A stretch of DNA of 64,000 nucleotides, taken from contig JAHJUE010000015.1 of the NCBI GenBank assembly GCA_018829205.1, positions 62,001-126,000 of the forward strand, written 5' to 3'. Origin of the DNA: Bacteroidota bacterium (lineage in GTDB: Bacteria > Bacteroidota > Ignavibacteria > Ignavibacteriales > Melioribacteraceae). The notes beneath the pieces were generated by a model. That model was not told the origin of the DNA. It did not search any database and was given only the letters and a program-made list of their open reading frames with translations. How positions within the stretch are numbered: position 1 is the stretch's first letter; each line of letters starts with the position of its first letter. Positions 1 to 64,000 of this stretch are shown here, piece after piece. Position numbers and translations under genes: made by a program.

Positions 1-67
1 AATAAATTTCATTAAATTAAGTAACAAAATTTACACTATCTAAAAGTATTCTCTATATTTGCATTAA

Positions 68-955
68 ATGGAAATCGGCAAACAATACATACTGCAATGC
101 ATAAATTGCGCGGCAAATAATTTAAGACTCAGTTCCGAAAAAATTGAGGTAGTTGCCATTTTAAAAGAACATGTTTCTCATTCTGCGGATATGACAAAAC
201 TTATTGCAGATATGAAAAAACTTACTAAGTTTTCAAAATTTGCGATAAAACTTGGAGAAATAAATCAGTTTATTCAAAATGGTAAAATTGATTTTCTTAA
301 AATTTCGGATAAGTTTAAAGAGCATTCTCATTTGATTCTTCGCGAACTCAGCAATTTGCTTGATATTGTTACTCCTTTAGAATGCAGAGAAAATTTAAAT
401 AGTCCCAAATCAAAAAATTCTGATACAGAAGAAGAAAAAATAGTTTCGCCTGAAAATGAAATAGATCACAGCAAACTTTTCGCGGCGGTAAAAGATGAAA
501 ATAAAGACGCGGTTAATAAAATAAAGAAATCGGAAAGTGATTTGTTAAAAGAAGAAATGATTTTGGGCGATTTAAAGGATGAGAATGATTTAACATTTGA
601 AAATTTTGAAAAAGAAGTTTTAAAACCTATTAAAGAACTTGATGCGTTTTTAAATAAACTTTCCAAAGGTGAGCACAGCTACGATGATCTTATCTTTTAT
701 ACGGAGTTAATGAATAATAACGCAGAACTTTCCGAGAAAATCGGTTTTGAAGTTATTACAAATATGCATATTATTTTTGCCGGAACTTTGTCGCAGATTA
801 AAGAAAATATAGTTCAACCTGATTCCGAACTTACTGAAAAGCTGAGAGCTTGTTTAATTGTGATTGCAGCGGTTGTAAGGGGTAAAGATGTTGATATTAC
901 TTCTTATCTTAATGAAGCAGAGAACCTGGGTACTAAATTAAAAATTATTGGTTGA
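68..955 (+). CDS. Hypothetical protein, helical with acidic/Lys-rich linker
   Basis: I do not recognise this 295-residue protein. No signal peptide or membrane segment is visible, so it is probably cytoplasmic. The first ~105 residues look helical. A low-complexity stretch rich in Ser, Glu, Asp and Lys follows (about 105-190), then a second helical part to the end. A TATATTTG sequence at 54-61 resembles the Bacteroidota -7 box and would put the transcription start almost on the ATG, so the mRNA may be leaderless. The gene ends 12 bp before manC and may share its transcript. Function cannot be assigned. Confidence 0.8.
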   Translation: MEIGKQYILQCINCAANNLRLSSEKIEVVAILKEHVSHSADMTKLIADMKKLTKFSKFAIKLGEINQFIQNGKIDFLKISDKFKEHSHLILRELSNLLDIVTPLECRENLNSPKSKNSDTEEEKIVSPENEIDHSKLFAAVKDENKDAVNKIKKSESDLLKEEMILGDLKDENDLTFENFEKEVLKPIKELDAFLNKLSKGEHSYDDLIFYTELMNNNAELSEKIGFEVITNMHIIFAGTLSQIKENIVQPDSELTEKLRACLIVIAAVVRGKDVDITSYLNEAENLGTKLKIIG

Positions 956-966
956 GGTAGTTTATA

Positions 967-2034
967 ATGGAACTTTATGCTGTTATTATGGCCGGCGGCG
1001 TCGGCGCAAGATTTTGGCCTAGAAGCAAAGCAAGAAAACCGAAACAACTGATACGTATATTCGGCGATAATACTATGATTCAGGATACTGTTTCCAGGCT
1101 GGATGGATTGGTTAAACTTGAGAATATATTTGTTGTAACAAACAGAATACAAAAACCCCGCATAATTGAGCAGCTTCCTCAATTACCAAGAAAAAATATT
1201 ATAGATGAACCGTTCGGCAAAAATACAGCAGCATGTATTGGCCTTTCGGCTGTTATAGTTGAAAGCATGAAAAAAGACGCTGTAATTTTAACTCTCGCGG
1301 CAGACCATCTTATTAAAGACATTCCGGGTTTTCACAAAACTATGATGCGCGCGGCAAAGTTCGCCCATAAAACTAAAGGTCTTGTTACAATCGGCATAAA
1401 CCCTACACGTCCCGAAACAGGGTACGGATATATTCAAATTGATGAAAACCATTTTGATCAGGATATACATAAAGTAATTAACTTCGCCGAAAAACCTAAT
1501 CTTTCTACCGCAAGAAGGTTTATTTCATCGGGTGATTTTTTATGGAATTCCGGCATGTTCATTTGGAGAGCCGATACCATTCTTTCCGAAATTCAGAAAC
1601 ATATGGAAGATCTTTATGAAGGACTTGAAGTACTAAGAGAAAATATAAATCAAAAAGATTTTTCTGAAACACTTACAAAGGTTTACGGACAGCTTAAAAG
1701 TATTTCAATAGATTACGGTGTAATGGAAAAATCGGAAAATGTTTATTTAACAAAAGGTGATTTTGACTGGAGCGATGTAGGCAGCTGGGAAACAGTTTAT
1801 CAGCTGTCGGAACATGACGATGAGGGTAATTCTAAAATAGGGGATGTTTACACTTTAAAGACCGCAAATTCTTATGTGTTTTCACCTAAAAAATTTACCG
1901 CAGTTATAGGCGTGCATAATTTAATTGTTATTAATACAGAAGATTCATTACTAATTTGTAATAGAAAAAATTCTCAGGATGTAAAAAGCGTTGTCGATTC
2001 ATTAAAAATGAATAATAGAAAAGAACTATTATAA
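967..2034 (+). CDS. manC: Mannose-1-phosphate guanylyltransferase
   Basis: Makes GDP-mannose from mannose-1-phosphate and GTP, a precursor of surface polysaccharides. The N-terminal nucleotidyltransferase signature AGGVGARFWPRS (residues 9-20) followed by KPKQ is the classic GMP/ManC pattern. FAEKP near residue 173 and NSGMFIW near 193 are the usual sugar-phosphate-site motifs. At 355 residues it is the short single-domain form, without the C-terminal mannose-6-phosphate isomerase domain found in bifunctional ManC/AlgA proteins. It lies 12 bp after a hypothetical gene and 2 bp before the rpiB homologue, suggesting a sugar-phosphate operon. Confidence 0.93.
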   Translation: MELYAVIMAGGVGARFWPRSKARKPKQLIRIFGDNTMIQDTVSRLDGLVKLENIFVVTNRIQKPRIIEQLPQLPRKNIIDEPFGKNTAACIGLSAVIVESMKKDAVILTLAADHLIKDIPGFHKTMMRAAKFAHKTKGLVTIGINPTRPETGYGYIQIDENHFDQDIHKVINFAEKPNLSTARRFISSGDFLWNSGMFIWRADTILSEIQKHMEDLYEGLEVLRENINQKDFSETLTKVYGQLKSISIDYGVMEKSENVYLTKGDFDWSDVGSWETVYQLSEHDDEGNSKIGDVYTLKTANSYVFSPKKFTAVIGVHNLIVINTEDSLLICNRKNSQDVKSVVDSLKMNNRKELL

Positions 2035-2036
2035 TT

Positions 2037-2702
2037 ATGAAAAAATTAATTACAGAACAGTACGTAATAGATACATTAAAAACAGGCGCAAAAATTTTAG
2101 AAATCTGCGATAAATGTTTAATTACGCCCTTGGCTATGGATAAAATAAGATCTTCCGGAATTCAGATTGTAAGAAGCAATAACTCCGAAAACTTAAAAGA
2201 AGATATAGTTGTAAATAATAATGTTGTAAATAATAATAAAATCGCAATCGGCAGCGATCATACCGGTTTTGAAGTTAAAGAGATGCTGAAAAAATACCTG
2301 CTCGGATTACAGCCGGGAAATGAAAAATATGAGCTAATCGATGTCGGAACAAATTCAAAAGATTCATGCGATTATCCCGACTTCGCGATTGCCGTAGCGA
2401 AAAAAGTTTCAATGAAGGAAGTCCGTTTCGGAATTCTAATTGACGCTACCGGAATACCGTCGGCCATTACCGCCAATAAGTTTCCCGGAATAAGAGCTGC
2501 AACCTGTTACAATGAATTTTCTGCTAAAAGCGCAAGAGAACACAATAACGCAAATGTTTTAGTAATGGGAGCAAAAACTCTCGGAGAAGAAACAATAAAA
2601 TCTATTTTGGATACATGGCTTAAAACCGTTTTTGCCGGAGAAAGACATCAGAAAAGATTAAATAAAATCTCGGAATTGGAAAAACATTTTTTAAAGTTCT
2701 GA
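2037..2702 (+). CDS. rpiB: RpiB/LacAB-family sugar-phosphate isomerase homologue with N-terminal extension
   Basis: Residues ~68-221 are an RpiB fold: IAIGSDHTGFEVKE (compare SDHAGFE), a DYPDFA motif, and FPGIRAATCYNEFSAKSAREHN near the C-terminus. RpiB interconverts ribose-5-phosphate and ribulose-5-phosphate. The active-site loop, normally ICGTG with a catalytic Cys, reads IDATG here (Asp136), so the usual catalytic Cys is absent; the Glu used by mycobacterial-type RpiB is not evident either. The first ~50 residues form a small extra segment with an ITPLAMDKIRSSGI motif, reminiscent of segments on microcompartment-associated enzymes. Family assignment is firm; the actual reaction is uncertain. 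It follows manC by 2 bp. Confidence 0.8.
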   Translation: MKKLITEQYVIDTLKTGAKILEICDKCLITPLAMDKIRSSGIQIVRSNNSENLKEDIVVNNNVVNNNKIAIGSDHTGFEVKEMLKKYLLGLQPGNEKYELIDVGTNSKDSCDYPDFAIAVAKKVSMKEVRFGILIDATGIPSAITANKFPGIRAATCYNEFSAKSAREHNNANVLVMGAKTLGEETIKSILDTWLKTVFAGERHQKRLNKISELEKHFLKF

Positions 2703-2782
2703 TTAATTATAATTCTATTGGTAATAAAAAACCGAATCCTTAAATTTGATGCAATAATTTTTAAATATCGGAAAACCTCAAT

Positions 2783-3538
2783 TTGTTTACCTCAAAAGTA
2801 CCGGTCGAATCCGTAGAAAAAATTCAGGAAAATATTTTTATATTAAAAGCATTTTCACCCCAAATTGCTTCGGCTATTAAGCCGGGACAATTCTGCAATC
2901 TGAAAGTATCCGAAACTGATTTCCCCTTGTTAAGAAGGCCGTTCAGTATTTCTGATGTTGACGGCGATTATATCTCTTTTATGTTTAATAAACACGGTGA
3001 GGGGACAAGAATACTTTCGGAAAAAAGGAATGGGGATGTTATTGATATTTTAGCCCCGCTGGGGAACGGTTTTACTTATGAAGACGATTATGACACTGCC
3101 GTAATGATTGGCGGCGGACTAGGCGCGGCTCCGTTTCCATTTCTGACAAGAAGGTTAAAGAATAAAAAAATTGTTACTCTTATCGGGGGTAGAAACGAAA
3201 AAGACGTAACCGATTGGGGTTTAAAAAATGTATTTTATTCCACCGATGACGGATCAATTGGATTTAAAGGAAATGTTGTAGAATTATTGATTTCTAAATT
3301 TAATGATTTTAAGGATTCTGAAATAAAAATATTTTCATGCGGACCGACTCCAATGCTTAAAGCGCTTCAAAAATTTACTGTTGATAATAATATTAAATGT
3401 GAAATATCAACCGAATGCTCTATGGCCTGCGGATTTGGAATTTGCCAGGGGTGTCCGATAGATTCGGCGGAAAAAGATAAATATTACCTAGTTTGTAAAG
3501 ACGGACCTGTATTTGACGCGGAGGCAATTGTATTATGA
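2783..3538 (+). CDS. pyrK: Dihydroorotate dehydrogenase electron-transfer subunit
   Basis: FAD- and [2Fe-2S]-containing subunit that passes electrons from PyrD to NAD+ in pyrimidine biosynthesis. RRPFSI (about residues 52-57) is the FAD-binding motif of the ferredoxin-reductase fold, and GGGLGAAPF (about 111-119) contacts the nucleotide. The C-terminal cluster has Cys216-x4-Cys221-x2-Cys224-x13-Cys238 with VCKDGPVF, exactly the PyrK iron-sulfur pattern. The start is a TTG at 2783. The stop overlaps the pyrD start by ATGA, which couples translation of the two subunits. Confidence 0.94.
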   Translation: MFTSKVPVESVEKIQENIFILKAFSPQIASAIKPGQFCNLKVSETDFPLLRRPFSISDVDGDYISFMFNKHGEGTRILSEKRNGDVIDILAPLGNGFTYEDDYDTAVMIGGGLGAAPFPFLTRRLKNKKIVTLIGGRNEKDVTDWGLKNVFYSTDDGSIGFKGNVVELLISKFNDFKDSEIKIFSCGPTPMLKALQKFTVDNNIKCEISTECSMACGFGICQGCPIDSAEKDKYYLVCKDGPVFDAEAIVL

Positions 3539-4452
3539 GTAATATTGATCTTTCGGTAAAAATCGGTTCGCTAATCTTAAAAAATCCTTTAATGCTTGCT
3601 TCGGGTACTGTCGGGTATGGTAATGAAATATCGAATTTTACCGATTTAAGTAAAATAGGAGCAATAGTTACAAAATCTGTGTCATTAAAACCTCGTAAGG
3701 GTAATCCGCCGCAGAGAATAGTAGAAACCCCTTCAGGAATGCTTAACGCAATTGGTCTTGCAAATGTCGGCTTGGAAGAATTTATTAAAACAAAAATTCC
3801 TTTTCTTAAAGAAGTAGATTCAACTTTAATCTGTAATATAGCTGCCAGTTCAATTGAAGAATATGTTGAATGCACAAAAACATTGGACGGTGAAGAAACC
3901 GTAAAAGCATTTGAGATAAATGTTTCATGTCCGAATGTTAAAGAAGGCGGTTTAATTTTCGGGAATGATATAATTTCAGTTGGAAAAATTACGGAAAAAG
4001 TCAGAGCGGTTACAAATAAACCTGTTATTATAAAACTGTCTCCCAATGTTTCCGCAATTTCTGATTTCGCGAAAGTAGTAAAAGATGAAGGAGGCGACGC
4101 GGTATCAGCTATAAATACCTTGATCGGAACTTCATTCGATATTTATAAACGCACTCCAAAAATTAAAAATATTACCGGCGGTTTATCGGGTCCGGCTATA
4201 AAACCTGTTGCTCTGGCAAAGGTTCTGGAAATAAGCAGGAAGGTTGATATCCCGATAATTGGAATCGGCGGAATTATGAATTGGAAAGACGCGGTTGAAT
4301 TTATGATTGTAGGCGCGACCGCTTTTCAAATAGGGACTGTAAATTTTATAAATCCTAACGCGGGTATTGAAATTATAGATGGATTAAAATCATACTGCGA
4401 ACAAATGAATATATCAAAAATATCAGAGCTTACCGCTTCATACCAATTATAA
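3535..4452 (+). CDS. pyrD: Dihydroorotate dehydrogenase, class 1B catalytic subunit
   Basis: Oxidises dihydroorotate to orotate with FMN, fourth step of UMP synthesis. The 305-residue TIM barrel shows NPLMLASGTVGYG at the N-terminus, NVSCPN with catalytic Cys132 (class 1 enzymes use Cys), and the FMN phosphate-binding IIGIGGI and GATAFQIGT segments near the C-terminus. The adjoining pyrK establishes the NAD-dependent class 1B heterotetramer rather than the membrane class 2 form. ATGA overlap with pyrK; folC follows after 1 bp. Confidence 0.95.
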   Translation: MSNIDLSVKIGSLILKNPLMLASGTVGYGNEISNFTDLSKIGAIVTKSVSLKPRKGNPPQRIVETPSGMLNAIGLANVGLEEFIKTKIPFLKEVDSTLICNIAASSIEEYVECTKTLDGEETVKAFEINVSCPNVKEGGLIFGNDIISVGKITEKVRAVTNKPVIIKLSPNVSAISDFAKVVKDEGGDAVSAINTLIGTSFDIYKRTPKIKNITGGLSGPAIKPVALAKVLEISRKVDIPIIGIGGIMNWKDAVEFMIVGATAFQIGTVNFINPNAGIEIIDGLKSYCEQMNISKISELTASYQL

Positions 4453-4453
4453 A

Positions 4454-5716
4454 ATGAACATTAAAGAAGCACTCGCAAAATTATATTCTATTCATCAATT
4501 CTCAATTAAACTTGGTCTTGATAATATTATCAAACTTCTGGAATATTTGGGGAATCCTCAGAATAAATTCAAGTCGATTCATATAGCAGGCTCTAACGGT
4601 AAGGGGAGTACCGCTTCATTTACGGCAAGCATTTTAACTGAAGCCGGCTATAAAACAGGTTTGTACACATCGCCTCACCTCGTGCGTTTTAACGAACGGG
4701 TAAGAATTAATGGAATTGAAATCCCCGATTTATATATAACCGAGTTCATGAATGAAATGAATAGTTATATAGATAAATATTCTCCTACATTTTTTGAAAT
4801 TACAACCGCGCTTGCGTTCAAATATTTCGCGGAAAATAATATAGATATTGGTGTTATTGAAACCGGACTTGGCGGAAGACTTGACGCAACAAATACAATA
4901 ACTCCGTTAGCTTCAATTATAACAACAATCAGTTTGGAACATACTAATATTCTTGGCAAAACTATTGAAGAAATAGCTAAAGAAAAAGCAGGAATTATAA
5001 AACAGGGTGTGCCTTTATTTGCCGGATTAATAGATGCAAGAGCATTGAAGGTTATTGAAGAGTCTGCAATTAAATCCGGCTCTGATTTATATAAATTCTC
5101 AAAGTTCGCACAAATCAAAAATGATAGTGTAAATATAAATTATGACGGACTTAATTATAATATTTACAAAACTCCGCTGATAGGAAATCATCAGTTAAGA
5201 AATTCTGCTTTGGCGGCTTTTTCATTGTACAAAACACTTAATATTAAATCGCCAAAAATATTTTCCGGCGGGATAAATAAAGTTATTAAGAACAGCGGTA
5301 TTCAGGGGCGTTATGAAATTTATAATGAAAAGCCGAAAGTAATTTTTGACGCGTCTCATAATTTTGAGGGAATAGAAACCTTTATTGAGGAATTTAAAAA
5401 AGAATCAATACTCTACGATAAAAAATATCTAATTTACGGCGCTATGAATGACAAAGATATTATCCCAATATTAAAACTGCTTAAGGATTATTTTGATATT
5501 ATATATTTTACGTCCATAAATTATGAAAGGGCTTTTAAAGCGGAAGAACTTGAAAAAGCCGGCAAAGAATTAAAAATCTGTAATGAAATACTTCCCGAGC
5601 CTGCTGAATTTGTATCTGAATTTATCTCTTTACAGAATTCAAATTGTTTAGTAGTTTTAGGCAGTATTTATTTGTTGGGGGAAATAAAGTTGATGTTGTC
5701 CGATAAAAGGACTTGA
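4454..5716 (+). CDS. folC: Folylpolyglutamate synthase / dihydrofolate synthase
   Basis: Mur-ligase-family enzyme adding glutamate to dihydropteroate and/or folates. Residues 46-53 (GSNGKGST) are the ATP P-loop, followed by TSPHLVRFNERVRING, the conserved folate-binding segment, and TGLGGRLDATN with the magnesium-site residues. A DASHNFEG segment (normally DGAHN) marks the C-terminal domain. The length of 420 residues is normal. It starts 1 bp after pyrD, so it is probably expressed from the pyr operon; about 140 bp then separate it from rho. Confidence 0.93.
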   Translation: MNIKEALAKLYSIHQFSIKLGLDNIIKLLEYLGNPQNKFKSIHIAGSNGKGSTASFTASILTEAGYKTGLYTSPHLVRFNERVRINGIEIPDLYITEFMNEMNSYIDKYSPTFFEITTALAFKYFAENNIDIGVIETGLGGRLDATNTITPLASIITTISLEHTNILGKTIEEIAKEKAGIIKQGVPLFAGLIDARALKVIEESAIKSGSDLYKFSKFAQIKNDSVNINYDGLNYNIYKTPLIGNHQLRNSALAAFSLYKTLNIKSPKIFSGGINKVIKNSGIQGRYEIYNEKPKVIFDASHNFEGIETFIEEFKKESILYDKKYLIYGAMNDKDIIPILKLLKDYFDIIYFTSINYERAFKAEELEKAGKELKICNEILPEPAEFVSEFISLQNSNCLVVLGSIYLLGEIKLMLSDKRT

Positions 5717-5856
5717 CATTTTAATATACATAGGCTAAATTTCATGTGTTCCGCTTGTTCCTTTCAACAAGTTCAATTATTTCAATAAAAAACAAGAATC
5801 TATAACCTCAAACTTATCATTGCCCAATATAAGTATTTAAAAATCAGGATAAACTC

Positions 5857-7110
5857 ATGCCAATGGATATTTCAGAATTAAAGTCGAAGAAAATAATCGA
5901 CCTATATGAAATTGCAAAAAATTTCAATATCGCTGGATACAGCGACCTAAGAAAACAAGAATTAATCTTTAAAATTTTAGAAGCGCAGACACAAAAGGAC
6001 GGACTTACATTCTCAAAAGGTGTGCTGGAAGTGCTTCAGGACGGATACGGATTTTTGAGATCAGCGGATTATAATTATCTACCGTCACCGGATGATATAT
6101 ACGTTTCGCCTTCTCAGATTAAAAGATTCTCATTAAGAACCGGTGATCACGTAAGCGGTCAGGTTAGACCTCCGAAAGAAGGGGAAAGATTTTTCGCGCT
6201 TTTAAGAGTTGAAGCGGTAAATGGAAAAGATCCCGAAGAAATTAGAGAACGTACATTATTTGATAATTTAACCCCGCTTTACCCTACAAAAAGAATAAAA
6301 TTAGAATCCGCTCCAGGTGAATATTCAATGAGAATTATGGATTTATTATCGCCAATCGGAAAAGGTCAAAGAGGACTGATTGTTTCTCCTCCCAAAAGCG
6401 GTAAAACAATCCTGCTTCAAAAAATTGCCAACTCTATTACACGTAATCACCCTGAAATAAAATTAATTATGCTTCTAATTGACGAACGTCCCGAAGAAGT
6501 AACAGACATGCAGCGTTCTGTAAACGCCGAAGTTATAAGCTCAACATTTGATGAGCCTGCGGAAAGACACGTACAGGTTGCAAATATGGTTATTGAAAAA
6601 GCGAAAAGAATGGTTGAAGCCGGACAGGATGTAGTAATTCTATTGGACAGCATTACAAGACTTGCGCGCGCGCATAATACTGTTATTCCTCATAGCGGAA
6701 GAATTCTTTCAGGCGGCGTTGACTCAAACGCTCTGCATAAACCAAAAAGGTTTTTCGGATCAGCGAGAAATACAGAGGACGGCGGAAGTTTGACCATTAT
6801 TGCAACTGCCCTTATTGAAACCGGCAGCAGAATGGATGAAGTGATATTTGAGGAATTTAAAGGTACAGGTAATATGGAATTGGTTCTCGACAGAGATTTA
6901 TCCGACAGAAGAATATTCCCTGCAATCAATGTTAATAAATCCGGCACAAGAAAAGAAGAATTATTAATGAAAGAAGAAGATTTAAGCAAGGTTTGGATAT
7001 TGAGAAAAATCTTAAGTGACTTCGATTCCGTTGAAGCAATTGAATTTACGGTTGATAAAATGAGAGGAACAAAAACTAATAAAGAATTTTTATTAAGTAT
7101 GAATAACTAA
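5857..7110 (+). CDS. rho: Transcription termination factor Rho
   Basis: Hexameric RNA-dependent ATPase that terminates transcription. The N-terminal SAP-like helical segment (residues ~1-45) is followed by the cold-shock-like RNA-binding domain (about 50-125, with GYGFLRS). The RecA-like motor carries Walker A PPKSGKT (178-184), [15 protein letters not shown], and [13 protein letters not shown] (Walker B). Total length of 417 residues is the compact form without large insertions. The gene is preceded by 140 bp with no recognisable gene. Confidence 0.97.
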
Positions 7111-7172
7111 GTTGAAACAAAGTAAAATAATGCGTGTAAAAAGAACATTCATTAATCTCAAAGATTTTTATT

Positions 7173-8453
7173 ATGTCTAAAAAAATATTCTTATTTATAC
7201 TGGTTTTTGTTTCAACTGTTTTTTCTCAAAGAAATTTTAACAGATCAGACGGAAAAAGGCCGGAGTTTAATTTAAGAAAACCTGTGCTGATAGAAAGCAA
7301 TATTGTTCCTTCGGATTTAGGTTTTGTTTGTTACTTCACATATAAAATCCCTTTTAATAATATTTTATTTTTAAAAGACGGCGACAATTTTACAGGAGGT
7401 ATTTCCTTTACAATTGAAGTCCATAAAGATGACGTATATTTAAAAAGCGAAACAGTTAATAATAAAATTTCGGTAATTGATTATAACCTTACAAATTCCG
7501 AATCCGATTACCTGGAAGGTTTATTAAAAGTAAATTTGAACGAGGGCAAATATTTAATTAGGCCTGCGCTTAAAATTGACAATCTAAACAAAGACATTTT
7601 AATCAAACCTTTTCCGCTTTTGGTAGATTCGCTGAAATCAAATTCTGTACTATCACCCGTAGTCGTTTATAACCAAAAACTTAATTCCCAAGATGAATAT
7701 TATTTCAGATTATTTAATTCCGAAGGCATTGTTCCATATTCCGTATCAGATTTTAATATTGTTATTCCCGCAATTGATACATCTTTAACAGAAATTAAAG
7801 CTGTAATAAAACAGAATGATATTGAAATCGTAAATAAAATTCTGCAGCCTGTCGAAACGATTGGATTTGATATTGCTCAAATTGACAACTCGGTTTGTAT
7901 TGTTGATAATAAAGAAAATGGGAAAATAAAATTATTTTTATTAACTGAATTTTCCACAAAATTAAAGGAAGGTAACGCCTTATTAACTATTGAGGCTAAC
8001 GGAAAAAAACAAGAGTTTGACCTTGTTGTTGGCTGGCCGGATAAGCCCAAAACCTTGTCGAATCCTGAATTTGCGATCAAAATTTTGGAACATATTACGC
8101 CCGGACCGGAACTTGATAATTTAACCGACGGTGATGAAGAAGATTATTATGATAATTTGATTAAATACTGGAAACAATTTGATCAAAATAAAGCAACTGC
8201 CTTTAACGAAGTAATGAATGAATTCTATCAAAGAGCCGATTATGCGGTTAAAGAGTTTTCTACTCCAAGCAACAGGGACGGCACAAACTCAGACAGAGGT
8301 AGAATTTATGTTAAATACGGCAAACCTGACGAGATAGAACGCAGTTATTCGGAAAAAGATAATACAATTGAAATTTGGATATATGAGAACATAGGCAAAA
8401 GATTTGTCTTTTCGGATAAAAACGGTTTGGGTAATTTCACACTTCTAAAATAA
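7173..8453 (+). CDS. GWxTD domain-containing exported protein
   Basis: Begins with a signal peptide (MSKKIFLFILVFVSTVFSQ), so it is exported to the periplasm or outer membrane. The C-terminal ~140 residues match the GWxTD domain typical of Bacteroidota, Ignavibacteria and Acidobacteria: a WKQFD segment, then AFNEVMNEFYQRADYA, a GRIYVKYGKPDEIE segment and IWIY. The function of the family is not established. The central ~250 residues look like beta-sandwich material. It is followed after 1 bp by pdxA. Confidence 0.85.
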   Translation: MSKKIFLFILVFVSTVFSQRNFNRSDGKRPEFNLRKPVLIESNIVPSDLGFVCYFTYKIPFNNILFLKDGDNFTGGISFTIEVHKDDVYLKSETVNNKISVIDYNLTNSESDYLEGLLKVNLNEGKYLIRPALKIDNLNKDILIKPFPLLVDSLKSNSVLSPVVVYNQKLNSQDEYYFRLFNSEGIVPYSVSDFNIVIPAIDTSLTEIKAVIKQNDIEIVNKILQPVETIGFDIAQIDNSVCIVDNKENGKIKLFLLTEFSTKLKEGNALLTIEANGKKQEFDLVVGWPDKPKTLSNPEFAIKILEHITPGPELDNLTDGDEEDYYDNLIKYWKQFDQNKATAFNEVMNEFYQRADYAVKEFSTPSNRDGTNSDRGRIYVKYGKPDEIERSYSEKDNTIEIWIYENIGKRFVFSDKNGLGNFTLLK

Positions 8454-8454
8454 A

Positions 8455-9438
8455 ATGAACAGATTTGTACTTACATGCGGCGATATTAATGGAATTGGAC
8501 CGGAGATTTGTTTAAAAACAATTCAAAGAATTTACAATCCGAAAAAAAATAAAATATTTCTTGTCATACCTCAAAATGTATTTGCGCATTACAATAATAT
8601 TCAAAAATTGGAAATGCCTGTAAGTATTTCAAATTCAATTTTAAAATTAAATTTAAATCCCGAATTTGTAACCGTTGTAAATTTAGGTAATGCAAAATTT
8701 ACAATTGGTAAACCAACCAAAGAATCCGGCAATATTAGCTACCGGTCAATAAGTACAGCATATAAATTAATAAAGAACGGAACGGCCGAAGCAATGATTA
8801 CCGCTCCGATTTCCAAATCCGCTTTTCAACTGGCGGGGATTGAATTTCCCGGCCATACCGAACTGCTTGCCGAATGGGACAAAAATTCAAATTATGCAAT
8901 GACTTTTATTTCAAAAAAAATGAAATGCGCGTTAATTACTATACATGAACCGATTAAGTCAGTCTCAAAATTAATAAATAGAAAAAAAATATTATCAGTT
9001 ATAACCACGGTAAAGAAATCGCTGATTAATGATTTTAATATTTCACAGCCTAAAATAGCCGTACTTTCATTAAATCCGCACGCCGGGGAAAACGGCAGAA
9101 TTGGTGAAGAAGAAATAAAAAATATAATTCCGGCAATTAATCTTTTAGGTGATAAAAATATAACCGGGCCTTATGTGCCGGATGCGTTTTTTGCAAATCA
9201 CCTTTATAAAAATTATGATATGATTATTGGAATGTATCATGATCAAGTATTAATACCTTTTAAAATGCTTAATTTTAATTCCGGCGTGAATTATACGGCG
9301 GGATTAAATTTTATTAGAACTTCGCCTGATCACGGAACCGCTTTCGATATTGCAGGCCTTAATAGCGCTGATCCTTCAAGTTTGATTGAAGCATTTAAAG
9401 TCGCAGAAACAGTAATTAAAAACCGCAGAAAAAATTGA
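8455..9438 (+). CDS. pdxA: 4-hydroxythreonine-4-phosphate dehydrogenase
   Basis: NAD-dependent oxidative decarboxylase of the DXP-dependent vitamin B6 pathway. GDINGIGPEI (about residues 8-17) is the N-terminal signature, TAPISKSAF (near 116) and PGHTELLAEW (near 132) carry substrate and metal residues including a His, and the conserved GMYHDQVLIPFK (about 259-270) and TSPDHGTAFDIAG (about 285-297) follow. The length of 327 residues is normal. Its stop overlaps the TTG start of the following methyltransferase. Confidence 0.94.
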   Translation: MNRFVLTCGDINGIGPEICLKTIQRIYNPKKNKIFLVIPQNVFAHYNNIQKLEMPVSISNSILKLNLNPEFVTVVNLGNAKFTIGKPTKESGNISYRSISTAYKLIKNGTAEAMITAPISKSAFQLAGIEFPGHTELLAEWDKNSNYAMTFISKKMKCALITIHEPIKSVSKLINRKKILSVITTVKKSLINDFNISQPKIAVLSLNPHAGENGRIGEEEIKNIIPAINLLGDKNITGPYVPDAFFANHLYKNYDMIIGMYHDQVLIPFKMLNFNSGVNYTAGLNFIRTSPDHGTAFDIAGLNSADPSSLIEAFKVAETVIKNRRKN

Positions 9439-10163
9439 ATCATATAAAACCATACAGCAGCGTTTCAAAAATATATTCTCACCTTATGCGGTCAATTGAT
9501 TATAAAGATTGGGCTGAATATATTTTCGCTATTAATAATGAAATTAAAATTGAAAATGATTTTACTCTTGAGCTGGCAAGCGGCGACTGCAAGTTAGCTT
9601 ATTATTTAAAAGAATATTTCCCCAAAATTATATTGTCCGATATTTCAAATGAAATGCTTTTAATTCCCGAATTCAAACATGATTTAAAAGTATGCTGCGA
9701 TATGACAATTCCGCCGTTTAAGTATAAATTTCCATTTATTTTATCTGCCTTCGACAGCATAAATTATTTATTAAACGAAGTTCAATTGAATAAATTTTTC
9801 GGCGCTATATTTAATCTTTTAACCGACGAAGGAATTTTTACTTTTGATGCCAGTCTTGAAAACAACAGCATTAAAAATGAACGGAGATTAAACAGAAAAG
9901 GGAAGTTCAACGGAATTAAATATCAGCAGAAAAGTAAATATGATAATACAGATAAAATTCATTATAATTACTTCAGGATAATTTTAGATAACGGTCAAAT
10001 AATTGAAGAAATGCATAAGCAGCGTGTTTATAAATTTTTTGATTATTTTTCAATTATAGAAAATAACGGACTATTTGTTGAAAATTGTTACGATTCTTTT
10101 TCATTTGATGACGCGGATGAAAATTGCGATAGAGTACAATTTGTTGTAAAAAAACGGAATTAA
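9435..10163 (+). CDS. Class I SAM-dependent methyltransferase
   Basis: A Rossmann-type methyltransferase of 242 residues. The SAM-binding loop is degenerate but visible as LELASGDCKLAYYL (about residues 46-59), followed by the acidic LSDISNEML strand end and an AFDSINYLL segment corresponding to motif IV. Substrate is unknown. The start codon TTG at 9435 overlaps the pdxA stop as TTGA, indicating translational coupling; ftsE begins 2 bp after its stop. Confidence 0.75.
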   Translation: MNHIKPYSSVSKIYSHLMRSIDYKDWAEYIFAINNEIKIENDFTLELASGDCKLAYYLKEYFPKIILSDISNEMLLIPEFKHDLKVCCDMTIPPFKYKFPFILSAFDSINYLLNEVQLNKFFGAIFNLLTDEGIFTFDASLENNSIKNERRLNRKGKFNGIKYQQKSKYDNTDKIHYNYFRIILDNGQIIEEMHKQRVYKFFDYFSIIENNGLFVENCYDSFSFDDADENCDRVQFVVKKRN

Positions 10164-10165
10164 AA

Positions 10166-10837
10166 ATGCTTACCTTCAGCAATGTTGAATTTAATTATAC
10201 TACACAGCCTGTATTCAGCAGCTTAAATCTTCATGTTGAACCGGGTGATTTTATTTTCCTTATAGGAAAAAGCGGAGTAGGAAAAACTACGTTTCTTCAA
10301 TTAATTTATATGAATCTTCTTCCGCAAGGCGGTTATGTAGAAGTCGCGGGTTATAATTCGGAAACAGTTAAATCAAAAGACCTTCCGTTTCTAAGAAGAA
10401 AAATTGGAGTTGTATTTCAGGATTTTAAGCTGCTTGAAGATAGAAATGTATTTGAAAATCTGGCCTTTGTACTGCGGGTTACGGGAACCCCGTCACGTTT
10501 GGTTAAAAGGAAGGTAATACATGCACTTTCGGATGTGGGCCTTTCAAATAAACAGAATAATATGCCTCACCAGTTAAGCGGTGGGGAAAAACAACGTGTA
10601 GCGATTGCGAGAGCGATTCTGAACGATCCTGCGTTAATACTTGCCGATGAGCCCACGGGAAACCTTGATCCGGAGACTTCGGATGAAATATTGGAAATAA
10701 TTAAAAAGATTAATTCGAGGGGAACATCTGTAATATTTGCTACTCATAATTATGAAATAGTAAAAAAAATTGACGCGAGAATTATTAAACTTACCGATGG
10801 TAAAGCTGTTAAAGTTATTTTAAAAAAGAAATCGTAA
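10166..10837 (+). CDS. ftsE: Cell-division ABC transporter ATP-binding protein FtsE
   Basis: ATPase that, with FtsX, controls septal peptidoglycan hydrolases. Walker A is GKSGVGKT (34-41), the Q-loop is [10 protein letters not shown], the ABC signature is LSGGEKQR (about 140-147) and Walker B is [12 protein letters not shown]. Length of 223 residues and the DFKLL Q-loop context fit FtsE better than LolD. No ftsX follows here: the next gene, adk, is on the other strand with no spacing, so ftsX must lie elsewhere if present. Confidence 0.85.
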
Positions 10838-11494
10838 TTACTGCGTTTTGCATTTGGCCAAAGCTTTTAATATTCTATCTGAAACTTCATCAAGACTTCC
10901 AACGCCGCTTATAACTACCACGTAAGCTCTTTCTTTATAATAATGTATAACCGGTTCGGTAGTTTCTTTATAAACATTTAATCTTTTCTTAACAACTTCT
11001 TCTTCGTCATCTTTACGTTTGATTAATGTGTTTTTGGAATTACAAACCGGACAAACAGTAGTGTCTTTTAAATCACTTAAGCTTATTATGTTTTTGCAGT
11101 TTGAACATGCCAAACGGTTCGACAATCTTTCAATGATAATTTTAGGATCGACTTCAAGATGTATTAAACAGGGTTTGGGAATATTTAATTCTTCGAAAAT
11201 ATTTCCGAGTATTACAGCTTGATTTAAAGTCCGGGGAAAACCGTCAAGTATAAAACCATTTTTACACTTGTCTTCCATAAGAATTTCTTTTACAATCTGA
11301 CCCATCAAATCATCCGGAACAAGTTCTCCTTTATCAACTATTTCTTTTGCTTTTAAACCGACTTCCGTTCCGTGTGAAATTGCTTCTCTGAGCATATCTC
11401 CTGTAGAGATATGCGTAATGTTTAATTTTTTTGAAAGTATTTTTGCTTGAGTACCTTTGCCTACACCGGGTGAGCCTAAAAATATGATTTGCAT
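10838..11494 (-). CDS. adk: Adenylate kinase, zinc-type LID
   Basis: Interconverts ATP + AMP and 2 ADP. P-loop GSPGVGKGT (residues 7-15), the AMP-binding STGDMLR (about 30-36) and DGFPRT (about 84-89) are intact. The LID domain carries Cys130-x2-Cys133-x14-Cys148-x2-Cys151, the four-cysteine zinc site of long-type adenylate kinases. The length of 218 residues is normal. It is convergent with ftsE with no intergenic space, and 117 bp from tadA, which is on the same strand upstream. Confidence 0.96.
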   Translation of the reverse strand: MQIIFLGSPGVGKGTQAKILSKKLNITHISTGDMLREAISHGTEVGLKAKEIVDKGELVPDDLMGQIVKEILMEDKCKNGFILDGFPRTLNQAVILGNIFEELNIPKPCLIHLEVDPKIIIERLSNRLACSNCKNIISLSDLKDTTVCPVCNSKNTLIKRKDDEEEVVKKRLNVYKETTEPVIHYYKERAYVVVISGVGSLDEVSDRILKALAKCKTQ

Positions 11495-11611
11495 TATTAT
11501 TTCCCTAAAAGAAGAATGCTTGAATTAATTAGTAAGTCAAAAATAATATAATTCTAAACGAAAATTTAAGATTATAACTATAAATATCCAACAAAGTAAT
11601 TAAGAAAATAC

Positions 11612-12076
11612 TTATCTTTTTTCAGCGAAAAATTTCTTAAGCATTTCACTGCTTTCTTCTAAGTATATTCCCGAATATATATTTGGTTTATGATTATATT
11701 TATTATCGTCGGCGATACTATATAATGATCCGCAAGCTCCAAATTTGGGTTCAAATGCTCCAAAGTAAAGGTTTTTAATCCTTGCTAATAAAATAGCCCC
11801 TGTGCACATTACGCAAGGTTCCAATGTAACGTATAAATCGCATTCATCTAAAATTTTGGATTGAAGATGGTTGGCCGCGGATGTTATTGCGAGCATTTCT
11901 GCATGCGCGGTAGGATCTTTTAATGTTTCGGTAAGATTGTATCCTTTTCCTATAATGCGGTTGTTATGTACAACAACAGCTCCAATTGGAACTTCTTCTT
12001 TTTCTAATGCAGCTTCTGCTTCCTGAAGAGCGGCATACATAAATTTGTAAACGTGTTCGGGGAATAACAAATGCAA
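11612..12076 (-). CDS. tadA: tRNA-specific adenosine deaminase
   Basis: Deaminates the wobble adenosine to inosine in tRNA-Arg(ACG). The zinc/catalytic motif His58-Ala-Glu60 is in TAHAEML and the second zinc motif PCVMC (Pro87, Cys88, Cys91) lies in LEPCVMCTGAILLARI. ALQEA/EVPIGAVVV near the N-terminus is typical. The start used is TTG at 12076, just after an AAAGAG ribosome-binding-like sequence; an ATG at 12040 would give a protein 12 residues shorter and is also plausible. Confidence 0.92.
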   Translation of the reverse strand: MHLLFPEHVYKFMYAALQEAEAALEKEEVPIGAVVVHNNRIIGKGYNLTETLKDPTAHAEMLAITSAANHLQSKILDECDLYVTLEPCVMCTGAILLARIKNLYFGAFEPKFGACGSLYSIADDNKYNHKPNIYSGIYLEESSEMLKKFFAEKR

Positions 12077-12275
12077 CTCTTTTTAGTGAGTAACTGGAAT
12101 ACCAATTTAACATATAGAAAGAAACATTCAAAATTATAATAAGAATGCGTGTTTTCAAATACAATAAAATCATGAAAAGAAGTACTTATTGTATTTAATT
12201 TAGAAAATTCAGTATATTTAATCACTAAATCTTTTATATACTTACCGCTTTTTCATGCTATAACCGGAGAAATAT

Positions 12276-12968
12276 TTGAATAGAATTAAAATACTGTTAA
12301 TTGAAGATAATAGACTTTTACGTGACGGAATAGCGGCAATGCTGTCAAAACAACAGGATATGCGGGTTGTGGCGACTGTAAGCAACGGTGAAAATATTAT
12401 AACACTGATGGAAAAGTTGAAAGCAAACATTGTGCTGCTTGATCTTGGACTAAGAAATAGAAATAGTCTGCATCTTGTAAAATTAATTAGAAAAAGCTTT
12501 CATGATGCAAAAATAATCGTTATGGATCTTATTCCGCTTCAAACAGATGTTTTTGAATTTGTGCAGGCTGGTGTATCGGGATTTATTCTAAAAGATGCGA
12601 ATGTAGCAGATTTTTATAATACGATAAGAACAGTCTTTCAAGGCGCTCAGATTCTGCCTCCTAATTTAACAGGTACGCTTTTTTCTCAAATTGTTGATCA
12701 TGCCGTTAACGTGGCTACTCCTTCTGCAATAGCTGAGTCAGTTACAATGACCAAACGTGAAAAACAAGTGATAGAATTAATTGCCGACGGTTCCTCCAAT
12801 AAAGAAATAGCTCTAAAACTTCACCTTTCGCCCTATACAGTTAAGAGCCACGTTCATAACATACTCGAAAAATTAGCCCTTAACACCCGCGTTCAAATTG
12901 CAAAACACGCTCATCTTTCAAACGCTTACAAAATTGCTATTGATAATACCTCTTTATTGGATGATTGA
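12276..12968 (+). CDS. NarL/LuxR-type response regulator, paralogue 1
   Basis: Two-domain regulator of 230 residues: receiver (1-~120) with acidic pair Glu10-Asp11, phospho-acceptor Asp56 (LLDLGL) and Lys106; linker; and a LuxR/GerE helix-turn-helix (about 157-220, MTKREKQVIELIADG, SNKEIA, TVKSHVHNILEKL). The usual switch Thr/Ser is Asp84 (VMDL), and the usual MPGMDG after Asp56 is LRNRNS; two other paralogues in this window share these changes. Start is TTG at 12276 behind CCGGAG. No kinase is adjacent. A copy of the repeated promoter element begins 13 bp after its stop. Confidence 0.93.
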   Translation: MNRIKILLIEDNRLLRDGIAAMLSKQQDMRVVATVSNGENIITLMEKLKANIVLLDLGLRNRNSLHLVKLIRKSFHDAKIIVMDLIPLQTDVFEFVQAGVSGFILKDANVADFYNTIRTVFQGAQILPPNLTGTLFSQIVDHAVNVATPSAIAESVTMTKREKQVIELIADGSSNKEIALKLHLSPYTVKSHVHNILEKLALNTRVQIAKHAHLSNAYKIAIDNTSLLDD

Positions 12969-12981
12969 ATTTACCTGAATG

Positions 12982-13026
12982 CTCACCCAAAAGATGTAGT
13001 CCCTTTTTCATCCCTATGAACGATTG
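12982..13026 (+). promoter_or_regulatory. Shared promoter element, copy 1
   Basis: Core AAAAGATGTAGTCCCT plus TTTTCATCCC and terminal CGATTG, preceded by CTCACCC. GATG and CATC can pair across the T-rich loop. It lies 86 bp upstream of the radical SAM gene. A possible -7 box (TAATATTTG, 13039-13047) is present, but its spacing from TTG is shorter than in the best copies. Confidence 0.75.
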
Positions 13027-13111
13027 ATATTAAATTCCTAATATTTGATAATGTATATAGCTAAAAGCAAGAATTCTCTGAAATTGTTATACTATTTTCA
13101 TGGAGAGAAAA

Positions 13112-14596
13112 ATGAACATACTAATGGTATATCCGCAGTATCCCGATACTTTTTGGAGTTTTAAACATGCTCTTAAATTCGTTTCAAAAAAAGCAAGTTT
13201 TCCGCCCTTAGGTTTATTAACAGTAGCCTCAATGTTACCCGATGAATGGAATAAAAGATTAATTGATATGAATGTAAGTGAAATTTGTGACGAAGATATC
13301 CTTTGGGCGGATTATGTTTTTATTAGCGCGATGTCAATTCAAAGTGAATCGGCTAATGAAGTAATTGAAAAATGCAAAAAGTTAAACGCGAAAATTGTTG
13401 CAGGCGGACCTCTATTTACAAGCAGTTCCGAGTATTACGAAAGTATTGATCATCTTGTTCTTAATGAAGCTGAAATTACTCTTCCTCAATTTATAAAAGA
13501 TTTACATGATGGAAAACCTAAACGCAAATATGAATCAATTGATTGGGCTGATATTAAAAAAACTCCTTTACCAATGTGGGATCTTATATCGATAAATGAT
13601 TATACATCTATGAATCTTCAGTATTCGAGAGGGTGTCCTTTCGATTGTGACTTTTGCGATATCACTGTTTTATACGGAAGAAAACCTCGTACCAAAACCA
13701 AGGAACAAGTTATCGCCGAATTAGACGCATTATATTTTACGGGCTGGCGCGGATCTGTGTTCTTTGTTGACGACAACTTTATTGGAAATAAAACTAAACT
13801 TAAAAAAGAAATTCTTCCCGCAATAACCGCATGGATGGAGAAAAAGAAAAACCCGTTTTACCTTAATACCGAAGCGTCAATTAATCTCGCCGATGATGAG
13901 CAGCTTATGCATCAAATGGTAAAAGCCGGGTTTGAAGCCGTGTTTATTGGAATCGAATCGCCGAATGAAGAGAGCCTCATCGAATGTAATAAAACTCAAA
14001 ACAGCAACCGTAATTTGATTGCCAGCGTTAAGAAAATTCAAAATGAAGGACTAGAAGTGCAGGGAGGCTTTATTGTCGGGTTTGATAACGACCATCCTAA
14101 AATATTTGAGGAACTTACAAATTTTATTCAGCAAAGCGGGATTGTTACTGCAATGGTTGGATTGCTTAATGCACCCAAGGGTACAAAACTTGAAAAAAGA
14201 TTGTTGATCGAAGGCAGAATGCTGAAAGATTTTACAGGGAATAACACAGATTTTACAATTAATTTTATTCCTAAAATGGATTCCGACAAACTTCTTGCCG
14301 GTTATAAATCTATCTTAAAAACTATTTATTCCCCAAAATATTTTTATGAAAGAGTGATGAGTTTTATGAAAGATTTTGAACCGAAGAAAAAGAAAGTCTT
14401 CCACCTTAATCCTAATTACATAGCCGCTCTGTTTAAATCCATGTTCAAATTAGGAGTCGTTGGTGAAGAAAGAATTTATTATTGGAGATTATTTTTCTGG
14501 TCGTTATTCAGAAAACCCCGCCTGTTTTCGTTGGCAATACTGTTTACTATTTACGGATTCCATTTTAGGAAAATTTCCAACAGCTTTTATTCATAG
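13112..14596 (+). CDS. B12-binding-domain radical SAM protein
   Basis: N-terminal ~150 residues resemble a cobalamin-binding Rossmann domain (NILMVYPQYP, PPLGLLTVASMLP). The radical SAM core follows, with Cys175-x3-Cys179-x2-Cys182 (GCPFDCDFCD) and FVDDNFIGN. A C-terminal extension resembles the DUF4070 domain seen in hopanoid-2-methylase-like and related methyltransferases. The substrate is unknown, and no hopanoid genes are nearby. I chose ATG at 13112 because GGAGAG at 13102 is correctly spaced; an in-frame ATG at 13100 overlaps that site. Copy 1 of the shared promoter element lies upstream. Confidence 0.88.
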   Translation: MNILMVYPQYPDTFWSFKHALKFVSKKASFPPLGLLTVASMLPDEWNKRLIDMNVSEICDEDILWADYVFISAMSIQSESANEVIEKCKKLNAKIVAGGPLFTSSSEYYESIDHLVLNEAEITLPQFIKDLHDGKPKRKYESIDWADIKKTPLPMWDLISINDYTSMNLQYSRGCPFDCDFCDITVLYGRKPRTKTKEQVIAELDALYFTGWRGSVFFVDDNFIGNKTKLKKEILPAITAWMEKKKNPFYLNTEASINLADDEQLMHQMVKAGFEAVFIGIESPNEESLIECNKTQNSNRNLIASVKKIQNEGLEVQGGFIVGFDNDHPKIFEELTNFIQQSGIVTAMVGLLNAPKGTKLEKRLLIEGRMLKDFTGNNTDFTINFIPKMDSDKLLAGYKSILKTIYSPKYFYERVMSFMKDFEPKKKKVFHLNPNYIAALFKSMFKLGVVGEERIYYWRLFFWSLFRKPRLFSLAILFTIYGFHFRKISNSFYS

Positions 14597-14683
14597 ATAA
14601 TCCTCTTTTTTGTTGCAGAAAATCTATTCGCTGAAATGATAAACCGACAATGGATTATTAATATTTAACTGAGGGAGTGCAAG

Positions 14684-14806
14684 ATGGGAGACAATACATT
14701 TATAATTATAGTTTTTACGTTATTAACAATAGTTAATGTTATATGCACTATAATACTTTATCCTGGCTTGAGAGAATTGGTTAAGGAACTCAAACAAAAT
14801 TTTTAA
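14684..14806 (+). CDS. Small single-span membrane protein (40 aa)
   Basis: Starts at ATG behind GAGGGAGTGCAAG, a good ribosome-binding site. It encodes a 40-residue peptide with one hydrophobic helix (about residues 6-26) and a charged, helical C-terminal tail (LRELVKELKQNF). No family recognised. It sits alone between the radical SAM gene and the glycosyltransferase. Confidence 0.6.
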   Translation: MGDNTFIIIVFTLLTIVNVICTIILYPGLRELVKELKQNF

Positions 14807-14872
14807 AATAAATAATCTTTAAATATCACTTGAACTTATTCTACTCCAAAAACTAAGAAGGAGAAATACATT

Positions 14873-17158
14873 TTGAAAAAAAGGGACAAAAGTTCCACCA
14901 TCGACCGTATTGCCTTCATTGGGAATTATTTACCGCGTCAGTGCGGCATAGCGACGTTTACTACTGATTTGTGCGAAGCAATCGCCGCTCAATATACCGC
15001 CACAACTTGTATTGCGCTTCCGGTTAATGATGTCGAAGACGGGTATGCGTACCCTTCACGCGTTCGGTTTGAATTAATAGAAAAAGATTTAGAGTCCTAC
15101 CGCAGGGCGGCCGATTTTTTAAATATTAATAATGTTGATTTGGTTTGTCTTCAATTCGAGTATGGAATATTCGGAGGAAGAGCGGGAAGTTACATCCTTT
15201 CTATATTACGTGAATTGCGTATGCCGATTGTTACAACTTTGCACACAATACTTAAAAATCCAGATCAGGATCAGAGGAGGGTACTCGAAGAAGTTGCCGC
15301 TCTTTCAGATCGTTTAGTCGTAATGAGCGAAAAAGGCTCTACGTTTTTACAGGAAATTTATAATGTGTCGCCGGAAAAAATTGATATGATTCCTCACGGC
15401 ATACCTGATGTACCCTTTGTTGACCCGAGTTTTAACAAGGATTTATTCGGAGTTGAAGGCAAAACTGTATTACTTAGTTTTGGACTGCTCTCTACAAGTA
15501 AAGGAATCGAAACGGTTATTTCCGCTATGCCTAAAATAGTCGAGCGTTATCCCGAATGTGTATACATTGTTGTAGGAGCTACGCATCCGCAGGTAATTAA
15601 AAATGAAGGCGAAATTTATAGGCTATCTCTTCAATGGCTTGCTCAGCAGAAAGGAGTTGAAAGCAACGTAATATTTTATAACAGTTTTGTCAGCTCTGAA
15701 GAATTGATTGAGTTTATTAGCGCGGCCGATATTTATATTACTCCATATTTAAACGAAGCGCAGATAACATCCGGAACCTTGGCATATACGTTGGGAGCTG
15801 GTAAAGCGGTTATTTCTACGCCTTACTGGTATGCGCAGGAATTACTTTCCGACGGCAGAGGGGTACTTGTTCCTTTTAAAGATCCCGACGCATTGGCGGA
15901 ACAGGTCATTAATTTATTAGACAATGAATCCGAACGCCAGGCAATGCGGAAGCGTGCTTATATATTTGGCAGAACTATGATTTGGTCCGAAGTTGCGCAA
16001 CGTTATATGGAATGTTTTGAAAGAGCCCGTGCGGAGCGCCGACATTATATACCAGCGGGGATTATCTCAAAATCACTCGATAATTATCCAGGTGAACTGC
16101 CGACGTTAAAATTAAATCATTTAAAAAATATGACGGATTCTACCGGTATGTTGCAGCACGCCATATTTACCGTGCCTAATTATTCCCACGGTTACACTAC
16201 CGACGACAATGCGAGAGCACTATTAGTAAGTATTCTCTTAGATGAACTTGGCAGCGGCGAAAGCACGAAATTAACTTCTCGTTACCTGGCATTTCTTGTG
16301 TTTGCATTCAACGATAAAACAAAAAGATTTAGAAATTTTATGAACTACCAGCGTAATTGGCTGGAGAATTCAGGATCCGACGACAGCCATGGCCGTGCGC
16401 TTTTTGCTTTAGGCACTGTATTAAGTCATTCAAATAAACCTGCATTCAATAAAATGGCCGGTTGGCTCTTTGAGCAAACCTTACCTTCAATTCTTGGAAC
16501 TACAAGTCCGCGCGCATGGGCATTTGCATTGTTGGGAATTCATGAGTATTCACAAAAATATGCCGGCGACCGCAGGGCAGGTCAAGTTCGGGATGAGTTG
16601 GCCGAACGGCTGTTTCAACTATATCAAAAAAATAGTTCCGAAGATTGGCGCTGGTTCGAAAATGAGCTTTCATATTGCAACGCGGCTTTGCCTCACGCAT
16701 TACTCACTTGCGGTAAATCAATTTCTAACGATAATATGACTGATGCCGGGTTGGAATCTTTAAATTGGCTGGTCAATTTACATAGAGCGGATGCTGGGCA
16801 TTTTTTCCCTATAGGATCCAATGGTTTTTATCGAAAAGGGGGTGAGCGTGCCCGTTTTGATCAACAGCCTATTGAGGCTCAAGCAATGGTATCGGCTTGT
16901 TTAGAAGCGTTCAGAATTACGAATGATAAACGCTGGAACAAAGAAGCGCGCCGGGCATTTGAATGGTTTATAGGTCGAAATGATTTAAATCTTTCATTAT
17001 ATGATCCGACAACAGGCGGCTGCCGCGACGGTTTGCATTCGGACCGCTTAAATGAAAACCAAGGAGCAGAGTCAACTTTAGCATTTCTCCAATCTTTATT
17101 GGAATTGCGCTTAGCCGAACAGGCGCATTTATCAATGGAGGTTTTATTAAAAGTATAA
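14873..17158 (+). CDS. GT4-type glycosyltransferase fused to a glycosidase-like domain
   Basis: A 761-residue two-part protein. Residues ~10-390 are a GT-B, family-4-like glycosyltransferase: RQCGIATFTTDL at the acceptor side, TLHTIL, MIPHGIPD, LLSFGLLSTSKGIE and the EAQITSGTLAYTLGAGKAVISTPY donor-site segment. Residues ~400-761 form an alpha-helical, alpha/alpha-barrel-like domain with DDNARALL, NYQRNWLE, ENELSYCNAALPHALL and FDQQPIEAQA, of the kind seen in glycosidase-related proteins. Substrates are unknown. Start is TTG behind AGAAGGAG. It precedes phosphoketolase and may belong to a carbohydrate-storage or compatible-solute module, which is inference. Confidence 0.85.
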   Translation: MKKRDKSSTIDRIAFIGNYLPRQCGIATFTTDLCEAIAAQYTATTCIALPVNDVEDGYAYPSRVRFELIEKDLESYRRAADFLNINNVDLVCLQFEYGIFGGRAGSYILSILRELRMPIVTTLHTILKNPDQDQRRVLEEVAALSDRLVVMSEKGSTFLQEIYNVSPEKIDMIPHGIPDVPFVDPSFNKDLFGVEGKTVLLSFGLLSTSKGIETVISAMPKIVERYPECVYIVVGATHPQVIKNEGEIYRLSLQWLAQQKGVESNVIFYNSFVSSEELIEFISAADIYITPYLNEAQITSGTLAYTLGAGKAVISTPYWYAQELLSDGRGVLVPFKDPDALAEQVINLLDNESERQAMRKRAYIFGRTMIWSEVAQRYMECFERARAERRHYIPAGIISKSLDNYPGELPTLKLNHLKNMTDSTGMLQHAIFTVPNYSHGYTTDDNARALLVSILLDELGSGESTKLTSRYLAFLVFAFNDKTKRFRNFMNYQRNWLENSGSDDSHGRALFALGTVLSHSNKPAFNKMAGWLFEQTLPSILGTTSPRAWAFALLGIHEYSQKYAGDRRAGQVRDELAERLFQLYQKNSSEDWRWFENELSYCNAALPHALLTCGKSISNDNMTDAGLESLNWLVNLHRADAGHFFPIGSNGFYRKGGERARFDQQPIEAQAMVSACLEAFRITNDKRWNKEARRAFEWFIGRNDLNLSLYDPTTGGCRDGLHSDRLNENQGAESTLAFLQSLLELRLAEQAHLSMEVLLKV

Positions 17159-17309
17159 ATAAATTTAATAGAAGTGCTGCTATGTTTTATAAGTAACGTT
17201 TCTATTTCGATACTAATAACCAATCTTAGGATTCTGAATATAAGGGCTGACTTAGTTCTTAACAGAAAAAGCGAAATACCCTGGCGGTTGGATAAATAAT
17301 GGAGTAAAG

Positions 17310-17387
17310 ATGAATCGTAAAACTAATTCACCAATTGTAATAGCATTTATAATTATTGTAATTGTTCTTTTATATTTTTTCTTGTAA
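17310..17387 (+). CDS. Very small membrane peptide (25 aa)
   Basis: ATG behind GGAGTAAAG encodes a 25-residue peptide: seven polar/basic residues, then one uninterrupted hydrophobic helix to the end. The reading frame and ribosome-binding site look genuine, but such short ORFs can occur by chance. No family recognised. Confidence 0.45.
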   Translation: MNRKTNSPIVIAFIIIVIVLLYFFL

Positions 17388-17599
17388 AGAATAAGCTGTA
17401 ATAATTAATGCTGGGTTCGAGTTTATAATGCAGGTCGTTTTATTAGCTAAGAAAATTAAAAATACTAAAAATCTAAACAGTCTAATAAATGACTACGCAT
17501 ACGTTTAAGAAGCATTGACGTAAATTTATTGATAAAAATAGTTTAACAACCCGGATTCAATATACTCAACGCACCTGTTGTCAAGGAGAATACCGAATA

Positions 17600-20056
17600 A
17601 TGAAATCAAAGAAATTATCTGAAAAAGAAATTGAAAAAAAAGTATCAGAAGGTTTTAAAAATAACATTACGGTTAAGGTAAAAAAGGATGAAACAGCAGA
17701 TAAGCCGTTGCCAAAAGATCTATTGAAAAAGATGGACGCTTATTGGCGCGCCGCTAACTATCTCTCGGTTGGACAAATTTATCTTTATGATAATCCGCTT
17801 TTAAAAAAACCGCTTAAGATAGAACATATAAAACCAAGGTTGTTAGGGCATTTTGGCACTACATCAGGATTAAATTTTATTTATGTCCATTTGAATAGAA
17901 TAATTAAAAAGTATGATTTGAATATTATAAATATTACTGGCCCGGGACATGGGGCCCCTGGAATACTTGCTAATACATATCTTGAAGGAAGTTACAGTGA
18001 ATTCTATCCGAATATTACTCAAGATGAAGAAGGTATGAAAAAATTCTTTACTCAGTTTTCCTTTCCAGGAGGAATTCCAAGTCATACTTCACCCGATACT
18101 CCTGGTTCAATTCATGAGGGAGGAGAGCTTGGCTACTCTTTGTCACATGCATTTGGCGCCGCTTTCGATAATCCGGATTTAATTGTTGCTTGTGTAATTG
18201 GAGACGGTGAGGCCGAAACAGGTCCGCTTGCTACAAGCTGGCATTCAAACAAATTTCTAAATCCGGTTCATGATGGAGCTGTTTTGCCGATCTTACATTT
18301 AAATGGTTACAAGATTGCAGGACCAACTGTTTTAAGTCGAATAAGTCACGAAGAATTGGAACATCTTTTTATCGGTTACGGCTACAAACCTTACTTTGTT
18401 GAAGGGGATGATAACCAAAAACTTCATCAAAAATTAGCCGCGACTTTAGATAAGATAGTAAATGAGATTACAGAAATTCAAATTAAGGCGAGAAAATACG
18501 GATACAAAGAACGCCCATTATGGCCTATGATAATATTTCGTACTCTTAAAGGCTGGACTTGCCCAAAGATAGTTGATGGTTTGCCTATTGAAGGTACTTT
18601 TAGGGCGCACCAGGTACCGGTTACTGGCTTTGTAAATAATAGAAAGCATTTGAAAATTCTTGAAAATTGGATGAAGAGTTACAAGGTTGAAAAATTGTTT
18701 GATAAAAGCGGCAGACTTATTCCTGAACTTGCTGAATTAGCTCCTAAGGGCTCAAGAAGGATGGGTTCAAATCCGCATGCAAATGGAGGAATTCTTCTTA
18801 AAGAATTACGAATGCCGGATTTTCGTAATTATGCTTTAGATGTAACTAAACCGGGCGTTAGTGAAGGAGAAGCAACTCGAGTTCAAGGCAAGTTTATACG
18901 AGACGTCATAAAAATTAACGCTAATAACTTTCGCGTGTTCAGCCCTGATGAAACTGCATCAAACCGTTGGGGAGATGTGTTTGAAGCTACTAATCGTTGC
19001 TCTACTGCTGAAATTATTTCTATTGACGATCATATTTCACCTGATGGCCGTGTAATGGAAATGTTGAGCGAGCATCAATGCGAAGGCTGGCTCGAAGGTT
19101 ATTTACTTACAGGAAGGCACGGATTTTTATCATGTTACGAAGCGTTTATTCATATTATTGATTCAATGTTTAACCAGCATGCCAAGTGGCTTAAGGTTGC
19201 TCATGAAATTCCATGGAGAAACCCGGTCGCCTCATTGAATATTTTACTTTCATCCCATGTTTGGCGTCAGGACCATAATGGATTTAGTCATCAAGATCCC
19301 GGTTTTATAGATCTTGTCGTAAATAAGAAAGCGGAAACCGTACGTGTATATTTACCTCCTGATGCCAATACATTGTTATCGGTAACAGATCATTGTTTAC
19401 GCAGCCGCGACTATGTTAATGTAATTATCGCAGGTAAACAACCTGCATTGCAATGGATGGATATGGAAAGCGCAGTTAAACACTGCACTGCCGGTCTCGG
19501 TATATGGGAATGGGCAAGTAATGATATGGGCGTTGAACCGGATGTTGTTATGGCATGCTGCGGTGATGTCCCAACATTGGAAACATTAGCCGCAGTAGAA
19601 ATTCTTTATCAGAATTTCCCCGAGCTTAAAGTAAGGGTTATCAATGTAGTGGACCTGATGACATTACAACCGAAGAGCGAACACCCTCATGGACTCAATG
19701 ATAAAGATTTTGATTCGCTCTTTACTAATGATAAACATGTTATTTTCGCCTTTCACGGCTATCCATTGCTGATACATAGATTGACATACAGACGATCAAA
19801 CCAGGAGAGATTTCATGTGAGGGGATTTAAGGAAGAGGGAACTACTACTACTCCTTTTGATATGGTAGTATTAAATGAGCTTGACCGCTTTCATTTGGCA
19901 GGTGATGTAATTGACCGTGTAGAGGGTTTAGGTTCACGGGCAGCATATGTTAAACAATTTCTCCGGGATAAGTTATTGGATCATAAAAAATATATAAAAA
20001 AATATGGGCAAGATTTACCTGAAATACGAAACTGGAAATGGAGTAATGCAAAATGA
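17600..20056 (+). CDS. xfp: Phosphoketolase (Xfp family)
   Basis: Thiamine-diphosphate enzyme cleaving xylulose-5-phosphate (often also fructose-6-phosphate) with phosphate to acetyl-phosphate and a C3/C2 aldose phosphate. Family signatures are GPGHGAPG (about residues 114-121), [21 protein letters not shown], the ThDP motif GDGEAETGP (about 200-208), PDETASNRW and [14 protein letters not shown]. The length of 818 residues is normal. The first ~25 residues are a Lys-rich extension. Nearby class I aldolase suggests a carbon-flux module linking sugar phosphates to acetyl-phosphate. Confidence 0.96.
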
Positions 20057-20115
20057 ATGAGAAAGTACTAATAGACACATTTAAAGAAAGTACACAATAA
20101 CAATTGGAGCAGTAC

Positions 20116-20487
20116 ATGAATATTCAAATAAATACCGGTCGTAATATCACTGGGAGTAAGGAACTGATAACTAATTTCAGCAGCATAATTGAGAGCTCAT
20201 TAAGTAGAGTTAGTGACCACATTACCAGTGTGGAAGTTCACATGAAAGATGAAGATGGTGCCAAGAAAGGTAAGAACGATAAACGTTGTATGCTCGAAGC
20301 GCGTCTCGAAGGACGTCAACCAATTGTTGTCACAGATTATTCTGACACATTAAACCAAGCCCTTGACGGTGCTATTGATAAACTAATAAACATGATAGAA
20401 AGCATCATAGGACGTCAACGCGATCAAAGGAATCACAAATCTGATGAGCAATCCACAATTGAGTCGAAATTGACAGAGGAGAAGTGA
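20116..20487 (+). CDS. HPF/RaiA-like ribosome-associated protein
   Basis: A 123-residue protein resembling the ribosome hibernation factor/RaiA fold: MNIQINTGRNITGS, then ITSVEVHMKDEDG, RCMLEARLEGRQPIVVTDYSDTLNQALDGAIDKL. These factors bind the small subunit decoding centre and silence ribosomes under stress. I chose ATG at 20116 because GGAG (20106-20109) sits 6 nt before it; a TTG at 20104 would overlap this site. It lies between phosphoketolase and aldolase, consistent with energy-limited or stationary conditions. Confidence 0.8.
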   Translation: MNIQINTGRNITGSKELITNFSSIIESSLSRVSDHITSVEVHMKDEDGAKKGKNDKRCMLEARLEGRQPIVVTDYSDTLNQALDGAIDKLINMIESIIGRQRDQRNHKSDEQSTIESKLTEEK

Positions 20488-20599
20488 GAACAGCGAGGAA
20501 ATGATGAGCATTTGCATTGCTAAGACAATGTTGGTTTTTAGTTGAAGGATCAGAAAGATTGTTTGAATAATAATTGATAAAATTGTGGAGTGATCAAAT

Positions 20600-21628
20600 A
20601 TGAATTCACAACAAATTATAAACACCGCAAAGATGTTGGTCTCCAATGACAAAGGTTTGCTGGCGATGGATGAAAGTAATCCTACATGCAATAAACGATT
20701 CACCAAATTGGGAATTCCACAAACAGAAGAAGCCCGCCGTTCCTATCGTGAATTGATTGTAACCGCACCTGGACTCGGTGAATTTATCAGTGGAGCGATT
20801 CTATACGATGAGACCATACGACAGTTCAAAAAAGACGGTACTATGTTTGTTAAAGTTATAACCGACGCGGGAATTATTCCGGGCATTAAGGTTGACACCG
20901 GCGCTAAAGATTTGGCGGGTCATCCGGGTGAAAAAATAACAGAAGGTTTGGACGGATTACGGGACCGGCTTAAGGAATATTATCAAATGGGTGCACGTTT
21001 TGCCAAATGGCGAGCGGTGATTGCCGTGGGAGATTGTATTCCTAGCCAAAGTTGCATAGAAGCAAACGCTCATGCATTGGCTCGCTATGCCTCGTTGTGT
21101 CAGGAAGCCGGACTCGTTCCCATAGTCGAACCTGAAGTTCTTATGGATGGCGGTCATACTCTCGAACAATGCAGTGAAATAACAGAGAAAGTTCTGCGGA
21201 CAGTTTTCAACCAGCTTTATACACAACGGGTGATTCTTGAAGGTATAATATTGAAACCAAACATGGTTCTTCCTGGATTGACCTGCTCAAAGCAAGCAAC
21301 GGTAGACGAAGTTGCCGACGCAACTGTGAAGTGCCTCTTGCGAGCAGTACCTGCTTCAGTACCTGGCATTGCGTTTTTGTCTGGAGGCCAAACTCCTGAA
21401 TTGGCATCGGTGCGTTTGAATGCCATGAACGTTAAATTCAGATCGAGACTGCCCTGGGAAATGGCGTTTTCTTTTGCCCGAGCAATTCAGCAGCCGGCTT
21501 TGGAGATTTGGCAAGGTGAAGAGTCCAATGTATTGGAGGCACAAAAAGCCCTGTATCATCGAGCTATGTGCAATCGCTCTGCGAGACGTGGAGAATATAA
21601 TTCTTTAATAGAAAGGAATAAAACGTGA
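20600..21628 (+). CDS. Fructose-bisphosphate aldolase, class I
   Basis: Schiff-base aldolase cleaving fructose-1,6-bisphosphate. GLLAMDESNPTCNKRF near the N-terminus, KVDTGAKDLAGHPGEKITEGLDGLR, AKWRAVI with the active-site Lys, EPEVLMDGGH and LEGIILKPNMVLPG with the Schiff-base Lys are all animal/plant-type class I signatures, and FLSGGQTPE is the phosphate site. The length of 342 residues is normal. The gene looks richer in G+C than the neighbouring genes, hinting at transfer. Its stop overlaps a GTG start of a small membrane-protein gene as GTGA. Confidence 0.95.
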   Translation: MNSQQIINTAKMLVSNDKGLLAMDESNPTCNKRFTKLGIPQTEEARRSYRELIVTAPGLGEFISGAILYDETIRQFKKDGTMFVKVITDAGIIPGIKVDTGAKDLAGHPGEKITEGLDGLRDRLKEYYQMGARFAKWRAVIAVGDCIPSQSCIEANAHALARYASLCQEAGLVPIVEPEVLMDGGHTLEQCSEITEKVLRTVFNQLYTQRVILEGIILKPNMVLPGLTCSKQATVDEVADATVKCLLRAVPASVPGIAFLSGGQTPELASVRLNAMNVKFRSRLPWEMAFSFARAIQQPALEIWQGEESNVLEAQKALYHRAMCNRSARRGEYNSLIERNKT

Positions 21629-21810
21629 ACACAAATGTCCCGCAACATGTAACTAATGAGAAAAACAATAAACCATATTGGAAACGAATTCATCACGACT
21701 GGAAATTCTGGGTTGCAATATTTTTGATGCTTGCTGCAATGTTTATTTATATAAGGACAAACGATTTGTCTGTTCGTCCTAACAACCAGACGCAGCAGAA
21801 GGTACCGTAA
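21625..21810 (+). CDS. Small single-span membrane protein
   Basis: 61 residues with one hydrophobic helix (about 27-44, FWVAIFLMLAAMFIYI), a polar N-terminus and a Gln/Asn-rich tail. GTG start overlaps the aldolase stop, so translation is likely coupled. No family recognised. Confidence 0.6.
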   Translation: MNTNVPQHVTNEKNNKPYWKRIHHDWKFWVAIFLMLAAMFIYIRTNDLSVRPNNQTQQKVP

Positions 21811-22064
21811 AGAGTAACAAATCCAATACGGTAAAGAATTTGTCATAATCATTGACAACATTGGAATATGCATTGAATAAAATAGATTTGTACCCGCTTA
21901 AATTCAAATCGATATATTACACTGCCTGGATAGCATTCAACCGGAAAAAAGATGTTGATGAATGAGAAGGAATTTTTAATTGTGTTAACAAGAAATCAGC
22001 TAAGTGAAAAAACAAAAATAAATGATTCTTATTTGAATTGTAATTTTAGTTAAAGGAGGAATTT

Positions 22065-22289
22065 ATGTACCATAATATGTTTTGGGGTGGAATGTGGTTC
22101 GGTTGGTTATTCTGGATAATTATCATTGGATTAATTGTTTGGCTTATCATGAAAAAAGTTAATCGCTCACGAAAAACTTCCGCTTTTGATTCTTCAATTG
22201 AAAGTCCTTTAGATATTTTAAAAAATAGGTATGCTAAAGGAGAAATCAACAAAGAAGAATTTCAAGAAAAGAAAAAAGATTTAACATAA
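22065..22289 (+). CDS. SHOCT-domain small membrane protein
   Basis: Strong ribosome-binding site (AAAGGAGG). The N-terminal hydrophobic, Trp-rich helix (about residues 8-30) is followed by a short C-terminal SHOCT-type motif (DILKNRYAKGEINKEEFQEKK, in two parts). SHOCT segments are short oligomerisation motifs common in bacterial membrane proteins. The 254 bp upstream, after the aldolase operon, hold no recognisable gene. Confidence 0.85.
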   Translation: MYHNMFWGGMWFGWLFWIIIIGLIVWLIMKKVNRSRKTSAFDSSIESPLDILKNRYAKGEINKEEFQEKKKDLT

Positions 22290-22324
22290 TTATTTAGTTC
22301 TATTAATTTAATAGGAGAATTAAC

Positions 22325-22708
22325 ATGTCATACTATTTTTCAAAAAAATCACCTTTGGGATTCGAAGATGCAATTGAAAAAGTAACTGATGCTTTAAAGA
22401 GTGAGGGATTCGGTATTTTAAGCAAAATTGATGTAAGGGAAACATTAAAAACAAAATTAGATGTTGACTTTCATTCTTACATAATACTTGGTGCTTGCAA
22501 TCCTCCTTTTGCTTACCAAGCACTGCAAGTAGAAGATAAGATTGGTATTATGCTCCCCTGCAATGTTATCGTTCAGGAAAAAGAAAATGGCTCCGAAATC
22601 TCTGCGGTCGATCCGGTAGCTTCAATGCAGGCTATTGATAATCCCAAGCTTGGCGAGATTGCCGGTGAAATACGCAAACGACTGCAAAGAGTGATTGACA
22701 GTCTATAA
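22325..22708 (+). CDS. DUF302 domain protein
   Basis: 127 residues matching DUF302: GFEDAIEKVTDALKSEGFGI at the start, IDVRETLKTKLDVDF, YIILGACNPPFAYQAL and GIMLPCNVIVQE. The family is a small alpha/beta domain of unknown biochemical role, often found beside redox or copper-stress genes. It starts 35 bp after the SHOCT gene behind AGGAG and is probably co-transcribed. Confidence 0.88.
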   Translation: MSYYFSKKSPLGFEDAIEKVTDALKSEGFGILSKIDVRETLKTKLDVDFHSYIILGACNPPFAYQALQVEDKIGIMLPCNVIVQEKENGSEISAVDPVASMQAIDNPKLGEIAGEIRKRLQRVIDSL

Positions 22709-22838
22709 ATTAATTAGTGATAAAACACTATTGGAAATAAGCCTGACAACAAGTTTTACACAACTCAAGCACGATAGCTCAACCAGTATTTTGAGCGGGT
22801 GCTATGGTAGATTCAAGGAGTTGCTTGATGAGTATTGA

Positions 22839-23507
22839 AACTCGTTATTAATTGTTCTTCAAGCTCCCGACGCCGGCGGAAAGGATGGTGTTGTCCGACA
22901 TGTTATCGTTTCGATGAATCCGCAAGGCTGCCATGTTGTCGGCTTTAAACAGCCTACGCCCGAGGAACTTACTCATGATTTCTTATGGAGGATTGAACGC
23001 CAAGTTCCAAAGCCGGGTGAGGTAGTCGTTTTCAACCGTTCACACTACGAAGATGTTCTCATTGTGCGTGTTCACGATCTTGTCCCGATAGAAGTTTGGT
23101 CGAATCGTTATGAGCAAATTAACGATTTCGAGAAACGCTTAATTAACAACGGAACTCACATTCTAAAATTCTTTCTTTACATCAGCAAGGAAGAACAGCT
23201 TCGGCGTTTCAAAAAGCGGCTCGAAGACCCGACAAAGCATTGGAAAATCAGCGAAGCGGATTATAAAGAAAGAGAATTTTGGGAAAGTTATCAGGAAGCC
23301 TACGAAGACGCGCTCAGCAAATGCAGCACCAGCGAAGCGCCGTGGTATGTGATTCCTTCCGATCAGAAATGGTTCCGCAATCTTGCTGTTTCTAAGATCA
23401 TAGTTGAAACAATGAAAAAACTTGACATCAAATTTCCAGAGCCGACAGTAAATATTGAAGACATCCGAAGGAAATATCACAAGGCGGTGAATAAGGGAAA
23501 AAAATAA
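22839..23507 (+). pseudogene. ppk2: Polyphosphate kinase 2, N-terminally degenerate
   Basis: From about 22845 the frame reads clear PPK2: LLIVLQAPDAGGKDG (Walker A), NPQGCHVVGFKQPTPEEL, RQVPKPGEVVVFNRSHYEDVL, KFFLYISKEEQLRRFKKRL and APWYVIPSDQKWFRN. PPK2 uses polyphosphate to phosphorylate nucleotides. A TGA at 22836 closes this frame just before the homology, and no start codon precedes Walker A. The first in-frame ATG (22914) lies after it. An AAGGAG-ATG at 22828 opens another frame and ends after seven codons. About 60-70 usual N-terminal residues are missing, so I call it inactivated; an assembly error is possible. Confidence 0.75.
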
Positions 23508-23619
23508 AAGGCGCTAAAGTGAATTAAACTCACTGACTGAGATTTGAAGACAGCAACCTGAATGTAACTCCCTTTTTTATTAAATCCTATTTATGAGTTC
23601 AGTAGATCAAGAAACTGAC
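23508..23619. other. Non-coding gap before promoter element copy 2
   Basis: No gene or RNA recognised between the PPK2 remnant and the shared promoter element. Confidence 0.5.
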
Positions 23620-23663
23620 TCACCCAATAGGAGTAGTTCTTTTTTCATCCTATAGGCCGATTA
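23620..23663 (+). promoter_or_regulatory. Shared promoter element, copy 2
   Basis: Arms differ from other copies but still pair: CCAATAGGA and TCCTATAGG flank the T-rich core with one mismatch. It ends CCGATTA. A TATTTTAT box starts at 23684, exactly 20 nt after TTA, giving a good promoter. Lipoprotein gene follows 120 bp downstream. Confidence 0.8.
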
Positions 23664-23782
23664 AACATTACTAAAATTCTGCATATTTTATTTTGTAATT
23701 AATACATTAAGAAGGTCTTCATAGTTTCATACTTACCTGTGTAGAGTAAATTAATGTTCCCAAACTATTTACAAGGAGTGTT

Positions 23783-24220
23783 ATGAAAAACAAATATTTC
23801 ATCTTGCTAACGATAATGTTAATTGCCGGATCATTATTAACAGGTTGCGATAACAATCGAGATAAAACCGCCGAGAATGTTGCTGAAGATGCTAATGAAA
23901 GCAATGAACAGGCAATTTCGGATTTAATAGGTGCTTGGACCGGTACTTTTGATAATAGAGCAATTACACTTAATATTACTGAACAGACAAACAGCAGCTT
24001 TTCAGGAAACATTACTATCAGTTACAGACAAGAGATTAACCAGGAAGTGAAAGGAACATTAAATCCAACAAACTTAATAATTACAATGACAGATCAAATG
24101 CAAAGCCCGTATCAAGGAAAATACTACGGAAAATTATCAGAAGATGGCAAAAATCTTTCCGGCGATTTCACAATGGATAGCGACGGTTCAATATTTCCAT
24201 TTAACTTAAATAAAAATTAA
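23783..24220 (+). CDS. Lipoprotein, unknown beta-rich domain
   Basis: 145 residues with a lipoprotein signal peptide and lipobox LLTGC near residue 21. The N-terminal ~40 residues (MKNKYFILLTIML, GCDNNRDK, ENVAEDA) closely resemble those of the lipoprotein at 48827, whose mature part is entirely different. The mature domain (about 50-145) is beta-rich with DLIGAWTGTFDNRAITLNI, a small-barrel pattern. Function unknown. Its leader carries shared promoter element copy 2. GGAG lies before the ATG, and the next lipoprotein follows after 12 bp. Confidence 0.85.
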   Translation: MKNKYFILLTIMLIAGSLLTGCDNNRDKTAENVAEDANESNEQAISDLIGAWTGTFDNRAITLNITEQTNSSFSGNITISYRQEINQEVKGTLNPTNLIITMTDQMQSPYQGKYYGKLSEDGKNLSGDFTMDSDGSIFPFNLNKN

Positions 24221-24232
24221 AGGAAAACAATA

Positions 24233-24988
24233 ATGAAAAACCTAATTCTAATATTTTTAATCCCATTTTTAGGATTGTTCATAACATCATGCAATTCGAG
24301 TGATGATCCAGTTGCTCCCATCTATACAAAAGGGGATATTTACATAACATCAAATCCTGCCGGGGCACAAATTTGGATAGATGGCAGAAACTCATCATTA
24401 TTAACGCCTGATACTGTTGTCAATGTTGAAGAAGGTGTGAGAACATTTACTTTAAAATTGCAGGATTATAAGGATACGACTTTCGTTATCAGTGTTTCAG
24501 CTGAACAGACAAGCATTGTAGGCCCTATCGCTCTTGTTTCAAATATTGTAACGACCTTATACAGTTCTGTAAGGATTTACGAGACAACAAATACTACCTC
24601 TAGCCAACCTAGTGGATTAGATCTTTCCAGTGGAGCGGCGTATGGTGTTTCATCACCTACTAATGCAAACCTTGTGGATATTTATTATTCAAGTGAAGGG
24701 TTCCTTGTTCAGAGCGCCGATCTTTACCCAAGCCTTATTAGAGATACGAAGTTCTTTGTCGGTTCCAGTAGTAATCTTTTTGATGAAGTTGACTCTCCCG
24801 ATAAAAACGAGGGAGTTTGGACTAACAACATCGCCGATAGAGAATCCAATTACGTATTTCTTTACGATCACGACGGTCATTACTCCAAACTTAAAATAAT
24901 ATCTTGGGGCGGCGGTGTTCCAGGTGAACCAGCCTGGGTTGAAGTTCAATGGTATTATAACGAAACACAACTTGATAACCGGTTCTAA
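24233..24988 (+). CDS. Lipoprotein with PEGA domain
   Basis: Lipoprotein signal peptide ending in ITSCN (Cys near residue 20). Residues ~35-100 (GDIYITSNPAGAQIWIDGR, LTPDTVVNVEEG, FTLKLQDYKDTT) are a PEGA domain, a beta-sandwich common in cell-surface proteins. The C-terminal ~150 residues are not recognised. It is 12 bp downstream of another lipoprotein gene, and a hairpin terminator follows the stop. Confidence 0.85.
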   Translation: MKNLILIFLIPFLGLFITSCNSSDDPVAPIYTKGDIYITSNPAGAQIWIDGRNSSLLTPDTVVNVEEGVRTFTLKLQDYKDTTFVISVSAEQTSIVGPIALVSNIVTTLYSSVRIYETTNTTSSQPSGLDLSSGAAYGVSSPTNANLVDIYYSSEGFLVQSADLYPSLIRDTKFFVGSSSNLFDEVDSPDKNEGVWTNNIADRESNYVFLYDHDGHYSKLKIISWGGGVPGEPAWVEVQWYYNETQLDNRF

Positions 24989-25008
24989 TTCTATAATTTA
25001 TTTACCTG

Positions 25009-25035
25009 AAAGTCGCAGTAATGCGGCTTTTTATT
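25009..25035 (+). terminator. Rho-independent terminator after PEGA lipoprotein
   Basis: Stem AAAGTCGCA / TGCGGCTTT (one G-T pair) with loop GTAA, followed directly by TTTAT. It closes the two-lipoprotein operon. Confidence 0.75.
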
Positions 25036-25151
25036 TGCGCAAATTATTGATTACATATTAATCATAAGAACTGAGTTATCTCTATCATAGTTCGGTAAAA
25101 TTATCTAAGAGTTTTATATTCGAATTATTTTTAATAAATAGTGGATTTAAA

Positions 25152-25958
25152 ATGAAATACTTAATTAGTTTTCTTATTCCGGTAATTATTTCTTCCATTC
25201 TAGTAATATCATGCAGTACTGTAGCAATTACCGGAAGAAATCAGCTGAATATAATTCCGGATTCCGAAATGCTGACAACTAGTTTTCAGCAGTATGGTGA
25301 ATTTATAAATAATAATAAGCTTAGCTCCCAAAATAATAATTCTAATATGGTTAAGCGTATCGGCACTAATATTCAATATGCGGTACAGAAGTACTTCGCA
25401 AAACATAACATGTCCGATCGATTGAATGGTTATAATTGGGAATTCAATCTCGTAGAGAATGATGAAGTAAACGCATGGTGCATGCCTGGTGGTAAAGTTG
25501 TAGTATATACCGGCATTCTTCCCGTTACCCATGATGAAAATGGACTGGCAGTCGTTATGGGACATGAAATCGCTCACGCCGTGGCTGAACATGGAAATGA
25601 AAGGATGAGTCAAATGTTATTAACTCAACTTGGTGGTATGGCATTATCAGAGGCACTAAGTTCAGAGACGCAGAAAACTAGTGATTTATGGCTTGGTGTG
25701 TTTGGAGTAGGTGTACAAGTCGGCGTACTTCTTCCGTACAGTAGAACTCATGAAAGTGAGGCTGATAGATTAGGAATGATATTTATGGCATTGGCCGGAT
25801 ATAATCCCAACAAGGCGGCTGCCTTTTGGAAAAGAATGGCGGCTCAAAATAAATCTCAGGCACCGCCTGAATTTTTAAGTACGCACCCTTCAGATAATAC
25901 AAGAATTAATGATATCATGAATAATTTGCCGGAAGCGATGAGCTATTATAAAAAATAA
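25152..25958 (+). CDS. M48-family metalloprotease, lipoprotein
   Basis: 268 residues, with lipobox ISCS near residue 22 and a catalytic zinc motif HEIAH (about 138-142, in VVMGHEIAHAVAEHG). The third zinc ligand is in ESEADRLGM. WCMPGGKVVVYTGIL and STHPSDNTRI complete the M48C/LoiP-BepA-like pattern. Such envelope proteases degrade misfolded outer-membrane proteins. It stands alone after a terminator, with 762 bp of non-coding DNA downstream. Confidence 0.93.
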   Translation: MKYLISFLIPVIISSILVISCSTVAITGRNQLNIIPDSEMLTTSFQQYGEFINNNKLSSQNNNSNMVKRIGTNIQYAVQKYFAKHNMSDRLNGYNWEFNLVENDEVNAWCMPGGKVVVYTGILPVTHDENGLAVVMGHEIAHAVAEHGNERMSQMLLTQLGGMALSEALSSETQKTSDLWLGVFGVGVQVGVLLPYSRTHESEADRLGMIFMALAGYNPNKAAAFWKRMAAQNKSQAPPEFLSTHPSDNTRINDIMNNLPEAMSYYKK

Positions 25959-26360
25959 ATTCGTTAAATTAAAAGGATAAAAGATAAATATTCTAATAGT
26001 ATACAATATGTATACGGATATATTATGGTGCTTCAAGTCGCTGGAATTAGGACTAGCTCACTCAAAAATAATATGGACTGAATATGAACTTATCTATTAA
26101 CAAAAAATATATAACCAAACCTACATCAATAAAAAGTAATATGCGACTTGAGTAAAACACTACAAATAAAACATTGTATCATCCGGTTATGTTAATCTCC
26201 CCAAAGTTAGATTCGAACGTACAATAGATGATTTGCTCCATTCGAAGAACAGATCTGGATGATAAAACAAAAAGGCATGTAATAAATTTTATAACTGATT
26301 CTTATAAATCCTTGTTGTAGAATTCTTCGTTCCTCGAAAATTAATTCCATCTATTAAACT
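25959..26360. other. Long non-coding stretch
   Basis: No convincing gene. One 30-codon ORF beginning at 26228 lacks a ribosome-binding site and was rejected. No tRNA or strong hairpin seen. The region ends at shared promoter element copy 3. Confidence 0.5.
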
Positions 26361-26402
26361 TACCTAATAGGAGTGGTTCTTTTTCATCCATTAGGGCGAT
26401 TG
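26361..26402 (+). promoter_or_regulatory. Shared promoter element, copy 3
   Basis: Arms CCTAAT and ATTAGG pair perfectly, with GGA/TCC continuing after a one-base bulge; the core reads GAGTGGTTCTTTTTCATCC and the end GCGATTG. The arm sequence differs from other copies while pairing is kept. The next gene starts 319 bp downstream, the longest distance of any copy. Confidence 0.75.
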
Positions 26403-26720
26403 ATTTTACACTCGATATTGTTGTATCATAAATTGTGATGATGGAATATTTGAAGTAAATTTAGTTGAATGGTTTACAATTTTATAAAGTCCTATGTTAA
26501 TCATGGGCATAAGATGCGTTCAATTTAAAGTTCAATAACAAAAATGGTAATTGTGAAAAGTAATATAGGGGCTTTGTTATAAGATTATAATCATAAAACT
26601 TTTAAGTTATATTTTAAACTGTTTAATGGATAATATAATTCTTTTCCCATCCTTACACTTTTCACGGCATCATTACATTAAGTAAAAAGAGTAGCTCTAT
26701 AATTTCTAAAAGCCGCCGCA

Positions 26721-28649
26721 ATGGATAAATTAAAAAGGATAGCGAATAAAAAAAATAAGCTCGGATTCTATCAGCAGCACATGCTTAATCCGATGAATTT
26801 GAAGAATAACCTATCAGAATTTATTTATCTTTTTCTTACTATCAGCATTTTTATTATCTGTACATCAGACTGTCTGATCGGGCAGGAAAAAATTGTTGAA
26901 TCTAAAGATACCAGCAATGTAGTCCAGGAGATTAAAGACTATTCGGAGAAAGATAATTTCTTTTCGAAGATCTTAAAGTCGATTATAGTAATTGATGATG
27001 AACAGCAATCCGGGATTACACTTCCTGATCCTGACAAAAAGATAATTAAAAAATTTACAGGAAAAATTATTAGAAAAATTAATATTGAAATTCTGGATGT
27101 ATTCGGAGCATCAGTAAATAACCCTAAAGACACAGTACGAAGCTGGTTACAGGACGTTGGGAATACTCTTCATATAAATACAAAAGAATGGCTTATTAAA
27201 AATAAACTGATTTTTTTTGAGGGGCAAATATTTATTCCCTTTTACATCTTGGAAAGTGAAAGGATAATTAGAGAAAGTCCATATATCTATGATGTAAGGA
27301 TTATTCCAAAACCGATAGAGAACACTGTTGACAGCGTTGATATTATGGTATATGTTCAGGATATATGGAGTTTAAATGGCAGTGCATCATATAGTCCCGG
27401 AAATAAAACCGGAAGAGTTTCTATTGATGATATCAACTTTCTTGGATACGGCAATAGATTTTACGGCGGGCTTAATTTTGATCGTAAACTTACACAGGGA
27501 TGGGATTGGGATGGCAGGTATACCTTCGACAACATTGCAAGGACTTTTCTTTCTGGAAATATTTATTACGCATCAGATGTGTATAGTGAACAATATGGCG
27601 TTAGCGTCGGCAGGGATTTTTTCTCACAAATTATTAGTTGGGCTGGAGGTTTAGAACAACGCTGGCAAAACACCAGATATCCTGAAATATTAAATACATC
27701 AGGGCTTATAGAAACTGTTCGTTTTAACCAACAGGATTATTGGCTGGGATACGCATTTAACTTAAGGCAGATTGATTCAAGTGAAGAAAATAAGAATGCA
27801 TTTAATATCTCAGGAAGAATTACTAGAAATGTTTACAGTCAGAAGCCAAGAAAGGATACACTTAATTTATTTCAGGATAATACATTTTATCTGGGTCGTA
27901 TTGGATATTCCAATAGAAAATATCATCAGGATCACTACATATTCGGTCTCGGAAAAACTGAGGATATTCCACTGGTGCATATGATTACGTTTCTCTACGG
28001 CTACGAAGTAGGGTCAAATTCCAGTAGACCATATTATGGATTAAAAACAGGTTATAGTTTCCACAATTATCCTTTAGGGTATTTTTACGGGGGTTTCCAA
28101 ATTGGGGCTTTCCGCAGCAATCAAAAATGGTTAAATCTTACATACATTCTGGAAGTAATGTATTTCTCAAATCTTAATGTTGTCGGCAAATGGAAATGGA
28201 GGCATTACATTGGAAGCAGGTATTCCTACAGATATGATCCGATCAGACCACATGATATTCTGAACATTAATAATGAAGGTGGAATAAGGGGTTTTTCGGA
28301 CAACTACTTAAAAGGAGCAAAAAAGTTGGTACTGAATTACGAAGTTGATATTTTTGCTCCATTTCAATTATTAGGTTTTAAATTGGCTTTTATTACGTTT
28401 GCTGATCTTGGCCTGATCTCTTCAAATAATAATACATTATTTACTAGTAAGCTTTATCAAGGATATGGAATTGGCTTCAGGATAAAAAATGAACATCTTA
28501 TTTTCCCGGCATTTCAGTTTATGTTCGGGTTTTATCCCAACACATCACAGGAAGACGGGAAGAAATTTAATGCGTTTCATCAAAACGTAACATATTATCA
28601 CTTCAATAAATCTAAAGTTTCAATTCCTACCATCGTAACAATAGAATGA
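26721..28649 (+). CDS. BamA/Omp85-like outer-membrane protein
   Basis: 642 residues. A hydrophobic signal-like segment lies at about residues 30-50, after a basic N-terminus longer than usual; a later ATG (near residue 22 or 26) may be the true start. A POTRA-like region follows (about 110-215, KIIRKINIEILDVFGA, YIYDVRIIP, VDIMVYVQDIW), then a beta-barrel of alternating aromatic strands to the end (NNEGGIRGFSDNYLKGAKKL is the conserved barrel segment). It is probably an Omp85-family surface antigen rather than the essential BamA. Preceded by shared promoter element copy 3 in a long leader. Confidence 0.82.
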   Translation: MDKLKRIANKKNKLGFYQQHMLNPMNLKNNLSEFIYLFLTISIFIICTSDCLIGQEKIVESKDTSNVVQEIKDYSEKDNFFSKILKSIIVIDDEQQSGITLPDPDKKIIKKFTGKIIRKINIEILDVFGASVNNPKDTVRSWLQDVGNTLHINTKEWLIKNKLIFFEGQIFIPFYILESERIIRESPYIYDVRIIPKPIENTVDSVDIMVYVQDIWSLNGSASYSPGNKTGRVSIDDINFLGYGNRFYGGLNFDRKLTQGWDWDGRYTFDNIARTFLSGNIYYASDVYSEQYGVSVGRDFFSQIISWAGGLEQRWQNTRYPEILNTSGLIETVRFNQQDYWLGYAFNLRQIDSSEENKNAFNISGRITRNVYSQKPRKDTLNLFQDNTFYLGRIGYSNRKYHQDHYIFGLGKTEDIPLVHMITFLYGYEVGSNSSRPYYGLKTGYSFHNYPLGYFYGGFQIGAFRSNQKWLNLTYILEVMYFSNLNVVGKWKWRHYIGSRYSYRYDPIRPHDILNINNEGGIRGFSDNYLKGAKKLVLNYEVDIFAPFQLLGFKLAFITFADLGLISSNNNTLFTSKLYQGYGIGFRIKNEHLIFPAFQFMFGFYPNTSQEDGKKFNAFHQNVTYYHFNKSKVSIPTIVTIE

Positions 28650-28744
28650 AAATGGAATTTTAAAAAATCGAGATCTATTTCCCATATCACTACTACAATC
28701 ATACTTACCCTGTTTTGTTGATAGAAGTTTTCTTTTAATAAACT
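28650..28744. other. Short non-coding gap
   Basis: Nothing recognised between the Omp85-like gene and shared promoter element copy 4. Confidence 0.4.
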
Positions 28745-28786
28745 TGTTAAAAGATGTAGTCCTTTTTTCGTCCTTTTGGTCTATTT
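28745..28786 (+). promoter_or_regulatory. Shared promoter element, copy 4
   Basis: Core AAAAGATGTAGTCCTTTT then CGTCCTTTTGG; AAAAG pairs with CTTTT. The terminal CGATTG is degenerate (CTATTT). A TAATATTTC box starts at 28807, 20 nt after the equivalent position. The baeRF-like gene begins 136 bp downstream. Confidence 0.7.
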
Positions 28787-28921
28787 ATTTCAAATAGATT
28801 TCTTCATAATATTTCATTGAAAGAAAATGATGTTAATAAGAATTGCTTATTGATACTGTAAAAAATAATTAAATGAATTGATGTTGTTCTACATCATTAG
28901 CAATAGGAGAAAATAATTTAT

Positions 28922-29311
28922 ATGAAAACAAATGTGGGTTTATGGATAGATCAGAGGAATGCAATTATTGTAAGTCTCACTAAAGACGAAGTGAAAACAG
29001 ATCGAATCAATTCCAATATTGAAAATGATGCGCTAACTGACGGGGCGACGAATAAAGACTCTGAAGATGACATTCGCGATAGACGATTTACAAAATACAT
29101 TAACATATACTATGATGAGGTAATTAAATTTGTACGTGAGGCAGAATCTATTTTTATTTTTGGTCCTGGGGATGCAAAAAATGAGCTTAAGAAACGTCTT
29201 GAAAAAGAAATAAAAAATAGACTCATAATTGATATAGAAACGGCAGATAATTTGACCGACAACCAGATAGTAGCAAAAGTTCAAAAATATTTTAAGCTAC
29301 AAAAGAATTAA
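28922..29311 (+). CDS. BaeRF/eRF1-like small protein
   Basis: 129 residues: GLWIDQRNAIIVSL at the N-terminus, a charged linker, then EVIKFVREAESIFIFGPGDAKNELKKRLEK and LIIDIETADNLTDNQIVAKVQKYF. This resembles proteins annotated as translational-machinery or archaeal release-factor (baeRF) related, where the GPGxAK segment is a hallmark. A role on stalled ribosomes is only inference. Preceded by AGGAG and by shared promoter element copy 4. Confidence 0.65.
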   Translation: MKTNVGLWIDQRNAIIVSLTKDEVKTDRINSNIENDALTDGATNKDSEDDIRDRRFTKYINIYYDEVIKFVREAESIFIFGPGDAKNELKKRLEKEIKNRLIIDIETADNLTDNQIVAKVQKYFKLQKN

Positions 29312-29455
29312 AACTAACTTTCAGACTGCCAGCTAAGGAATTATGGAAGGTTGTTTGTAGTATTATTTCAATCGTACTCCCGTCGATGCTTTGAAGAACC
29401 GCTAAGACTTGTCGGGAAAATTATATAATAAGAAAAAGACGAAACTCTGGAGTGA

Positions 29456-30052
29456 ATGTCAATGCCAGCTAATGATTTTGCAAATAACTTTCCTATCGTT
29501 TGTGTGGGCGGTTCAGCCGGCGGTCTTGATGCGTATATCCGGTTATTAAGGCATATGCCGGCCGATATGGGTGTTGCTATCGTCATCGTAAATCACCTGA
29601 GAAATGTGGCGACCATGCTTCATGAGATTCTTCCGCTCTACACAAAGATGCCGGTTGAACTGATAACAGAAAAATTAATTATCGAACTGAACCATGTTTT
29701 CGTCATCCCGCAAAAGCGTGAACTGCACATTCTTGATGGAGAGTTCCGCTTAAAGCCCATATCAAAGTTAAGGGGATGGCCCGATGTGATTACTGTTTTC
29801 TTGCGTTCACTAACATTAAACTGGGATGGCAAACTTATCGCTGTCATTGTCTCCGGATATGATGGTGATGGCGCAGCGGCACTTAGTGGCATAAAGGAAG
29901 TAGGAGGAATTACTATCGCACAGAAACTCGACACAGCCAAGCAGCCGGATATGCCCGAGAGTGCGATAGCAAGCGGGTTTATAGATTTTATTCTTTCACC
30001 TGAGGAGATTACTCAAGAAATAATACGAATTGCGCATGCGGATGAAAAATAG
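29456..30052 (+). CDS. Stand-alone CheB-type methylesterase domain
   Basis: 198 residues of CheB catalytic domain without the N-terminal receiver: GGSAGGLDA with the nucleophile Ser, VNHLRN with the candidate His, and IVSGYDGDGAAALSGIKEVGG with the Asp. CheB demethylates or deamidates chemoreceptor glutamates. No chemoreceptor gene is in the window, so the target is probably a non-chemotactic sensor. GGAG precedes two close ATGs (29456, 29462); either could be used. Confidence 0.88.
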   Translation: MSMPANDFANNFPIVCVGGSAGGLDAYIRLLRHMPADMGVAIVIVNHLRNVATMLHEILPLYTKMPVELITEKLIIELNHVFVIPQKRELHILDGEFRLKPISKLRGWPDVITVFLRSLTLNWDGKLIAVIVSGYDGDGAAALSGIKEVGGITIAQKLDTAKQPDMPESAIASGFIDFILSPEEITQEIIRIAHADEK

Positions 30053-30089
30053 ATCGGCAGCCTAATTAAACAAAACAGAAGGAGAAAAA

Positions 30090-30653
30090 ATGTTTAAGAA
30101 AATTGCGGTTATAATTATTTTGTTCGCAGTTCCAGCAATAATGGCACAGGATTCCCTTGCAAGCCATTCATATGTAGGTGCTGAGACTTGCGGCGTGTGC
30201 CACAAATCTGAAAAACAAGGTAAACAATTTGATATCTGGAAAGCCAGCGCTCATTCCAAAGCCTACGAAACTCTAAAAACAGCTGAAGCAGATAGTATTG
30301 CTAAAGCAAAAGGATTATCAACAAACGCAATATTAAGTGAAGCCTGCTTAAAATGTCACGTTAGCGGATACAATATTAATGCATCATTAAAAACAGCAAA
30401 ATTCAAAATGGAAGATGGCGTACAATGTGAGACATGCCATGGAGCGGGATCTGACTATAAGAACATTAAAATTATGAAAAATATAAAAGATGCCGAAAAA
30501 AATGGTCTCAGAGTGTTTGCTACAGCTAAAGAAAGGATTGCTTTATGCAAAGGATGTCATAATTCTGAAAGTCCGACTTTTGATTCCAGCAAATCCGACT
30601 TCTCAAAAATGTGGAGTAAAATTAAACACGATATTCCCAAAAGCAGCAAATAA
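30090..30653 (+). CDS. Periplasmic tetrahaem cytochrome c
   Basis: Signal peptide (about residues 1-20, ending IMAQDS) and four CxxCH haem sites: CGVCH, CLKCH, CETCH and CKGCH. SYVGAETCGVCH and DIWKASAHSKAYETL match the cytochrome c554-like family. It probably transfers electrons in the periplasm. GAAGGAG precedes the ATG. No partner oxidoreductase lies beside it. Confidence 0.92.
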   Translation: MFKKIAVIIILFAVPAIMAQDSLASHSYVGAETCGVCHKSEKQGKQFDIWKASAHSKAYETLKTAEADSIAKAKGLSTNAILSEACLKCHVSGYNINASLKTAKFKMEDGVQCETCHGAGSDYKNIKIMKNIKDAEKNGLRVFATAKERIALCKGCHNSESPTFDSSKSDFSKMWSKIKHDIPKSSK

Positions 30654-30800
30654 GAATTATTTGCCAATTAAAGTTTTATCGAATAAAAATTATATTAAAA
30701 TGAAAACCAATCTTCTTCATTTCCATTTTTATAATTGTTTTAATCCAGATTTTTCAATAAGCAAATCTGCCCTTTGTGTCAACAATTTATTGGAAAATAT

Positions 30801-30844
30801 ATATCACCAATTATGAAAAATAGAATTATCATAATTGGTGATAT
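30801..30844. repeat. Perfect 16-bp inverted repeat
   Basis: ATATCACCAATTATGA (30801-30816) and its exact reverse complement (30829-30844) flank a 12-nt loop. There is no T-run after it, so it is not a standard terminator on the plus strand; it could be a bidirectional terminator, an operator or an RNA hairpin at the 3' end of the cytochrome transcript. Confidence 0.7.
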
Positions 30845-30936
30845 GAGTAAAATGTTTTTCTTACTAATTGTCCGGTTTATGTCCTTATTGGACGAAATAA
30901 TTTTTCATTAATTCATTTAATATTTATTCTTTTCTC

Positions 30937-30980
30937 TAACCACAAAGATGTAGTTCCTTTTTCATCCCTTTGAGCGATTG
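30937..30980 (+). promoter_or_regulatory. Shared promoter element, copy 5
   Basis: CAAAG / CTTTG arms pair perfectly around GATGTAGTTCCTTTTTCATC; it ends GCGATTG. A TAGTTTG box (31001-31007) begins 20 nt after TTG, a textbook Bacteroidota -33/-7 arrangement. The small membrane-protein gene starts 80 bp downstream. Confidence 0.82.
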
Positions 30981-31060
30981 ATACAGCTTTAATCTCTTTG
31001 TAGTTTGATTACACATCGCTAATATAAATTTGTTTGATTTTAGAATAGGAGATTAATAAA

Positions 31061-31282
31061 ATGAAAACAACAAGCAACACACCGCTTGTTCTTGCATTCA
31101 TAATTGTGGTTATAATATTTTTGCTTTTCTGCGGCGGAGCGATTACAATGACAATGATGGACAGCGGGATTTATAATAACGGAGTAATGAACAATATAAG
31201 TTGGTTGTGGGTCCCTACTGGCGTTGCTCTATTATTAAGTTTGTTATTAGGTTGGGTAATATTTGGGAAAAGAAATGAGTGA
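31061..31282 (+). CDS. Small two-span membrane protein
   Basis: 73 residues with two hydrophobic helices (about 9-30 and 46-67) and a short charged C-terminus. No family recognised. Preceded by AGGAG and shared promoter element copy 5; a DUF2007 gene follows after 16 bp, probably in one transcript. Confidence 0.7.
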   Translation: MKTTSNTPLVLAFIIVVIIFLLFCGGAITMTMMDSGIYNNGVMNNISWLWVPTGVALLLSLLLGWVIFGKRNE

Positions 31283-31298
31283 GTAAAGGAGGGACAAA

Positions 31299-31517
31299 AT
31301 GATACGGAATAAAGTTATTGTAGGCGAATTTGAAAATGAGTCGTACGCTATAATTGCAAAAAATCATCTTGGCAAATCGGGGATAAAAGCAGATATACTA
31401 AAAAGAAGAAACAAAGAATTTATTCAACACTCTAGTATATTTGAGGGCGTCCGCATTACAGTTTATGAAACTCAATTAGAAGACGCAAAGAAAATTCTCG
31501 AAACAAAATTTATATAA
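31299..31517 (+). CDS. DUF2007 small protein (putative signal transducing)
   Basis: 72 residues matching DUF2007: VGEFENESYAIIAKNHLGKSGIKADI and a C-terminal ITVYETQLEDAKKILE. The fold is a small PII-like/ferredoxin-like domain of unknown function. AAAGGAGGG ribosome-binding site. Probably in an operon with the preceding membrane protein. Confidence 0.8.
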   Translation: MIRNKVIVGEFENESYAIIAKNHLGKSGIKADILKRRNKEFIQHSSIFEGVRITVYETQLEDAKKILETKFI

Positions 31518-31687
31518 AACAAATGCGAAAATGTACGCAAAAATCTTTTTTACGGTATTTGAAGATTTTCTGGATTTTGAATTTATCATAACAAGATTGA
31601 ACTTCATTTTAAAAGTTTCTTAAAATAAAGTTTCAAATAACAGTTTCATTTCAAACAACACTCATCCTAAATTTAATTCGAATTAAC
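31518..31687. other. Non-coding gap before promoter element copy 6
   Basis: AT-rich; no gene, tRNA or clear terminator seen. Confidence 0.4.
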
Positions 31688-31729
31688 CCTACCTAAATGT
31701 AGTCCTTTTTTCATCCCTTTGGACTATAG
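31688..31729 (+). promoter_or_regulatory. Shared promoter element, copy 6 (degenerate 3' end)
   Basis: The core ATGTAGTCCTTTTTTCATCC is intact, but the terminal CGATTG is replaced by ACTATAG and the left arm is shortened (CTAA). It lies 154 bp upstream of the KaiC-like gene. Confidence 0.65.
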
Positions 31730-31882
31730 TAATGATTAACAGATTTATCTATTATTTATTGCTAAAAAGTAACGATAAATTAAAATAAAACTTAAATAAC
31801 TGCGTTAACCGCGTAACCGATTAAATATATATAGCAAAATTGTATATAATATAACTTATTACTCGAAAGGGGGATAAAAATA

Positions 31883-33625
31883 GTGAAGAAAAAAGAAATA
31901 AAAGTTAAATATAAAACACTTCTCAAAGCCCCTACAAACATTCATGGATTGGATGAAATAACCGGTGGTGGGTTACCAAAAGGAAGACCGACTCTCGTAT
32001 GCGGCGGAGCCGGATGCGGTAAAACTTTATTCGCGATGGAGTTTATTGTTCGTGGCGCTACTATTTTTAATGAACCCGGCGTATTTATATCGTTTGAAGA
32101 AACTGAGAAAGAGCTTACTTCGAACGTCGCTTCTTTAGGTTTTGATTTGGACAATCTCGTTTCGCGTAAAAAGATTTGGCTTGAACACATTCATGTCGAA
32201 CGCGGAGAAATTGAACAGAATGGCGAATATGATTTAAAAGGATTGTTCGTTCGTATTCATCACGCAATAGAAAGTATTGGCGCTAAACGCGTAGTGCTCG
32301 ATACTATAGAGTCTCTCTTTACCGCGCTCCCAAATCCTACGGTTGTGCGCACTGAACTTAGAAAATTATTCGGATGGCTCAAAAAGAAAGGCGTTACGGC
32401 TATAGTAACCGGAGAGCGGGGCAATGGAACTTTAACCCGGCAGGGTTTGGAAGAATACGTTTCAGATTGCGTTATTCTTCTCGATCATAGAGTAACTGAT
32501 CAATCATCCATAAGACGATTACGAATAGTTAAATACCGCGGCTCAACGCATGGTACAAACGAATATCCTTTCTTAATAGATGAGGACGGATTTTCAGTTC
32601 TTCCCGTCACTTCATTAGGATTGAATCACACTTCTTCAAAAGAAAGAATTTCTTCCGGCATTCCGCGTCTTGATACTATGCTTTCCGGGAAAGGATACTA
32701 CCGCGGTAGTACAATACTTGTATCAGGAACCGCAGGTACCGGAAAGACAAGTCTTGCGGCGCAATTTGTTGAAGCGGCATGCAAACGCGGCGAACGTGTT
32801 CTTTATTTTGCTTTTGAAGAATCACCTAGTCAGTTTATGAGGAATATGGCTTCAATAGGAATATACTTAGAACATTGGGTTAAAAATGGATTGCTTCTTT
32901 TTCATGCAACACGTCCGACGCTTTTTGGTTTGGAACATCATCTTACCACATCCATTAAATTAATTAATAAAGTTAATCCGCAGGTTGTTGTTCTCGATCC
33001 TATTGACGCCTTTGTGATGGGAGCAAATCAAACCGAAGTCAAAATAATGCTGTTAAGATTAGTTGATTATTTGAAAATGAAAAATATCACGGCATTCTTC
33101 GCAAATCTTTCAACCGCAGGCGAAAACCTGGAAATTACGGATATGTCAATTTCTTCCCTGATAGATACATGGCTTCTTTTGCGCGATATTGAAAGCGGCG
33201 GTGAAAGAAACAGAGGATTGTATATTCTTAAATCGCGAGGAATGGCGCATTCTAACCAAATACGTGAATTTATTCTTACAAATCATGGAATCGAATTGCT
33301 TGATGTATATGTCGGTCCCGAAGGAGTATTAACAGGGACAGCAAGATTATCTCAAGAAGCAAAAAACAACGAAGAATTATTCCTGCATCATCAGGAAATA
33401 GAGCGTAAAAAATTAGGGTTAAAACTTAAACGCGCGGCGACTGAAGCTCAAATTGCCGTGTTGCAATCTGAGTTTAAAGCGGAAGAATCTGAAACGTTTA
33501 AATTAGTTGAAATGGAAAAAGCGAAAGAAGAAAGAATTATACAAGTTCAGAAGAAAATGGCGGAGAGCAGAAAAGCCGATAAACTAATTAAAAAAGAAGT
33601 ACGGAAAGTAAAAAATACACATTAG
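31883..33625 (+). CDS. KaiC-like tandem RecA ATPase
   Basis: Two KaiC/RadA-type ATPase domains: Walker A GGAGCGKT (41-48) and GTAGTGKT (about 283-290), each with the paired Glu (SFEETEK, FEESPSQ). In the second half the phosphorylation loop of clock KaiC (Ser431-Thr432) aligns with Ser424-Ser425 (SISSLIDTW), so autophosphorylation is possible. A charged coiled-coil tail (about 495-580) is extra. No kaiA or kaiB is in the window, so this is probably a stress or signalling KaiC, not a clock. GTG start behind AAAGGGGG. Shared promoter element copy 6 lies upstream. Confidence 0.92.
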   Translation: MKKKEIKVKYKTLLKAPTNIHGLDEITGGGLPKGRPTLVCGGAGCGKTLFAMEFIVRGATIFNEPGVFISFEETEKELTSNVASLGFDLDNLVSRKKIWLEHIHVERGEIEQNGEYDLKGLFVRIHHAIESIGAKRVVLDTIESLFTALPNPTVVRTELRKLFGWLKKKGVTAIVTGERGNGTLTRQGLEEYVSDCVILLDHRVTDQSSIRRLRIVKYRGSTHGTNEYPFLIDEDGFSVLPVTSLGLNHTSSKERISSGIPRLDTMLSGKGYYRGSTILVSGTAGTGKTSLAAQFVEAACKRGERVLYFAFEESPSQFMRNMASIGIYLEHWVKNGLLLFHATRPTLFGLEHHLTTSIKLINKVNPQVVVLDPIDAFVMGANQTEVKIMLLRLVDYLKMKNITAFFANLSTAGENLEITDMSISSLIDTWLLLRDIESGGERNRGLYILKSRGMAHSNQIREFILTNHGIELLDVYVGPEGVLTGTARLSQEAKNNEELFLHHQEIERKKLGLKLKRAATEAQIAVLQSEFKAEESETFKLVEMEKAKEERIIQVQKKMAESRKADKLIKKEVRKVKNTH

Positions 33626-33646
33626 GGAATATAAAGGAGAATAATC

Positions 33647-33772
33647 ATGAGTAAAGGACAAAACACCAAAAAGGTTACTAAGAAAGAGCCTGCAAAAACA
33701 ATGAAAGAAAAAAAAGCGGCTAAAAGAGATAAGAAAAATGAAAAAAATAATCACAGCATATTGAATGAATAA
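33647..33772 (+). CDS. Small Lys-rich basic protein (41 aa)
   Basis: ATG behind AAAGGAGA, 21 bp after the KaiC-like gene. The 41-residue product is nearly one third lysine and has no hydrophobic segment. It could be a nucleic-acid-binding peptide; no family is recognised. The good ribosome-binding site and position suggest it is real. Confidence 0.55.
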   Translation: MSKGQNTKKVTKKEPAKTMKEKKAAKRDKKNEKNNHSILNE

Positions 33773-34011
33773 CTCAATTGATTGTTTAGTTTCACCTTGT
33801 TAGTAATAAATAACAAATAGCAGATAATATTTTTAAAAAACTATTTTCTATAGAATTTAGATATTGTTGCTTTTTAAAATAAATGAATCGGAAAAAAAGC
33901 TGATTAAATGTTTTGTGCTAAAACTTAGAACGTATATAACGTAAAACTATTTAAACACTTTTTCAAATTTACCACAATGGTTATTTCAAAATATTTAACG
34001 AAAGGGCTAAA

Positions 34012-34854
34012 ATGGAAAAAACAATTACACAAAAGCCCGATTCTAAAAAACAGAATTTGAAAATAGATTCTGAAAATGATGACGAATCTATTTCCAAATC
34101 ATTATTAAAAAAGTTTTTTATTGAAGTATCTTCACTTACAATATTTACTTTGCGTTTTTTTAGGGAAGTATTAAAACCGCCGTATGAATTTAATGAGTTG
34201 GTAAAACAATCATTTCTTATAGGTTATAAATCCCTTCCTTTGGTCGCTATTACGGGATTTATAATTGGACTTGTGCTTACTATCCAGTCAAGGCCTACAT
34301 TAGCGAAGTTCGGAGCTGAATCATGGCTGCCGGCGATGGTGGCAGTTTCAATAATTCGTGAAATAGGACCGGTTATAACCGCCTTAATTTTTGCGGGTAA
34401 GGTCGGGTCGGGGATTGGCGCTGAATTAGCGTCTATGAATGTAACCGAACAAATTGACGCGATGCAGGTATCGCACACAAACCCGTTTAAGTATCTTGTA
34501 GTAACAAGGGTTATTTCCGCTACGGTGATGCTTCCTTTACTTGTAATATTTGCCGATGCTGTAGGTCTTTTTGGTTCCTTTATAGGCGTTAACTTAAAAG
34601 GCAATGTAAGCGCTTATTTGTTTTTTTCACAGGTATTTCAAAGTCTCGAATTTAAAGATCTTTTTCCGGCAATTATAAAAACATTTTTCTTCGGGTTTGC
34701 AATAGGACTTATAGGAAGTTATAAAGGGTATAATTCAAATAAAGGAACGGAAGGTGTAGGAAAGGCAGCCAACACAGCCGTAGTATTCGGAAGTTTAATG
34801 ATTTTTATTATTGATATGATTGCGGTACAAATTACAAGTTTGTTTCAAAGTTAA
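34012..34854 (+). CDS. mlaE: MlaE-family ABC transporter permease
   Basis: Inner-membrane permease (280 residues) of an Mla/Mce phospholipid transport system. After a polar N-terminus (1-~40), hydrophobic helices carry the MlaE signature VAITGFIIGLVLTIQSRP, EIGPVITALIFAGKVGSGIGAELASMNVTEQIDAM and the conserved C-terminal GSYKGYNSNKGTEGVGKAANTAVV. It starts the operon mlaE-mlaF-mlaD with 15 and 27 bp gaps. Confidence 0.93.
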   Translation: MEKTITQKPDSKKQNLKIDSENDDESISKSLLKKFFIEVSSLTIFTLRFFREVLKPPYEFNELVKQSFLIGYKSLPLVAITGFIIGLVLTIQSRPTLAKFGAESWLPAMVAVSIIREIGPVITALIFAGKVGSGIGAELASMNVTEQIDAMQVSHTNPFKYLVVTRVISATVMLPLLVIFADAVGLFGSFIGVNLKGNVSAYLFFSQVFQSLEFKDLFPAIIKTFFFGFAIGLIGSYKGYNSNKGTEGVGKAANTAVVFGSLMIFIIDMIAVQITSLFQS

Positions 34855-34869
34855 TTAGAGTTTTAAAAA

Positions 34870-35649
34870 ATGACAATTGTCGAATCGTCCATAGAAATAA
34901 AAAAAGATATTAAACAGAACAATTCTGTTGTTGTTGAGATGCGGAATCTTAAAAAATCATTCGAAAAAAATCATGTGCTGCGGGATATTAATTTATCAAT
35001 TAATAAAGGTGAAAATCTTGTAATACTTGGTCAATCGGGAACAGGGAAATCTGTATTAATAAAATGTATTGTCGGATTAGTTGAACTTGATGAAGGCAAG
35101 CTTTTAATATTTGGCAAAGATATCTCCGAACTTAAAAACAAAGAGCTGATTGAAATTCGTAAAAAAATAGGTTTCCTTTTCCAAAGCGGGGCTTTATATG
35201 ATTCAATGACTGTAAGAGAAAATCTTGAATTCCCGCTTACAAGACAATTGGGTTCAATACCAAAAGAAGAAATGAACTCGCTTATTGTAGAAGCATTAAC
35301 GGATGTTGGGCTTGAAGAAGCTATAGATAAAACTCCGTCGGAACTTTCCGGCGGTATGAGAAAACGATTAGGATTAGCGCGAACATTAATTCTAAAACCT
35401 GAGATTATGCTTTATGATGAACCGACAACAGGGCTTGACCCTATAACTTCAAAAGAAATAAGCAGACTTATTCTTGAGGTACAAAAAAAATATAACACTT
35501 CATCAATAATTATTACTCACGATATTGAGTGCGCTAAACTGACGGCAAACCGTATCATAGTAATAAAAGACGGAGTATGCGCCGCGCAAGGTTCTTATGC
35601 CGATCTAGAGAAATCGGCAGATTCCTGGATTAGATCCTTTTTTGAATAA
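34870..35649 (+). CDS. mlaF: MlaF-family ABC transporter ATPase
   Basis: ATPase partner of MlaE. Walker A GQSGTGKS (about residues 57-64), signature LSGGMRKRLGLAR, Walker B IMLYDEPTTGLDP and the switch His in IIITHD are present. The SGGMRKR signature is characteristic of Mla/Ttg2A ATPases. It drives lipid movement between inner and outer membranes. Confidence 0.94.
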   Translation: MTIVESSIEIKKDIKQNNSVVVEMRNLKKSFEKNHVLRDINLSINKGENLVILGQSGTGKSVLIKCIVGLVELDEGKLLIFGKDISELKNKELIEIRKKIGFLFQSGALYDSMTVRENLEFPLTRQLGSIPKEEMNSLIVEALTDVGLEEAIDKTPSELSGGMRKRLGLARTLILKPEIMLYDEPTTGLDPITSKEISRLILEVQKKYNTSSIIITHDIECAKLTANRIIVIKDGVCAAQGSYADLEKSADSWIRSFFE

Positions 35650-35676
35650 AGAAGAAAAATTAAATGAGTAAATAAA

Positions 35677-36543
35677 ATGAAAAATGAATCAAGCACAAAA
35701 ATAAGACTGGGAGTTTTTATTACTCTTGGAATAACATTATTAATAATTGGCATATACTTTATCGGCGAGAGACAGCAGTTATTCAGAAGTACTTTTCGGA
35801 TAAGCGGTGTATTTAAAAATGTCGGCGGACTCCAAATGGGTAATAATGTTCGTTTATCCGGCGTAAATGTAGGCACTATAGATAACATTACTATTATCAG
35901 TGATACCACTGTAAGTGTTGAAATATCAATAGACGAAGACGCGAGAAAATTTATAAAAAAAGATGCCATTGCAAGTATAGGCTCCGAAGGGCTGATGGGA
36001 AATAAAGCATTAGTTATAAATCCCGGAACCGGGGGTAAAAAAAGAATTGAAAACGGGGATGTTATAAAAACTAATCAGCCGATTGATATAGACAGTATAT
36101 TGGTAAAATTAAAATCAACTATTGAAAATACTTCGCAAATAACTGGTGATTTGGCAAGCATAACAAAAAATATTGAAGAGGGGAACGGGACCATTGGAAA
36201 ATTAGTAATGGATAAAACCTGGCAGGAGACTTTTGAAACTACTTTTATAAATTTGAAAAGAGGCTCAACCGACTTCAGACTTCTTATGGCAAAAGCTAAT
36301 GATATTGATGATGTTATAATTTCCGCGAAAGAGACAATTAAAAATGCCTCCAGAATTACTAGCGATTTGGCAAGTATAACTTCGAATATTGAATCGGGCA
36401 AGGGTACATTTGGAAGGCTATTGATGGACCCGTCAACTGCGCTAAATATTGATTCTACATTTATTAATTTAAAAGAAGGATCGGAAGAATTAAAAGAATT
36501 TATGAAGAAAGCTAAGAACAGTTGGCTTTTATGGGGTTTTTGA
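35677..36543 (+). CDS. mlaD: MlaD/MCE-domain substrate-binding protein with C-terminal tandem repeat
   Basis: 288 residues. One N-terminal membrane helix (about 10-30) is followed by the MCE domain (VFKNVGGLQMGNNVRLSGVNVGTI, ISIDEDARKFIKKDAIASIGSEGLMGNKALVI). The periplasmic tail contains two similar ~60-residue units, about 150-212 and 222-282. Each has an ITxDLASIT core, a GNGT/GKGT-G(K/R)L segment and TFINLK-GS. MCE proteins form hexameric lipid-binding rings. It ends the mlaEFD operon; other Mla components are not here. Confidence 0.92.
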   Translation: MKNESSTKIRLGVFITLGITLLIIGIYFIGERQQLFRSTFRISGVFKNVGGLQMGNNVRLSGVNVGTIDNITIISDTTVSVEISIDEDARKFIKKDAIASIGSEGLMGNKALVINPGTGGKKRIENGDVIKTNQPIDIDSILVKLKSTIENTSQITGDLASITKNIEEGNGTIGKLVMDKTWQETFETTFINLKRGSTDFRLLMAKANDIDDVIISAKETIKNASRITSDLASITSNIESGKGTFGRLLMDPSTALNIDSTFINLKEGSEELKEFMKKAKNSWLLWGF

Positions 36544-36798
36544 AAAATAGTATTCATTTCAAAAGCTTTATTACTAATTGATTTAAATTAGCATACTATT
36601 GTTTGTGTGGTTTAATTTAGGTAAATATATAAACTTTTTTAAACGAATTTAATTTTAGTAAAGGAATAAGATATTTTCTATTAAATACTATCATTTCTAA
36701 ATCGTATAGATATTAGGCAAATTCCTAAGACTTTCTGGTTTAGAATACTCTTTCAAATAGTTTTTTCTTAAATAAAATAATTTTCAATTGAAGGCACG

Positions 36799-39756
36799 AT
36801 GAAGAAGAAAACTATTCCTAAAAAAAATACGGTTAGAAAAAAAACAACTTCCACAGAAACATCAAAACCTGATAATTCATTTTATGTAGTCGGCATTGGC
36901 GCATCAGCCGGCGGATTAGAAGCGATCGAAAGATTTTTTACAAATATGCCCGAAAACTCCGGGATGGCGTTTGTAATAGTTTCACATTTGGACCCAAATC
37001 ATATTAGCATAATGCCCGAATTAATTCAAAAATCTACAAAGATGAAATTATTCCAGGCTGAAGACGGTATGAAGGTGGAACCCAATCAAGTTTATGTTGC
37101 CCCGGCTAACCGAGATTTAGCAATTCTTCACGGTATAATTCAGCTTATTGAACCAATAGAAGCGCACGGGTTCAGGCTTCCGATTGATTTTTTCTTTAAA
37201 TCCCTTTCATCTGATATGGGTGAAAAAGCTATTTGTATAATACTCTCAGGAATGGCTTCCGACGGTACAGCGGGCCTTAAAGCTATAAAAAGCGAATTAG
37301 GAATGGTTATGGTTCATGATCCTAAATCAGCAAAATTCGACGGTATGCCTACAAGTGCAATTAAAACCGGGTTGGCCGATTACATCCTGCCGCCGGAAGA
37401 AATGCCTGCTCAATTAGTTAAATATGCATATCAAAAAGTTAAAGGTGTTTTGTTTGATAATGCTATTACCGAAGGAAAAATTCCGGATTCATTTCAGAAA
37501 ATTTTTATACTTCTTAGAAATCACACGGGGCACGACTTTTCGCTTTACAAACAAAATACCATTTACCGGCGTGTGGAAAGAAGAATGAATGTTTCACAAT
37601 TGGATAATCTCCCTAATTATATAAGACTTCTTCAGGAAAACCCGGATGAAATTGAAAACCTGTTTAAAGAACTTTTAATTGGTGTTACAAACTTTTTCAG
37701 GGATCCGGAGTCTTTCGAAAAATTGAAAAAAGTATTAACAGAATTAGTAAAAAATAAACCGGATAACGGTCAAATAAGAATTTGGGTGCCCGGATGTTCA
37801 ACAGGAGAAGAAGCTTATTCAATTGCAATTATTTTGAGGGAATGCATCGAAGAAACGAAGAAATATTTTAACGTGCAAATATTTGCGACGGATATTGACA
37901 GCAACTCAATTGAAAAAGCGCGTATCGGTACATTTTCAGGTATTGAATCAGACGTAAGCAAAGAACGTTTAAAACGTTACTTTATTTCGGAAGGCAACCA
38001 ATTCCATATTAGAAAAGAAATTAGAGAAATGCTTGTATTCGCTCCGCAAAGTATTATTAAAGATCCGCCTTTTACAAAACTTGACCTTATTTCATGCCGC
38101 AACCTGTTAATTTACTTAAATGCCGAATTACAGAAAAAAATAATTCCTTTATTTCATTATAGTCTTTTGCCTAACGGAAAACTTTTTCTAGGGTCATCGG
38201 AAACTATAAGCGGATTTGTTGATTTGTTTTCGATGGTGGATAAAAAATGGAAAATTTACCAACGTAGAGATTCTATTTATTCAGCGCAGCCTTTTATTGA
38301 ATTTCCTATATCTAAAATTAAGGAAAAATCTCAAGAGACAATTATGATAAAACATGAAGTTAAAAATATAACCCAGCTGGCCGAAAAAATCATTCTCCAA
38401 AATTATTCTCCTAATTGTGTATTAATAAATGAGAAGGGAGATATTTTATATATTCACGGTAAAACCGGTAAATATCTTGAACTTACGGGCGGCGAAGCAA
38501 AAATGAATATATTTGAAATGGCGCGCGAAGGTTTGCAGCAAGAACTTACGGCATTAACAAGAAAAGTTTTATCATCTAAAAAATCATTAACAACAGATGG
38601 TATAAAGATAAGGTCCAACGGCAGCACACATTATATAAATCTAACCGTTACGCCGGTAAAAGAACCTTCGGTAATGTCCGGCTCACTGCTTATAATTTTT
38701 GAAGATGTAATTACGCAAAAGAAAGCGCCGGTTTCTAAGAAAATTAATAATGATAAAAAATCTGAAAAATTAATTAAAGAACTTGAGCGCGAATTAAAAT
38801 CTACTAAAGAAAATTTAAGATCTACCATTGAGGAATTGGAAACCTCAAACGAGGAACTTAAATCGACCAATGAAGAACTTCAATCAACAAATGAAGAAAT
38901 GCAAAGCTCCAATGAGGAAATGGAAACATCCAAAGAAGAATTGCAGTCTCTTAACGAAGAACTAATTACGGTAAACACCGAGTTGCAGAATAAGAATGAT
39001 GAATTATCTACTATTAATAATGATATGAAAAACCTGCTCGACAGTATTGATATTCCAACCATCTTTCTTGATAATAATTTGCATATTAAAAGATTTACGC
39101 ATCACGCTACAAAGGTTGTGAATCTTATATCTTCAGATATCGGCAGACCGATTAATCATATAGCTACAAATCTTAAATATGAAAAACTTTATGAGGACGC
39201 TAAAGAAGTTTTAAGAACCCTTGCATTTAAAGAAATTGAGCTGCAGACCAAGGACGGTATCTGGTATCAGATGCGGATATTACCTTATAGGACAATAAGC
39301 AATTTAATTGACGGCGTTGTAATAACATTTACAAATATTGATAAATTAAAAATCGCCTACGGAGAAATTCATAAGTTAAATTTAGACTTACAGCGTACGA
39401 AAGATTATTCCAATAATATTGTTGAAACTGTTAGAGACGCGCTTCTTATTCTTGATACTGATTTAAAAGTACTTTCAGCCAACAGGTCTTTTTACAAACT
39501 ATTCGACACCGTAAGCGAAAAAACAGTTGGTAAGTATATTTATGATCTTGAAGATCGTAATTGGGATATACCCGAACTGCGTAAACTTCTTGAAGAAATA
39601 ATTCCCGAGCGTACTTTTTTTGAGGATTATGAAGTTAATTACAACTTTAAAAAAGACGGTACAAAAAAATTATTGTTAAATGCCCGCGAAATATTTCACG
39701 GGGATAAGGAATCACAACTCATTCTTCTTGCAATCCAGCACCAAAGATTAAAATAA
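36799..39756 (+). CDS. CheB-CheR-PAS fusion sensor protein
   Basis: 985 residues. CheB-like domain (about 30-215): GASAGG with Ser36, SHLDPNH, GMASDGTAGL. CheR methyltransferase (about 230-500): VPGCSTGEEAYSIAI, ATDIDSNSIEKAR, FTKLDLISCRNLLIYL. A PAS-like region follows (about 530-640), then a Glu/Asn/Ser-rich coiled coil (about 652-747) and two PAS domains (about 750-985). Such fusions usually end in a histidine kinase; here it is encoded separately, 14 bp downstream. Likely a soluble multi-input signalling scaffold. Confidence 0.93.
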   Translation: MKKKTIPKKNTVRKKTTSTETSKPDNSFYVVGIGASAGGLEAIERFFTNMPENSGMAFVIVSHLDPNHISIMPELIQKSTKMKLFQAEDGMKVEPNQVYVAPANRDLAILHGIIQLIEPIEAHGFRLPIDFFFKSLSSDMGEKAICIILSGMASDGTAGLKAIKSELGMVMVHDPKSAKFDGMPTSAIKTGLADYILPPEEMPAQLVKYAYQKVKGVLFDNAITEGKIPDSFQKIFILLRNHTGHDFSLYKQNTIYRRVERRMNVSQLDNLPNYIRLLQENPDEIENLFKELLIGVTNFFRDPESFEKLKKVLTELVKNKPDNGQIRIWVPGCSTGEEAYSIAIILRECIEETKKYFNVQIFATDIDSNSIEKARIGTFSGIESDVSKERLKRYFISEGNQFHIRKEIREMLVFAPQSIIKDPPFTKLDLISCRNLLIYLNAELQKKIIPLFHYSLLPNGKLFLGSSETISGFVDLFSMVDKKWKIYQRRDSIYSAQPFIEFPISKIKEKSQETIMIKHEVKNITQLAEKIILQNYSPNCVLINEKGDILYIHGKTGKYLELTGGEAKMNIFEMAREGLQQELTALTRKVLSSKKSLTTDGIKIRSNGSTHYINLTVTPVKEPSVMSGSLLIIFEDVITQKKAPVSKKINNDKKSEKLIKELERELKSTKENLRSTIEELETSNEELKSTNEELQSTNEEMQSSNEEMETSKEELQSLNEELITVNTELQNKNDELSTINNDMKNLLDSIDIPTIFLDNNLHIKRFTHHATKVVNLISSDIGRPINHIATNLKYEKLYEDAKEVLRTLAFKEIELQTKDGIWYQMRILPYRTISNLIDGVVITFTNIDKLKIAYGEIHKLNLDLQRTKDYSNNIVETVRDALLILDTDLKVLSANRSFYKLFDTVSEKTVGKYIYDLEDRNWDIPELRKLLEEIIPERTFFEDYEVNYNFKKDGTKKLLLNAREIFHGDKESQLILLAIQHQRLK

Positions 39757-39770
39757 AGAGGTACCACAAA

Positions 39771-41066
39771 ATGAAACGTACCAATAAAGAACCGGCAAAA
39801 ACTGATACTACAAAAACGAAGAAAAAAACGAAGAAAAAAACGAATCTTAAATCTGAAAAACCGGCTGTTGAAAATTTTGAAGATGTGCAGAGGCTTGTAC
39901 ATCTGCTCCAGGTTCACCAGGTTGAATTGGAACATCAAAACGAAGAGTTAAGAATTACGCAGGAAGAATTGGAAGTATCAAGAAACAAATATGTAAACCT
40001 TTTCGATTTTTCCCCGGTTCCGTATTTTACTCTAAACGCCGACGGTATTATTAAAGAAGTTAATTTGAGAGCCAGTAAAATGTTTGAAATTGATAGGAAT
40101 AAATTAATTGGTAAAAATTTAATTTCTTTTATACATGTGGATGAAAAAGATGTTTTTAATTCATTTATTAAAACTGTTTTTGCATATCCGGCAAAACACT
40201 CGTGCGAATTAAAAATAATAAACAAAAATAAACGGGTTTTTTACGTACTGTTGGAAGGCCTTAAATTTGACGACACTCTTGAATCTATTAATCAATGTCA
40301 AATTGCGTTAATTGACTTGACGGAATACAAAAGGGTTGAAGATTCTTTAATCGGCATAAATGAAGAATTAAAATTATTAAATGATACCAAGGATAAATTT
40401 TTCTCAATAATCGCGCATGATTTAAGAAGTCCTTTTCAATCTTTGTTAAGTTATTCGGAGCTGCTTGCAACGGAAATTGAAACATTATCACATGAAGAAT
40501 TATTATTATACAGCAAAGGGCTGCATAATAATTTAAATAATTTTTATATGCTGCTTGAAAATTTACTTAACTGGTCCATTATGCAAAGAAACATGCTTGA
40601 ATATAAACCGGAAAATCTTAATTTATACGAAATAGTTGATAAAGCCATTGTGACATCAAATCAAATAGCCGGTAAAAAGAATATTTCATTATCTAACAAA
40701 GTTAATACCGGAACATTAGTTTATGCTGATGCTGATATGCTCTCTTCGGTACTGCAGAATCTTATTATTAACGCGATAAAATTCACACAAATAAATGGAA
40801 ATGTAATTGTTTCATCAATTGATAATGATAGTATTGTTGAGGTCTCTGTCCAAGACACAGGTATAGGAATTGAACCGGCAAATTCTTCCAAACTTTTTAA
40901 CTTTAATACAATTTTTACAACTAACGGAACTGCCGGGGAAAAAGGAACAGGACTTGGACTGCCGCTATGTAAAGAATTTGTTGAAAGAAATGAGGGCAAA
41001 ATTTGGGTCGAAAGTGAATTAGGAAAAGGCTCAAAATTTAAATTCACGTTACGAAAAGCTATCTAG
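39771..41066 (+). CDS. Cytoplasmic PAS histidine kinase
   Basis: 431 residues. A Lys/Thr-rich N-terminus and coiled coil (about 40-75, HQVELEHQNEELRITQEELEV in pieces) lead to a PAS domain (about 75-185). HisKA follows with the phospho-His in AHDLRSPF (near 215), then HATPase_c with NLIINAIKFT, DTGIGI and GEKGTGLGLPLCKEF. There is no membrane segment. It follows the CheB-CheR-PAS gene by 14 bp and precedes response regulator 2 by 96 bp, so these three probably form one phosphorelay. Confidence 0.94.
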   Translation: MKRTNKEPAKTDTTKTKKKTKKKTNLKSEKPAVENFEDVQRLVHLLQVHQVELEHQNEELRITQEELEVSRNKYVNLFDFSPVPYFTLNADGIIKEVNLRASKMFEIDRNKLIGKNLISFIHVDEKDVFNSFIKTVFAYPAKHSCELKIINKNKRVFYVLLEGLKFDDTLESINQCQIALIDLTEYKRVEDSLIGINEELKLLNDTKDKFFSIIAHDLRSPFQSLLSYSELLATEIETLSHEELLLYSKGLHNNLNNFYMLLENLLNWSIMQRNMLEYKPENLNLYEIVDKAIVTSNQIAGKKNISLSNKVNTGTLVYADADMLSSVLQNLIINAIKFTQINGNVIVSSIDNDSIVEVSVQDTGIGIEPANSSKLFNFNTIFTTNGTAGEKGTGLGLPLCKEFVERNEGKIWVESELGKGSKFKFTLRKAI

Positions 41067-41162
41067 TAAAAGAATAACAATATTGACTATTATATTAATG
41101 ACCGAAACAGAAATAATTACAGATGTTAATTAAGTTATATTTTTAGGATAATTGGAAGTGTA

Positions 41163-41855
41163 ATGAAAAAAATCCAAATACTACTTGTTGAGGACAACAG
41201 ACTTCTGAGAGACGGTATATCGGCAATACTGAAAAAACAACCGGACATGCATGTTGTCGCTGAGGTTGGGAACGGCGAAAAGATTTTAGATGTTATTAAA
41301 AATCATAAACCGGATATTATACTTCTCGATCTTGGTCTGCGTGGCCAAAACAGCTTGCAATTAGTAAATTCGATTAAGAAAAGTTATCAGGGAATTAATA
41401 TTATAGTTATGGACCTTATTCCTAATCAGAATGATATTTACGATTTTATAAAAGCAGGCGCTTCCGGTTTTCTTCTCAAGGACGCAAGCGTTTCTGAATT
41501 TTATAAAACTATAAGAGCCGTATATCAAGGCGGACAATTTTTACCGCCGCAATTAACCGGTTCGCTATTTACTCAAATTATTGATCATGCCGTTAGTCAG
41601 TCCAAACCTTCATTCATTGAAAAATCTGTGCGAATGACCAAACGAGAAAATCAAGTAATAACATTAATTTCAGACGGACTGACAAATAAAGAAATAGCGC
41701 AAAAACTTCGTCTATCTCCTTATACTGTAAAAAGTCACGTACATAACATACTTGAAAAATTAGCTCTTACTACACGTGTACAGATTGCTAAATATGTACA
41801 TCTTTCTGAAAATTATAAAATCTCCGCAGATGACTCTTCTCAAAACCCTGAATAA
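41163..41855 (+). CDS. NarL/LuxR-type response regulator, paralogue 2
   Basis: 230 residues, same architecture and length as the regulators at 12276 and 54098: Glu10-Asp11, Asp56 (LLDLGL), Asp84 at the switch position (VMDL), Lys106, and a LuxR helix-turn-helix (MTKRENQVITLISDG, TNKEIAQKL, TVKSHVHNILEKL). It is the only one of the three next to a histidine kinase. Shared promoter element copy 7 begins 15 bp after its stop. Confidence 0.94.
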   Translation: MKKIQILLVEDNRLLRDGISAILKKQPDMHVVAEVGNGEKILDVIKNHKPDIILLDLGLRGQNSLQLVNSIKKSYQGINIIVMDLIPNQNDIYDFIKAGASGFLLKDASVSEFYKTIRAVYQGGQFLPPQLTGSLFTQIIDHAVSQSKPSFIEKSVRMTKRENQVITLISDGLTNKEIAQKLRLSPYTVKSHVHNILEKLALTTRVQIAKYVHLSENYKISADDSSQNPE

Positions 41856-41870
41856 TACCTTTTAACAAAT

Positions 41871-41913
41871 CATCTAAAAGATGTAGTCCCTTTATCATCC
41901 TTTTGCCCGATTG
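41871..41913 (+). promoter_or_regulatory. Shared promoter element, copy 7
   Basis: AAAAGATGTAGTCCCTTT then ATCATCCTTTT and GCCCGATTG. A TATATTTT box (41934-41941) starts exactly 20 nt after TTG. It precedes the lmo0937-type/AI-2E operon by 102 bp. Confidence 0.82.
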
Positions 41914-42015
41914 ATGAGCTTAAATCATATTCATATATTTTTATCAAAAATTATAGATCAAAACGAGGCATATTCAATAACTAAAAAGTAAATAATTATA
42001 ATAGGAGAATGAACT

Positions 42016-42165
42016 ATGTTAACAACAATAGCAATAGTTTTAATAGTATTGTGGCTGCTCGGCTTCTTAACATCTTATACCATGGGCGGAATTATTCATG
42101 TTCTGTTAGTAATCGCGGTTGTAATGGTATTAATAAGAATTATTAAAGGACGGCGCGTGCTGTAA
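42016..42165 (+). CDS. lmo0937-family small membrane protein (DUF5670-like, 49 aa)
   Basis: ATG behind AGGAGAATGAACT. The 49 residues are two hydrophobic helices around a polar turn with TSYTMGGIIHVLLVIAVVM, the hallmark of the lmo0937 family, small membrane proteins often under general-stress control in Gram-positives. The AI-2E gene follows after 20 bp. Shared promoter element copy 7 lies upstream. Confidence 0.85.
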   Translation: MLTTIAIVLIVLWLLGFLTSYTMGGIIHVLLVIAVVMVLIRIIKGRRVL

Positions 42166-42185
42166 CAATTCCATTTGGGCATTAT

Positions 42186-43262
42186 ATGAATAAACTTATT
42201 AATTCGGCTGACGGTAAAAACAGGATGCAGTATATTCTAATATTGGCGGCTCTTGTAATTATAATTGCGGGAATAAATCTTGCGCAATCGGTTGTTGTAC
42301 TGTTTCTTGTTTCCATATTTCTTGCATTACTTGGTACACCGGGAGTCCTTTGGTTAAAAGAAAAACATATTCCATCCGGAATATCTGTGTTTTTAGTAAT
42401 GTCGGTTATGGTGATTATTATTTTACTTATCGGGGCGCAAATCGGTACCTCTATAAGCAGTTTTTCGGACGAACTCCCAGAATTACAAATTAAAATAAGA
42501 GAACAAATTCATGAGCTGAGATTAACGCTTAAACATAGGGGAATTGCAGTTACAGAAAAATTTTTTCTTGAATACGTAAATCCCGAAGCGGTGATGAAAC
42601 TAACGGCAGGCTTGTTAACCGGTTTAAGTTCATTGCTTTCAGACCTTCTGCTGATACTTCTTACCGTAACTTTTATTCTACTTGAGGTTTCGAGTTTCCC
42701 GGTAAAAGTACGTAAGATTCTCGGCGATCCTACACAGGCATTTCCATTGTTCACTAAGTTTGTCGTTGATATGAAACGTTATATGGTTATCAAAACATCT
42801 ATCAATCTTGTTACAGGAATATTAATTGGATTATGGATGTATATACTCGGCGTGCAGTTCCCGATACTATGGGGCTTCCTAGCGTTTATACTGCATTATA
42901 TCCCTAATATCGGCTCCGTTATCTGCGCTGTTCCTCCTGCCTTATTTGCCCTTGTTGAAATGGGACTGGGAAGCTCTTTATTAGTTATCGCCGGTAATAT
43001 TTTTGTCGGCTTTATAATCGGAAGTGTGATTGAACCCAGGGTTATGGGAAGACAACTTGGACTTTCCACATTAGTTGTTTTTCTATCTCTGATATTTTGG
43101 GGGAGCTTGCTTGGATTAGTTGGAGCTATTCTAAGTATTCCGCTTACAATGACAATGAAATTTGCGTTTGAAAATAATGAAAATACAAAATGGATTTCTG
43201 TGCTTTTAGGATCGGAAAAATATATCGATTCGCCTTCACCGATAAAAAGAAGAAAGAAATAA
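42186..43262 (+). CDS. AI-2E family transporter
   Basis: 358-residue polytopic membrane protein of the PerM/TqsA (UPF0118) superfamily: several N-terminal helices, a soluble region (about 95-135), and the conserved C-terminal LGVQFPILWGFLAFILHYIPNIGSVICAVPP and VIEPRVMGRQLGLSTLVVFLSLIFWG. Substrates across the family vary (autoinducer-2, ions), so none is assigned. Second gene of the operon starting at 42016. Confidence 0.93.
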   Translation: MNKLINSADGKNRMQYILILAALVIIIAGINLAQSVVVLFLVSIFLALLGTPGVLWLKEKHIPSGISVFLVMSVMVIIILLIGAQIGTSISSFSDELPELQIKIREQIHELRLTLKHRGIAVTEKFFLEYVNPEAVMKLTAGLLTGLSSLLSDLLLILLTVTFILLEVSSFPVKVRKILGDPTQAFPLFTKFVVDMKRYMVIKTSINLVTGILIGLWMYILGVQFPILWGFLAFILHYIPNIGSVICAVPPALFALVEMGLGSSLLVIAGNIFVGFIIGSVIEPRVMGRQLGLSTLVVFLSLIFWGSLLGLVGAILSIPLTMTMKFAFENNENTKWISVLLGSEKYIDSPSPIKRRKK

Positions 43263-43263
43263 A

Positions 43264-44652
43264 ATGATAAAACCAGTTAAAAATAAAAACATATTTTCCG
43301 GTTGGAGAAAATTATCACTGCAGAAAGCGGCCAAGTATACAATTGTTGTAACGGGTTCTTTCATTTTTCTTGTTATTCTAATTTTTATATTCTTTCATAA
43401 TCCTATAATAAACATTTTTATAAAAGATAGAATTACAGAATCATATAACAAGGCTAATCTTGAATATACTTTAAAACTCGGCGACATGAATTATAATATA
43501 TGGAAGAACAGTTTAAGCAGCGATTCTGTTTCTTTGAAAAGCGCAGATTCTTCAATTATATATAAGGCAGCTTCAATTACAATTGGAGGAATCGGTTGGT
43601 TTAAAGTTTTGCTTCAAATGGATTTAAGAATGAATAATTTGACAAGTTCCGTAATCAACGCACAAGATATTGTGATTAATTTCCCGAAGTCTAAAAATGA
43701 GCTTCATTTAAATACATTATACGTATCAATTTACGATTCAACAATAACAGCCGATTCAATAAAATATTATTCTTTAATCGATGATGAACAATATTTTGCG
43801 GAGAGCTTATTCAGGCAAACAAGATTCTATTTGAATATCCCTAAAATAAAAGCGGTTGGTATGGATTGTATATCATTACTTGAAGGAAGCGTTTATAAAT
43901 TAAAAAACATTAGTATTTATAATATGTCTGCCGATATACTTGTGAATATGGACAAACCGTACGACATTAGTTTAGCCAAACCATTAATGCCGAATGAATT
44001 ATTTGCAAACTTTAAAAAAACGGTTAATATAGACAGCTTAAAAATTATTAATGCACAATTAAAATATAGTGAAAGATACGCCGTTAAAGCAGTCCCCGGT
44101 GTAATTACTTTTGATAAAGTTAATGTGTTAGGTAGCGGAATTAATAATTATTCTGAACGAACTGACACAGCGGCAATTTATGCGGAAGGAATTTTTATGA
44201 ATTCCGCTGAAATGAAACTTTTTATGAAAATACCGCTTACTTCAAAAGAATTTTCTTTTCAATACAACGGTTCGTTAAGCTCAATGGATGCAACCGGTTT
44301 AAATAAATTTATTGTTCCGGCCGAATTTCATCATATTAATTCCGGATTTATTAATTCTGCCTCTTTTAATATTAATGTTAATTCGGGTAACGCTGGCGGT
44401 AATCTGCGGGTTGCATATAAAGACTTATCAATTTCTATTCTAAATAAAAAAACAGGCAGCCAAGACGGAATATTTGACCGTATAACTTCTCTCATAGGCG
44501 AAATATTTGTTATACGCGGCACAAACTTACCCGATAAAAACGGTAAAATGGAAATAGGTGAAGTAAAATATACACGTAATCGCGACGATTATTTTCTTCA
44601 ATTTGTCTGGTTTGCTCTCCGAAGCGGAGTTGCAGATGTTGTTGGATTTTAG
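43264..44652 (+). CDS. AsmA/DUF748-like envelope protein
   Basis: 462 residues with one N-terminal membrane helix (about 25-50) and a long beta-rich periplasmic part. Repeated short motifs (SSVINAQDIVINFP, SLKIINAQLKYSE, GVITFDKVNVLGSGINN) are typical of AsmA/DUF748-like proteins that span the periplasm and may move lipids. The assignment is tentative. It follows the AI-2E gene by 1 bp and is certainly co-transcribed. Confidence 0.75.
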   Translation: MIKPVKNKNIFSGWRKLSLQKAAKYTIVVTGSFIFLVILIFIFFHNPIINIFIKDRITESYNKANLEYTLKLGDMNYNIWKNSLSSDSVSLKSADSSIIYKAASITIGGIGWFKVLLQMDLRMNNLTSSVINAQDIVINFPKSKNELHLNTLYVSIYDSTITADSIKYYSLIDDEQYFAESLFRQTRFYLNIPKIKAVGMDCISLLEGSVYKLKNISIYNMSADILVNMDKPYDISLAKPLMPNELFANFKKTVNIDSLKIINAQLKYSERYAVKAVPGVITFDKVNVLGSGINNYSERTDTAAIYAEGIFMNSAEMKLFMKIPLTSKEFSFQYNGSLSSMDATGLNKFIVPAEFHHINSGFINSASFNINVNSGNAGGNLRVAYKDLSISILNKKTGSQDGIFDRITSLIGEIFVIRGTNLPDKNGKMEIGEVKYTRNRDDYFLQFVWFALRSGVADVVGF

Positions 44653-44736
44653 TGAGCCGGATATTTGTTTTAAATATTAAATAAGTTAAATAAAAACAAG
44701 CATTAAACTTTTTTATATAAACTATAAAACTGCCTT

Positions 44737-44781
44737 CTCGCCCGAATGGATTAGTCCTTTTTTCGTCCCTTTGTCCGATTG
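44737..44781 (+). promoter_or_regulatory. Shared promoter element, copy 8
   Basis: CTCGCCC, then GGATTAGTCCTTTTTTCGTCCC and GTCCGATTG. GGAT can pair with GTCC. It lies 66 bp upstream of the T9SS-sorted ice-binding-type gene. The -7 box is not clear. Confidence 0.72.
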
Positions 44782-44847
44782 TTTTAAGCATTTTATTTCA
44801 GTTCCTTATATCAGTTTCTAAAGAGACAATAATATGAGGAATTATTT

Positions 44848-46131
44848 ATGAAATTTTATACCAATTATTATAAAAAATTAACATGCTTAAACGTTAATTG
44901 TATATTTAAAATATTACTTCTTACAATTATGTTTCACAGCGAAATGTTTTCTCAACCTTTCGACAATCCTGCCCCAGTGCCTCTTTTAACGGCAGAAACT
45001 TATGGAGCATTAGCTTCAACAGGAATTAGCGGTTCAGCAAATATTCATGGAGATGTTGGAACAGTAACAGGTACAATTGATGGAACAATAACTGCAAGCG
45101 GAACAAACAGGGGTGTTGGCGGCGCGTATAATATACAAGCACAAAATGATTTAGCGGCCGCTTTAGTCAATGCTAACGGCAGAACTAGTAATCTTACAAT
45201 CCCGGATGCACTCGGAGGACAAGTTTTAACACGCGGTGTATATGACGGAGGCGCACTTGCTCTAACGGGAACTCTTACACTCAGCGGAAGCGCGACAGAT
45301 GTTTTTATTATAAGAGCTGCATCTACTCTTAATATTAACGGCGGAACAGTGGCTTTAGACGGCGGCGTTGTGTGGTCAAATGTATTTTGGTATGTCGGAA
45401 GCTCAGCGACAAGTTTAAGCGGAACAACTTTTAACGGAATTATACTTGCTGTTACTTCAATAACGTTAAATGCAGGCGCAACACTTGTGAATTCAAAATT
45501 GCTGGCGAATGGCAGCGCGGTTACTATAAATTCAGACGTATTGCCCGTAGAATTAACTTCGTTTACCGCGTCACTCAAAAATGGCAATACAACTTTAAAC
45601 TGGAGCACTGCAACTGAAGTAAATAATTACGGATTTGAAGTGCTTAGGAGTTTATCTTCGAATGAGGGAAGCCAAACACATAATTATAATTGGATAAAAA
45701 TTGCTTTTATAGAAGGATCGGGAAATAGTAATTCACCTAAATTATATTCATTTGTTGATAACACAATTTCATACGGAACTTATTTCTACTGCTTAAAACA
45801 AATTGATTTCGACGGAATGTTTGAACTTAGCGAAGTTCTGGAAGTTAATGCAGGGAAAATACCAAACGGTTTTTTACTTGATCAAAATTATCCTAACCCG
45901 TTTAATCCTTCGACTCAAATACAATTCGGGGTAAGCAAAAACACTTTCGCAAAATTAGCAGTATTTAACGTACTCGGCATAGAAGTTTCTACTTTATTCA
46001 GCGGGAATATTTCAGCAGGAGAAATGTATAATGTGACATTTGACGGGGAAAACCATGCAAGCGGTATTTATTATTATAAACTACAGACAAATGAAAAAAC
46101 CCTTGTTAAGAAAATGATATTGATTAAATAA
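44848..46131 (+). CDS. DUF3494 ice-binding-like protein with type IX sorting domain
   Basis: 427 residues. Signal peptide ends near residue 36 (EMFSQ). Residues ~40-225 are the DUF3494 beta-solenoid seen in ice-binding proteins: AETYGALASTGISGSANIHGDVGT, NDLAAALVNANGR, GGQVLTRGVYD, WSNVFWYVGSSATSL, GIILAVTSITLNAGATL. A linker-type domain (about 226-330) begins LPVELTSFTASL. The C-terminal sorting domain (about 343-427) contains LDQNYPNPFNPSTQI and ends KTLVKKMILIK. It is predicted to be secreted and anchored by the type IX system. Ice binding is inferred only from the family. Confidence 0.9.
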   Translation: MKFYTNYYKKLTCLNVNCIFKILLLTIMFHSEMFSQPFDNPAPVPLLTAETYGALASTGISGSANIHGDVGTVTGTIDGTITASGTNRGVGGAYNIQAQNDLAAALVNANGRTSNLTIPDALGGQVLTRGVYDGGALALTGTLTLSGSATDVFIIRAASTLNINGGTVALDGGVVWSNVFWYVGSSATSLSGTTFNGIILAVTSITLNAGATLVNSKLLANGSAVTINSDVLPVELTSFTASLKNGNTTLNWSTATEVNNYGFEVLRSLSSNEGSQTHNYNWIKIAFIEGSGNSNSPKLYSFVDNTISYGTYFYCLKQIDFDGMFELSEVLEVNAGKIPNGFLLDQNYPNPFNPSTQIQFGVSKNTFAKLAVFNVLGIEVSTLFSGNISAGEMYNVTFDGENHASGIYYYKLQTNEKTLVKKMILIK

Positions 46132-46258
46132 TATTAACCATAAAATCTATTCACATTATAAATATTTGTTGTTTGATTGCATCGACAAAACATCGGTATT
46201 TAAGAGAGAACAAATTTTTTCTGGGATTTCCATTATAAATAGATATTATTATTTGAAT

Positions 46259-46990
46259 ATGACAATTACAAAATTTATAAAATATAAAAGCACAATCGAT
46301 TTCATATTGGGTATAATAATGCTTATTGCGGTATTACCTGCAATATTCTTGATATCAATTACATTAACGATGATTTTAAAATCATTCCCTGTAATTGTTC
46401 AAAAGCGGGGAATAACAAAAGTGAATAAGATTTTTAATATTTATAAGTTTAAAACCATTAAAAATAATTCATATAGCCAGATCAATAGTGTAAACATTCT
46501 ATTCAAACCGGACTTATCAAAATACGTTCCTGCTTTTTGCAAATGGTTGAGAAAGACCGGATTAGATGAACTGCCTCAATTAATAAATGTGCTGAAAGGT
46601 GAAATGAGTTTGGTCGGTCCACGTCCTTTAACTATAAGTGACCTGGAATTATTAGAGAAAAATTATCCGAAGGCTTATTTTTTACGCAACCAAATTAAAG
46701 TTAAACCCGGAATAACCGGCATGTGGCAAATTTACGGCGATAGAAACAAAGGAATAGATAATTTAATTTATTATGATCTTTATTACTGTAAACTAAAATC
46801 ACTAAGCGCTGACTTTAGGATTTTTATAGATACTTTTATAATAATTTTAAAAGGAAAACACAGCGACTCAATTATTTCATGCATGGAGAATAAAAACCTA
46901 TTAAATGCATCTTACAATTCACAAAAATCAATAGATTATAATATCTCATCGTTGCTTCAAAAAAAAGAATTTAACAACCAGATTTTATAA
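46259..46990 (+). CDS. Sugar transferase (WcaJ/polyprenyl-phosphate phosphosugar type)
   Basis: Catalytic domain of bacterial initiating glycosyl-1-phosphate transferases: a membrane helix (about 12-38), IYKFKTIK (normally KFRTM), LRKTGLDELPQLINVLKGEMSLVGPRP and KVKPGITGMWQIYG. It loads the first sugar on undecaprenyl phosphate for an exopolysaccharide or O-chain. I chose ATG 46259, where the hydrophobic domain begins; a TTG at 46166 in frame would add 31 unrelated residues. Neither has a good ribosome-binding site. No other polysaccharide genes adjoin. Confidence 0.85.
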   Translation: MTITKFIKYKSTIDFILGIIMLIAVLPAIFLISITLTMILKSFPVIVQKRGITKVNKIFNIYKFKTIKNNSYSQINSVNILFKPDLSKYVPAFCKWLRKTGLDELPQLINVLKGEMSLVGPRPLTISDLELLEKNYPKAYFLRNQIKVKPGITGMWQIYGDRNKGIDNLIYYDLYYCKLKSLSADFRIFIDTFIIILKGKHSDSIISCMENKNLLNASYNSQKSIDYNISSLLQKKEFNNQIL

Positions 46991-47025
46991 CTACAAATAA
47001 TTATTCCTTTATTGATAACACTTTC

Positions 47026-47069
47026 TCACCTGAAAGATGTAGTCCTTTTTTCATCCTTATGCCCGATTG
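47026..47069 (+). promoter_or_regulatory. Shared promoter element, copy 9
   Basis: CTCACC, AAAGATGTAGTCCTTTTT, TCATCC and GCCCGATTG all present. A TAAATTCT sequence at 47090 begins 20 nt after TTG. The DUF4398 lipoprotein gene follows 110 bp downstream. Confidence 0.8.
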
Positions 47070-47179
47070 GATTTGGAAGGCAACATAAATAAATTCTTTT
47101 GATTTCAGAGTATAAATTTTACTCATGAATTCCAGTATAGAAATATCAATTTAAATAAAACCTTTAAAGGAGGATTCAT

Positions 47180-47542
47180 ATGAAGCATATTAAAATGGCA
47201 ATGCTGGCCGTATTTGTTCTGTTCGCTTTAGCGGTTGCCGGATGCGGCAGCAGTCCGGAAGCGATTAATCAAGAGGCTTCCACTTCTGCTATCCGTGCGG
47301 CTCAAGAAGTCGGAGCTTCCGAAGTTCCAAGCGCATCACTTTATTTACAACTCGCTAAAGAAGGGTTGGAAAAAGCAAAAGCACTTGCGGCAAACGGGAA
47401 TAAAGAACAAGCGGAATCAATGTTGTTACGCGCGCAGGCCGATGCGGAATTAGCGATTATTCTCTCGCACGGAGACGCCGATAAAACTGAAGCCACGGCG
47501 GCTTTAGAAAGAGTTAAAACGCTTAGACAAGACAATAAGTAA
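47180..47542 (+). CDS. DUF4398 lipoprotein
   Basis: 120 residues. Lipobox VAGC (Cys near residue 22), then an alpha-helical DUF4398 domain (SASLYLQLAKEGLEKAKALAANG, QAESMLLRAQADAELAI). Predicted periplasmic helical bundle attached to a membrane. AAAGGAGG ribosome-binding site. The next gene contains a related helical region plus OmpA, so both probably act together at the cell wall. Confidence 0.88.
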   Translation: MKHIKMAMLAVFVLFALAVAGCGSSPEAINQEASTSAIRAAQEVGASEVPSASLYLQLAKEGLEKAKALAANGNKEQAESMLLRAQADAELAIILSHGDADKTEATAALERVKTLRQDNK

Positions 47543-47564
47543 TCTTAAAAAAAGGAATTAACAT

Positions 47565-48404
47565 ATGAAACTCATTAAATATTTAACACTCGTTGCTTTC
47601 GTTGGGCTCTTAATCAGCTGCTCTGCAAGTGTTCCTCCTAAGGAATTAAGCAACGCGCGTCAGGCTTATCATCAGGCAAGTATGGGACAAGCGGCTAAAC
47701 TTGTACCTGCGGAATTACACAAAGCAAAAACAGCTCTAGATGCAGCGGAGCAGGCATATAAAGATGATCCGGATTCATACAAAACTAAAGACCTCGCTTA
47801 TGTTGCCGATAGGAAATCCAAAATGGCCGAAGGTCTAGCGCAAAGCGCAGCCGAAAAAGCCGCTACTGAAAAAGCTAACAATGATTTTCAAGCAGCTCAA
47901 ACTGAAATATTAAAAGACACAAAAGAAGATCTTGCGGCATCGGAAAAAGACGCGATGCTTAAAGCCGAAAAATTAGCTTCAGAAAAAAAGGCAAGGTTAG
48001 ATGCCGAAGCTGCTCTTGCTAAACTCGCGGCCGTAAAAGAAGAAGAACGCGGACTAGTAATAACACTTTCGGGCAGTGTTCTATTTGCGTCCGACAAATC
48101 AGCTTTATTGCCTGCGGCGCAGGAAAGATTAAACCAGGTCGCTGAAGCTCTACTTGCAACCAAGGAAAGAAGGATTACGATTGAAGGACATACCGATTCT
48201 CAAGGTTCTACGAGTTACAATCAACAGTTATCTCTGAAACGTGCTGATGCGGTTCGTTCTTATATAATCTCACGAGGATACCCAAGTGACTTAGTATATG
48301 CGCTTGGGATTGGAGAAGACAGACCGATAGCCGATAATAACAGTGTTGAAGGAAGGGCAAATAATAGACGTGTCGAAATTATTATTAACCGAACCGGGAA
48401 ATAG
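47565..48404 (+). CDS. OmpA-family lipoprotein with DUF4398-like N-domain
   Basis: 279 residues. Lipobox LISC near residue 19; helical DUF4398-like region (about 25-160, ELSNARQAYHQASMG, AELHKAKTALDAAEQAYKDDP); OmpA peptidoglycan-binding domain (about 165-279) with ITIEGHTDSQGSTSYNQQLSLKRADAVRSY and NRRVEIIINR. It links envelope and peptidoglycan. It starts 22 bp after the DUF4398 lipoprotein; a terminator follows its stop. Confidence 0.93.
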   Translation: MKLIKYLTLVAFVGLLISCSASVPPKELSNARQAYHQASMGQAAKLVPAELHKAKTALDAAEQAYKDDPDSYKTKDLAYVADRKSKMAEGLAQSAAEKAATEKANNDFQAAQTEILKDTKEDLAASEKDAMLKAEKLASEKKARLDAEAALAKLAAVKEEERGLVITLSGSVLFASDKSALLPAAQERLNQVAEALLATKERRITIEGHTDSQGSTSYNQQLSLKRADAVRSYIISRGYPSDLVYALGIGEDRPIADNNSVEGRANNRRVEIIINRTGK

Positions 48405-48421
48405 ACATTAATTAATAAAGT

Positions 48422-48460
48422 ATAAAAGACACGTAATGGCTTCGTGTCTTTTATGTTTTA
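48422..48460 (+). terminator. Hairpin terminator after OmpA/DUF4398 gene
   Basis: Perfect 12-bp stem ATAAAAGACACG / CGTGTCTTTTAT with a 9-nt loop, followed by T-rich GTTTTATG. The stem includes the U-tract, a common bidirectional form. Confidence 0.8.
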
Positions 48461-48539
48461 TGTATTATATAAATCATAAAGTTAAATTATAGAATTAATC
48501 AAATAGTATATCTATTTAAAAACATAAAGGATCAATTAC

Positions 48540-48728
48540 ATGAATTCATTAATTATTGACGGAAATTGGAACAAACTCGCGGGAAAACTCAAACAGCAAT
48601 TCAGCAGCTTAACAGATGATGATTTGCTTTATAATGAAGGTAAGGAAGAAGAAATGATAGGAAGATTACAGATCAAACTTGGCAAAACAGAAGAAGAAGT
48701 GCGTAAAATTATTACAAATTTATATTGA
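48540..48728 (+). CDS. CsbD-family stress protein
   Basis: 62 residues matching CsbD: GNWNKLAGKLKQQFSSLTDDDLLYNEGKEEEMIGRLQIKLGKTEEEV. CsbD-like proteins are general-stress induced and of unknown mechanism. It begins 136 bp after the previous gene; its own leader lacks a recognisable copy of the shared promoter element. Confidence 0.9.
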   Translation: MNSLIIDGNWNKLAGKLKQQFSSLTDDDLLYNEGKEEEMIGRLQIKLGKTEEEVRKIITNLY

Positions 48729-48826
48729 AGAGTTTGTACCATAATTAATGGAGCTTCGTGTAACGAAATTGTTTTATGAACAAATATAAATTATCAAAGT
48801 TTTCGAAAAAACAAAGAGAGCTTATT

Positions 48827-49267
48827 ATGAAAAACAAATATTTTATCCTAACAATAATAGTATTAATCGGCGGATTGTTGTTTTTGGGCTGTGACAACAA
48901 TAGAGAAAAAAAAGTTGAAGATGCACAGGAAGATGTTCTGGAAGCAAAGCAAGATTTGAAAGAAGCAGAAATGGAATATGAAAAAGATTGGCAGCAATTC
49001 AAAAATGAAGCAGAATTAAAAATCATCGCAAATGAAAAAGCTATTGATGAATTCAAAGCTGAGATTAGAACCGCCAGTAAAAAATTCAAATTAAAATACG
49101 AAAAAGAAGTAATCGCACTTGAGCAGAAAAATTATGAATTGAAGAAAAAAATAATAGAATACAAGTACGAAGGGAAAGATAAGTGGGAAGAGTTCAAACA
49201 AAGTTTTAATCAAGACGTTGATATTGTCGGAAATGCTTTAAAAGATATATTCTCAAAAAACGAGTAG
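48827..49267 (+). CDS. Coiled-coil lipoprotein (Sll1863-like stress protein)
   Basis: I chose ATG 48827 (MKNKYFILTIIVL) because AGAGAG precedes it by 6 nt and it opens directly into a lipoprotein signal ending LGC (about residue 20); an upstream ATG at 48776 lacks a ribosome-binding site. The mature part (about 127 residues) is a long charged coiled coil (EDVLEAKQDLKEAEMEYEKDW onward), resembling proteins annotated as Sll1863-family stress proteins. The first ~35 residues closely match the lipoprotein at 23783 although the rest does not. Confidence 0.8.
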   Translation: MKNKYFILTIIVLIGGLLFLGCDNNREKKVEDAQEDVLEAKQDLKEAEMEYEKDWQQFKNEAELKIIANEKAIDEFKAEIRTASKKFKLKYEKEVIALEQKNYELKKKIIEYKYEGKDKWEEFKQSFNQDVDIVGNALKDIFSKNE

Positions 49268-49274
49268 TGTAATG

Positions 49275-49373
49275 TCGTGTCATTCCCGCATATTTTTTGC
49301 GGGATTCTCCTAATTTAAAGTTGCAGATTCCGGCATAAAAAATTGCCGGAATGACAATACACATGTGACACGA
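49275..49373. repeat. Nested palindromic intergenic element
   Basis: Terminal TCGTGTCA (49275-49282) and TGACACGA (49366-49373) are inverted copies. Inside are TCCCGCA/TGCGGGA (7 bp) and ATTCCGGCA/TGCCGGAAT (9 bp, perfect). TGTCATTCC and GGAATGACA also form a 9-bp long-range inverted pair. This resembles REP- or MITE-like intergenic elements with a TCATTCCCGC end. No coding capacity. Confidence 0.65.
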
Positions 49374-49445
49374 AACTAATAAAACTAAATTAAAATCGGG
49401 TAATGAAAAAGTTTTTAATTTCTATAAAACTTTACAAAATGCTTT

Positions 49446-49504
49446 CCCCGCCAAGGGAAAATAATTCATTGAACCGCCATTTAATGATTTTGACTTTGGC
49501 GGGG
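49446..49504. repeat. GC-rich inverted repeat
   Basis: CCCCGCCAA (49446-49454) and TTGGCGGGG (49496-49504) are exact reverse complements around 41 nt. Unusually GC-rich for this AT-rich gap (49268-49634), which contains no gene. Confidence 0.6.
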
Positions 49505-49634
49505 GGATTCTGATTACTCTTAAAATGAATTGTATGATTTTTAGAAATATAAAACAATAGTAGTTTTAGGATTCAAGAAAACAAATACTATATGGCATAA
49601 ATCAAATGAAAATTATATAAGAAAAGAGGTAAAT

Positions 49635-49829
49635 ATGAATATGAAAAGAATTTTCGGCGGCTTGCTGACTGTTCTCGGAATAATTGGATTAATTTATGCC
49701 GCAATTTTATTTGTAAATAATTCAAACAGCACGGGTAATATTAAAGCGCTTATAATTTATGGTATAATCGGGTTGATATTTTTTTCAGCCGGCATAGGTT
49801 TAATACGAACAACTAAGGATGAAGCATAA
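49635..49829 (+). CDS. Small two-span membrane protein
   Basis: 64 residues: two hydrophobic helices (about 8-28 and 38-57) separated by a Ser/Asn-rich loop and a short charged tail. AAAAGAGG precedes the ATG. No family recognised with confidence. The shared promoter element copy 10 lies downstream, so it is not part of that unit. Confidence 0.65.
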   Translation: MNMKRIFGGLLTVLGIIGLIYAAILFVNNSNSTGNIKALIIYGIIGLIFFSAGIGLIRTTKDEA

Positions 49830-49882
49830 GTACAATATTGACAAAATGATTGAGTTGAGGAAATTTGAGATCATATTTTTAA

Positions 49883-49925
49883 CCGGCAGAAGATGTAGTT
49901 CTTTTTTCATCCTTTTGCCCGATTG
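49883..49925 (+). promoter_or_regulatory. Shared promoter element, copy 10
   Basis: The outer arms GGCA and TGCC pair, with AAGATG/CATCCTT continuing inward. The end is GCCCGATTG and a TAACTTTA box (49946-49953) starts exactly 20 nt after TTG. YtxH gene begins 71 bp downstream. Confidence 0.84.
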
Positions 49926-49996
49926 AAACTATTTGATTTCATATCTAACTTTAGATAAAAATTAGTTTAATGTTTTCTAAATGAAAGGAATTTTAT

Positions 49997-50413
49997 ATGT
50001 CACGTAAATTTAAAGATATAAAAGGTATTACAATTGGAGTTTTGGCGGGGGGTTTGGTTGGAGCTATAGTCGCTTTATTAACGGCTCCTAAAAGTGGTAA
50101 AGAACTTAGAGGCGACATAAGAGACAAAACTGAAGATTATTATGAAGATGTTGAAAAATACTTTACAAAGAAAAAAAAGAAAGCCGGCAAATTAATTAAA
50201 GACGGCAAGAAAAAATATTTAATGATTATTGATGAAATTAAATCAAGACCCGAAGAATTGCTTAAAGATGCCGAACGGATTTTTAAGGATGCGAAAGAAA
50301 AAGCCAAAGATATGTTGCTGCCGGGCATTGACAAAATAGAATCGGAGTCTGAAAAACTGAAATCTTCAACGGAATCATTATTAAATAAGTTTAATGATAG
50401 AATAAAAAAATAA
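49997..50413 (+). CDS. YtxH-domain protein
   Basis: 138 residues: one hydrophobic helix (ITIGVLAGGLVGAIVALLTAPKSGKELR, in two parts) that is the YtxH/gas-vesicle-like signature, then a Lys/Glu-rich helical tail. YtxH is a general-stress protein in Bacillus. AAAGGAA ribosome-binding site; the next small membrane protein follows after 5 bp. Shared promoter element copy 10 lies upstream. Confidence 0.9.
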   Translation: MSRKFKDIKGITIGVLAGGLVGAIVALLTAPKSGKELRGDIRDKTEDYYEDVEKYFTKKKKKAGKLIKDGKKKYLMIIDEIKSRPEELLKDAERIFKDAKEKAKDMLLPGIDKIESESEKLKSSTESLLNKFNDRIKK

Positions 50414-50418
50414 ATAAA

Positions 50419-50805
50419 ATGAATTTAATAGAAATATTAACTGTAATACTGATTTTATCGGCAATAGTTCTATGCATAACATCGATTTATTTCCATTACA
50501 AAATTGTTAAATCGGTGCGTTCTATTAGTAGTAATATAGATAAAATATCATGCAAACTTATACCGCTTATAGATTCTACTTTAGAGCTCTCTAAAAAAAT
50601 AACAAATATAAGTAATGAAGCTGGATATCAACTTCTGACTATTGGATCAATAATAAGTGATGTTAAGTATGGAGTGGACAAAATCACAAATTTTGAAACA
50701 ATAATTCCCAACATGATAATAAATGCAGTTATTCCTTACCTAAAAAAAATAAAAGCAGTCGGAAAAGGAGTCGGATCATTTTGGAATAGACTTATAACTA
50801 AATAA
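50419..50805 (+). CDS. Small membrane protein, DUF948-like
   Basis: 128 residues with an N-terminal membrane helix (about 5-27) and a helical cytoplasmic or periplasmic region (IVKSVRSISSNIDKISCKLIPLIDSTLELSKKI). The pattern is like DUF948/YtxG partners of YtxH, which matches its position 5 bp after the YtxH gene. Family assignment is tentative. Confidence 0.65.
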   Translation: MNLIEILTVILILSAIVLCITSIYFHYKIVKSVRSISSNIDKISCKLIPLIDSTLELSKKITNISNEAGYQLLTIGSIISDVKYGVDKITNFETIIPNMIINAVIPYLKKIKAVGKGVGSFWNRLITK

Positions 50806-50999
50806 GTATTTAGTATTTATGATAATATATTTATTCAAATCAGGCATGAAAAACTTTTCATAAATTAATTATAAAAATATTCTTGTATAATAATTGCCGC
50901 ATCATATCAACGACTGGTAAGTTTTTTTTTGGGGAAATAGTAGTTAGCGATCTATTCAAGCATATCTGTGAATTGTTTTAACAAAATACGAGGTAGGAT

Positions 51000-51251
51000 A
51001 TGGACATTATTGGAACTCTTTTAATCGGGCTTATAGCAGGAGTAATTGCAAAATTTTTAATGCCCGGGAAAGATCCGGGAGGCTGTATAATTACAATACT
51101 GCTCGGGATCGGGGGCGCATTTGTAGCTACTTATCTTGGAAAATTATTAGGGTTTTATGAAACAGGTGAAGCTGCCGGATTTATTGGCGCGATCATAGGC
51201 GCTATGATAATATTATGGGTATATAGAATTCTTACCAAGAAGAAAGAGTAA
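51000..51251 (+). CDS. GlsB/YeaQ/YmgE-family membrane protein
   Basis: 83 residues, three hydrophobic segments and the family signature LIGLIAGVIAKFLMPGKDPGGCIITILLGIGGAFVATYLGK. Members are small stress-responsive inner-membrane proteins often called transglycosylase-associated. Start behind CGAGGTAGGAT. Confidence 0.94.
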   Translation: MDIIGTLLIGLIAGVIAKFLMPGKDPGGCIITILLGIGGAFVATYLGKLLGFYETGEAAGFIGAIIGAMIILWVYRILTKKKE

Positions 51252-51383
51252 ATTAATCAAAAATAAATCCAGTGATCAATATTTTATTTGAAAGATATAT
51301 TCAGCAGACATTTTAAGAAATAAAAATTCAATAAGAATTAAATACGATTTGCTAAAATTATGATTACTGATTGTAAATCATAT
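51252..51383. other. Non-coding gap before promoter element copy 11
   Basis: AT-rich; nothing recognised. Confidence 0.4.
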
Positions 51384-51426
51384 TACCCAAACGATGTAGT
51401 CCATTTTTCATCCCAATGTACCATTG
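51384..51426 (+). promoter_or_regulatory. Shared promoter element, copy 11
   Basis: TTACCC, GATGTAGTCCATTTTTCATC with GATG/CATC able to pair, and ACCATTG at the end. A perfect TAACTTTG box is present at 51452-51459, but 25 nt after TTG rather than 20. Thivi_2564-like gene begins 158 bp downstream. Confidence 0.72.
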
Positions 51427-51583
51427 TTCGCTCCATAAATACTTGCTATCATAACTTTGCAACATTGAACAACTGTTAGATATTCTATTCATGCCGATAA
51501 ATCAGAAATCATTTGGTGTATGAATAAATAATATTTCCAATAAGAAAATATCGTTCAACAATAATAATATAAGGAAAGCGAAT

Positions 51584-51775
51584 ATGCCGTTAGTTGAATT
51601 AGTGATCATTTTAGTAGTTGTTGGGGTAGTTCTCTGGTTGATTAACAGCTTCATACCTATGCAGGCTACAATTAAGAGAATATTAAACGCAGTTGTGATT
51701 ATTATTGTGATTCTCTGGATCTTGAGCGTATTCGGAATCATAGATAATCTTGATACAATTCGTATAGGTAATTAG
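51584..51775 (+). CDS. Thivi_2564-family small membrane protein
   Basis: 63 residues: MPLVELVIILVVVGVVLWLI, then NSFIPMQATIKRILN and a second helix VVIIIVILWILSVFG. This is the typical Thivi_2564-family pattern of two helices with a short amphipathic linker. Function unknown. Shared promoter element copy 11 lies upstream. Confidence 0.85.
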   Translation: MPLVELVIILVVVGVVLWLINSFIPMQATIKRILNAVVIIIVILWILSVFGIIDNLDTIRIGN

Positions 51776-51939
51776 TTATCGGTTGAAAGGAGCTGTAACA
51801 GTAGAAACACAAAAGTGAATGGAATTAATTTGTTATCAATAATTAGTAACATGTAGAAATATTTAAAACATCACTTATCAAAATATTTGTAAAGGATATG
51901 CAATATTAAAATATCACAATAAAAAAAAGGGAGAATATT

Positions 51940-52518
51940 ATGGCAGAAATTAAAATTGAAAAGAAAAAGCCCATTTGGATATGGATGTTATTGGGACTTG
52001 GACTAATAGCTGTATTTGTTTATTTCATGTCGTTAAACAACGATTATGAAGACACAGAGGAAGTTTCTGAATCCGTTGAATTAATAAGCGTGAATGAAAA
52101 TAATCATGTAGTTTCTGACTATGTCAATTTTATAGAATCAGATACCAATCATATGTCCATGGACCATGCTTTTACTCATGACGCAATTAGAAAATTGGCA
52201 AATGCAATAGTTGCAATCGCTGATATCGCTGATTATGAAATCAAGGCAGATATGGATATTGTTAAAGAATACGCGGAGACTATTACGCTGGATTCTTTAG
52301 ATGCAACACATGCAAACGACATTAGGAAAGCGGCTGATATTTTAACTAATGTATTGCAAAATATTCAGGCTGCAAAATATCCGGGATTATCAAATGAAAT
52401 TACGGTTCTAAGGAATGCCTCAAATTCAATTGATCCGGATGTGCTTACTCTTGACCAAAGAGATGCTGTTAAAACTTTTTTCCGCAGCGCTGCTGACATA
52501 CTTAAAAAAATGAATTAA
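51940..52518 (+). CDS. Hypothetical anchored helical protein
   Basis: 192 residues. A basic N-terminus (KIEKKKPI) and one membrane helix (WIWMLLGLGLIAVFVYFMSL) are followed by an acidic, helical extracytoplasmic region including HDAIRKLANAIVAIADIADYEI and ADILTNVLQNIQAA. No family recognised. The PRC-barrel gene follows after 36 bp. Confidence 0.7.
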   Translation: MAEIKIEKKKPIWIWMLLGLGLIAVFVYFMSLNNDYEDTEEVSESVELISVNENNHVVSDYVNFIESDTNHMSMDHAFTHDAIRKLANAIVAIADIADYEIKADMDIVKEYAETITLDSLDATHANDIRKAADILTNVLQNIQAAKYPGLSNEITVLRNASNSIDPDVLTLDQRDAVKTFFRSAADILKKMN

Positions 52519-52554
52519 TAAAATGAATTAATAAAATATAAAGGACATTATAAA

Positions 52555-53076
52555 ATGACTGACAACAATAAAAACCTATACGAATTGGGTGAGTTATCCG
52601 ATTATAAAGTAGCAGCAGACTATAGCGACGTTCGCGGCTGGGATGTAATTGACAATCAAAACAGGAACATAGGAAAAGTAGAACATCTGTTAGTGAGTAA
52701 AAAGGCTGAACGTGTCGTTTACCTCGATGTCGAAGTCGATAAAAATGTAATTGAAGATGGTTATAATACTTTCCAACTCCCTGCAATTGATGGAGTGCAT
52801 GGATTTGTTAATAAAGACGGAGACGATCACCTTATTATACCAATAGGAATGGTACAATTAGATGAAGACAAAAAGAAAGTGCACTCAAATCAAATTGATT
52901 ATACAACATTTGCCAAAGCAAGAAGATATAATAAAGTAGATGTTATTGAACCTGATTATGAATTAATATTACTTCGCCATTATGTTGGCGATACTACAAT
53001 TGACAGCATAAAATTTGACGACGAATTTTATAAACGTAAAGAATTTGAAAATTCCTTGCCGGTAAAAAATAAATAG
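52555..53076 (+). CDS. PRC-barrel domain protein
   Basis: 173 residues. Residues ~12-80 (DYKVAADYSDVRGWDVIDNQNRNIGKVEHLLV, RVVYLDVEVD) are a PRC-barrel, followed by DHLIIPIGMVQLDEDKKKV, often a second barrel half, and a C-terminal acidic tail. PRC-barrels are beta-barrel adaptor domains; stand-alone forms are common in stress-gene clusters. Same operon direction as the preceding gene. Confidence 0.9.
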   Translation: MTDNNKNLYELGELSDYKVAADYSDVRGWDVIDNQNRNIGKVEHLLVSKKAERVVYLDVEVDKNVIEDGYNTFQLPAIDGVHGFVNKDGDDHLIIPIGMVQLDEDKKKVHSNQIDYTTFAKARRYNKVDVIEPDYELILLRHYVGDTTIDSIKFDDEFYKRKEFENSLPVKNK

Positions 53077-53189
53077 TTTTTAACCTTAGGTATCAAGAAC
53101 ATACAGTGTATGAATGTAAAGATACCGCGCATTGGTATTATATTTTATGCGGGAAACTATTTTCTTATAGAAAATAGTAAAGGAATAGT

Positions 53190-53801
53190 ATGGATTTTAC
53201 TTTTATTATAAAAGGTATACTTATTGGTTTTGCAATGGCAGTTCCGCTTGGGCCTATCGGAATAATATGTATAAGAAAAACATTAACCGAAGGACGGTTA
53301 CGCGGACTAATTATAGGCCTTGGAGCCGCAACAGCAGATTTATTATATGCTTGTATTGCGGCATTCGGACTTACAGTAATTTCTGATACACTTAATAGCC
53401 AACGAGTATGGATACGTCTGATTGGCGGAGCGTTATTGTTATTTCTCGGTATAAGAATTTATCGCGCCCAGCCAAAAGACCCGAAACGAGATATTGGCGA
53501 TAGCGGAATTTTAAGGTCTTACCTTACAACAGTATTTCTAACCCTTACAAACCCGTTAACTATTTTTGCTTTTATTGCGGTATTTGCCGCTCTCGGTTTA
53601 GGAGAAGGGCTTAGTTATATTTCCGCGTCGTTTCTTGTTGTAGGTGTATTCATTGGTTCAACTTTGTGGTTTCTTCTGCTCAGTTCAGGCGTTACACTTT
53701 TTAGAAATAAGTTGGACTTAATCGGTTTAAGGTGGGTTAACAAAATCGCCGGCATACTAATAATTATTTCCGGCGTAATTGCTTTTACCAGTTTATTATA
53801 A
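53190..53801 (+). CDS. LysE-family exporter
   Basis: 203 residues, six predicted helices and the LysE/RhtB signature GFAMAVPLGPIGIICIRKTLTEGRLRGL followed by GLGAATADLLYA. TLTNPLTIFAFIAVFAALG is the conserved second half. Likely an amino-acid or small-metabolite exporter; substrate not deducible. Confidence 0.93.
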   Translation: MDFTFIIKGILIGFAMAVPLGPIGIICIRKTLTEGRLRGLIIGLGAATADLLYACIAAFGLTVISDTLNSQRVWIRLIGGALLLFLGIRIYRAQPKDPKRDIGDSGILRSYLTTVFLTLTNPLTIFAFIAVFAALGLGEGLSYISASFLVVGVFIGSTLWFLLLSSGVTLFRNKLDLIGLRWVNKIAGILIIISGVIAFTSLL

Positions 53802-53877
53802 AATTAACTTTATAATATTCTGCAACACACAACAACTAATTGTAAATCAAATCTGAATTTTCATCTTTGTTAAAAAC

Positions 53878-53920
53878 CACCCAAAGGATGTAGTCCTTTT
53901 TTCATCCTTTTGACTGATTG
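53878..53920 (+). promoter_or_regulatory. Shared promoter element, copy 12
   Basis: AAAGGATG and CATCCTTT pair perfectly over 8 bp; flanked by CACCC and GACTGATTG. It lies 177 bp upstream of response regulator 3, which suggests autoregulation if that regulator binds the element. The -7 box is not well placed. Confidence 0.82.
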
Positions 53921-54097
53921 AATCTGTTTCTCAAACAATTGCATTATAGTATTGAATTGAATCATGTAATGTCTATAAAAAAAGTCGATTTATATTTTAG
54001 AATTAATATTCGGTATTAATTTGTTAAGCAATGTTTATGTAAAAAAAAACTAAATGAAATAATTAAGAATGAACAACATTCATATTGAGAATTAATT

Positions 54098-54790
54098 ATG
54101 AAAAAAATCAGATTATTACTAATCGAAGATAACCGTCTTCTTCGTGATGGAATCCTCGGCATTCTTAAACCTTATAAAGATATTGTTATACTTACTGCAT
54201 CTGGTGATGCTAAAAAAACATTCCTAAAAGTACAGCAATTAAAGCCGAACGTGGTTCTTTTAGATTTAGGATTGAGAAGTTTGAATAGCTTGCATGTTGT
54301 GGAAATGGTGAAAAAGGATTTCCCTGAAGCTAAAATAATAATTATGGATCTTGCTCCGATTCATGCGGATATTCTGCAGTATGTAAAAGCCGGAGCCAAC
54401 GGTTTTATATTAAAAGATGCTTCACTTAATGATTTTTTAATAACTATACGAACAGTCGCGGAAGGTTCAACTGTTCTTCCTCCGTTATTAGTTGATTCAC
54501 TTTTTTCTCAAATTGTTGAACATGCTGTAAGAGAAGGAAAAACTAAATTGAAAGAAGCGGTTCGTATGACAAAGAGGGAGAGGGAAGTTGTAGGATTGCT
54601 TGGGGAAGGATTAAGCAATAAAGAGATAGGCCAAAAAATTCATATCTCAACTTACACCGTGAAAAGTCATATACATAACATTATGGAAAAACTGGCTCTT
54701 CATACACGTCTCGAAATTGCAAATTATTCTTACACAGATGAAACGCATAGAACAATTTCTAAAAGTATATCAATGGTAAACAATAGTTAA
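54098..54790 (+). CDS. NarL/LuxR-type response regulator, paralogue 3
   Basis: 230 residues, aligned end to end with the regulators at 12276 and 41163: Glu10-Asp11, Asp56 (LLDLGL), Asp84 at the switch site (IMDLAP), Lys106, LuxR helix-turn-helix (MTKREREVVGLLGEG, SNKEIGQKI, TVKSHIHNIMEKL). It is the most divergent of the three. It has no kinase neighbour and is preceded by shared promoter element copy 12. A GC-rich hairpin follows its stop. Confidence 0.94.
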   Translation: MKKIRLLLIEDNRLLRDGILGILKPYKDIVILTASGDAKKTFLKVQQLKPNVVLLDLGLRSLNSLHVVEMVKKDFPEAKIIIMDLAPIHADILQYVKAGANGFILKDASLNDFLITIRTVAEGSTVLPPLLVDSLFSQIVEHAVREGKTKLKEAVRMTKREREVVGLLGEGLSNKEIGQKIHISTYTVKSHIHNIMEKLALHTRLEIANYSYTDETHRTISKSISMVNNS

Positions 54791-54798
54791 TTAAAATC

Positions 54799-54821
54799 TG
54801 CCGCATGAAATTAATGCGGCA
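54799..54821. repeat. Short hairpin downstream of response regulator 3
   Basis: TGCCGCAT / ATGCGGCA, 8 perfect pairs with a 7-nt loop, and no following T-run. It sits 18 bp before the next ATG, so it may be a weak terminator or an RNA stability hairpin. Confidence 0.55.
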
Positions 54822-54839
54822 ATAAACAATGGAAATCAA

Positions 54840-55166
54840 ATGAAAAAGATAGTTATTGGAATTTTAAGTTTTGTATTTATTGCTGCATTCATTAGTTGTT
54901 CAACAGATACAAATCCTCAAATTAGAGTCAAGAACGAAAGATCTGATACAGTTAATATTCTTGTTCAATCATCCGAAAACAATAAAATTAAAATTAATGA
55001 TGTTGAACCGGGTGAAACTTCCGGATATCAAACAATTCCTGAGGGAAATATTACTGCAACGGCTGTAATTCAAAATGAGTCGGTTTCTTTTATGGCAGCA
55101 AAAAATACAGCTTATACAATCATAATCAGTATTGGAAAATCGCCGGAAATTATAATTGATAAATAA
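54840..55166 (+). CDS. Small lipoprotein, tandem paralogue A
   Basis: 108 residues. Lipobox ISC (Cys near residue 20), then a beta-rich domain (IRVKNERSDTVNILVQSSENN, GETSGYQTIPEGNITATAVIQNES). It is clearly homologous over its full length to the lipoprotein at 55297, a tandem duplication. Function unknown. Confidence 0.82.
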   Translation: MKKIVIGILSFVFIAAFISCSTDTNPQIRVKNERSDTVNILVQSSENNKIKINDVEPGETSGYQTIPEGNITATAVIQNESVSFMAAKNTAYTIIISIGKSPEIIIDK

Positions 55167-55296
55167 CAATAATTAAATATTTAACTATAGGCTATGGCAA
55201 TATCTAAGTTAAAAATTAAGCGATTTATTTTCTTCGCAAAATAAATTGAGACAATAAAGAATTTGTCAATAATTGACAAAATAAAAGGAGAAAAAG

Positions 55297-55638
55297 ATGA
55301 AAAAAATAATTGTTGGCATTTTAAGCCTTGTATTCATAATAACAATCATTGGTTGTTCAGAAGAAACTGATCCGAAATTCAGAGTCCAAAACGAACGCTC
55401 TGATAAAGCAAATGTTCAGTTTCAAACATCCGGAGGAAATACGATTAACATTAACGAAGTAGCGGCCGGGCAGACAACTGAGTATCAAATAGTTGCGGAA
55501 GGAAATACTATCGTTACAGCGGTTATACAGAAAGAATCGATTTCACCTTCAATTACTTTTTTCGCGGAAAAAGACAAACGTTTCACAATAGTAATTCAAT
55601 CCGGTATTACTCCGGTTCTTCGTGTGGATCAAGAATAG
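55297..55638 (+). CDS. Small lipoprotein, tandem paralogue B
   Basis: 113 residues. Lipobox IGC near residue 20 and the same domain as its neighbour: FRVQNERSDKANVQFQTSGGN, GQTTEYQIVAEGNTIVTAVIQ. AAAGGAG precedes the ATG. The second copy has diverged and gained a few residues near the C-terminus. Confidence 0.82.
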   Translation: MKKIIVGILSLVFIITIIGCSEETDPKFRVQNERSDKANVQFQTSGGNTININEVAAGQTTEYQIVAEGNTIVTAVIQKESISPSITFFAEKDKRFTIVIQSGITPVLRVDQE

Positions 55639-55741
55639 ATATTAAGAAAGGAAAAACAAAAAGATAATTACAAAATCAATTGTAATATTATTTAAAACGA
55701 TCAATGATCGATGAAATACAATTATAGATAGGGCAATCTCT

Positions 55742-55784
55742 CACCCAAAAGTATTAGTTCTCTTTTCATTCTTTTGACCGATTA
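55742..55784 (+). promoter_or_regulatory. Shared promoter element, copy 13
   Basis: CTCACCC, then CAAAAG / CTTTTG arms (6 perfect pairs) around TATTAGTTCTCTTTTCATT, ending ACCGATTA. A TATTTTAT box (from 55805) begins exactly 20 nt after TTA. The large Ig-repeat lipoprotein starts 76 bp downstream. Confidence 0.8.
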
Positions 55785-55859
55785 CAACATGCCTATTAAC
55801 AGTGTATTTTATTTCAGAATAAGTAAAGAAAAATAATTAATCATAGGAGTTGAAATAAA

Positions 55860-58800
55860 ATGAACAAAATTAAAAACTATTTTATGTTGTGGTTGATACC
55901 ATTACTTACAATTATAATTATGGCCGGCTGCGAGCAGCGAGATGGATTAACTTCTCCGCCGCTTACAACCACACCAACAGTGAGTTCTACAAATCCTGAG
56001 AATGCCGCGGCAGAGGTTCCGTTTAATCAGCAAATTACGGCAACCTTCAGTGAAGATATGAACTCTTCAACAATTACAACGGCGACATTTACATTGATGC
56101 AAGGAACATCATTTGTTTCGGGCACAGTTTCTTATACAGGAACAATTGCTGCATTTGCGCCGACAAGCAATTTATCACCCAACACAGTTTATACTGCCAC
56201 AATTACGACAATGGCAAAAAACCTTATGGGAGTTTCACTAAGCAGCAACTATATTTGGAGTTTTACAACCGGCTCAGCCGCAGCAGTTACAGCGCCGACT
56301 GTAAGTTCTACAGATCCTGTTAATGGCGCAGCGGGCGTACCCATCAATCAAAAAATTGCGGCTACGTTTAGTGTTGCCATGGATGCGACAACTATTACAT
56401 CCTCAACATTTACTATTCTGCAAGGAACAACACCGATTTCAGGATTTGTTTCTTATTCAGGTATAACCGCAATTTTTGCGCCTTCGACTAATCTAATGCC
56501 AAATACAGCTTATACAGGCACAATTACTACTGGAGCAAAAGATCTTGCAGGCAACGCATTGGCTAATAACTATGTATGGAGTTTTACAACAGGCGCCACT
56601 GCAATAGTTACGCCGCCAATTGTTAGTTTAACTGATCCGGCAAATTTAGAAACAAATGTTCCGCTAAATCAAAAAGTTGCAGCTACATTTAGCAAAACAA
56701 TGGATGCTACAACAATTACTTCGGGAACATTTACACTAAGACAAGGAACAACATCTGTCTCAGGATTTACTTCTTATTCTGGCACAACGGCAATATTTGC
56801 CCCGGCTAATAATTTAGCGCCAAATACCGTTTATACGGCAACAATTACTACAGGCGCTACTGATCTTGCGGGAAATGCTTTAGCAAATAATTATGAATGG
56901 AGTTTTACAACAGGCGCTGCCGTAGTTATTACCCCGCCTATTGTAAGTTCTACTGATCCGGCTAATGCAGAAATAGGTGTGCCTTTAAACCAAAAAATAG
57001 CTGCGACTTTCAGTAAAACTATGGATGCCACTACTATTAGTAATGCAACATTCACATTATTGCAAGGTACAAATTCGGTTACGGGATTCGTTTCATACTC
57101 GGGTAGCACAGCTACTTTCGCACCGGAAAATAATCTTTTACCAAATTCAACTTATAGCGCTGTTATAACAACAGGTGCTAAAGATCTTGCTGGAAATGCA
57201 TTAGAAAATAATTATACATGGAGTTTTACTACCGGATCTGCTGTTGTTATTACTCCTCCGACTGTAAGTTTAACAGATCCATTAAATAATGAAATAAATG
57301 TTCCGCTTAATCAAAAAGTTTCCGCTACATTTAGTAAGACTATGGATGCAACAACGATTACATCGGGAACTTTTACATTAAAACAAGGAACTACATCAGT
57401 TTCAGGATTCGTTTCATATTCCGGTACAACTGCAATATTTTCACCGGCTAATGATTTAACGTCTAATACAGTTTATACGGCAACAGTTACTTCAGGCGCA
57501 AAAGATCTTGCAGGAAACGCATTAGTAAATAATTATGTTTGGAGTTTTACAACCGGTTCTTCAGTTGTAATCACTCCGCCAACAGTTATTTCTACTGTCC
57601 CGGCTGATGCTGATATAAATGTACCGTTAAATCAGAAAGTTTCGGCCACATTTAGCAAAACAATGAATGCTTCAACGATTACCGGAGCTACATTTACTTT
57701 AAAACAGGGTAATAACTCTGTTTCGGGTTTTGTTTCTTACTCCGGCACAACGGCAATATTTACCCCTGCTAGTAACCTGGCTCCCAATACTGTTTATACG
57801 GGAACTATTACAAGTGAAGCTAAAGATCTTGCCGGTAACTCATTGGCTAATAACTATGTATGGAGTTTTACAACTGGATCATCTCCGGTTATTATTCCTC
57901 CAACAATAGTTTCTACTGATCCGGATGATTTAGAGATATGCGTTCAATTGGACAAAAGTATTACAGCTACATTTAGTAAACCTATGAATGCTTCAACCAT
58001 TACAACCGCAATATTTACTTTAATGCGAGATAATAGATTTATTGCTGGCACAGTAAGTTATATAGGTAATACCGCAACTTTTAATCCTTCGGATAGTCTT
58101 TTACCTAATGCAACTTATATAGCCACAATAACTACAGGAGCCAGAGACCTGACAGGCACATCTCTTGAAGAAAATTATGTGTGGAGTTTTACAACTGTGG
58201 TTCCTTACACTGTAAGCTTGTCATCTAATCCATTGGACGGCGGTACTACAAATGGAAGCGGTACCTTTAATTCTTGTGATTTAATTACGGTAACCGCAAC
58301 ACCTAACGCCGGATTCACATTTACTAACTGGACAGAAAATGGAAACCCGGTATCAACAAATGCTGTTTATGAATTTACTTTGGACGGAAATAAAATATTG
58401 ACTGCTAACTTTGCACCAATACAGTATACAGTATCGCTATCATCAAATCCTGCATTAGGCGGAACAACAAACGGAAGCGGATCATATAATTTTGGTGCTT
58501 CTGTAACAGTAACTGCGACTGCAAATCTCGGATATGAATTTGTTAATTGGACGGAAAACGGAAATGAAGTTTCCACAAATTCAAATTATCAATTCACATT
58601 AGAAGGAAATACAACATTAGTTGCAAACTTTAATGTACTTCCTTCAGCATATTTAGTAACGCTATCATCAAATCCTATTGCAGGCGGAACAACAAACGGC
58701 GGCGGTACATATGATGAAGGTTCTTTGGTTACAGTAACTGCGACCGCAAATCTCGGATATGAATTTACCAACTGGACTGAAGGTGGATTAGAAGTCTCAA

Positions 58801-59507
58801 CTAATGCAAATTATGAATTTACAATAAATGGAAACAGAACATTAACTGCTAATTTTCTTTTGACTGCGCCATCTGGTCCCGCGACGGTGAATCTTGGCTC
58901 GGCAGGCGATTTTGCGATACTTGCAGGTTCCGGAGTTTCTAACATCGGTTTATCTATAATTTACGGTGATGTCGGAGCATTTCCTACCTCAACAATTAAT
59001 GGTTTCCCTCCCGGAGTTGTTAATGGTACGCTTTATATGAGCGCTGATCCTATAGTGGATGCTGCAAAGGGCGCTTTAACGGCTGCTTATAACGACGCAC
59101 AGGGAAGATCATTAGACGCAATTTCATTGCCCGGACAAATAGGCGGTTTAACTCTTGCTCCCGGACTTTATGTTAACTCTACTACAAGCGGAATATCTGG
59201 TACAGGACCAAACGGTATTTTAACTCTGGATGCCGGCGGAAATGAAAACGCTGTATGGATCTTCAAAGTAGGGTCTACATTTATAACAGATGCAGGCACA
59301 AGCATTGTTCTTGCCGGAGGCGCTAAATGGGAAAACATCTTCTGGTCGGTCGGAACTTCAGCTACTCTTGGTACTAATTCGGTTTTCTACGGAAATATCC
59401 TAGCTGACCAGGCTATCACTTTAACCACCGGTGCGGTATTGACCGGAAGAGCGTTAACAAGAATTGCTGCAGTAACATTAGAATCAAATATTGTAGACAA
59501 AAGATAA
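55860..59507 (+). CDS. Giant lipoprotein: 7 Big_5 repeats, 3 InlB-type repeats, DUF3494 ice-binding-like domain
   Basis: 1215 residues. Lipobox IMAGC (Cys24), so anchored in a membrane. Residues ~38-780 hold seven ~105-residue bacterial Ig-like (Big_5) units, each starting near PTVSSTDPAN, with ATFSKTMDATTI and ending NNYVWSFTTG. Residues ~780-1003 hold three ~74-residue InlB/List-Bact-type units (TVTATANLGYEF-NWTE). Residues ~1003-1215 are DUF3494 (NLGSAGDFAILAGSGVSN, AYNDAQGRSLDAI, WIFKVGSTFITDAG). A surface-exposed extended adhesin is inferred; ice binding is a family property only. Promoter element copy 13 lies upstream. Confidence 0.93.
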   Translation: MNKIKNYFMLWLIPLLTIIIMAGCEQRDGLTSPPLTTTPTVSSTNPENAAAEVPFNQQITATFSEDMNSSTITTATFTLMQGTSFVSGTVSYTGTIAAFAPTSNLSPNTVYTATITTMAKNLMGVSLSSNYIWSFTTGSAAAVTAPTVSSTDPVNGAAGVPINQKIAATFSVAMDATTITSSTFTILQGTTPISGFVSYSGITAIFAPSTNLMPNTAYTGTITTGAKDLAGNALANNYVWSFTTGATAIVTPPIVSLTDPANLETNVPLNQKVAATFSKTMDATTITSGTFTLRQGTTSVSGFTSYSGTTAIFAPANNLAPNTVYTATITTGATDLAGNALANNYEWSFTTGAAVVITPPIVSSTDPANAEIGVPLNQKIAATFSKTMDATTISNATFTLLQGTNSVTGFVSYSGSTATFAPENNLLPNSTYSAVITTGAKDLAGNALENNYTWSFTTGSAVVITPPTVSLTDPLNNEINVPLNQKVSATFSKTMDATTITSGTFTLKQGTTSVSGFVSYSGTTAIFSPANDLTSNTVYTATVTSGAKDLAGNALVNNYVWSFTTGSSVVITPPTVISTVPADADINVPLNQKVSATFSKTMNASTITGATFTLKQGNNSVSGFVSYSGTTAIFTPASNLAPNTVYTGTITSEAKDLAGNSLANNYVWSFTTGSSPVIIPPTIVSTDPDDLEICVQLDKSITATFSKPMNASTITTAIFTLMRDNRFIAGTVSYIGNTATFNPSDSLLPNATYIATITTGARDLTGTSLEENYVWSFTTVVPYTVSLSSNPLDGGTTNGSGTFNSCDLITVTATPNAGFTFTNWTENGNPVSTNAVYEFTLDGNKILTANFAPIQYTVSLSSNPALGGTTNGSGSYNFGASVTVTATANLGYEFVNWTENGNEVSTNSNYQFTLEGNTTLVANFNVLPSAYLVTLSSNPIAGGTTNGGGTYDEGSLVTVTATANLGYEFTNWTEGGLEVSTNANYEFTINGNRTLTANFLLTAPSGPATVNLGSAGDFAILAGSGVSNIGLSIIYGDVGAFPTSTINGFPPGVVNGTLYMSADPIVDAAKGALTAAYNDAQGRSLDAISLPGQIGGLTLAPGLYVNSTTSGISGTGPNGILTLDAGGNENAVWIFKVGSTFITDAGTSIVLAGGAKWENIFWSVGTSATLGTNSVFYGNILADQAITLTTGAVLTGRALTRIAAVTLESNIVDKR

Positions 59508-59581
59508 TATTAAGGATTTTAGATAATTATAAAATATGATTATGGAAAACGATACGATGACAGATTGAAATGAATGATTAA

Positions 59582-59615
59582 GGGAGAGGGGAGATAAACT
59601 CCTCTCCTGATTTTC
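59582..59615 (+). terminator. Terminator after Ig-repeat lipoprotein
   Basis: GAGGGGAG / CTCCTCTC stem (8 pairs with one G-T), loop ATAAA, then TGATTTTC. It ends the long surface-protein transcript. Confidence 0.7.
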
Positions 59616-59727
59616 AAAACAGTAGATATAATATGTTATCAATTTCAAAAATAGATTAAAAATAAATTTATACTGTTTAGCTGAAGGAAATTAAATTTTT
59701 CAAAAAAAATATAAAAGGAATGCTAAA

Positions 59728-60828
59728 ATGAAAAAAATTTTAATAACAATTGCGATTATGTTGACTGTTGGCATGGGAGTTTCTCAAGGGCAAACAGTAA
59801 CAGATAGCTGGGCTTTCGGTTTCGGTTTCAGTTATCCCAGATTTTCTTCGGTAAACGTAACCTCTTTAAATTCTAATTACGGCGGATACTTATCGCTCCA
59901 ACGAAATTTTTCAGAACACGTTGGGTTAAGATTAAAAGGAAGTTATTTGCATATCGAAGGTCAATGGAACGATCCTGTTTACAATCAGATCACGGAAAAA
60001 ACAAGTCTATTAACGGGCGATCTTGATTTGTTATACTATCTTGTTCCATGCGCGCCGGTATCACCTTATATCTATGCCGGAGTCGGAGGTAATTATAAAA
60101 CAATAAGTAACGGGCAAACAGTTTATCCGGACGATAATAAATTTGGATCTCATTTAACTGTCGGTACAGGCGCTGAATTCAAATTAAATCCAAGTTGGAG
60201 TATAGTTACAGAATTTGGTTATCACTGGACAAATAATTCAGAACTCGACGGTACAATAGTTCCAACGGAGTTAAACGGACGTGATACATACTTAGTTTTA
60301 AGCGCGGGCTTTAATTTGTTCTTTGATCAAGGTAAACCGTCAGAACAGTGTGAACCTTGTCAGGGCGTTGCTCAAGATAATAGAGATATGACGGACTATA
60401 ATAGAATTGACGAAATGATTAAAAATCATATACCAAAAGAAGTTATAAAAGAAGTAGTTGTTGAAAAAACTATTTACGCGGTATCTGAAGATAGATTGGT
60501 ACTTGTCGGCGTTAATTTCGCGTTTGACAAATCTGAGCTTTTACCTGAATCATACACTGTACTTGATAAATCAGTAAGATTATTAAAAGATAATCCAAAC
60601 GTAAATATTGAGATTGAAGGATATACAGATTATATAGATACAAAGGAATACAATCAAATACTTTCAGAAGAGCGTGCTCAAACAGTCAAAAATTATCTTG
60701 TCGCTAACGGTATAGCTGAAAACAGAATATCAACCATTGGTTACGGAAAAAGCAATCCTATTGCTGATAACACGACTGAAGAAGGCAGAGCGCTGAACAG
60801 AAGAATAGTTTTTAGAATTATAAAATAA
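59728..60828 (+). CDS. OmpA-family outer-membrane porin-like protein
   Basis: 366 residues. Signal peptide (about 1-21), an eight-strand-type N-terminal barrel (about 25-200, ending YLVLSAGFNLFF), a Cys pair (QCEPCQG), and a C-terminal OmpA peptidoglycan-binding domain (about 250-366) with VGVNFAFDKSELLPESYTVL, IEIEGYTDYIDTKEYNQILSEERAQTV and NRRIVFRI. The usual GHTD is GYTD. It resembles OprF-type proteins. Confidence 0.93.
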   Translation: MKKILITIAIMLTVGMGVSQGQTVTDSWAFGFGFSYPRFSSVNVTSLNSNYGGYLSLQRNFSEHVGLRLKGSYLHIEGQWNDPVYNQITEKTSLLTGDLDLLYYLVPCAPVSPYIYAGVGGNYKTISNGQTVYPDDNKFGSHLTVGTGAEFKLNPSWSIVTEFGYHWTNNSELDGTIVPTELNGRDTYLVLSAGFNLFFDQGKPSEQCEPCQGVAQDNRDMTDYNRIDEMIKNHIPKEVIKEVVVEKTIYAVSEDRLVLVGVNFAFDKSELLPESYTVLDKSVRLLKDNPNVNIEIEGYTDYIDTKEYNQILSEERAQTVKNYLVANGIAENRISTIGYGKSNPIADNTTEEGRALNRRIVFRIIK

Positions 60829-60871
60829 CTTGATCTTGTTGTTAAAGCTAAAATTTGAGGAGTAAATATAA

Positions 60872-61375
60872 TTGCGAAAAATATATTTTATGATTTTGTT
60901 AACGGGAATTTTAATTGTTCTTACTGATCCCATTATATCACAAGTACAGTTAGAAATAAATGTAAACAGTCAACCGGCGTGGGGTCCTGTTGGCTATGAT
61001 GCAGTTGAATACTATTTTATCCCCGAAATAGAAACATATTACAGTGTTTCCCAGCAAAAATTCATCTTTTATGAGAAAGGGAATTGGGTAACTTCCTCAT
61101 ATTTGCCCTACCGCTTTAAGGACTATAATTTATATAAAGCTTATAAGGTAGTTATAAATAAAGATAAACCTTATCGTTACAATAAAGAGCATCGGGTAAA
61201 ATACGGTTCATTAAAGAACCGTCACGATCAGATTGTAATACGCGACAGCCGCGATTCAAAATATTATGCTAATAAAAATCATCCTCAGCATAATAACTGG
61301 ATGAAAAAACAAAATAGTGGAAATAACAATGGTAATAATCACGAAAATAAAGAAAGTAAAAGCCGAAAAAAGTAA
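60872..61375 (+). CDS. Hypothetical exported basic protein
   Basis: 167 residues. Signal peptide (about 1-24, ending PIISQ), then GWGPVGYDAVEYYFIPEIETYYSV-like aromatic sequence (the start reads QPAWGPVGYD), a YRFKDYNLYKAYKVVIN segment and a very basic, Asn/His-rich C-terminus. TTG start behind TTTGAGGAG. A recurrent Bacteroidota-type exported family by impression; no function assigned. Confidence 0.7.
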   Translation: MRKIYFMILLTGILIVLTDPIISQVQLEINVNSQPAWGPVGYDAVEYYFIPEIETYYSVSQQKFIFYEKGNWVTSSYLPYRFKDYNLYKAYKVVINKDKPYRYNKEHRVKYGSLKNRHDQIVIRDSRDSKYYANKNHPQHNNWMKKQNSGNNNGNNHENKESKSRKK

Positions 61376-61457
61376 TTGAAGCAAAAATAGTTACTGATTT
61401 ATAAAAAGTTAGAATAAGAGAGAAATAAATATTCTAAATATTAAAGGAGTTATAGTT

Positions 61458-61955
61458 ATGAAAAAGTATTTTCTGTTTTTTATTGGATTTGGATTGCTTA
61501 TGTTTTTAGCGAAACCAATTTCTGCCCAAGATCATGGTTTTGGTATGGGACTTATCTTAGGAGAACCAACAGGTATAAGCGCAAAACTTTGGACGTCAAA
61601 AATTAACGCATTTGATTTCGGCCTTGGCGTTGGCGTTGGCGGAGATAGAATAAATTATGAAGGTTCTTATGACAATGGCAGCAGGGTGCATTTTCATATG
61701 GATTATTTATGGCATTCTTTTAACGCAATTAGTTCTTCGGAACAATTTCCACTTTATTACGGACTTGGAGCCAGGATTAATACCGGCGGTGGTTATGATG
61801 AATCAATTGGTATAAGAGGTGTATTTGGAATTGCATGGTTTCCTCACGCAACTCCGATTGATATCTTTCTGGAATTAGTGCCTGTGTTACAGCTTACTAA
61901 TAGAACCGGGCTTGGAGTTGACGCAGGGCTTGGAATAAGATATTTCTTTGAATAG
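61458..61955 (+). CDS. Small outer-membrane beta-barrel protein
   Basis: 165 residues. Signal peptide ends at SAQ (about residue 24). The mature part alternates hydrophobic and polar residues in strands rich in Gly (GFGMGLILGEPTGISAKLWTS, YYGLGARINTGGGYDE, GLGIRYFFE) and ends in Phe-Glu, as outer-membrane barrels do. It resembles the family annotated as BAPKO_0422-type barrel proteins. AAAGGAG precedes the ATG. Confidence 0.75.
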   Translation: MKKYFLFFIGFGLLMFLAKPISAQDHGFGMGLILGEPTGISAKLWTSKINAFDFGLGVGVGGDRINYEGSYDNGSRVHFHMDYLWHSFNAISSSEQFPLYYGLGARINTGGGYDESIGIRGVFGIAWFPHATPIDIFLELVPVLQLTNRTGLGVDAGLGIRYFFE

Positions 61956-62012
61956 AAAAAATATTCTGTTGTAAACATTTTAATAATTATTAAAACGTAG
62001 TGGAGTAATAGA

Positions 62013-62684
62013 ATGAAAAAAATAAAAGTTATGGTTATGATTACCGCGTTAATTGGCATGGTAATAATTAACGGATGCGGAGCCAGCAACGCTGTTAAAG
62101 GCGGGCTAATAGGCGGTGCCGGCGGCGGAGCTGTCGGTGGAGTAATAGGACATTATGCAGGCAATACAGTGCTTGGCGCAATAATTGGCGCTGCAGTCGG
62201 CGGTACGGCCGGAGCTTTAATTGGAAATTATATGGATAACCAGGCTGAAGAAATGCAGAACGATATTTCAGGAGCAAATATTGAAAGAGTCGGGGAGGGT
62301 ATAAAAATTACATTCGATTCCGGAATATTATTCGCTACTAATTCTTCAACGCTTGAACCTCAAGCCAAAACCAACATTAGTAAACTAGCTGTAATTTTAA
62401 ATAAATATCCAGATACAAATATATTAGTAACTGGACATACTGATTCTGACGGATCTGATCAATACAATCAAACCTTGTCCGAAAGCAGAGCTAAAACAGT
62501 TTCTAATTTTACGGGCATGCAGGGAGTTTCATCTTCAAGATTTTCAGTTGTTGGTCTTGGCGAAAACGAACCTGTTGCATCAAATGACAGCGATAGCGGA
62601 AAGCGTATGAACAGAAGAGTTGAGATTGCAATATTCGCTAATGAAAAACTTAAAGATGCGGCCGAAAGCGGCGGACTAAAGTAA
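62013..62684 (+). CDS. OmpA-family lipoprotein with glycine-zipper
   Basis: 223 residues. Lipobox INGC (Cys near residue 22), a glycine-zipper segment (GGLIGGAGGGAVGGVIGHYAG in pieces, and GAAVGGTAGALIGNYMD), then an OmpA domain (about 95-210) with ILVTGHTDSDGSDQYNQTLSESRAKTV and NRRVEIAIF. Overall a YiaD-like architecture. A hairpin terminator follows. Confidence 0.93.
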   Translation: MKKIKVMVMITALIGMVIINGCGASNAVKGGLIGGAGGGAVGGVIGHYAGNTVLGAIIGAAVGGTAGALIGNYMDNQAEEMQNDISGANIERVGEGIKITFDSGILFATNSSTLEPQAKTNISKLAVILNKYPDTNILVTGHTDSDGSDQYNQTLSESRAKTVSNFTGMQGVSSSRFSVVGLGENEPVASNDSDSGKRMNRRVEIAIFANEKLKDAAESGGLK

Positions 62685-62746
62685 ATAACAATGTGTTGAT
62701 TTTAGTAAGAATCGTTGCATAGATTAAAATATAATTAAGATTAGAA

Positions 62747-62780
62747 ATTTCCCCGTGTTTATACGGGGAAGTTTTATTTT
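62747..62780 (+). terminator. Terminator after OmpA/glycine-zipper gene
   Basis: TTCCCCGT / ACGGGGAA, 8 perfect pairs with a 6-nt loop, followed by GTTTTATTTT. It separates this gene from the convergent mscS-type gene. Confidence 0.82.
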
Positions 62781-62803
62781 CTCAAACAATTAACAAATCC
62801 AAC

Positions 62804-63688
62804 TTATTGATTTAATATCTTTTCGCTTGAAGGCATTTCTTTTATATACAAATCACGCTGAGGGAAGGGAATTTCAACACCGCATTCCTTAAACTTTTTG
62901 AATATCTCAAAATAAAGCTGACTCTTCAACAAAGCGGGTTTATCAGAATATGTATTTGTCCAAATACTAAGATTAAACATCAAAGAACTATCTCCGTATT
63001 CATCGAACAGAACTTTAGGTTCAGGTTCGCTAAGTACATCCGTGTTTTCGGACGCTATAGTAAATAAAATATTTTTAATGTTTTCCGGATCTTCTTTATA
63101 TGATACACCAACAGGGAAACTGAACCGCACTGTTTTATCAGTATGACTCCAATTAATTACAGTTGAAGAAATGAATTCCGAATTAGGCACAATTATAGAA
63201 ATATTATCGTTTGTTAAAACTGTTGTCGCACGCATTGAGATATTTGTGACATCGCCGTTTATATTGCCGACTTCAATTCTGTCGCCAACTTTAATAGGTC
63301 TTTCAAATAAAATTATTACTCCGCTAACAAAATTATTTGTAATATTTTGGAGACCGAAACCGATACCGACTCCAAGTGCGCCGAGAAGAACGGTAAGACT
63401 GTTCAAATTTATACCCACGGTTTGAATAATAATTATAAAACCAAATGTTAATATTGCATACCTGAATATCGTTCCTACAGCAATACGAACGCCTAAATCT
63501 ATTTTGCTTTTTGCTAAAAGTTTATAGATAATTATTTTATTTAATTTTTTTGTAATATAAAAAAGCATAATAAGAAGCAATAAAAGGTAACTTAAAGTCC
63601 AGAACGTAATTGTTGAATTACCAACAGTGAATATTGGAACACTTAAAAAATCGACAATATCTTGAAAATATTTTTCTGCATCATCCAT
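62804..63688 (-). CDS. MscS-family mechanosensitive ion channel
   Basis: 294 residues. N-terminal hydrophobic helices (about 15-45, 65-90, 95-125); the pore helix is LTVLLGALGVGIGFGLQNITNNFVSG with the Gly/Ala pattern of TM3; the beta domain starts LFERPIKVGDRIEVGNINGDV and includes TTVLTNDNISIIVPNSEFISSTVINWSH. Protects against osmotic downshock. The start ATG at 63688 has AAGGAGGG upstream. It is divergent from the next gene. Confidence 0.94.
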   Translation of the reverse strand: MDDAEKYFQDIVDFLSVPIFTVGNSTITFWTLSYLLLLLIMLFYITKKLNKIIIYKLLAKSKIDLGVRIAVGTIFRYAILTFGFIIIIQTVGINLNSLTVLLGALGVGIGFGLQNITNNFVSGVIILFERPIKVGDRIEVGNINGDVTNISMRATTVLTNDNISIIVPNSEFISSTVINWSHTDKTVRFSFPVGVSYKEDPENIKNILFTIASENTDVLSEPEPKVLFDEYGDSSLMFNLSIWTNTYSDKPALLKSQLYFEIFKKFKECGVEIPFPQRDLYIKEMPSSEKILNQ

Positions 63689-63774
63689 AATCCCTCCTTA
63701 AAGGAAAAGTAACCAAAGCATTATATTGTTAAAAAATAACTCAGGATATAATAATCATTAAATTGGAATATTAA

Positions 63775-63819
63775 CTCATCCTAATGGTGTAGTTCTTTTT
63801 TCATCCCTTTGATGGATTG
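63775..63819 (+). promoter_or_regulatory. Shared promoter element, copy 14
   Basis: CTCATCC, GGTGTAGTTCTTTTTTCATC (GGTG/CATC with one G-T pair) and GATGGATTG. It is on the plus strand, between mscS (minus) and the partial PAS gene (plus), 48 bp before the latter. No clear -7 box. Confidence 0.72.
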
Positions 63820-63867
63820 TATTATCATACTAATAGCTGAAACTTGATTTAAACACAGAATGCAATT

Positions 63868-64000
63868 ATGAGTAAAACTGATAAAAAAGAAATACTGAAA
63901 TCTGCTGATTATTTGCAAAGCTCAAAAGTTAAATTGAAAACAGTTTTTGAAAATAGTGAGTTCGCCGAAAATATTATTAATACTGTCCGCGAACCTCTTC
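63868..64000 (+). CDS. PAS-domain signalling protein, 3' truncated by window edge
   Basis: ATG 63868 opens a frame that runs to the window edge (44 complete codons visible). The N-terminus is charged, and FAENIINTVREPL resembles the start of the last PAS domain of the CheB-CheR-PAS protein at 36799 (NIVETVRDALL). It is probably a PAS sensor or kinase. Shared promoter element copy 14 lies upstream. Confidence 0.65.
   Translation, partial: MSKTDKKEILKSADYLQSSKVKLKTVFENSEFAENIINTVREPL

Follow-up and report, generated by a model that had tools for sequence, protein, structure and literature searches.

The window analysed here, a 64,000-nt stretch of a contig from a bacterium of the Melioribacteraceae (Ignavibacteria), carries 13 copies of an element of about 45-48 nt, which a repeat search of the window located between positions 12982 and 63822, all on the + strand. 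Under our choice of open reading frames all 13 copies are intergenic, with coding sequence making up 84% of the stretch, and each points toward the gene that follows or, in the case of the last copy, toward the contig end. Among the neighbouring genes are three response regulators (RR1-RR3) and two PAS proteins. Family annotation covered 51 genes, from 12 kb of the window onward, and the features are listed below by position.

12276..12968, + strand: RR1, NarL/LuxR-type response regulator, candidate activator
12982..13029, + strand: element copy 1, 13 nt past RR1, leading the radical-SAM/B12 DUF4070 gene 13100
23619..23666, + strand: element copy 2, leading 23783 (unassigned) and then 24233 (PEGA domain)
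28742..28789, + strand: element copy 3, leading 28922 (no match in the family search)
30936..30983, + strand: element copy 4, leading 31061 (no Pfam match)
31685..31732, + strand: element copy 5, leading 31883, a KaiC-like ATPase
36799..39756, + strand: CheB-CheR-PAS protein, candidate signalling partner by its position
39771..41066, + strand: PAS histidine kinase directly upstream of RR2, candidate partner by its position
41163..41855, + strand: RR2, NarL/LuxR-type response regulator, candidate activator
41869..41916, + strand: element copy 6, 13 nt past RR2, leading the lmo0937/DUF5670 gene 42016 and AI-2E gene 42186
44737..44784, + strand: element copy 7, leading 44848, an ice-binding DUF3494 protein
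47025..47072, + strand: element copy 8, leading DUF4398 gene 47180 and DUF4398-OmpA gene 47565, with CsbD gene 48540 farther downstream
49881..49928, + strand: element copy 9, leading YtxH gene 49997
51382..51429, + strand: element copy 10, leading Thivi_2564 gene 51584, with PRC-barrel gene 52555 farther downstream
53876..53923, + strand: element copy 11, leading RR3
54098..54790, + strand: RR3, NarL/LuxR-type response regulator, candidate activator and target
55740..55787, + strand: element copy 12, leading 55860, a Big_5/ice-binding DUF3494 protein
63775..63822, + strand: element copy 13, the gene behind it truncated by the contig end

The other 12 copies are 67-88% identical to the reference copy over the 48-nt element; they diverge, yet retain an invariant core. 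A weight matrix derived from 186 element instances recovered all 13 copies at a score of at least 12, compared with a top score of -0.36 in ten first-order Markov copies of the window, and no match was found in the 40 kb immediately upstream on the contig (L009, L011). Across the whole genome (4.59 Mb), 13 of the 15 strong model sites lie inside the window. The element described by the initial annotation is thus real, with a copy (12982) before that annotation's starting point at 23620. Most of the genes it had placed behind the element were likewise borne out, namely YtxH, lmo0937 followed by AI-2E, Thivi_2564, DUF4398-OmpA, the two DUF3494 proteins, the KaiC-like gene and a response regulator, and the CsbD, GlsB-type (Transgly_assoc, 51000) and PRC-barrel genes are indeed interspersed farther down behind element-led genes. 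Other labels were not confirmed: no family match corresponded to the 'baeRF-like' and 'Omp85-like' genes (26721 has neither a match nor an element), the supposed AsmA-like gene 43264 has no family match, and the PAS sensor is not element-led, there being no element before 36799 or 39771. An NCBIfam search with gene 60872 also returned no match.

The architecture of the element was examined in 215 distinct pattern instances, from which 29 with poor flanks (score under 5) were dropped, three of them (L019, L022, L053) from genomes of the order and the rest belonging largely to other phyla or to other Bacteroidota. In the remaining 186, a conserved upstream site of ~37 bp is followed by a CGATTG box and, exactly 20 nt further, by TAnnTT. 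This box occurred at that one distance in 47.3% of the instances, and no other position listed exceeded 4.3%. At this fixed place there was no enrichment of the trailing TG of TAnnTTTG. A purine lay 7 nt beyond TAnnTT in 77% of the box-bearing instances, and the distance from the inferred transcription start site (TSS) to the start codon had a median of 58 nt (179 of 186 instances). Upstream of the -35 region we observed a direct repeat with an 11-bp period (r 0.86 in 259 near sites, 0.80 in 46 distant sites); the inverted repeat was weak (r 0.54, without covariation), and a perfect dyad site was rejected as the design of the element on this weak signal. Judged by these motifs, the 3' end resembles an ordinary -33/-7 promoter and the upstream half an activator site, a combination that seems unlike a stress-sigma promoter. 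The fixed composite layout is consistent with an activator site placed directly against a housekeeping-type promoter, and not with an RNA structure. In a generic TTG-gap-TAnnTTTG scan of other promoters, gaps of 19 and 20 gave 6 and 5 intergenic matches versus 0-5 at other gaps, with no clear peak, so that reading by the primary sigma factor is proposed by analogy.

RR1-RR3 each contain a receiver and a GerE domain. The phospho-acceptor D56 and the conserved K106 are invariant in all 13 aligned rows of their clade, and the receiver switch Ser/Thr is missing, being Asp in 12 of the 13 members and Gly in one (by eye against NarL and VraR). Comparison with solved structures matched RR2 to NarL (4e-33) and DevR (5e-23). 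Of 13 LuxR-domain matches in the genome, only the three island regulators have an element nearby. Across loci that were partly picked for holding a regulator or an element, a same-strand element was found within 400 bp of 50 of 74 clade genes, and an element was present in 20 of 20 clade loci of other families; the other 24 of the 74 had none close by, with L193 and L199 having their sole site on the opposite strand. No transcription factor apart from these regulators has relatives in each of the 7 clusters compared. Of the 179 genes that come first behind an element, 11 encode a LuxR domain (one window gene being entered with its annotated start rather than that of the script), which, together with the element before RR3, makes the regulators targets at least. 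RR3 (54098) is more likely a controller as well as a target than a mere target.

Among the matches listed, the element recurs across Ignavibacteria, including other families of the class. Co-occurrence was assessed using a window-derived pattern, and this pattern table is the one we relied on. At least two matches were present in 28 of 294 class genomes, corresponding to 27/82 clade-positive versus 1/212 clade-negative genomes, and in the single clade-negative case a broken copy of a clade gene immediately precedes the element; at least three were present in 24/82 versus 0/212. At least one match also occurred in 15/212 clade-negative genomes, and none in 37/82 clade-positive ones. Within genus g2, genomes with the clade had 2, 15, 22 and 32 matches, versus 0, 0 and 0 without it. 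A model-based table (76/6/13/199) gave no site in 6/82 clade genomes and at least one in 13/212 others, and is biased because model R1 includes sites from regulator loci. Alignment A2 was built from regulators in element clusters, so that those genomes match it by construction. Six of the 13 clade-negative genomes with a model site have two or more, and five of the six contain only weaker response regulators (best about 150 bits), barring a short contig-edge fragment in one. As the genomes are related, Fisher values on these counts ignore phylogeny, and co-occurrence alone could be linkage, since clade and island are gained and lost together. Within 59 (related) genomes of the order, CsbD was found in 12/20 with the clade versus 1/39 without, and lmo0937 in 15/20 versus 3/39. 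Viral contigs yielded 9 pattern matches. Our literature search, which covered titles and the openings of abstracts, found no description of the element or the regulator clade.

Collectively, these observations support the view that the element-led genes form one regulon, and the element is most likely the docking site of the small regulator family encoded in the same stretch. We consider it probable that it is a composite promoter bound by the response-regulator clade and read by the primary sigma factor, through which stress and envelope units are co-activated. The ~37-bp upstream part, spanning roughly -77 to -41 relative to the inferred TSS, would be the candidate binding site for the RR1-RR3 clade, in which a TyCCTTT-like half-site is directly repeated with the 11-bp period; the -33-like CGATTG immediately downstream and the -7-like TAnnTT 20 nt further would serve RNA polymerase with the primary sigma factor. 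A signalling pathway, possibly involving the PAS proteins 36799 and 39771, would activate the regulators, which would bind beside the polymerase, as activators rather than repressors, and turn on, in concert, about 15 transcription units, RR3 among them.

The proposed arrangement has parallels in known systems. According to the available text on ComA of Bacillus subtilis (PMC4797271), this LuxR-type response regulator recognizes a direct repeat of hexameric half-sites with a 5-nt spacer (an 11-bp period, as in our element) in type II activation, and an inverted repeat lies upstream of it; the half-site sequence of the element differs, and its own inverted repeat gives a weak signal and no covariation. 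NarL, VraR, DesR and DevR/DosR share the receiver and LuxR-type helix-turn-helix organization, and the switch residue, Ser in NarL and Thr in VraR, distinguishes the clade with its Asp. The mycobacterial DosR dormancy regulon is a survival gene set driven by a NarL-type regulator and not by a sigma factor, as we propose here, although in our genome most sites are gathered in one co-oriented island. The csbD and ytxH families also belong to the SigB core set of B. subtilis in the available text of PMC7824861, whereas no SigB-like sigma was found in the annotated part of the window and activator control is proposed.

This SigB overlap and the tracking of the clade by CsbD and lmo0937 lend good support to the earlier idea of a single regulon in which stress and envelope families are prominent. 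Its suggestion that the element replaces a stress sigma factor stands as an analogy only, given the promoter-like 3' end and activator-like upstream half. Locally, no sigma gene was found among the 51 annotated genes. A Sigma70_r2 search of the genome returned one 284-aa primary-type sigma and 14 matches in open frames of ECF-sigma length (178-217 aa), any of which could in principle read the element from elsewhere; the unenriched trailing TG agrees with this, as does the TAnnTTGY box that flavobacterial ECF sigmas can use (PMC9723704, available text). We nevertheless regard an ECF promoter as unlikely, because the strongest conservation lies upstream of both boxes, over a length well beyond that of a sigma site, no sigma gene was found among the annotated island genes, and the element matrix found no site at the 15 sigma loci (scores of -10.7 or below).

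Slightly less likely still is binding by another protein from outside the island, with the regulators as linked passengers or targets: the element before RR3 and the LuxR first genes would fit, but no other transcription factor has relatives in every compared cluster, and regulator-element adjacency persists in other families. We give very little credence to an RNA structure in the 5' leader, as GATG...CATC and AAAG...CTTT pairings are possible in some copies but covary in neither case, an Rfam search with the element gave no match, and a fixed promoter-like box follows it. The crowding of many copies into one 51-kb stretch might recall a dispersed repeat, mobile or selfish, with no regulatory role, which appears just as improbable given the strictly intergenic, gene-directed placement, the invariant core amid divergence and the retention in other families of the class.

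To our knowledge, the organization of the general stress response in bacteria without SigB, RpoS or EcfG is poorly known. The gene set behind the element (CsbD, YtxH, lmo0937, ice-binding, OmpA/DUF4398 and KaiC-like proteins) suggests a general-stress and envelope-protection programme, and docking of the regulators at a shared element could allow stress and cell-surface genes to be switched on jointly without a special stress sigma. More tentatively, and with somewhat less than even confidence, the general stress response throughout Ignavibacteria may be run by a dedicated NarL-type clade with an atypical receiver, rather than by a sigma factor, acting on one standardized composite promoter, with the regulon here mostly in one co-oriented island. 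This little-studied class thereby gains a candidate regulator, a putative operator with a predicted TSS and a target list that includes the small 'stress' proteins CsbD, YtxH, lmo0937 and Thivi_2564, and the rule that an upstream element marks a regulon member is immediately usable on Ignavibacteria genomes.

The 48-nt element family has 13 copies in the window between 12982 and 63822, all on the + strand and all intergenic in a stretch that is 84% coding, with 14 columns invariant across the copies. A 20-base pattern searched with up to 3 mismatches hit the 4.59 Mb genome at 11 forward positions, every one inside the window, and at no reverse position; its reversed control gave one match. A more permissive, sequence-only model (site cut-off E below 1e-6) detected 15 sites in the same genome, 13 in the window and one each on contigs C35 and C3, with weaker matches below these (the top one on C15, 7e-4), and a scan of the 40 kb upstream of the window found no element. 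Since nearly all sites of the genome lie inside the window, the element marks mainly a local regulon and not a genome-wide repeat. The two outlying sites are the following:

Contig C35 (locus L243), same genome: element just behind the gene for a 957-aa multi-PAS histidine kinase
Contig C3 (locus L244, about 8052-8092): isolated element, remote from the island, that precedes a 745-aa gene

The C35 kinase is a candidate sensor of the regulon. The island, the stretch holding the 13 copies, also encodes three response regulators (RRs) that are paralogues of one another:

12276: RR1, NarL/LuxR-type response regulator, element 13 nt downstream
41163: RR2, NarL/LuxR-type response regulator, element 13 nt downstream
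54098: RR3, NarL/LuxR-type response regulator, element upstream

In a comparison of 64 genes of the window with element loci from 7 further genomes, matches in every one of the 7 were limited to the three RRs and lmo0937; of the 13 genes to the left of 12 kb, 11 lacked any match there. The LuxR-type domain has 13 matches in the own genome (two weak, inside sigma genes), and only the three island RRs have an element nearby (scores 63-69 vs -19 or lower). Across the clade to which RR1-RR3 belong, a same-strand site lies within 400 bp of 50 of 74 genes, against about 5.6 expected from site density, and a close site is missing for the other 24. The order RR-element-RR is recurrent (e.g. L195-L198, L217, L223 and L224), and a site is present in all 20 loci from other families that were picked for their RRs, two having one solely on the opposite strand. 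The phospho-acceptor Asp and the Lys of the receiver (D56 and K106) are retained in the clade, and the switch Ser/Thr of NarL and VraR is replaced by Asp in 12 of 13 aligned members; judged from its sequence, the clade receiver domain (12276, 41163, 54098) is an atypical one. The region 34012-41855, with no element at its front, carries MlaE, ABC ATPase and MlaD genes followed by those of a CheB-CheR-PAS protein, a PAS histidine kinase and RR2, so that lipid transport genes adjoin signalling genes.

With one mismatch allowed, the element was matched in 25 of 58 genomes (own included), several with many clustered matches, and Ignavibacteria, Ignavibacteriales, Melioribacter and Stygiobacter predominate among the contig matches listed; these relatives suggest an Ignavibacteria-type source for the window. 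By the model, 89 of the 294 class genomes carry the element. Among 296 genomes sampled across the phylum it was detected in 14, just one of which, with a single match, lies outside the class. Clade presence (a match at E ≤ 1e-45) divided the 294 class genomes into 82 positive and 212 negative, and matches to the window-derived pattern numbered at least one in 45/82 vs 15/212, at least two in 27/82 vs 1/212, and at least three in 24/82 vs 0/212; within the order, at least two were found in 17/20 vs 1/39. Members of genus g2 had 2, 15, 22 and 32 matches with the clade and 0, 0 and 0 without it, and those of g54 had 13 with and 0, 0 and 0 without, the permissive model finding 3 weak sites in one clade-negative g2 member and 1 in one clade-negative g54 member. 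In G118, the one clade-negative genome with at least two pattern matches, a stop-interrupted clade gene immediately precedes the element (contig C132, L226), which suggests that the system was lost recently or that the assembly is faulty. Counting against the association, by the model a site was missing in 6 of the 82 clade-positive genomes and at least one was present in 13 of the 212 clade-negative ones; among the six clade-negative genomes with at least two sites, five have only weaker RRs (best about 150 bits), except that one of these five, G061, also has a short fragment at a contig edge.

The anatomy of the element was derived from 186 good instances out of 215 (29 discarded). The consensus comprises a C-rich start, AAAGATGTAGTyCCTTTTTCATCCyTTTG, 2 free bases, CGATTG, 20 free bases and TAnnTT, the last at its exact position in 47.3% of instances and at no more than 4.3% at every other printed position; in the window, TAnnnT occupies this position in 9 of the 13 copies, and in 6 of these the box is a complete TAnnTT. 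A purine follows 7 nt past the box in 77% of instances having it, and the first start codon (located for 179 of 186) lies a median 58 nt further on. The TyCCTTT/TCCyTTT block has an 11-bp repeat period (r 0.86), and no covariation was found in the element pairings checked. The primary sigma of the own genome is a 284-aa protein; in a flavobacterium the sigma-A -7 box is TAnnTTTG (PMC9723704), and enrichment of the trailing TG was absent from the element instances. The favoured reading of the element is a putative operator for a response regulator, fused with a standard promoter. For ComA, a LuxR-type response regulator, a direct repeat with a 5-nt spacer serves type II activation (PMC4797271); like ComA promoters, the element would join a putative activator site, with half-sites as an 11-bp direct repeat, to a normal-looking promoter.

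The 179 first genes behind elements, with figures taken from the 25 commonest families per search, include LuxR-type domain (11), DUF5670/lmo0937 (12), ice-binding (12), KaiC (7) and CsbD (at least 6) members, as well as PAS kinases. Within the order, a same-strand site stood in front in 12 of 24 CsbD regions examined (26 matches in all) and for lmo0937 this held in 4 of the 16 regions newly examined (45 matches in all), and five further lmo0937 genes with a site were found in G000, G034, G047, G050 and G057. Clade-positive and clade-negative genomes of the order also differed in carriage of CsbD (12/20 vs 1/39) and lmo0937 (15/20 vs 3/39); the own genome has one of each, both within the island, its CsbD not being the first gene behind a site. 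Other island genes were noted alongside: phosphoketolase, S30AE ribosome-hibernation-type, class I aldolase, DUF302 and PPK2 genes at 17600-23507, a part with no element, and at 55860-59507 a gene whose 1215-aa product, which looks like a surface adhesin, combines seven Big_5 repeats (321-nt units) and three Flg_new_2 repeats with an ice-binding domain at the C-terminus.

The initial annotation had described the element-led genes as looking like a general-stress/envelope regulon, and we judge that regulon to be real, with the gene families of its members pointing to a putative role in stress. DosR is the regulator of a survival gene set, and by analogy the clade would likewise act as regulator of a survival set.
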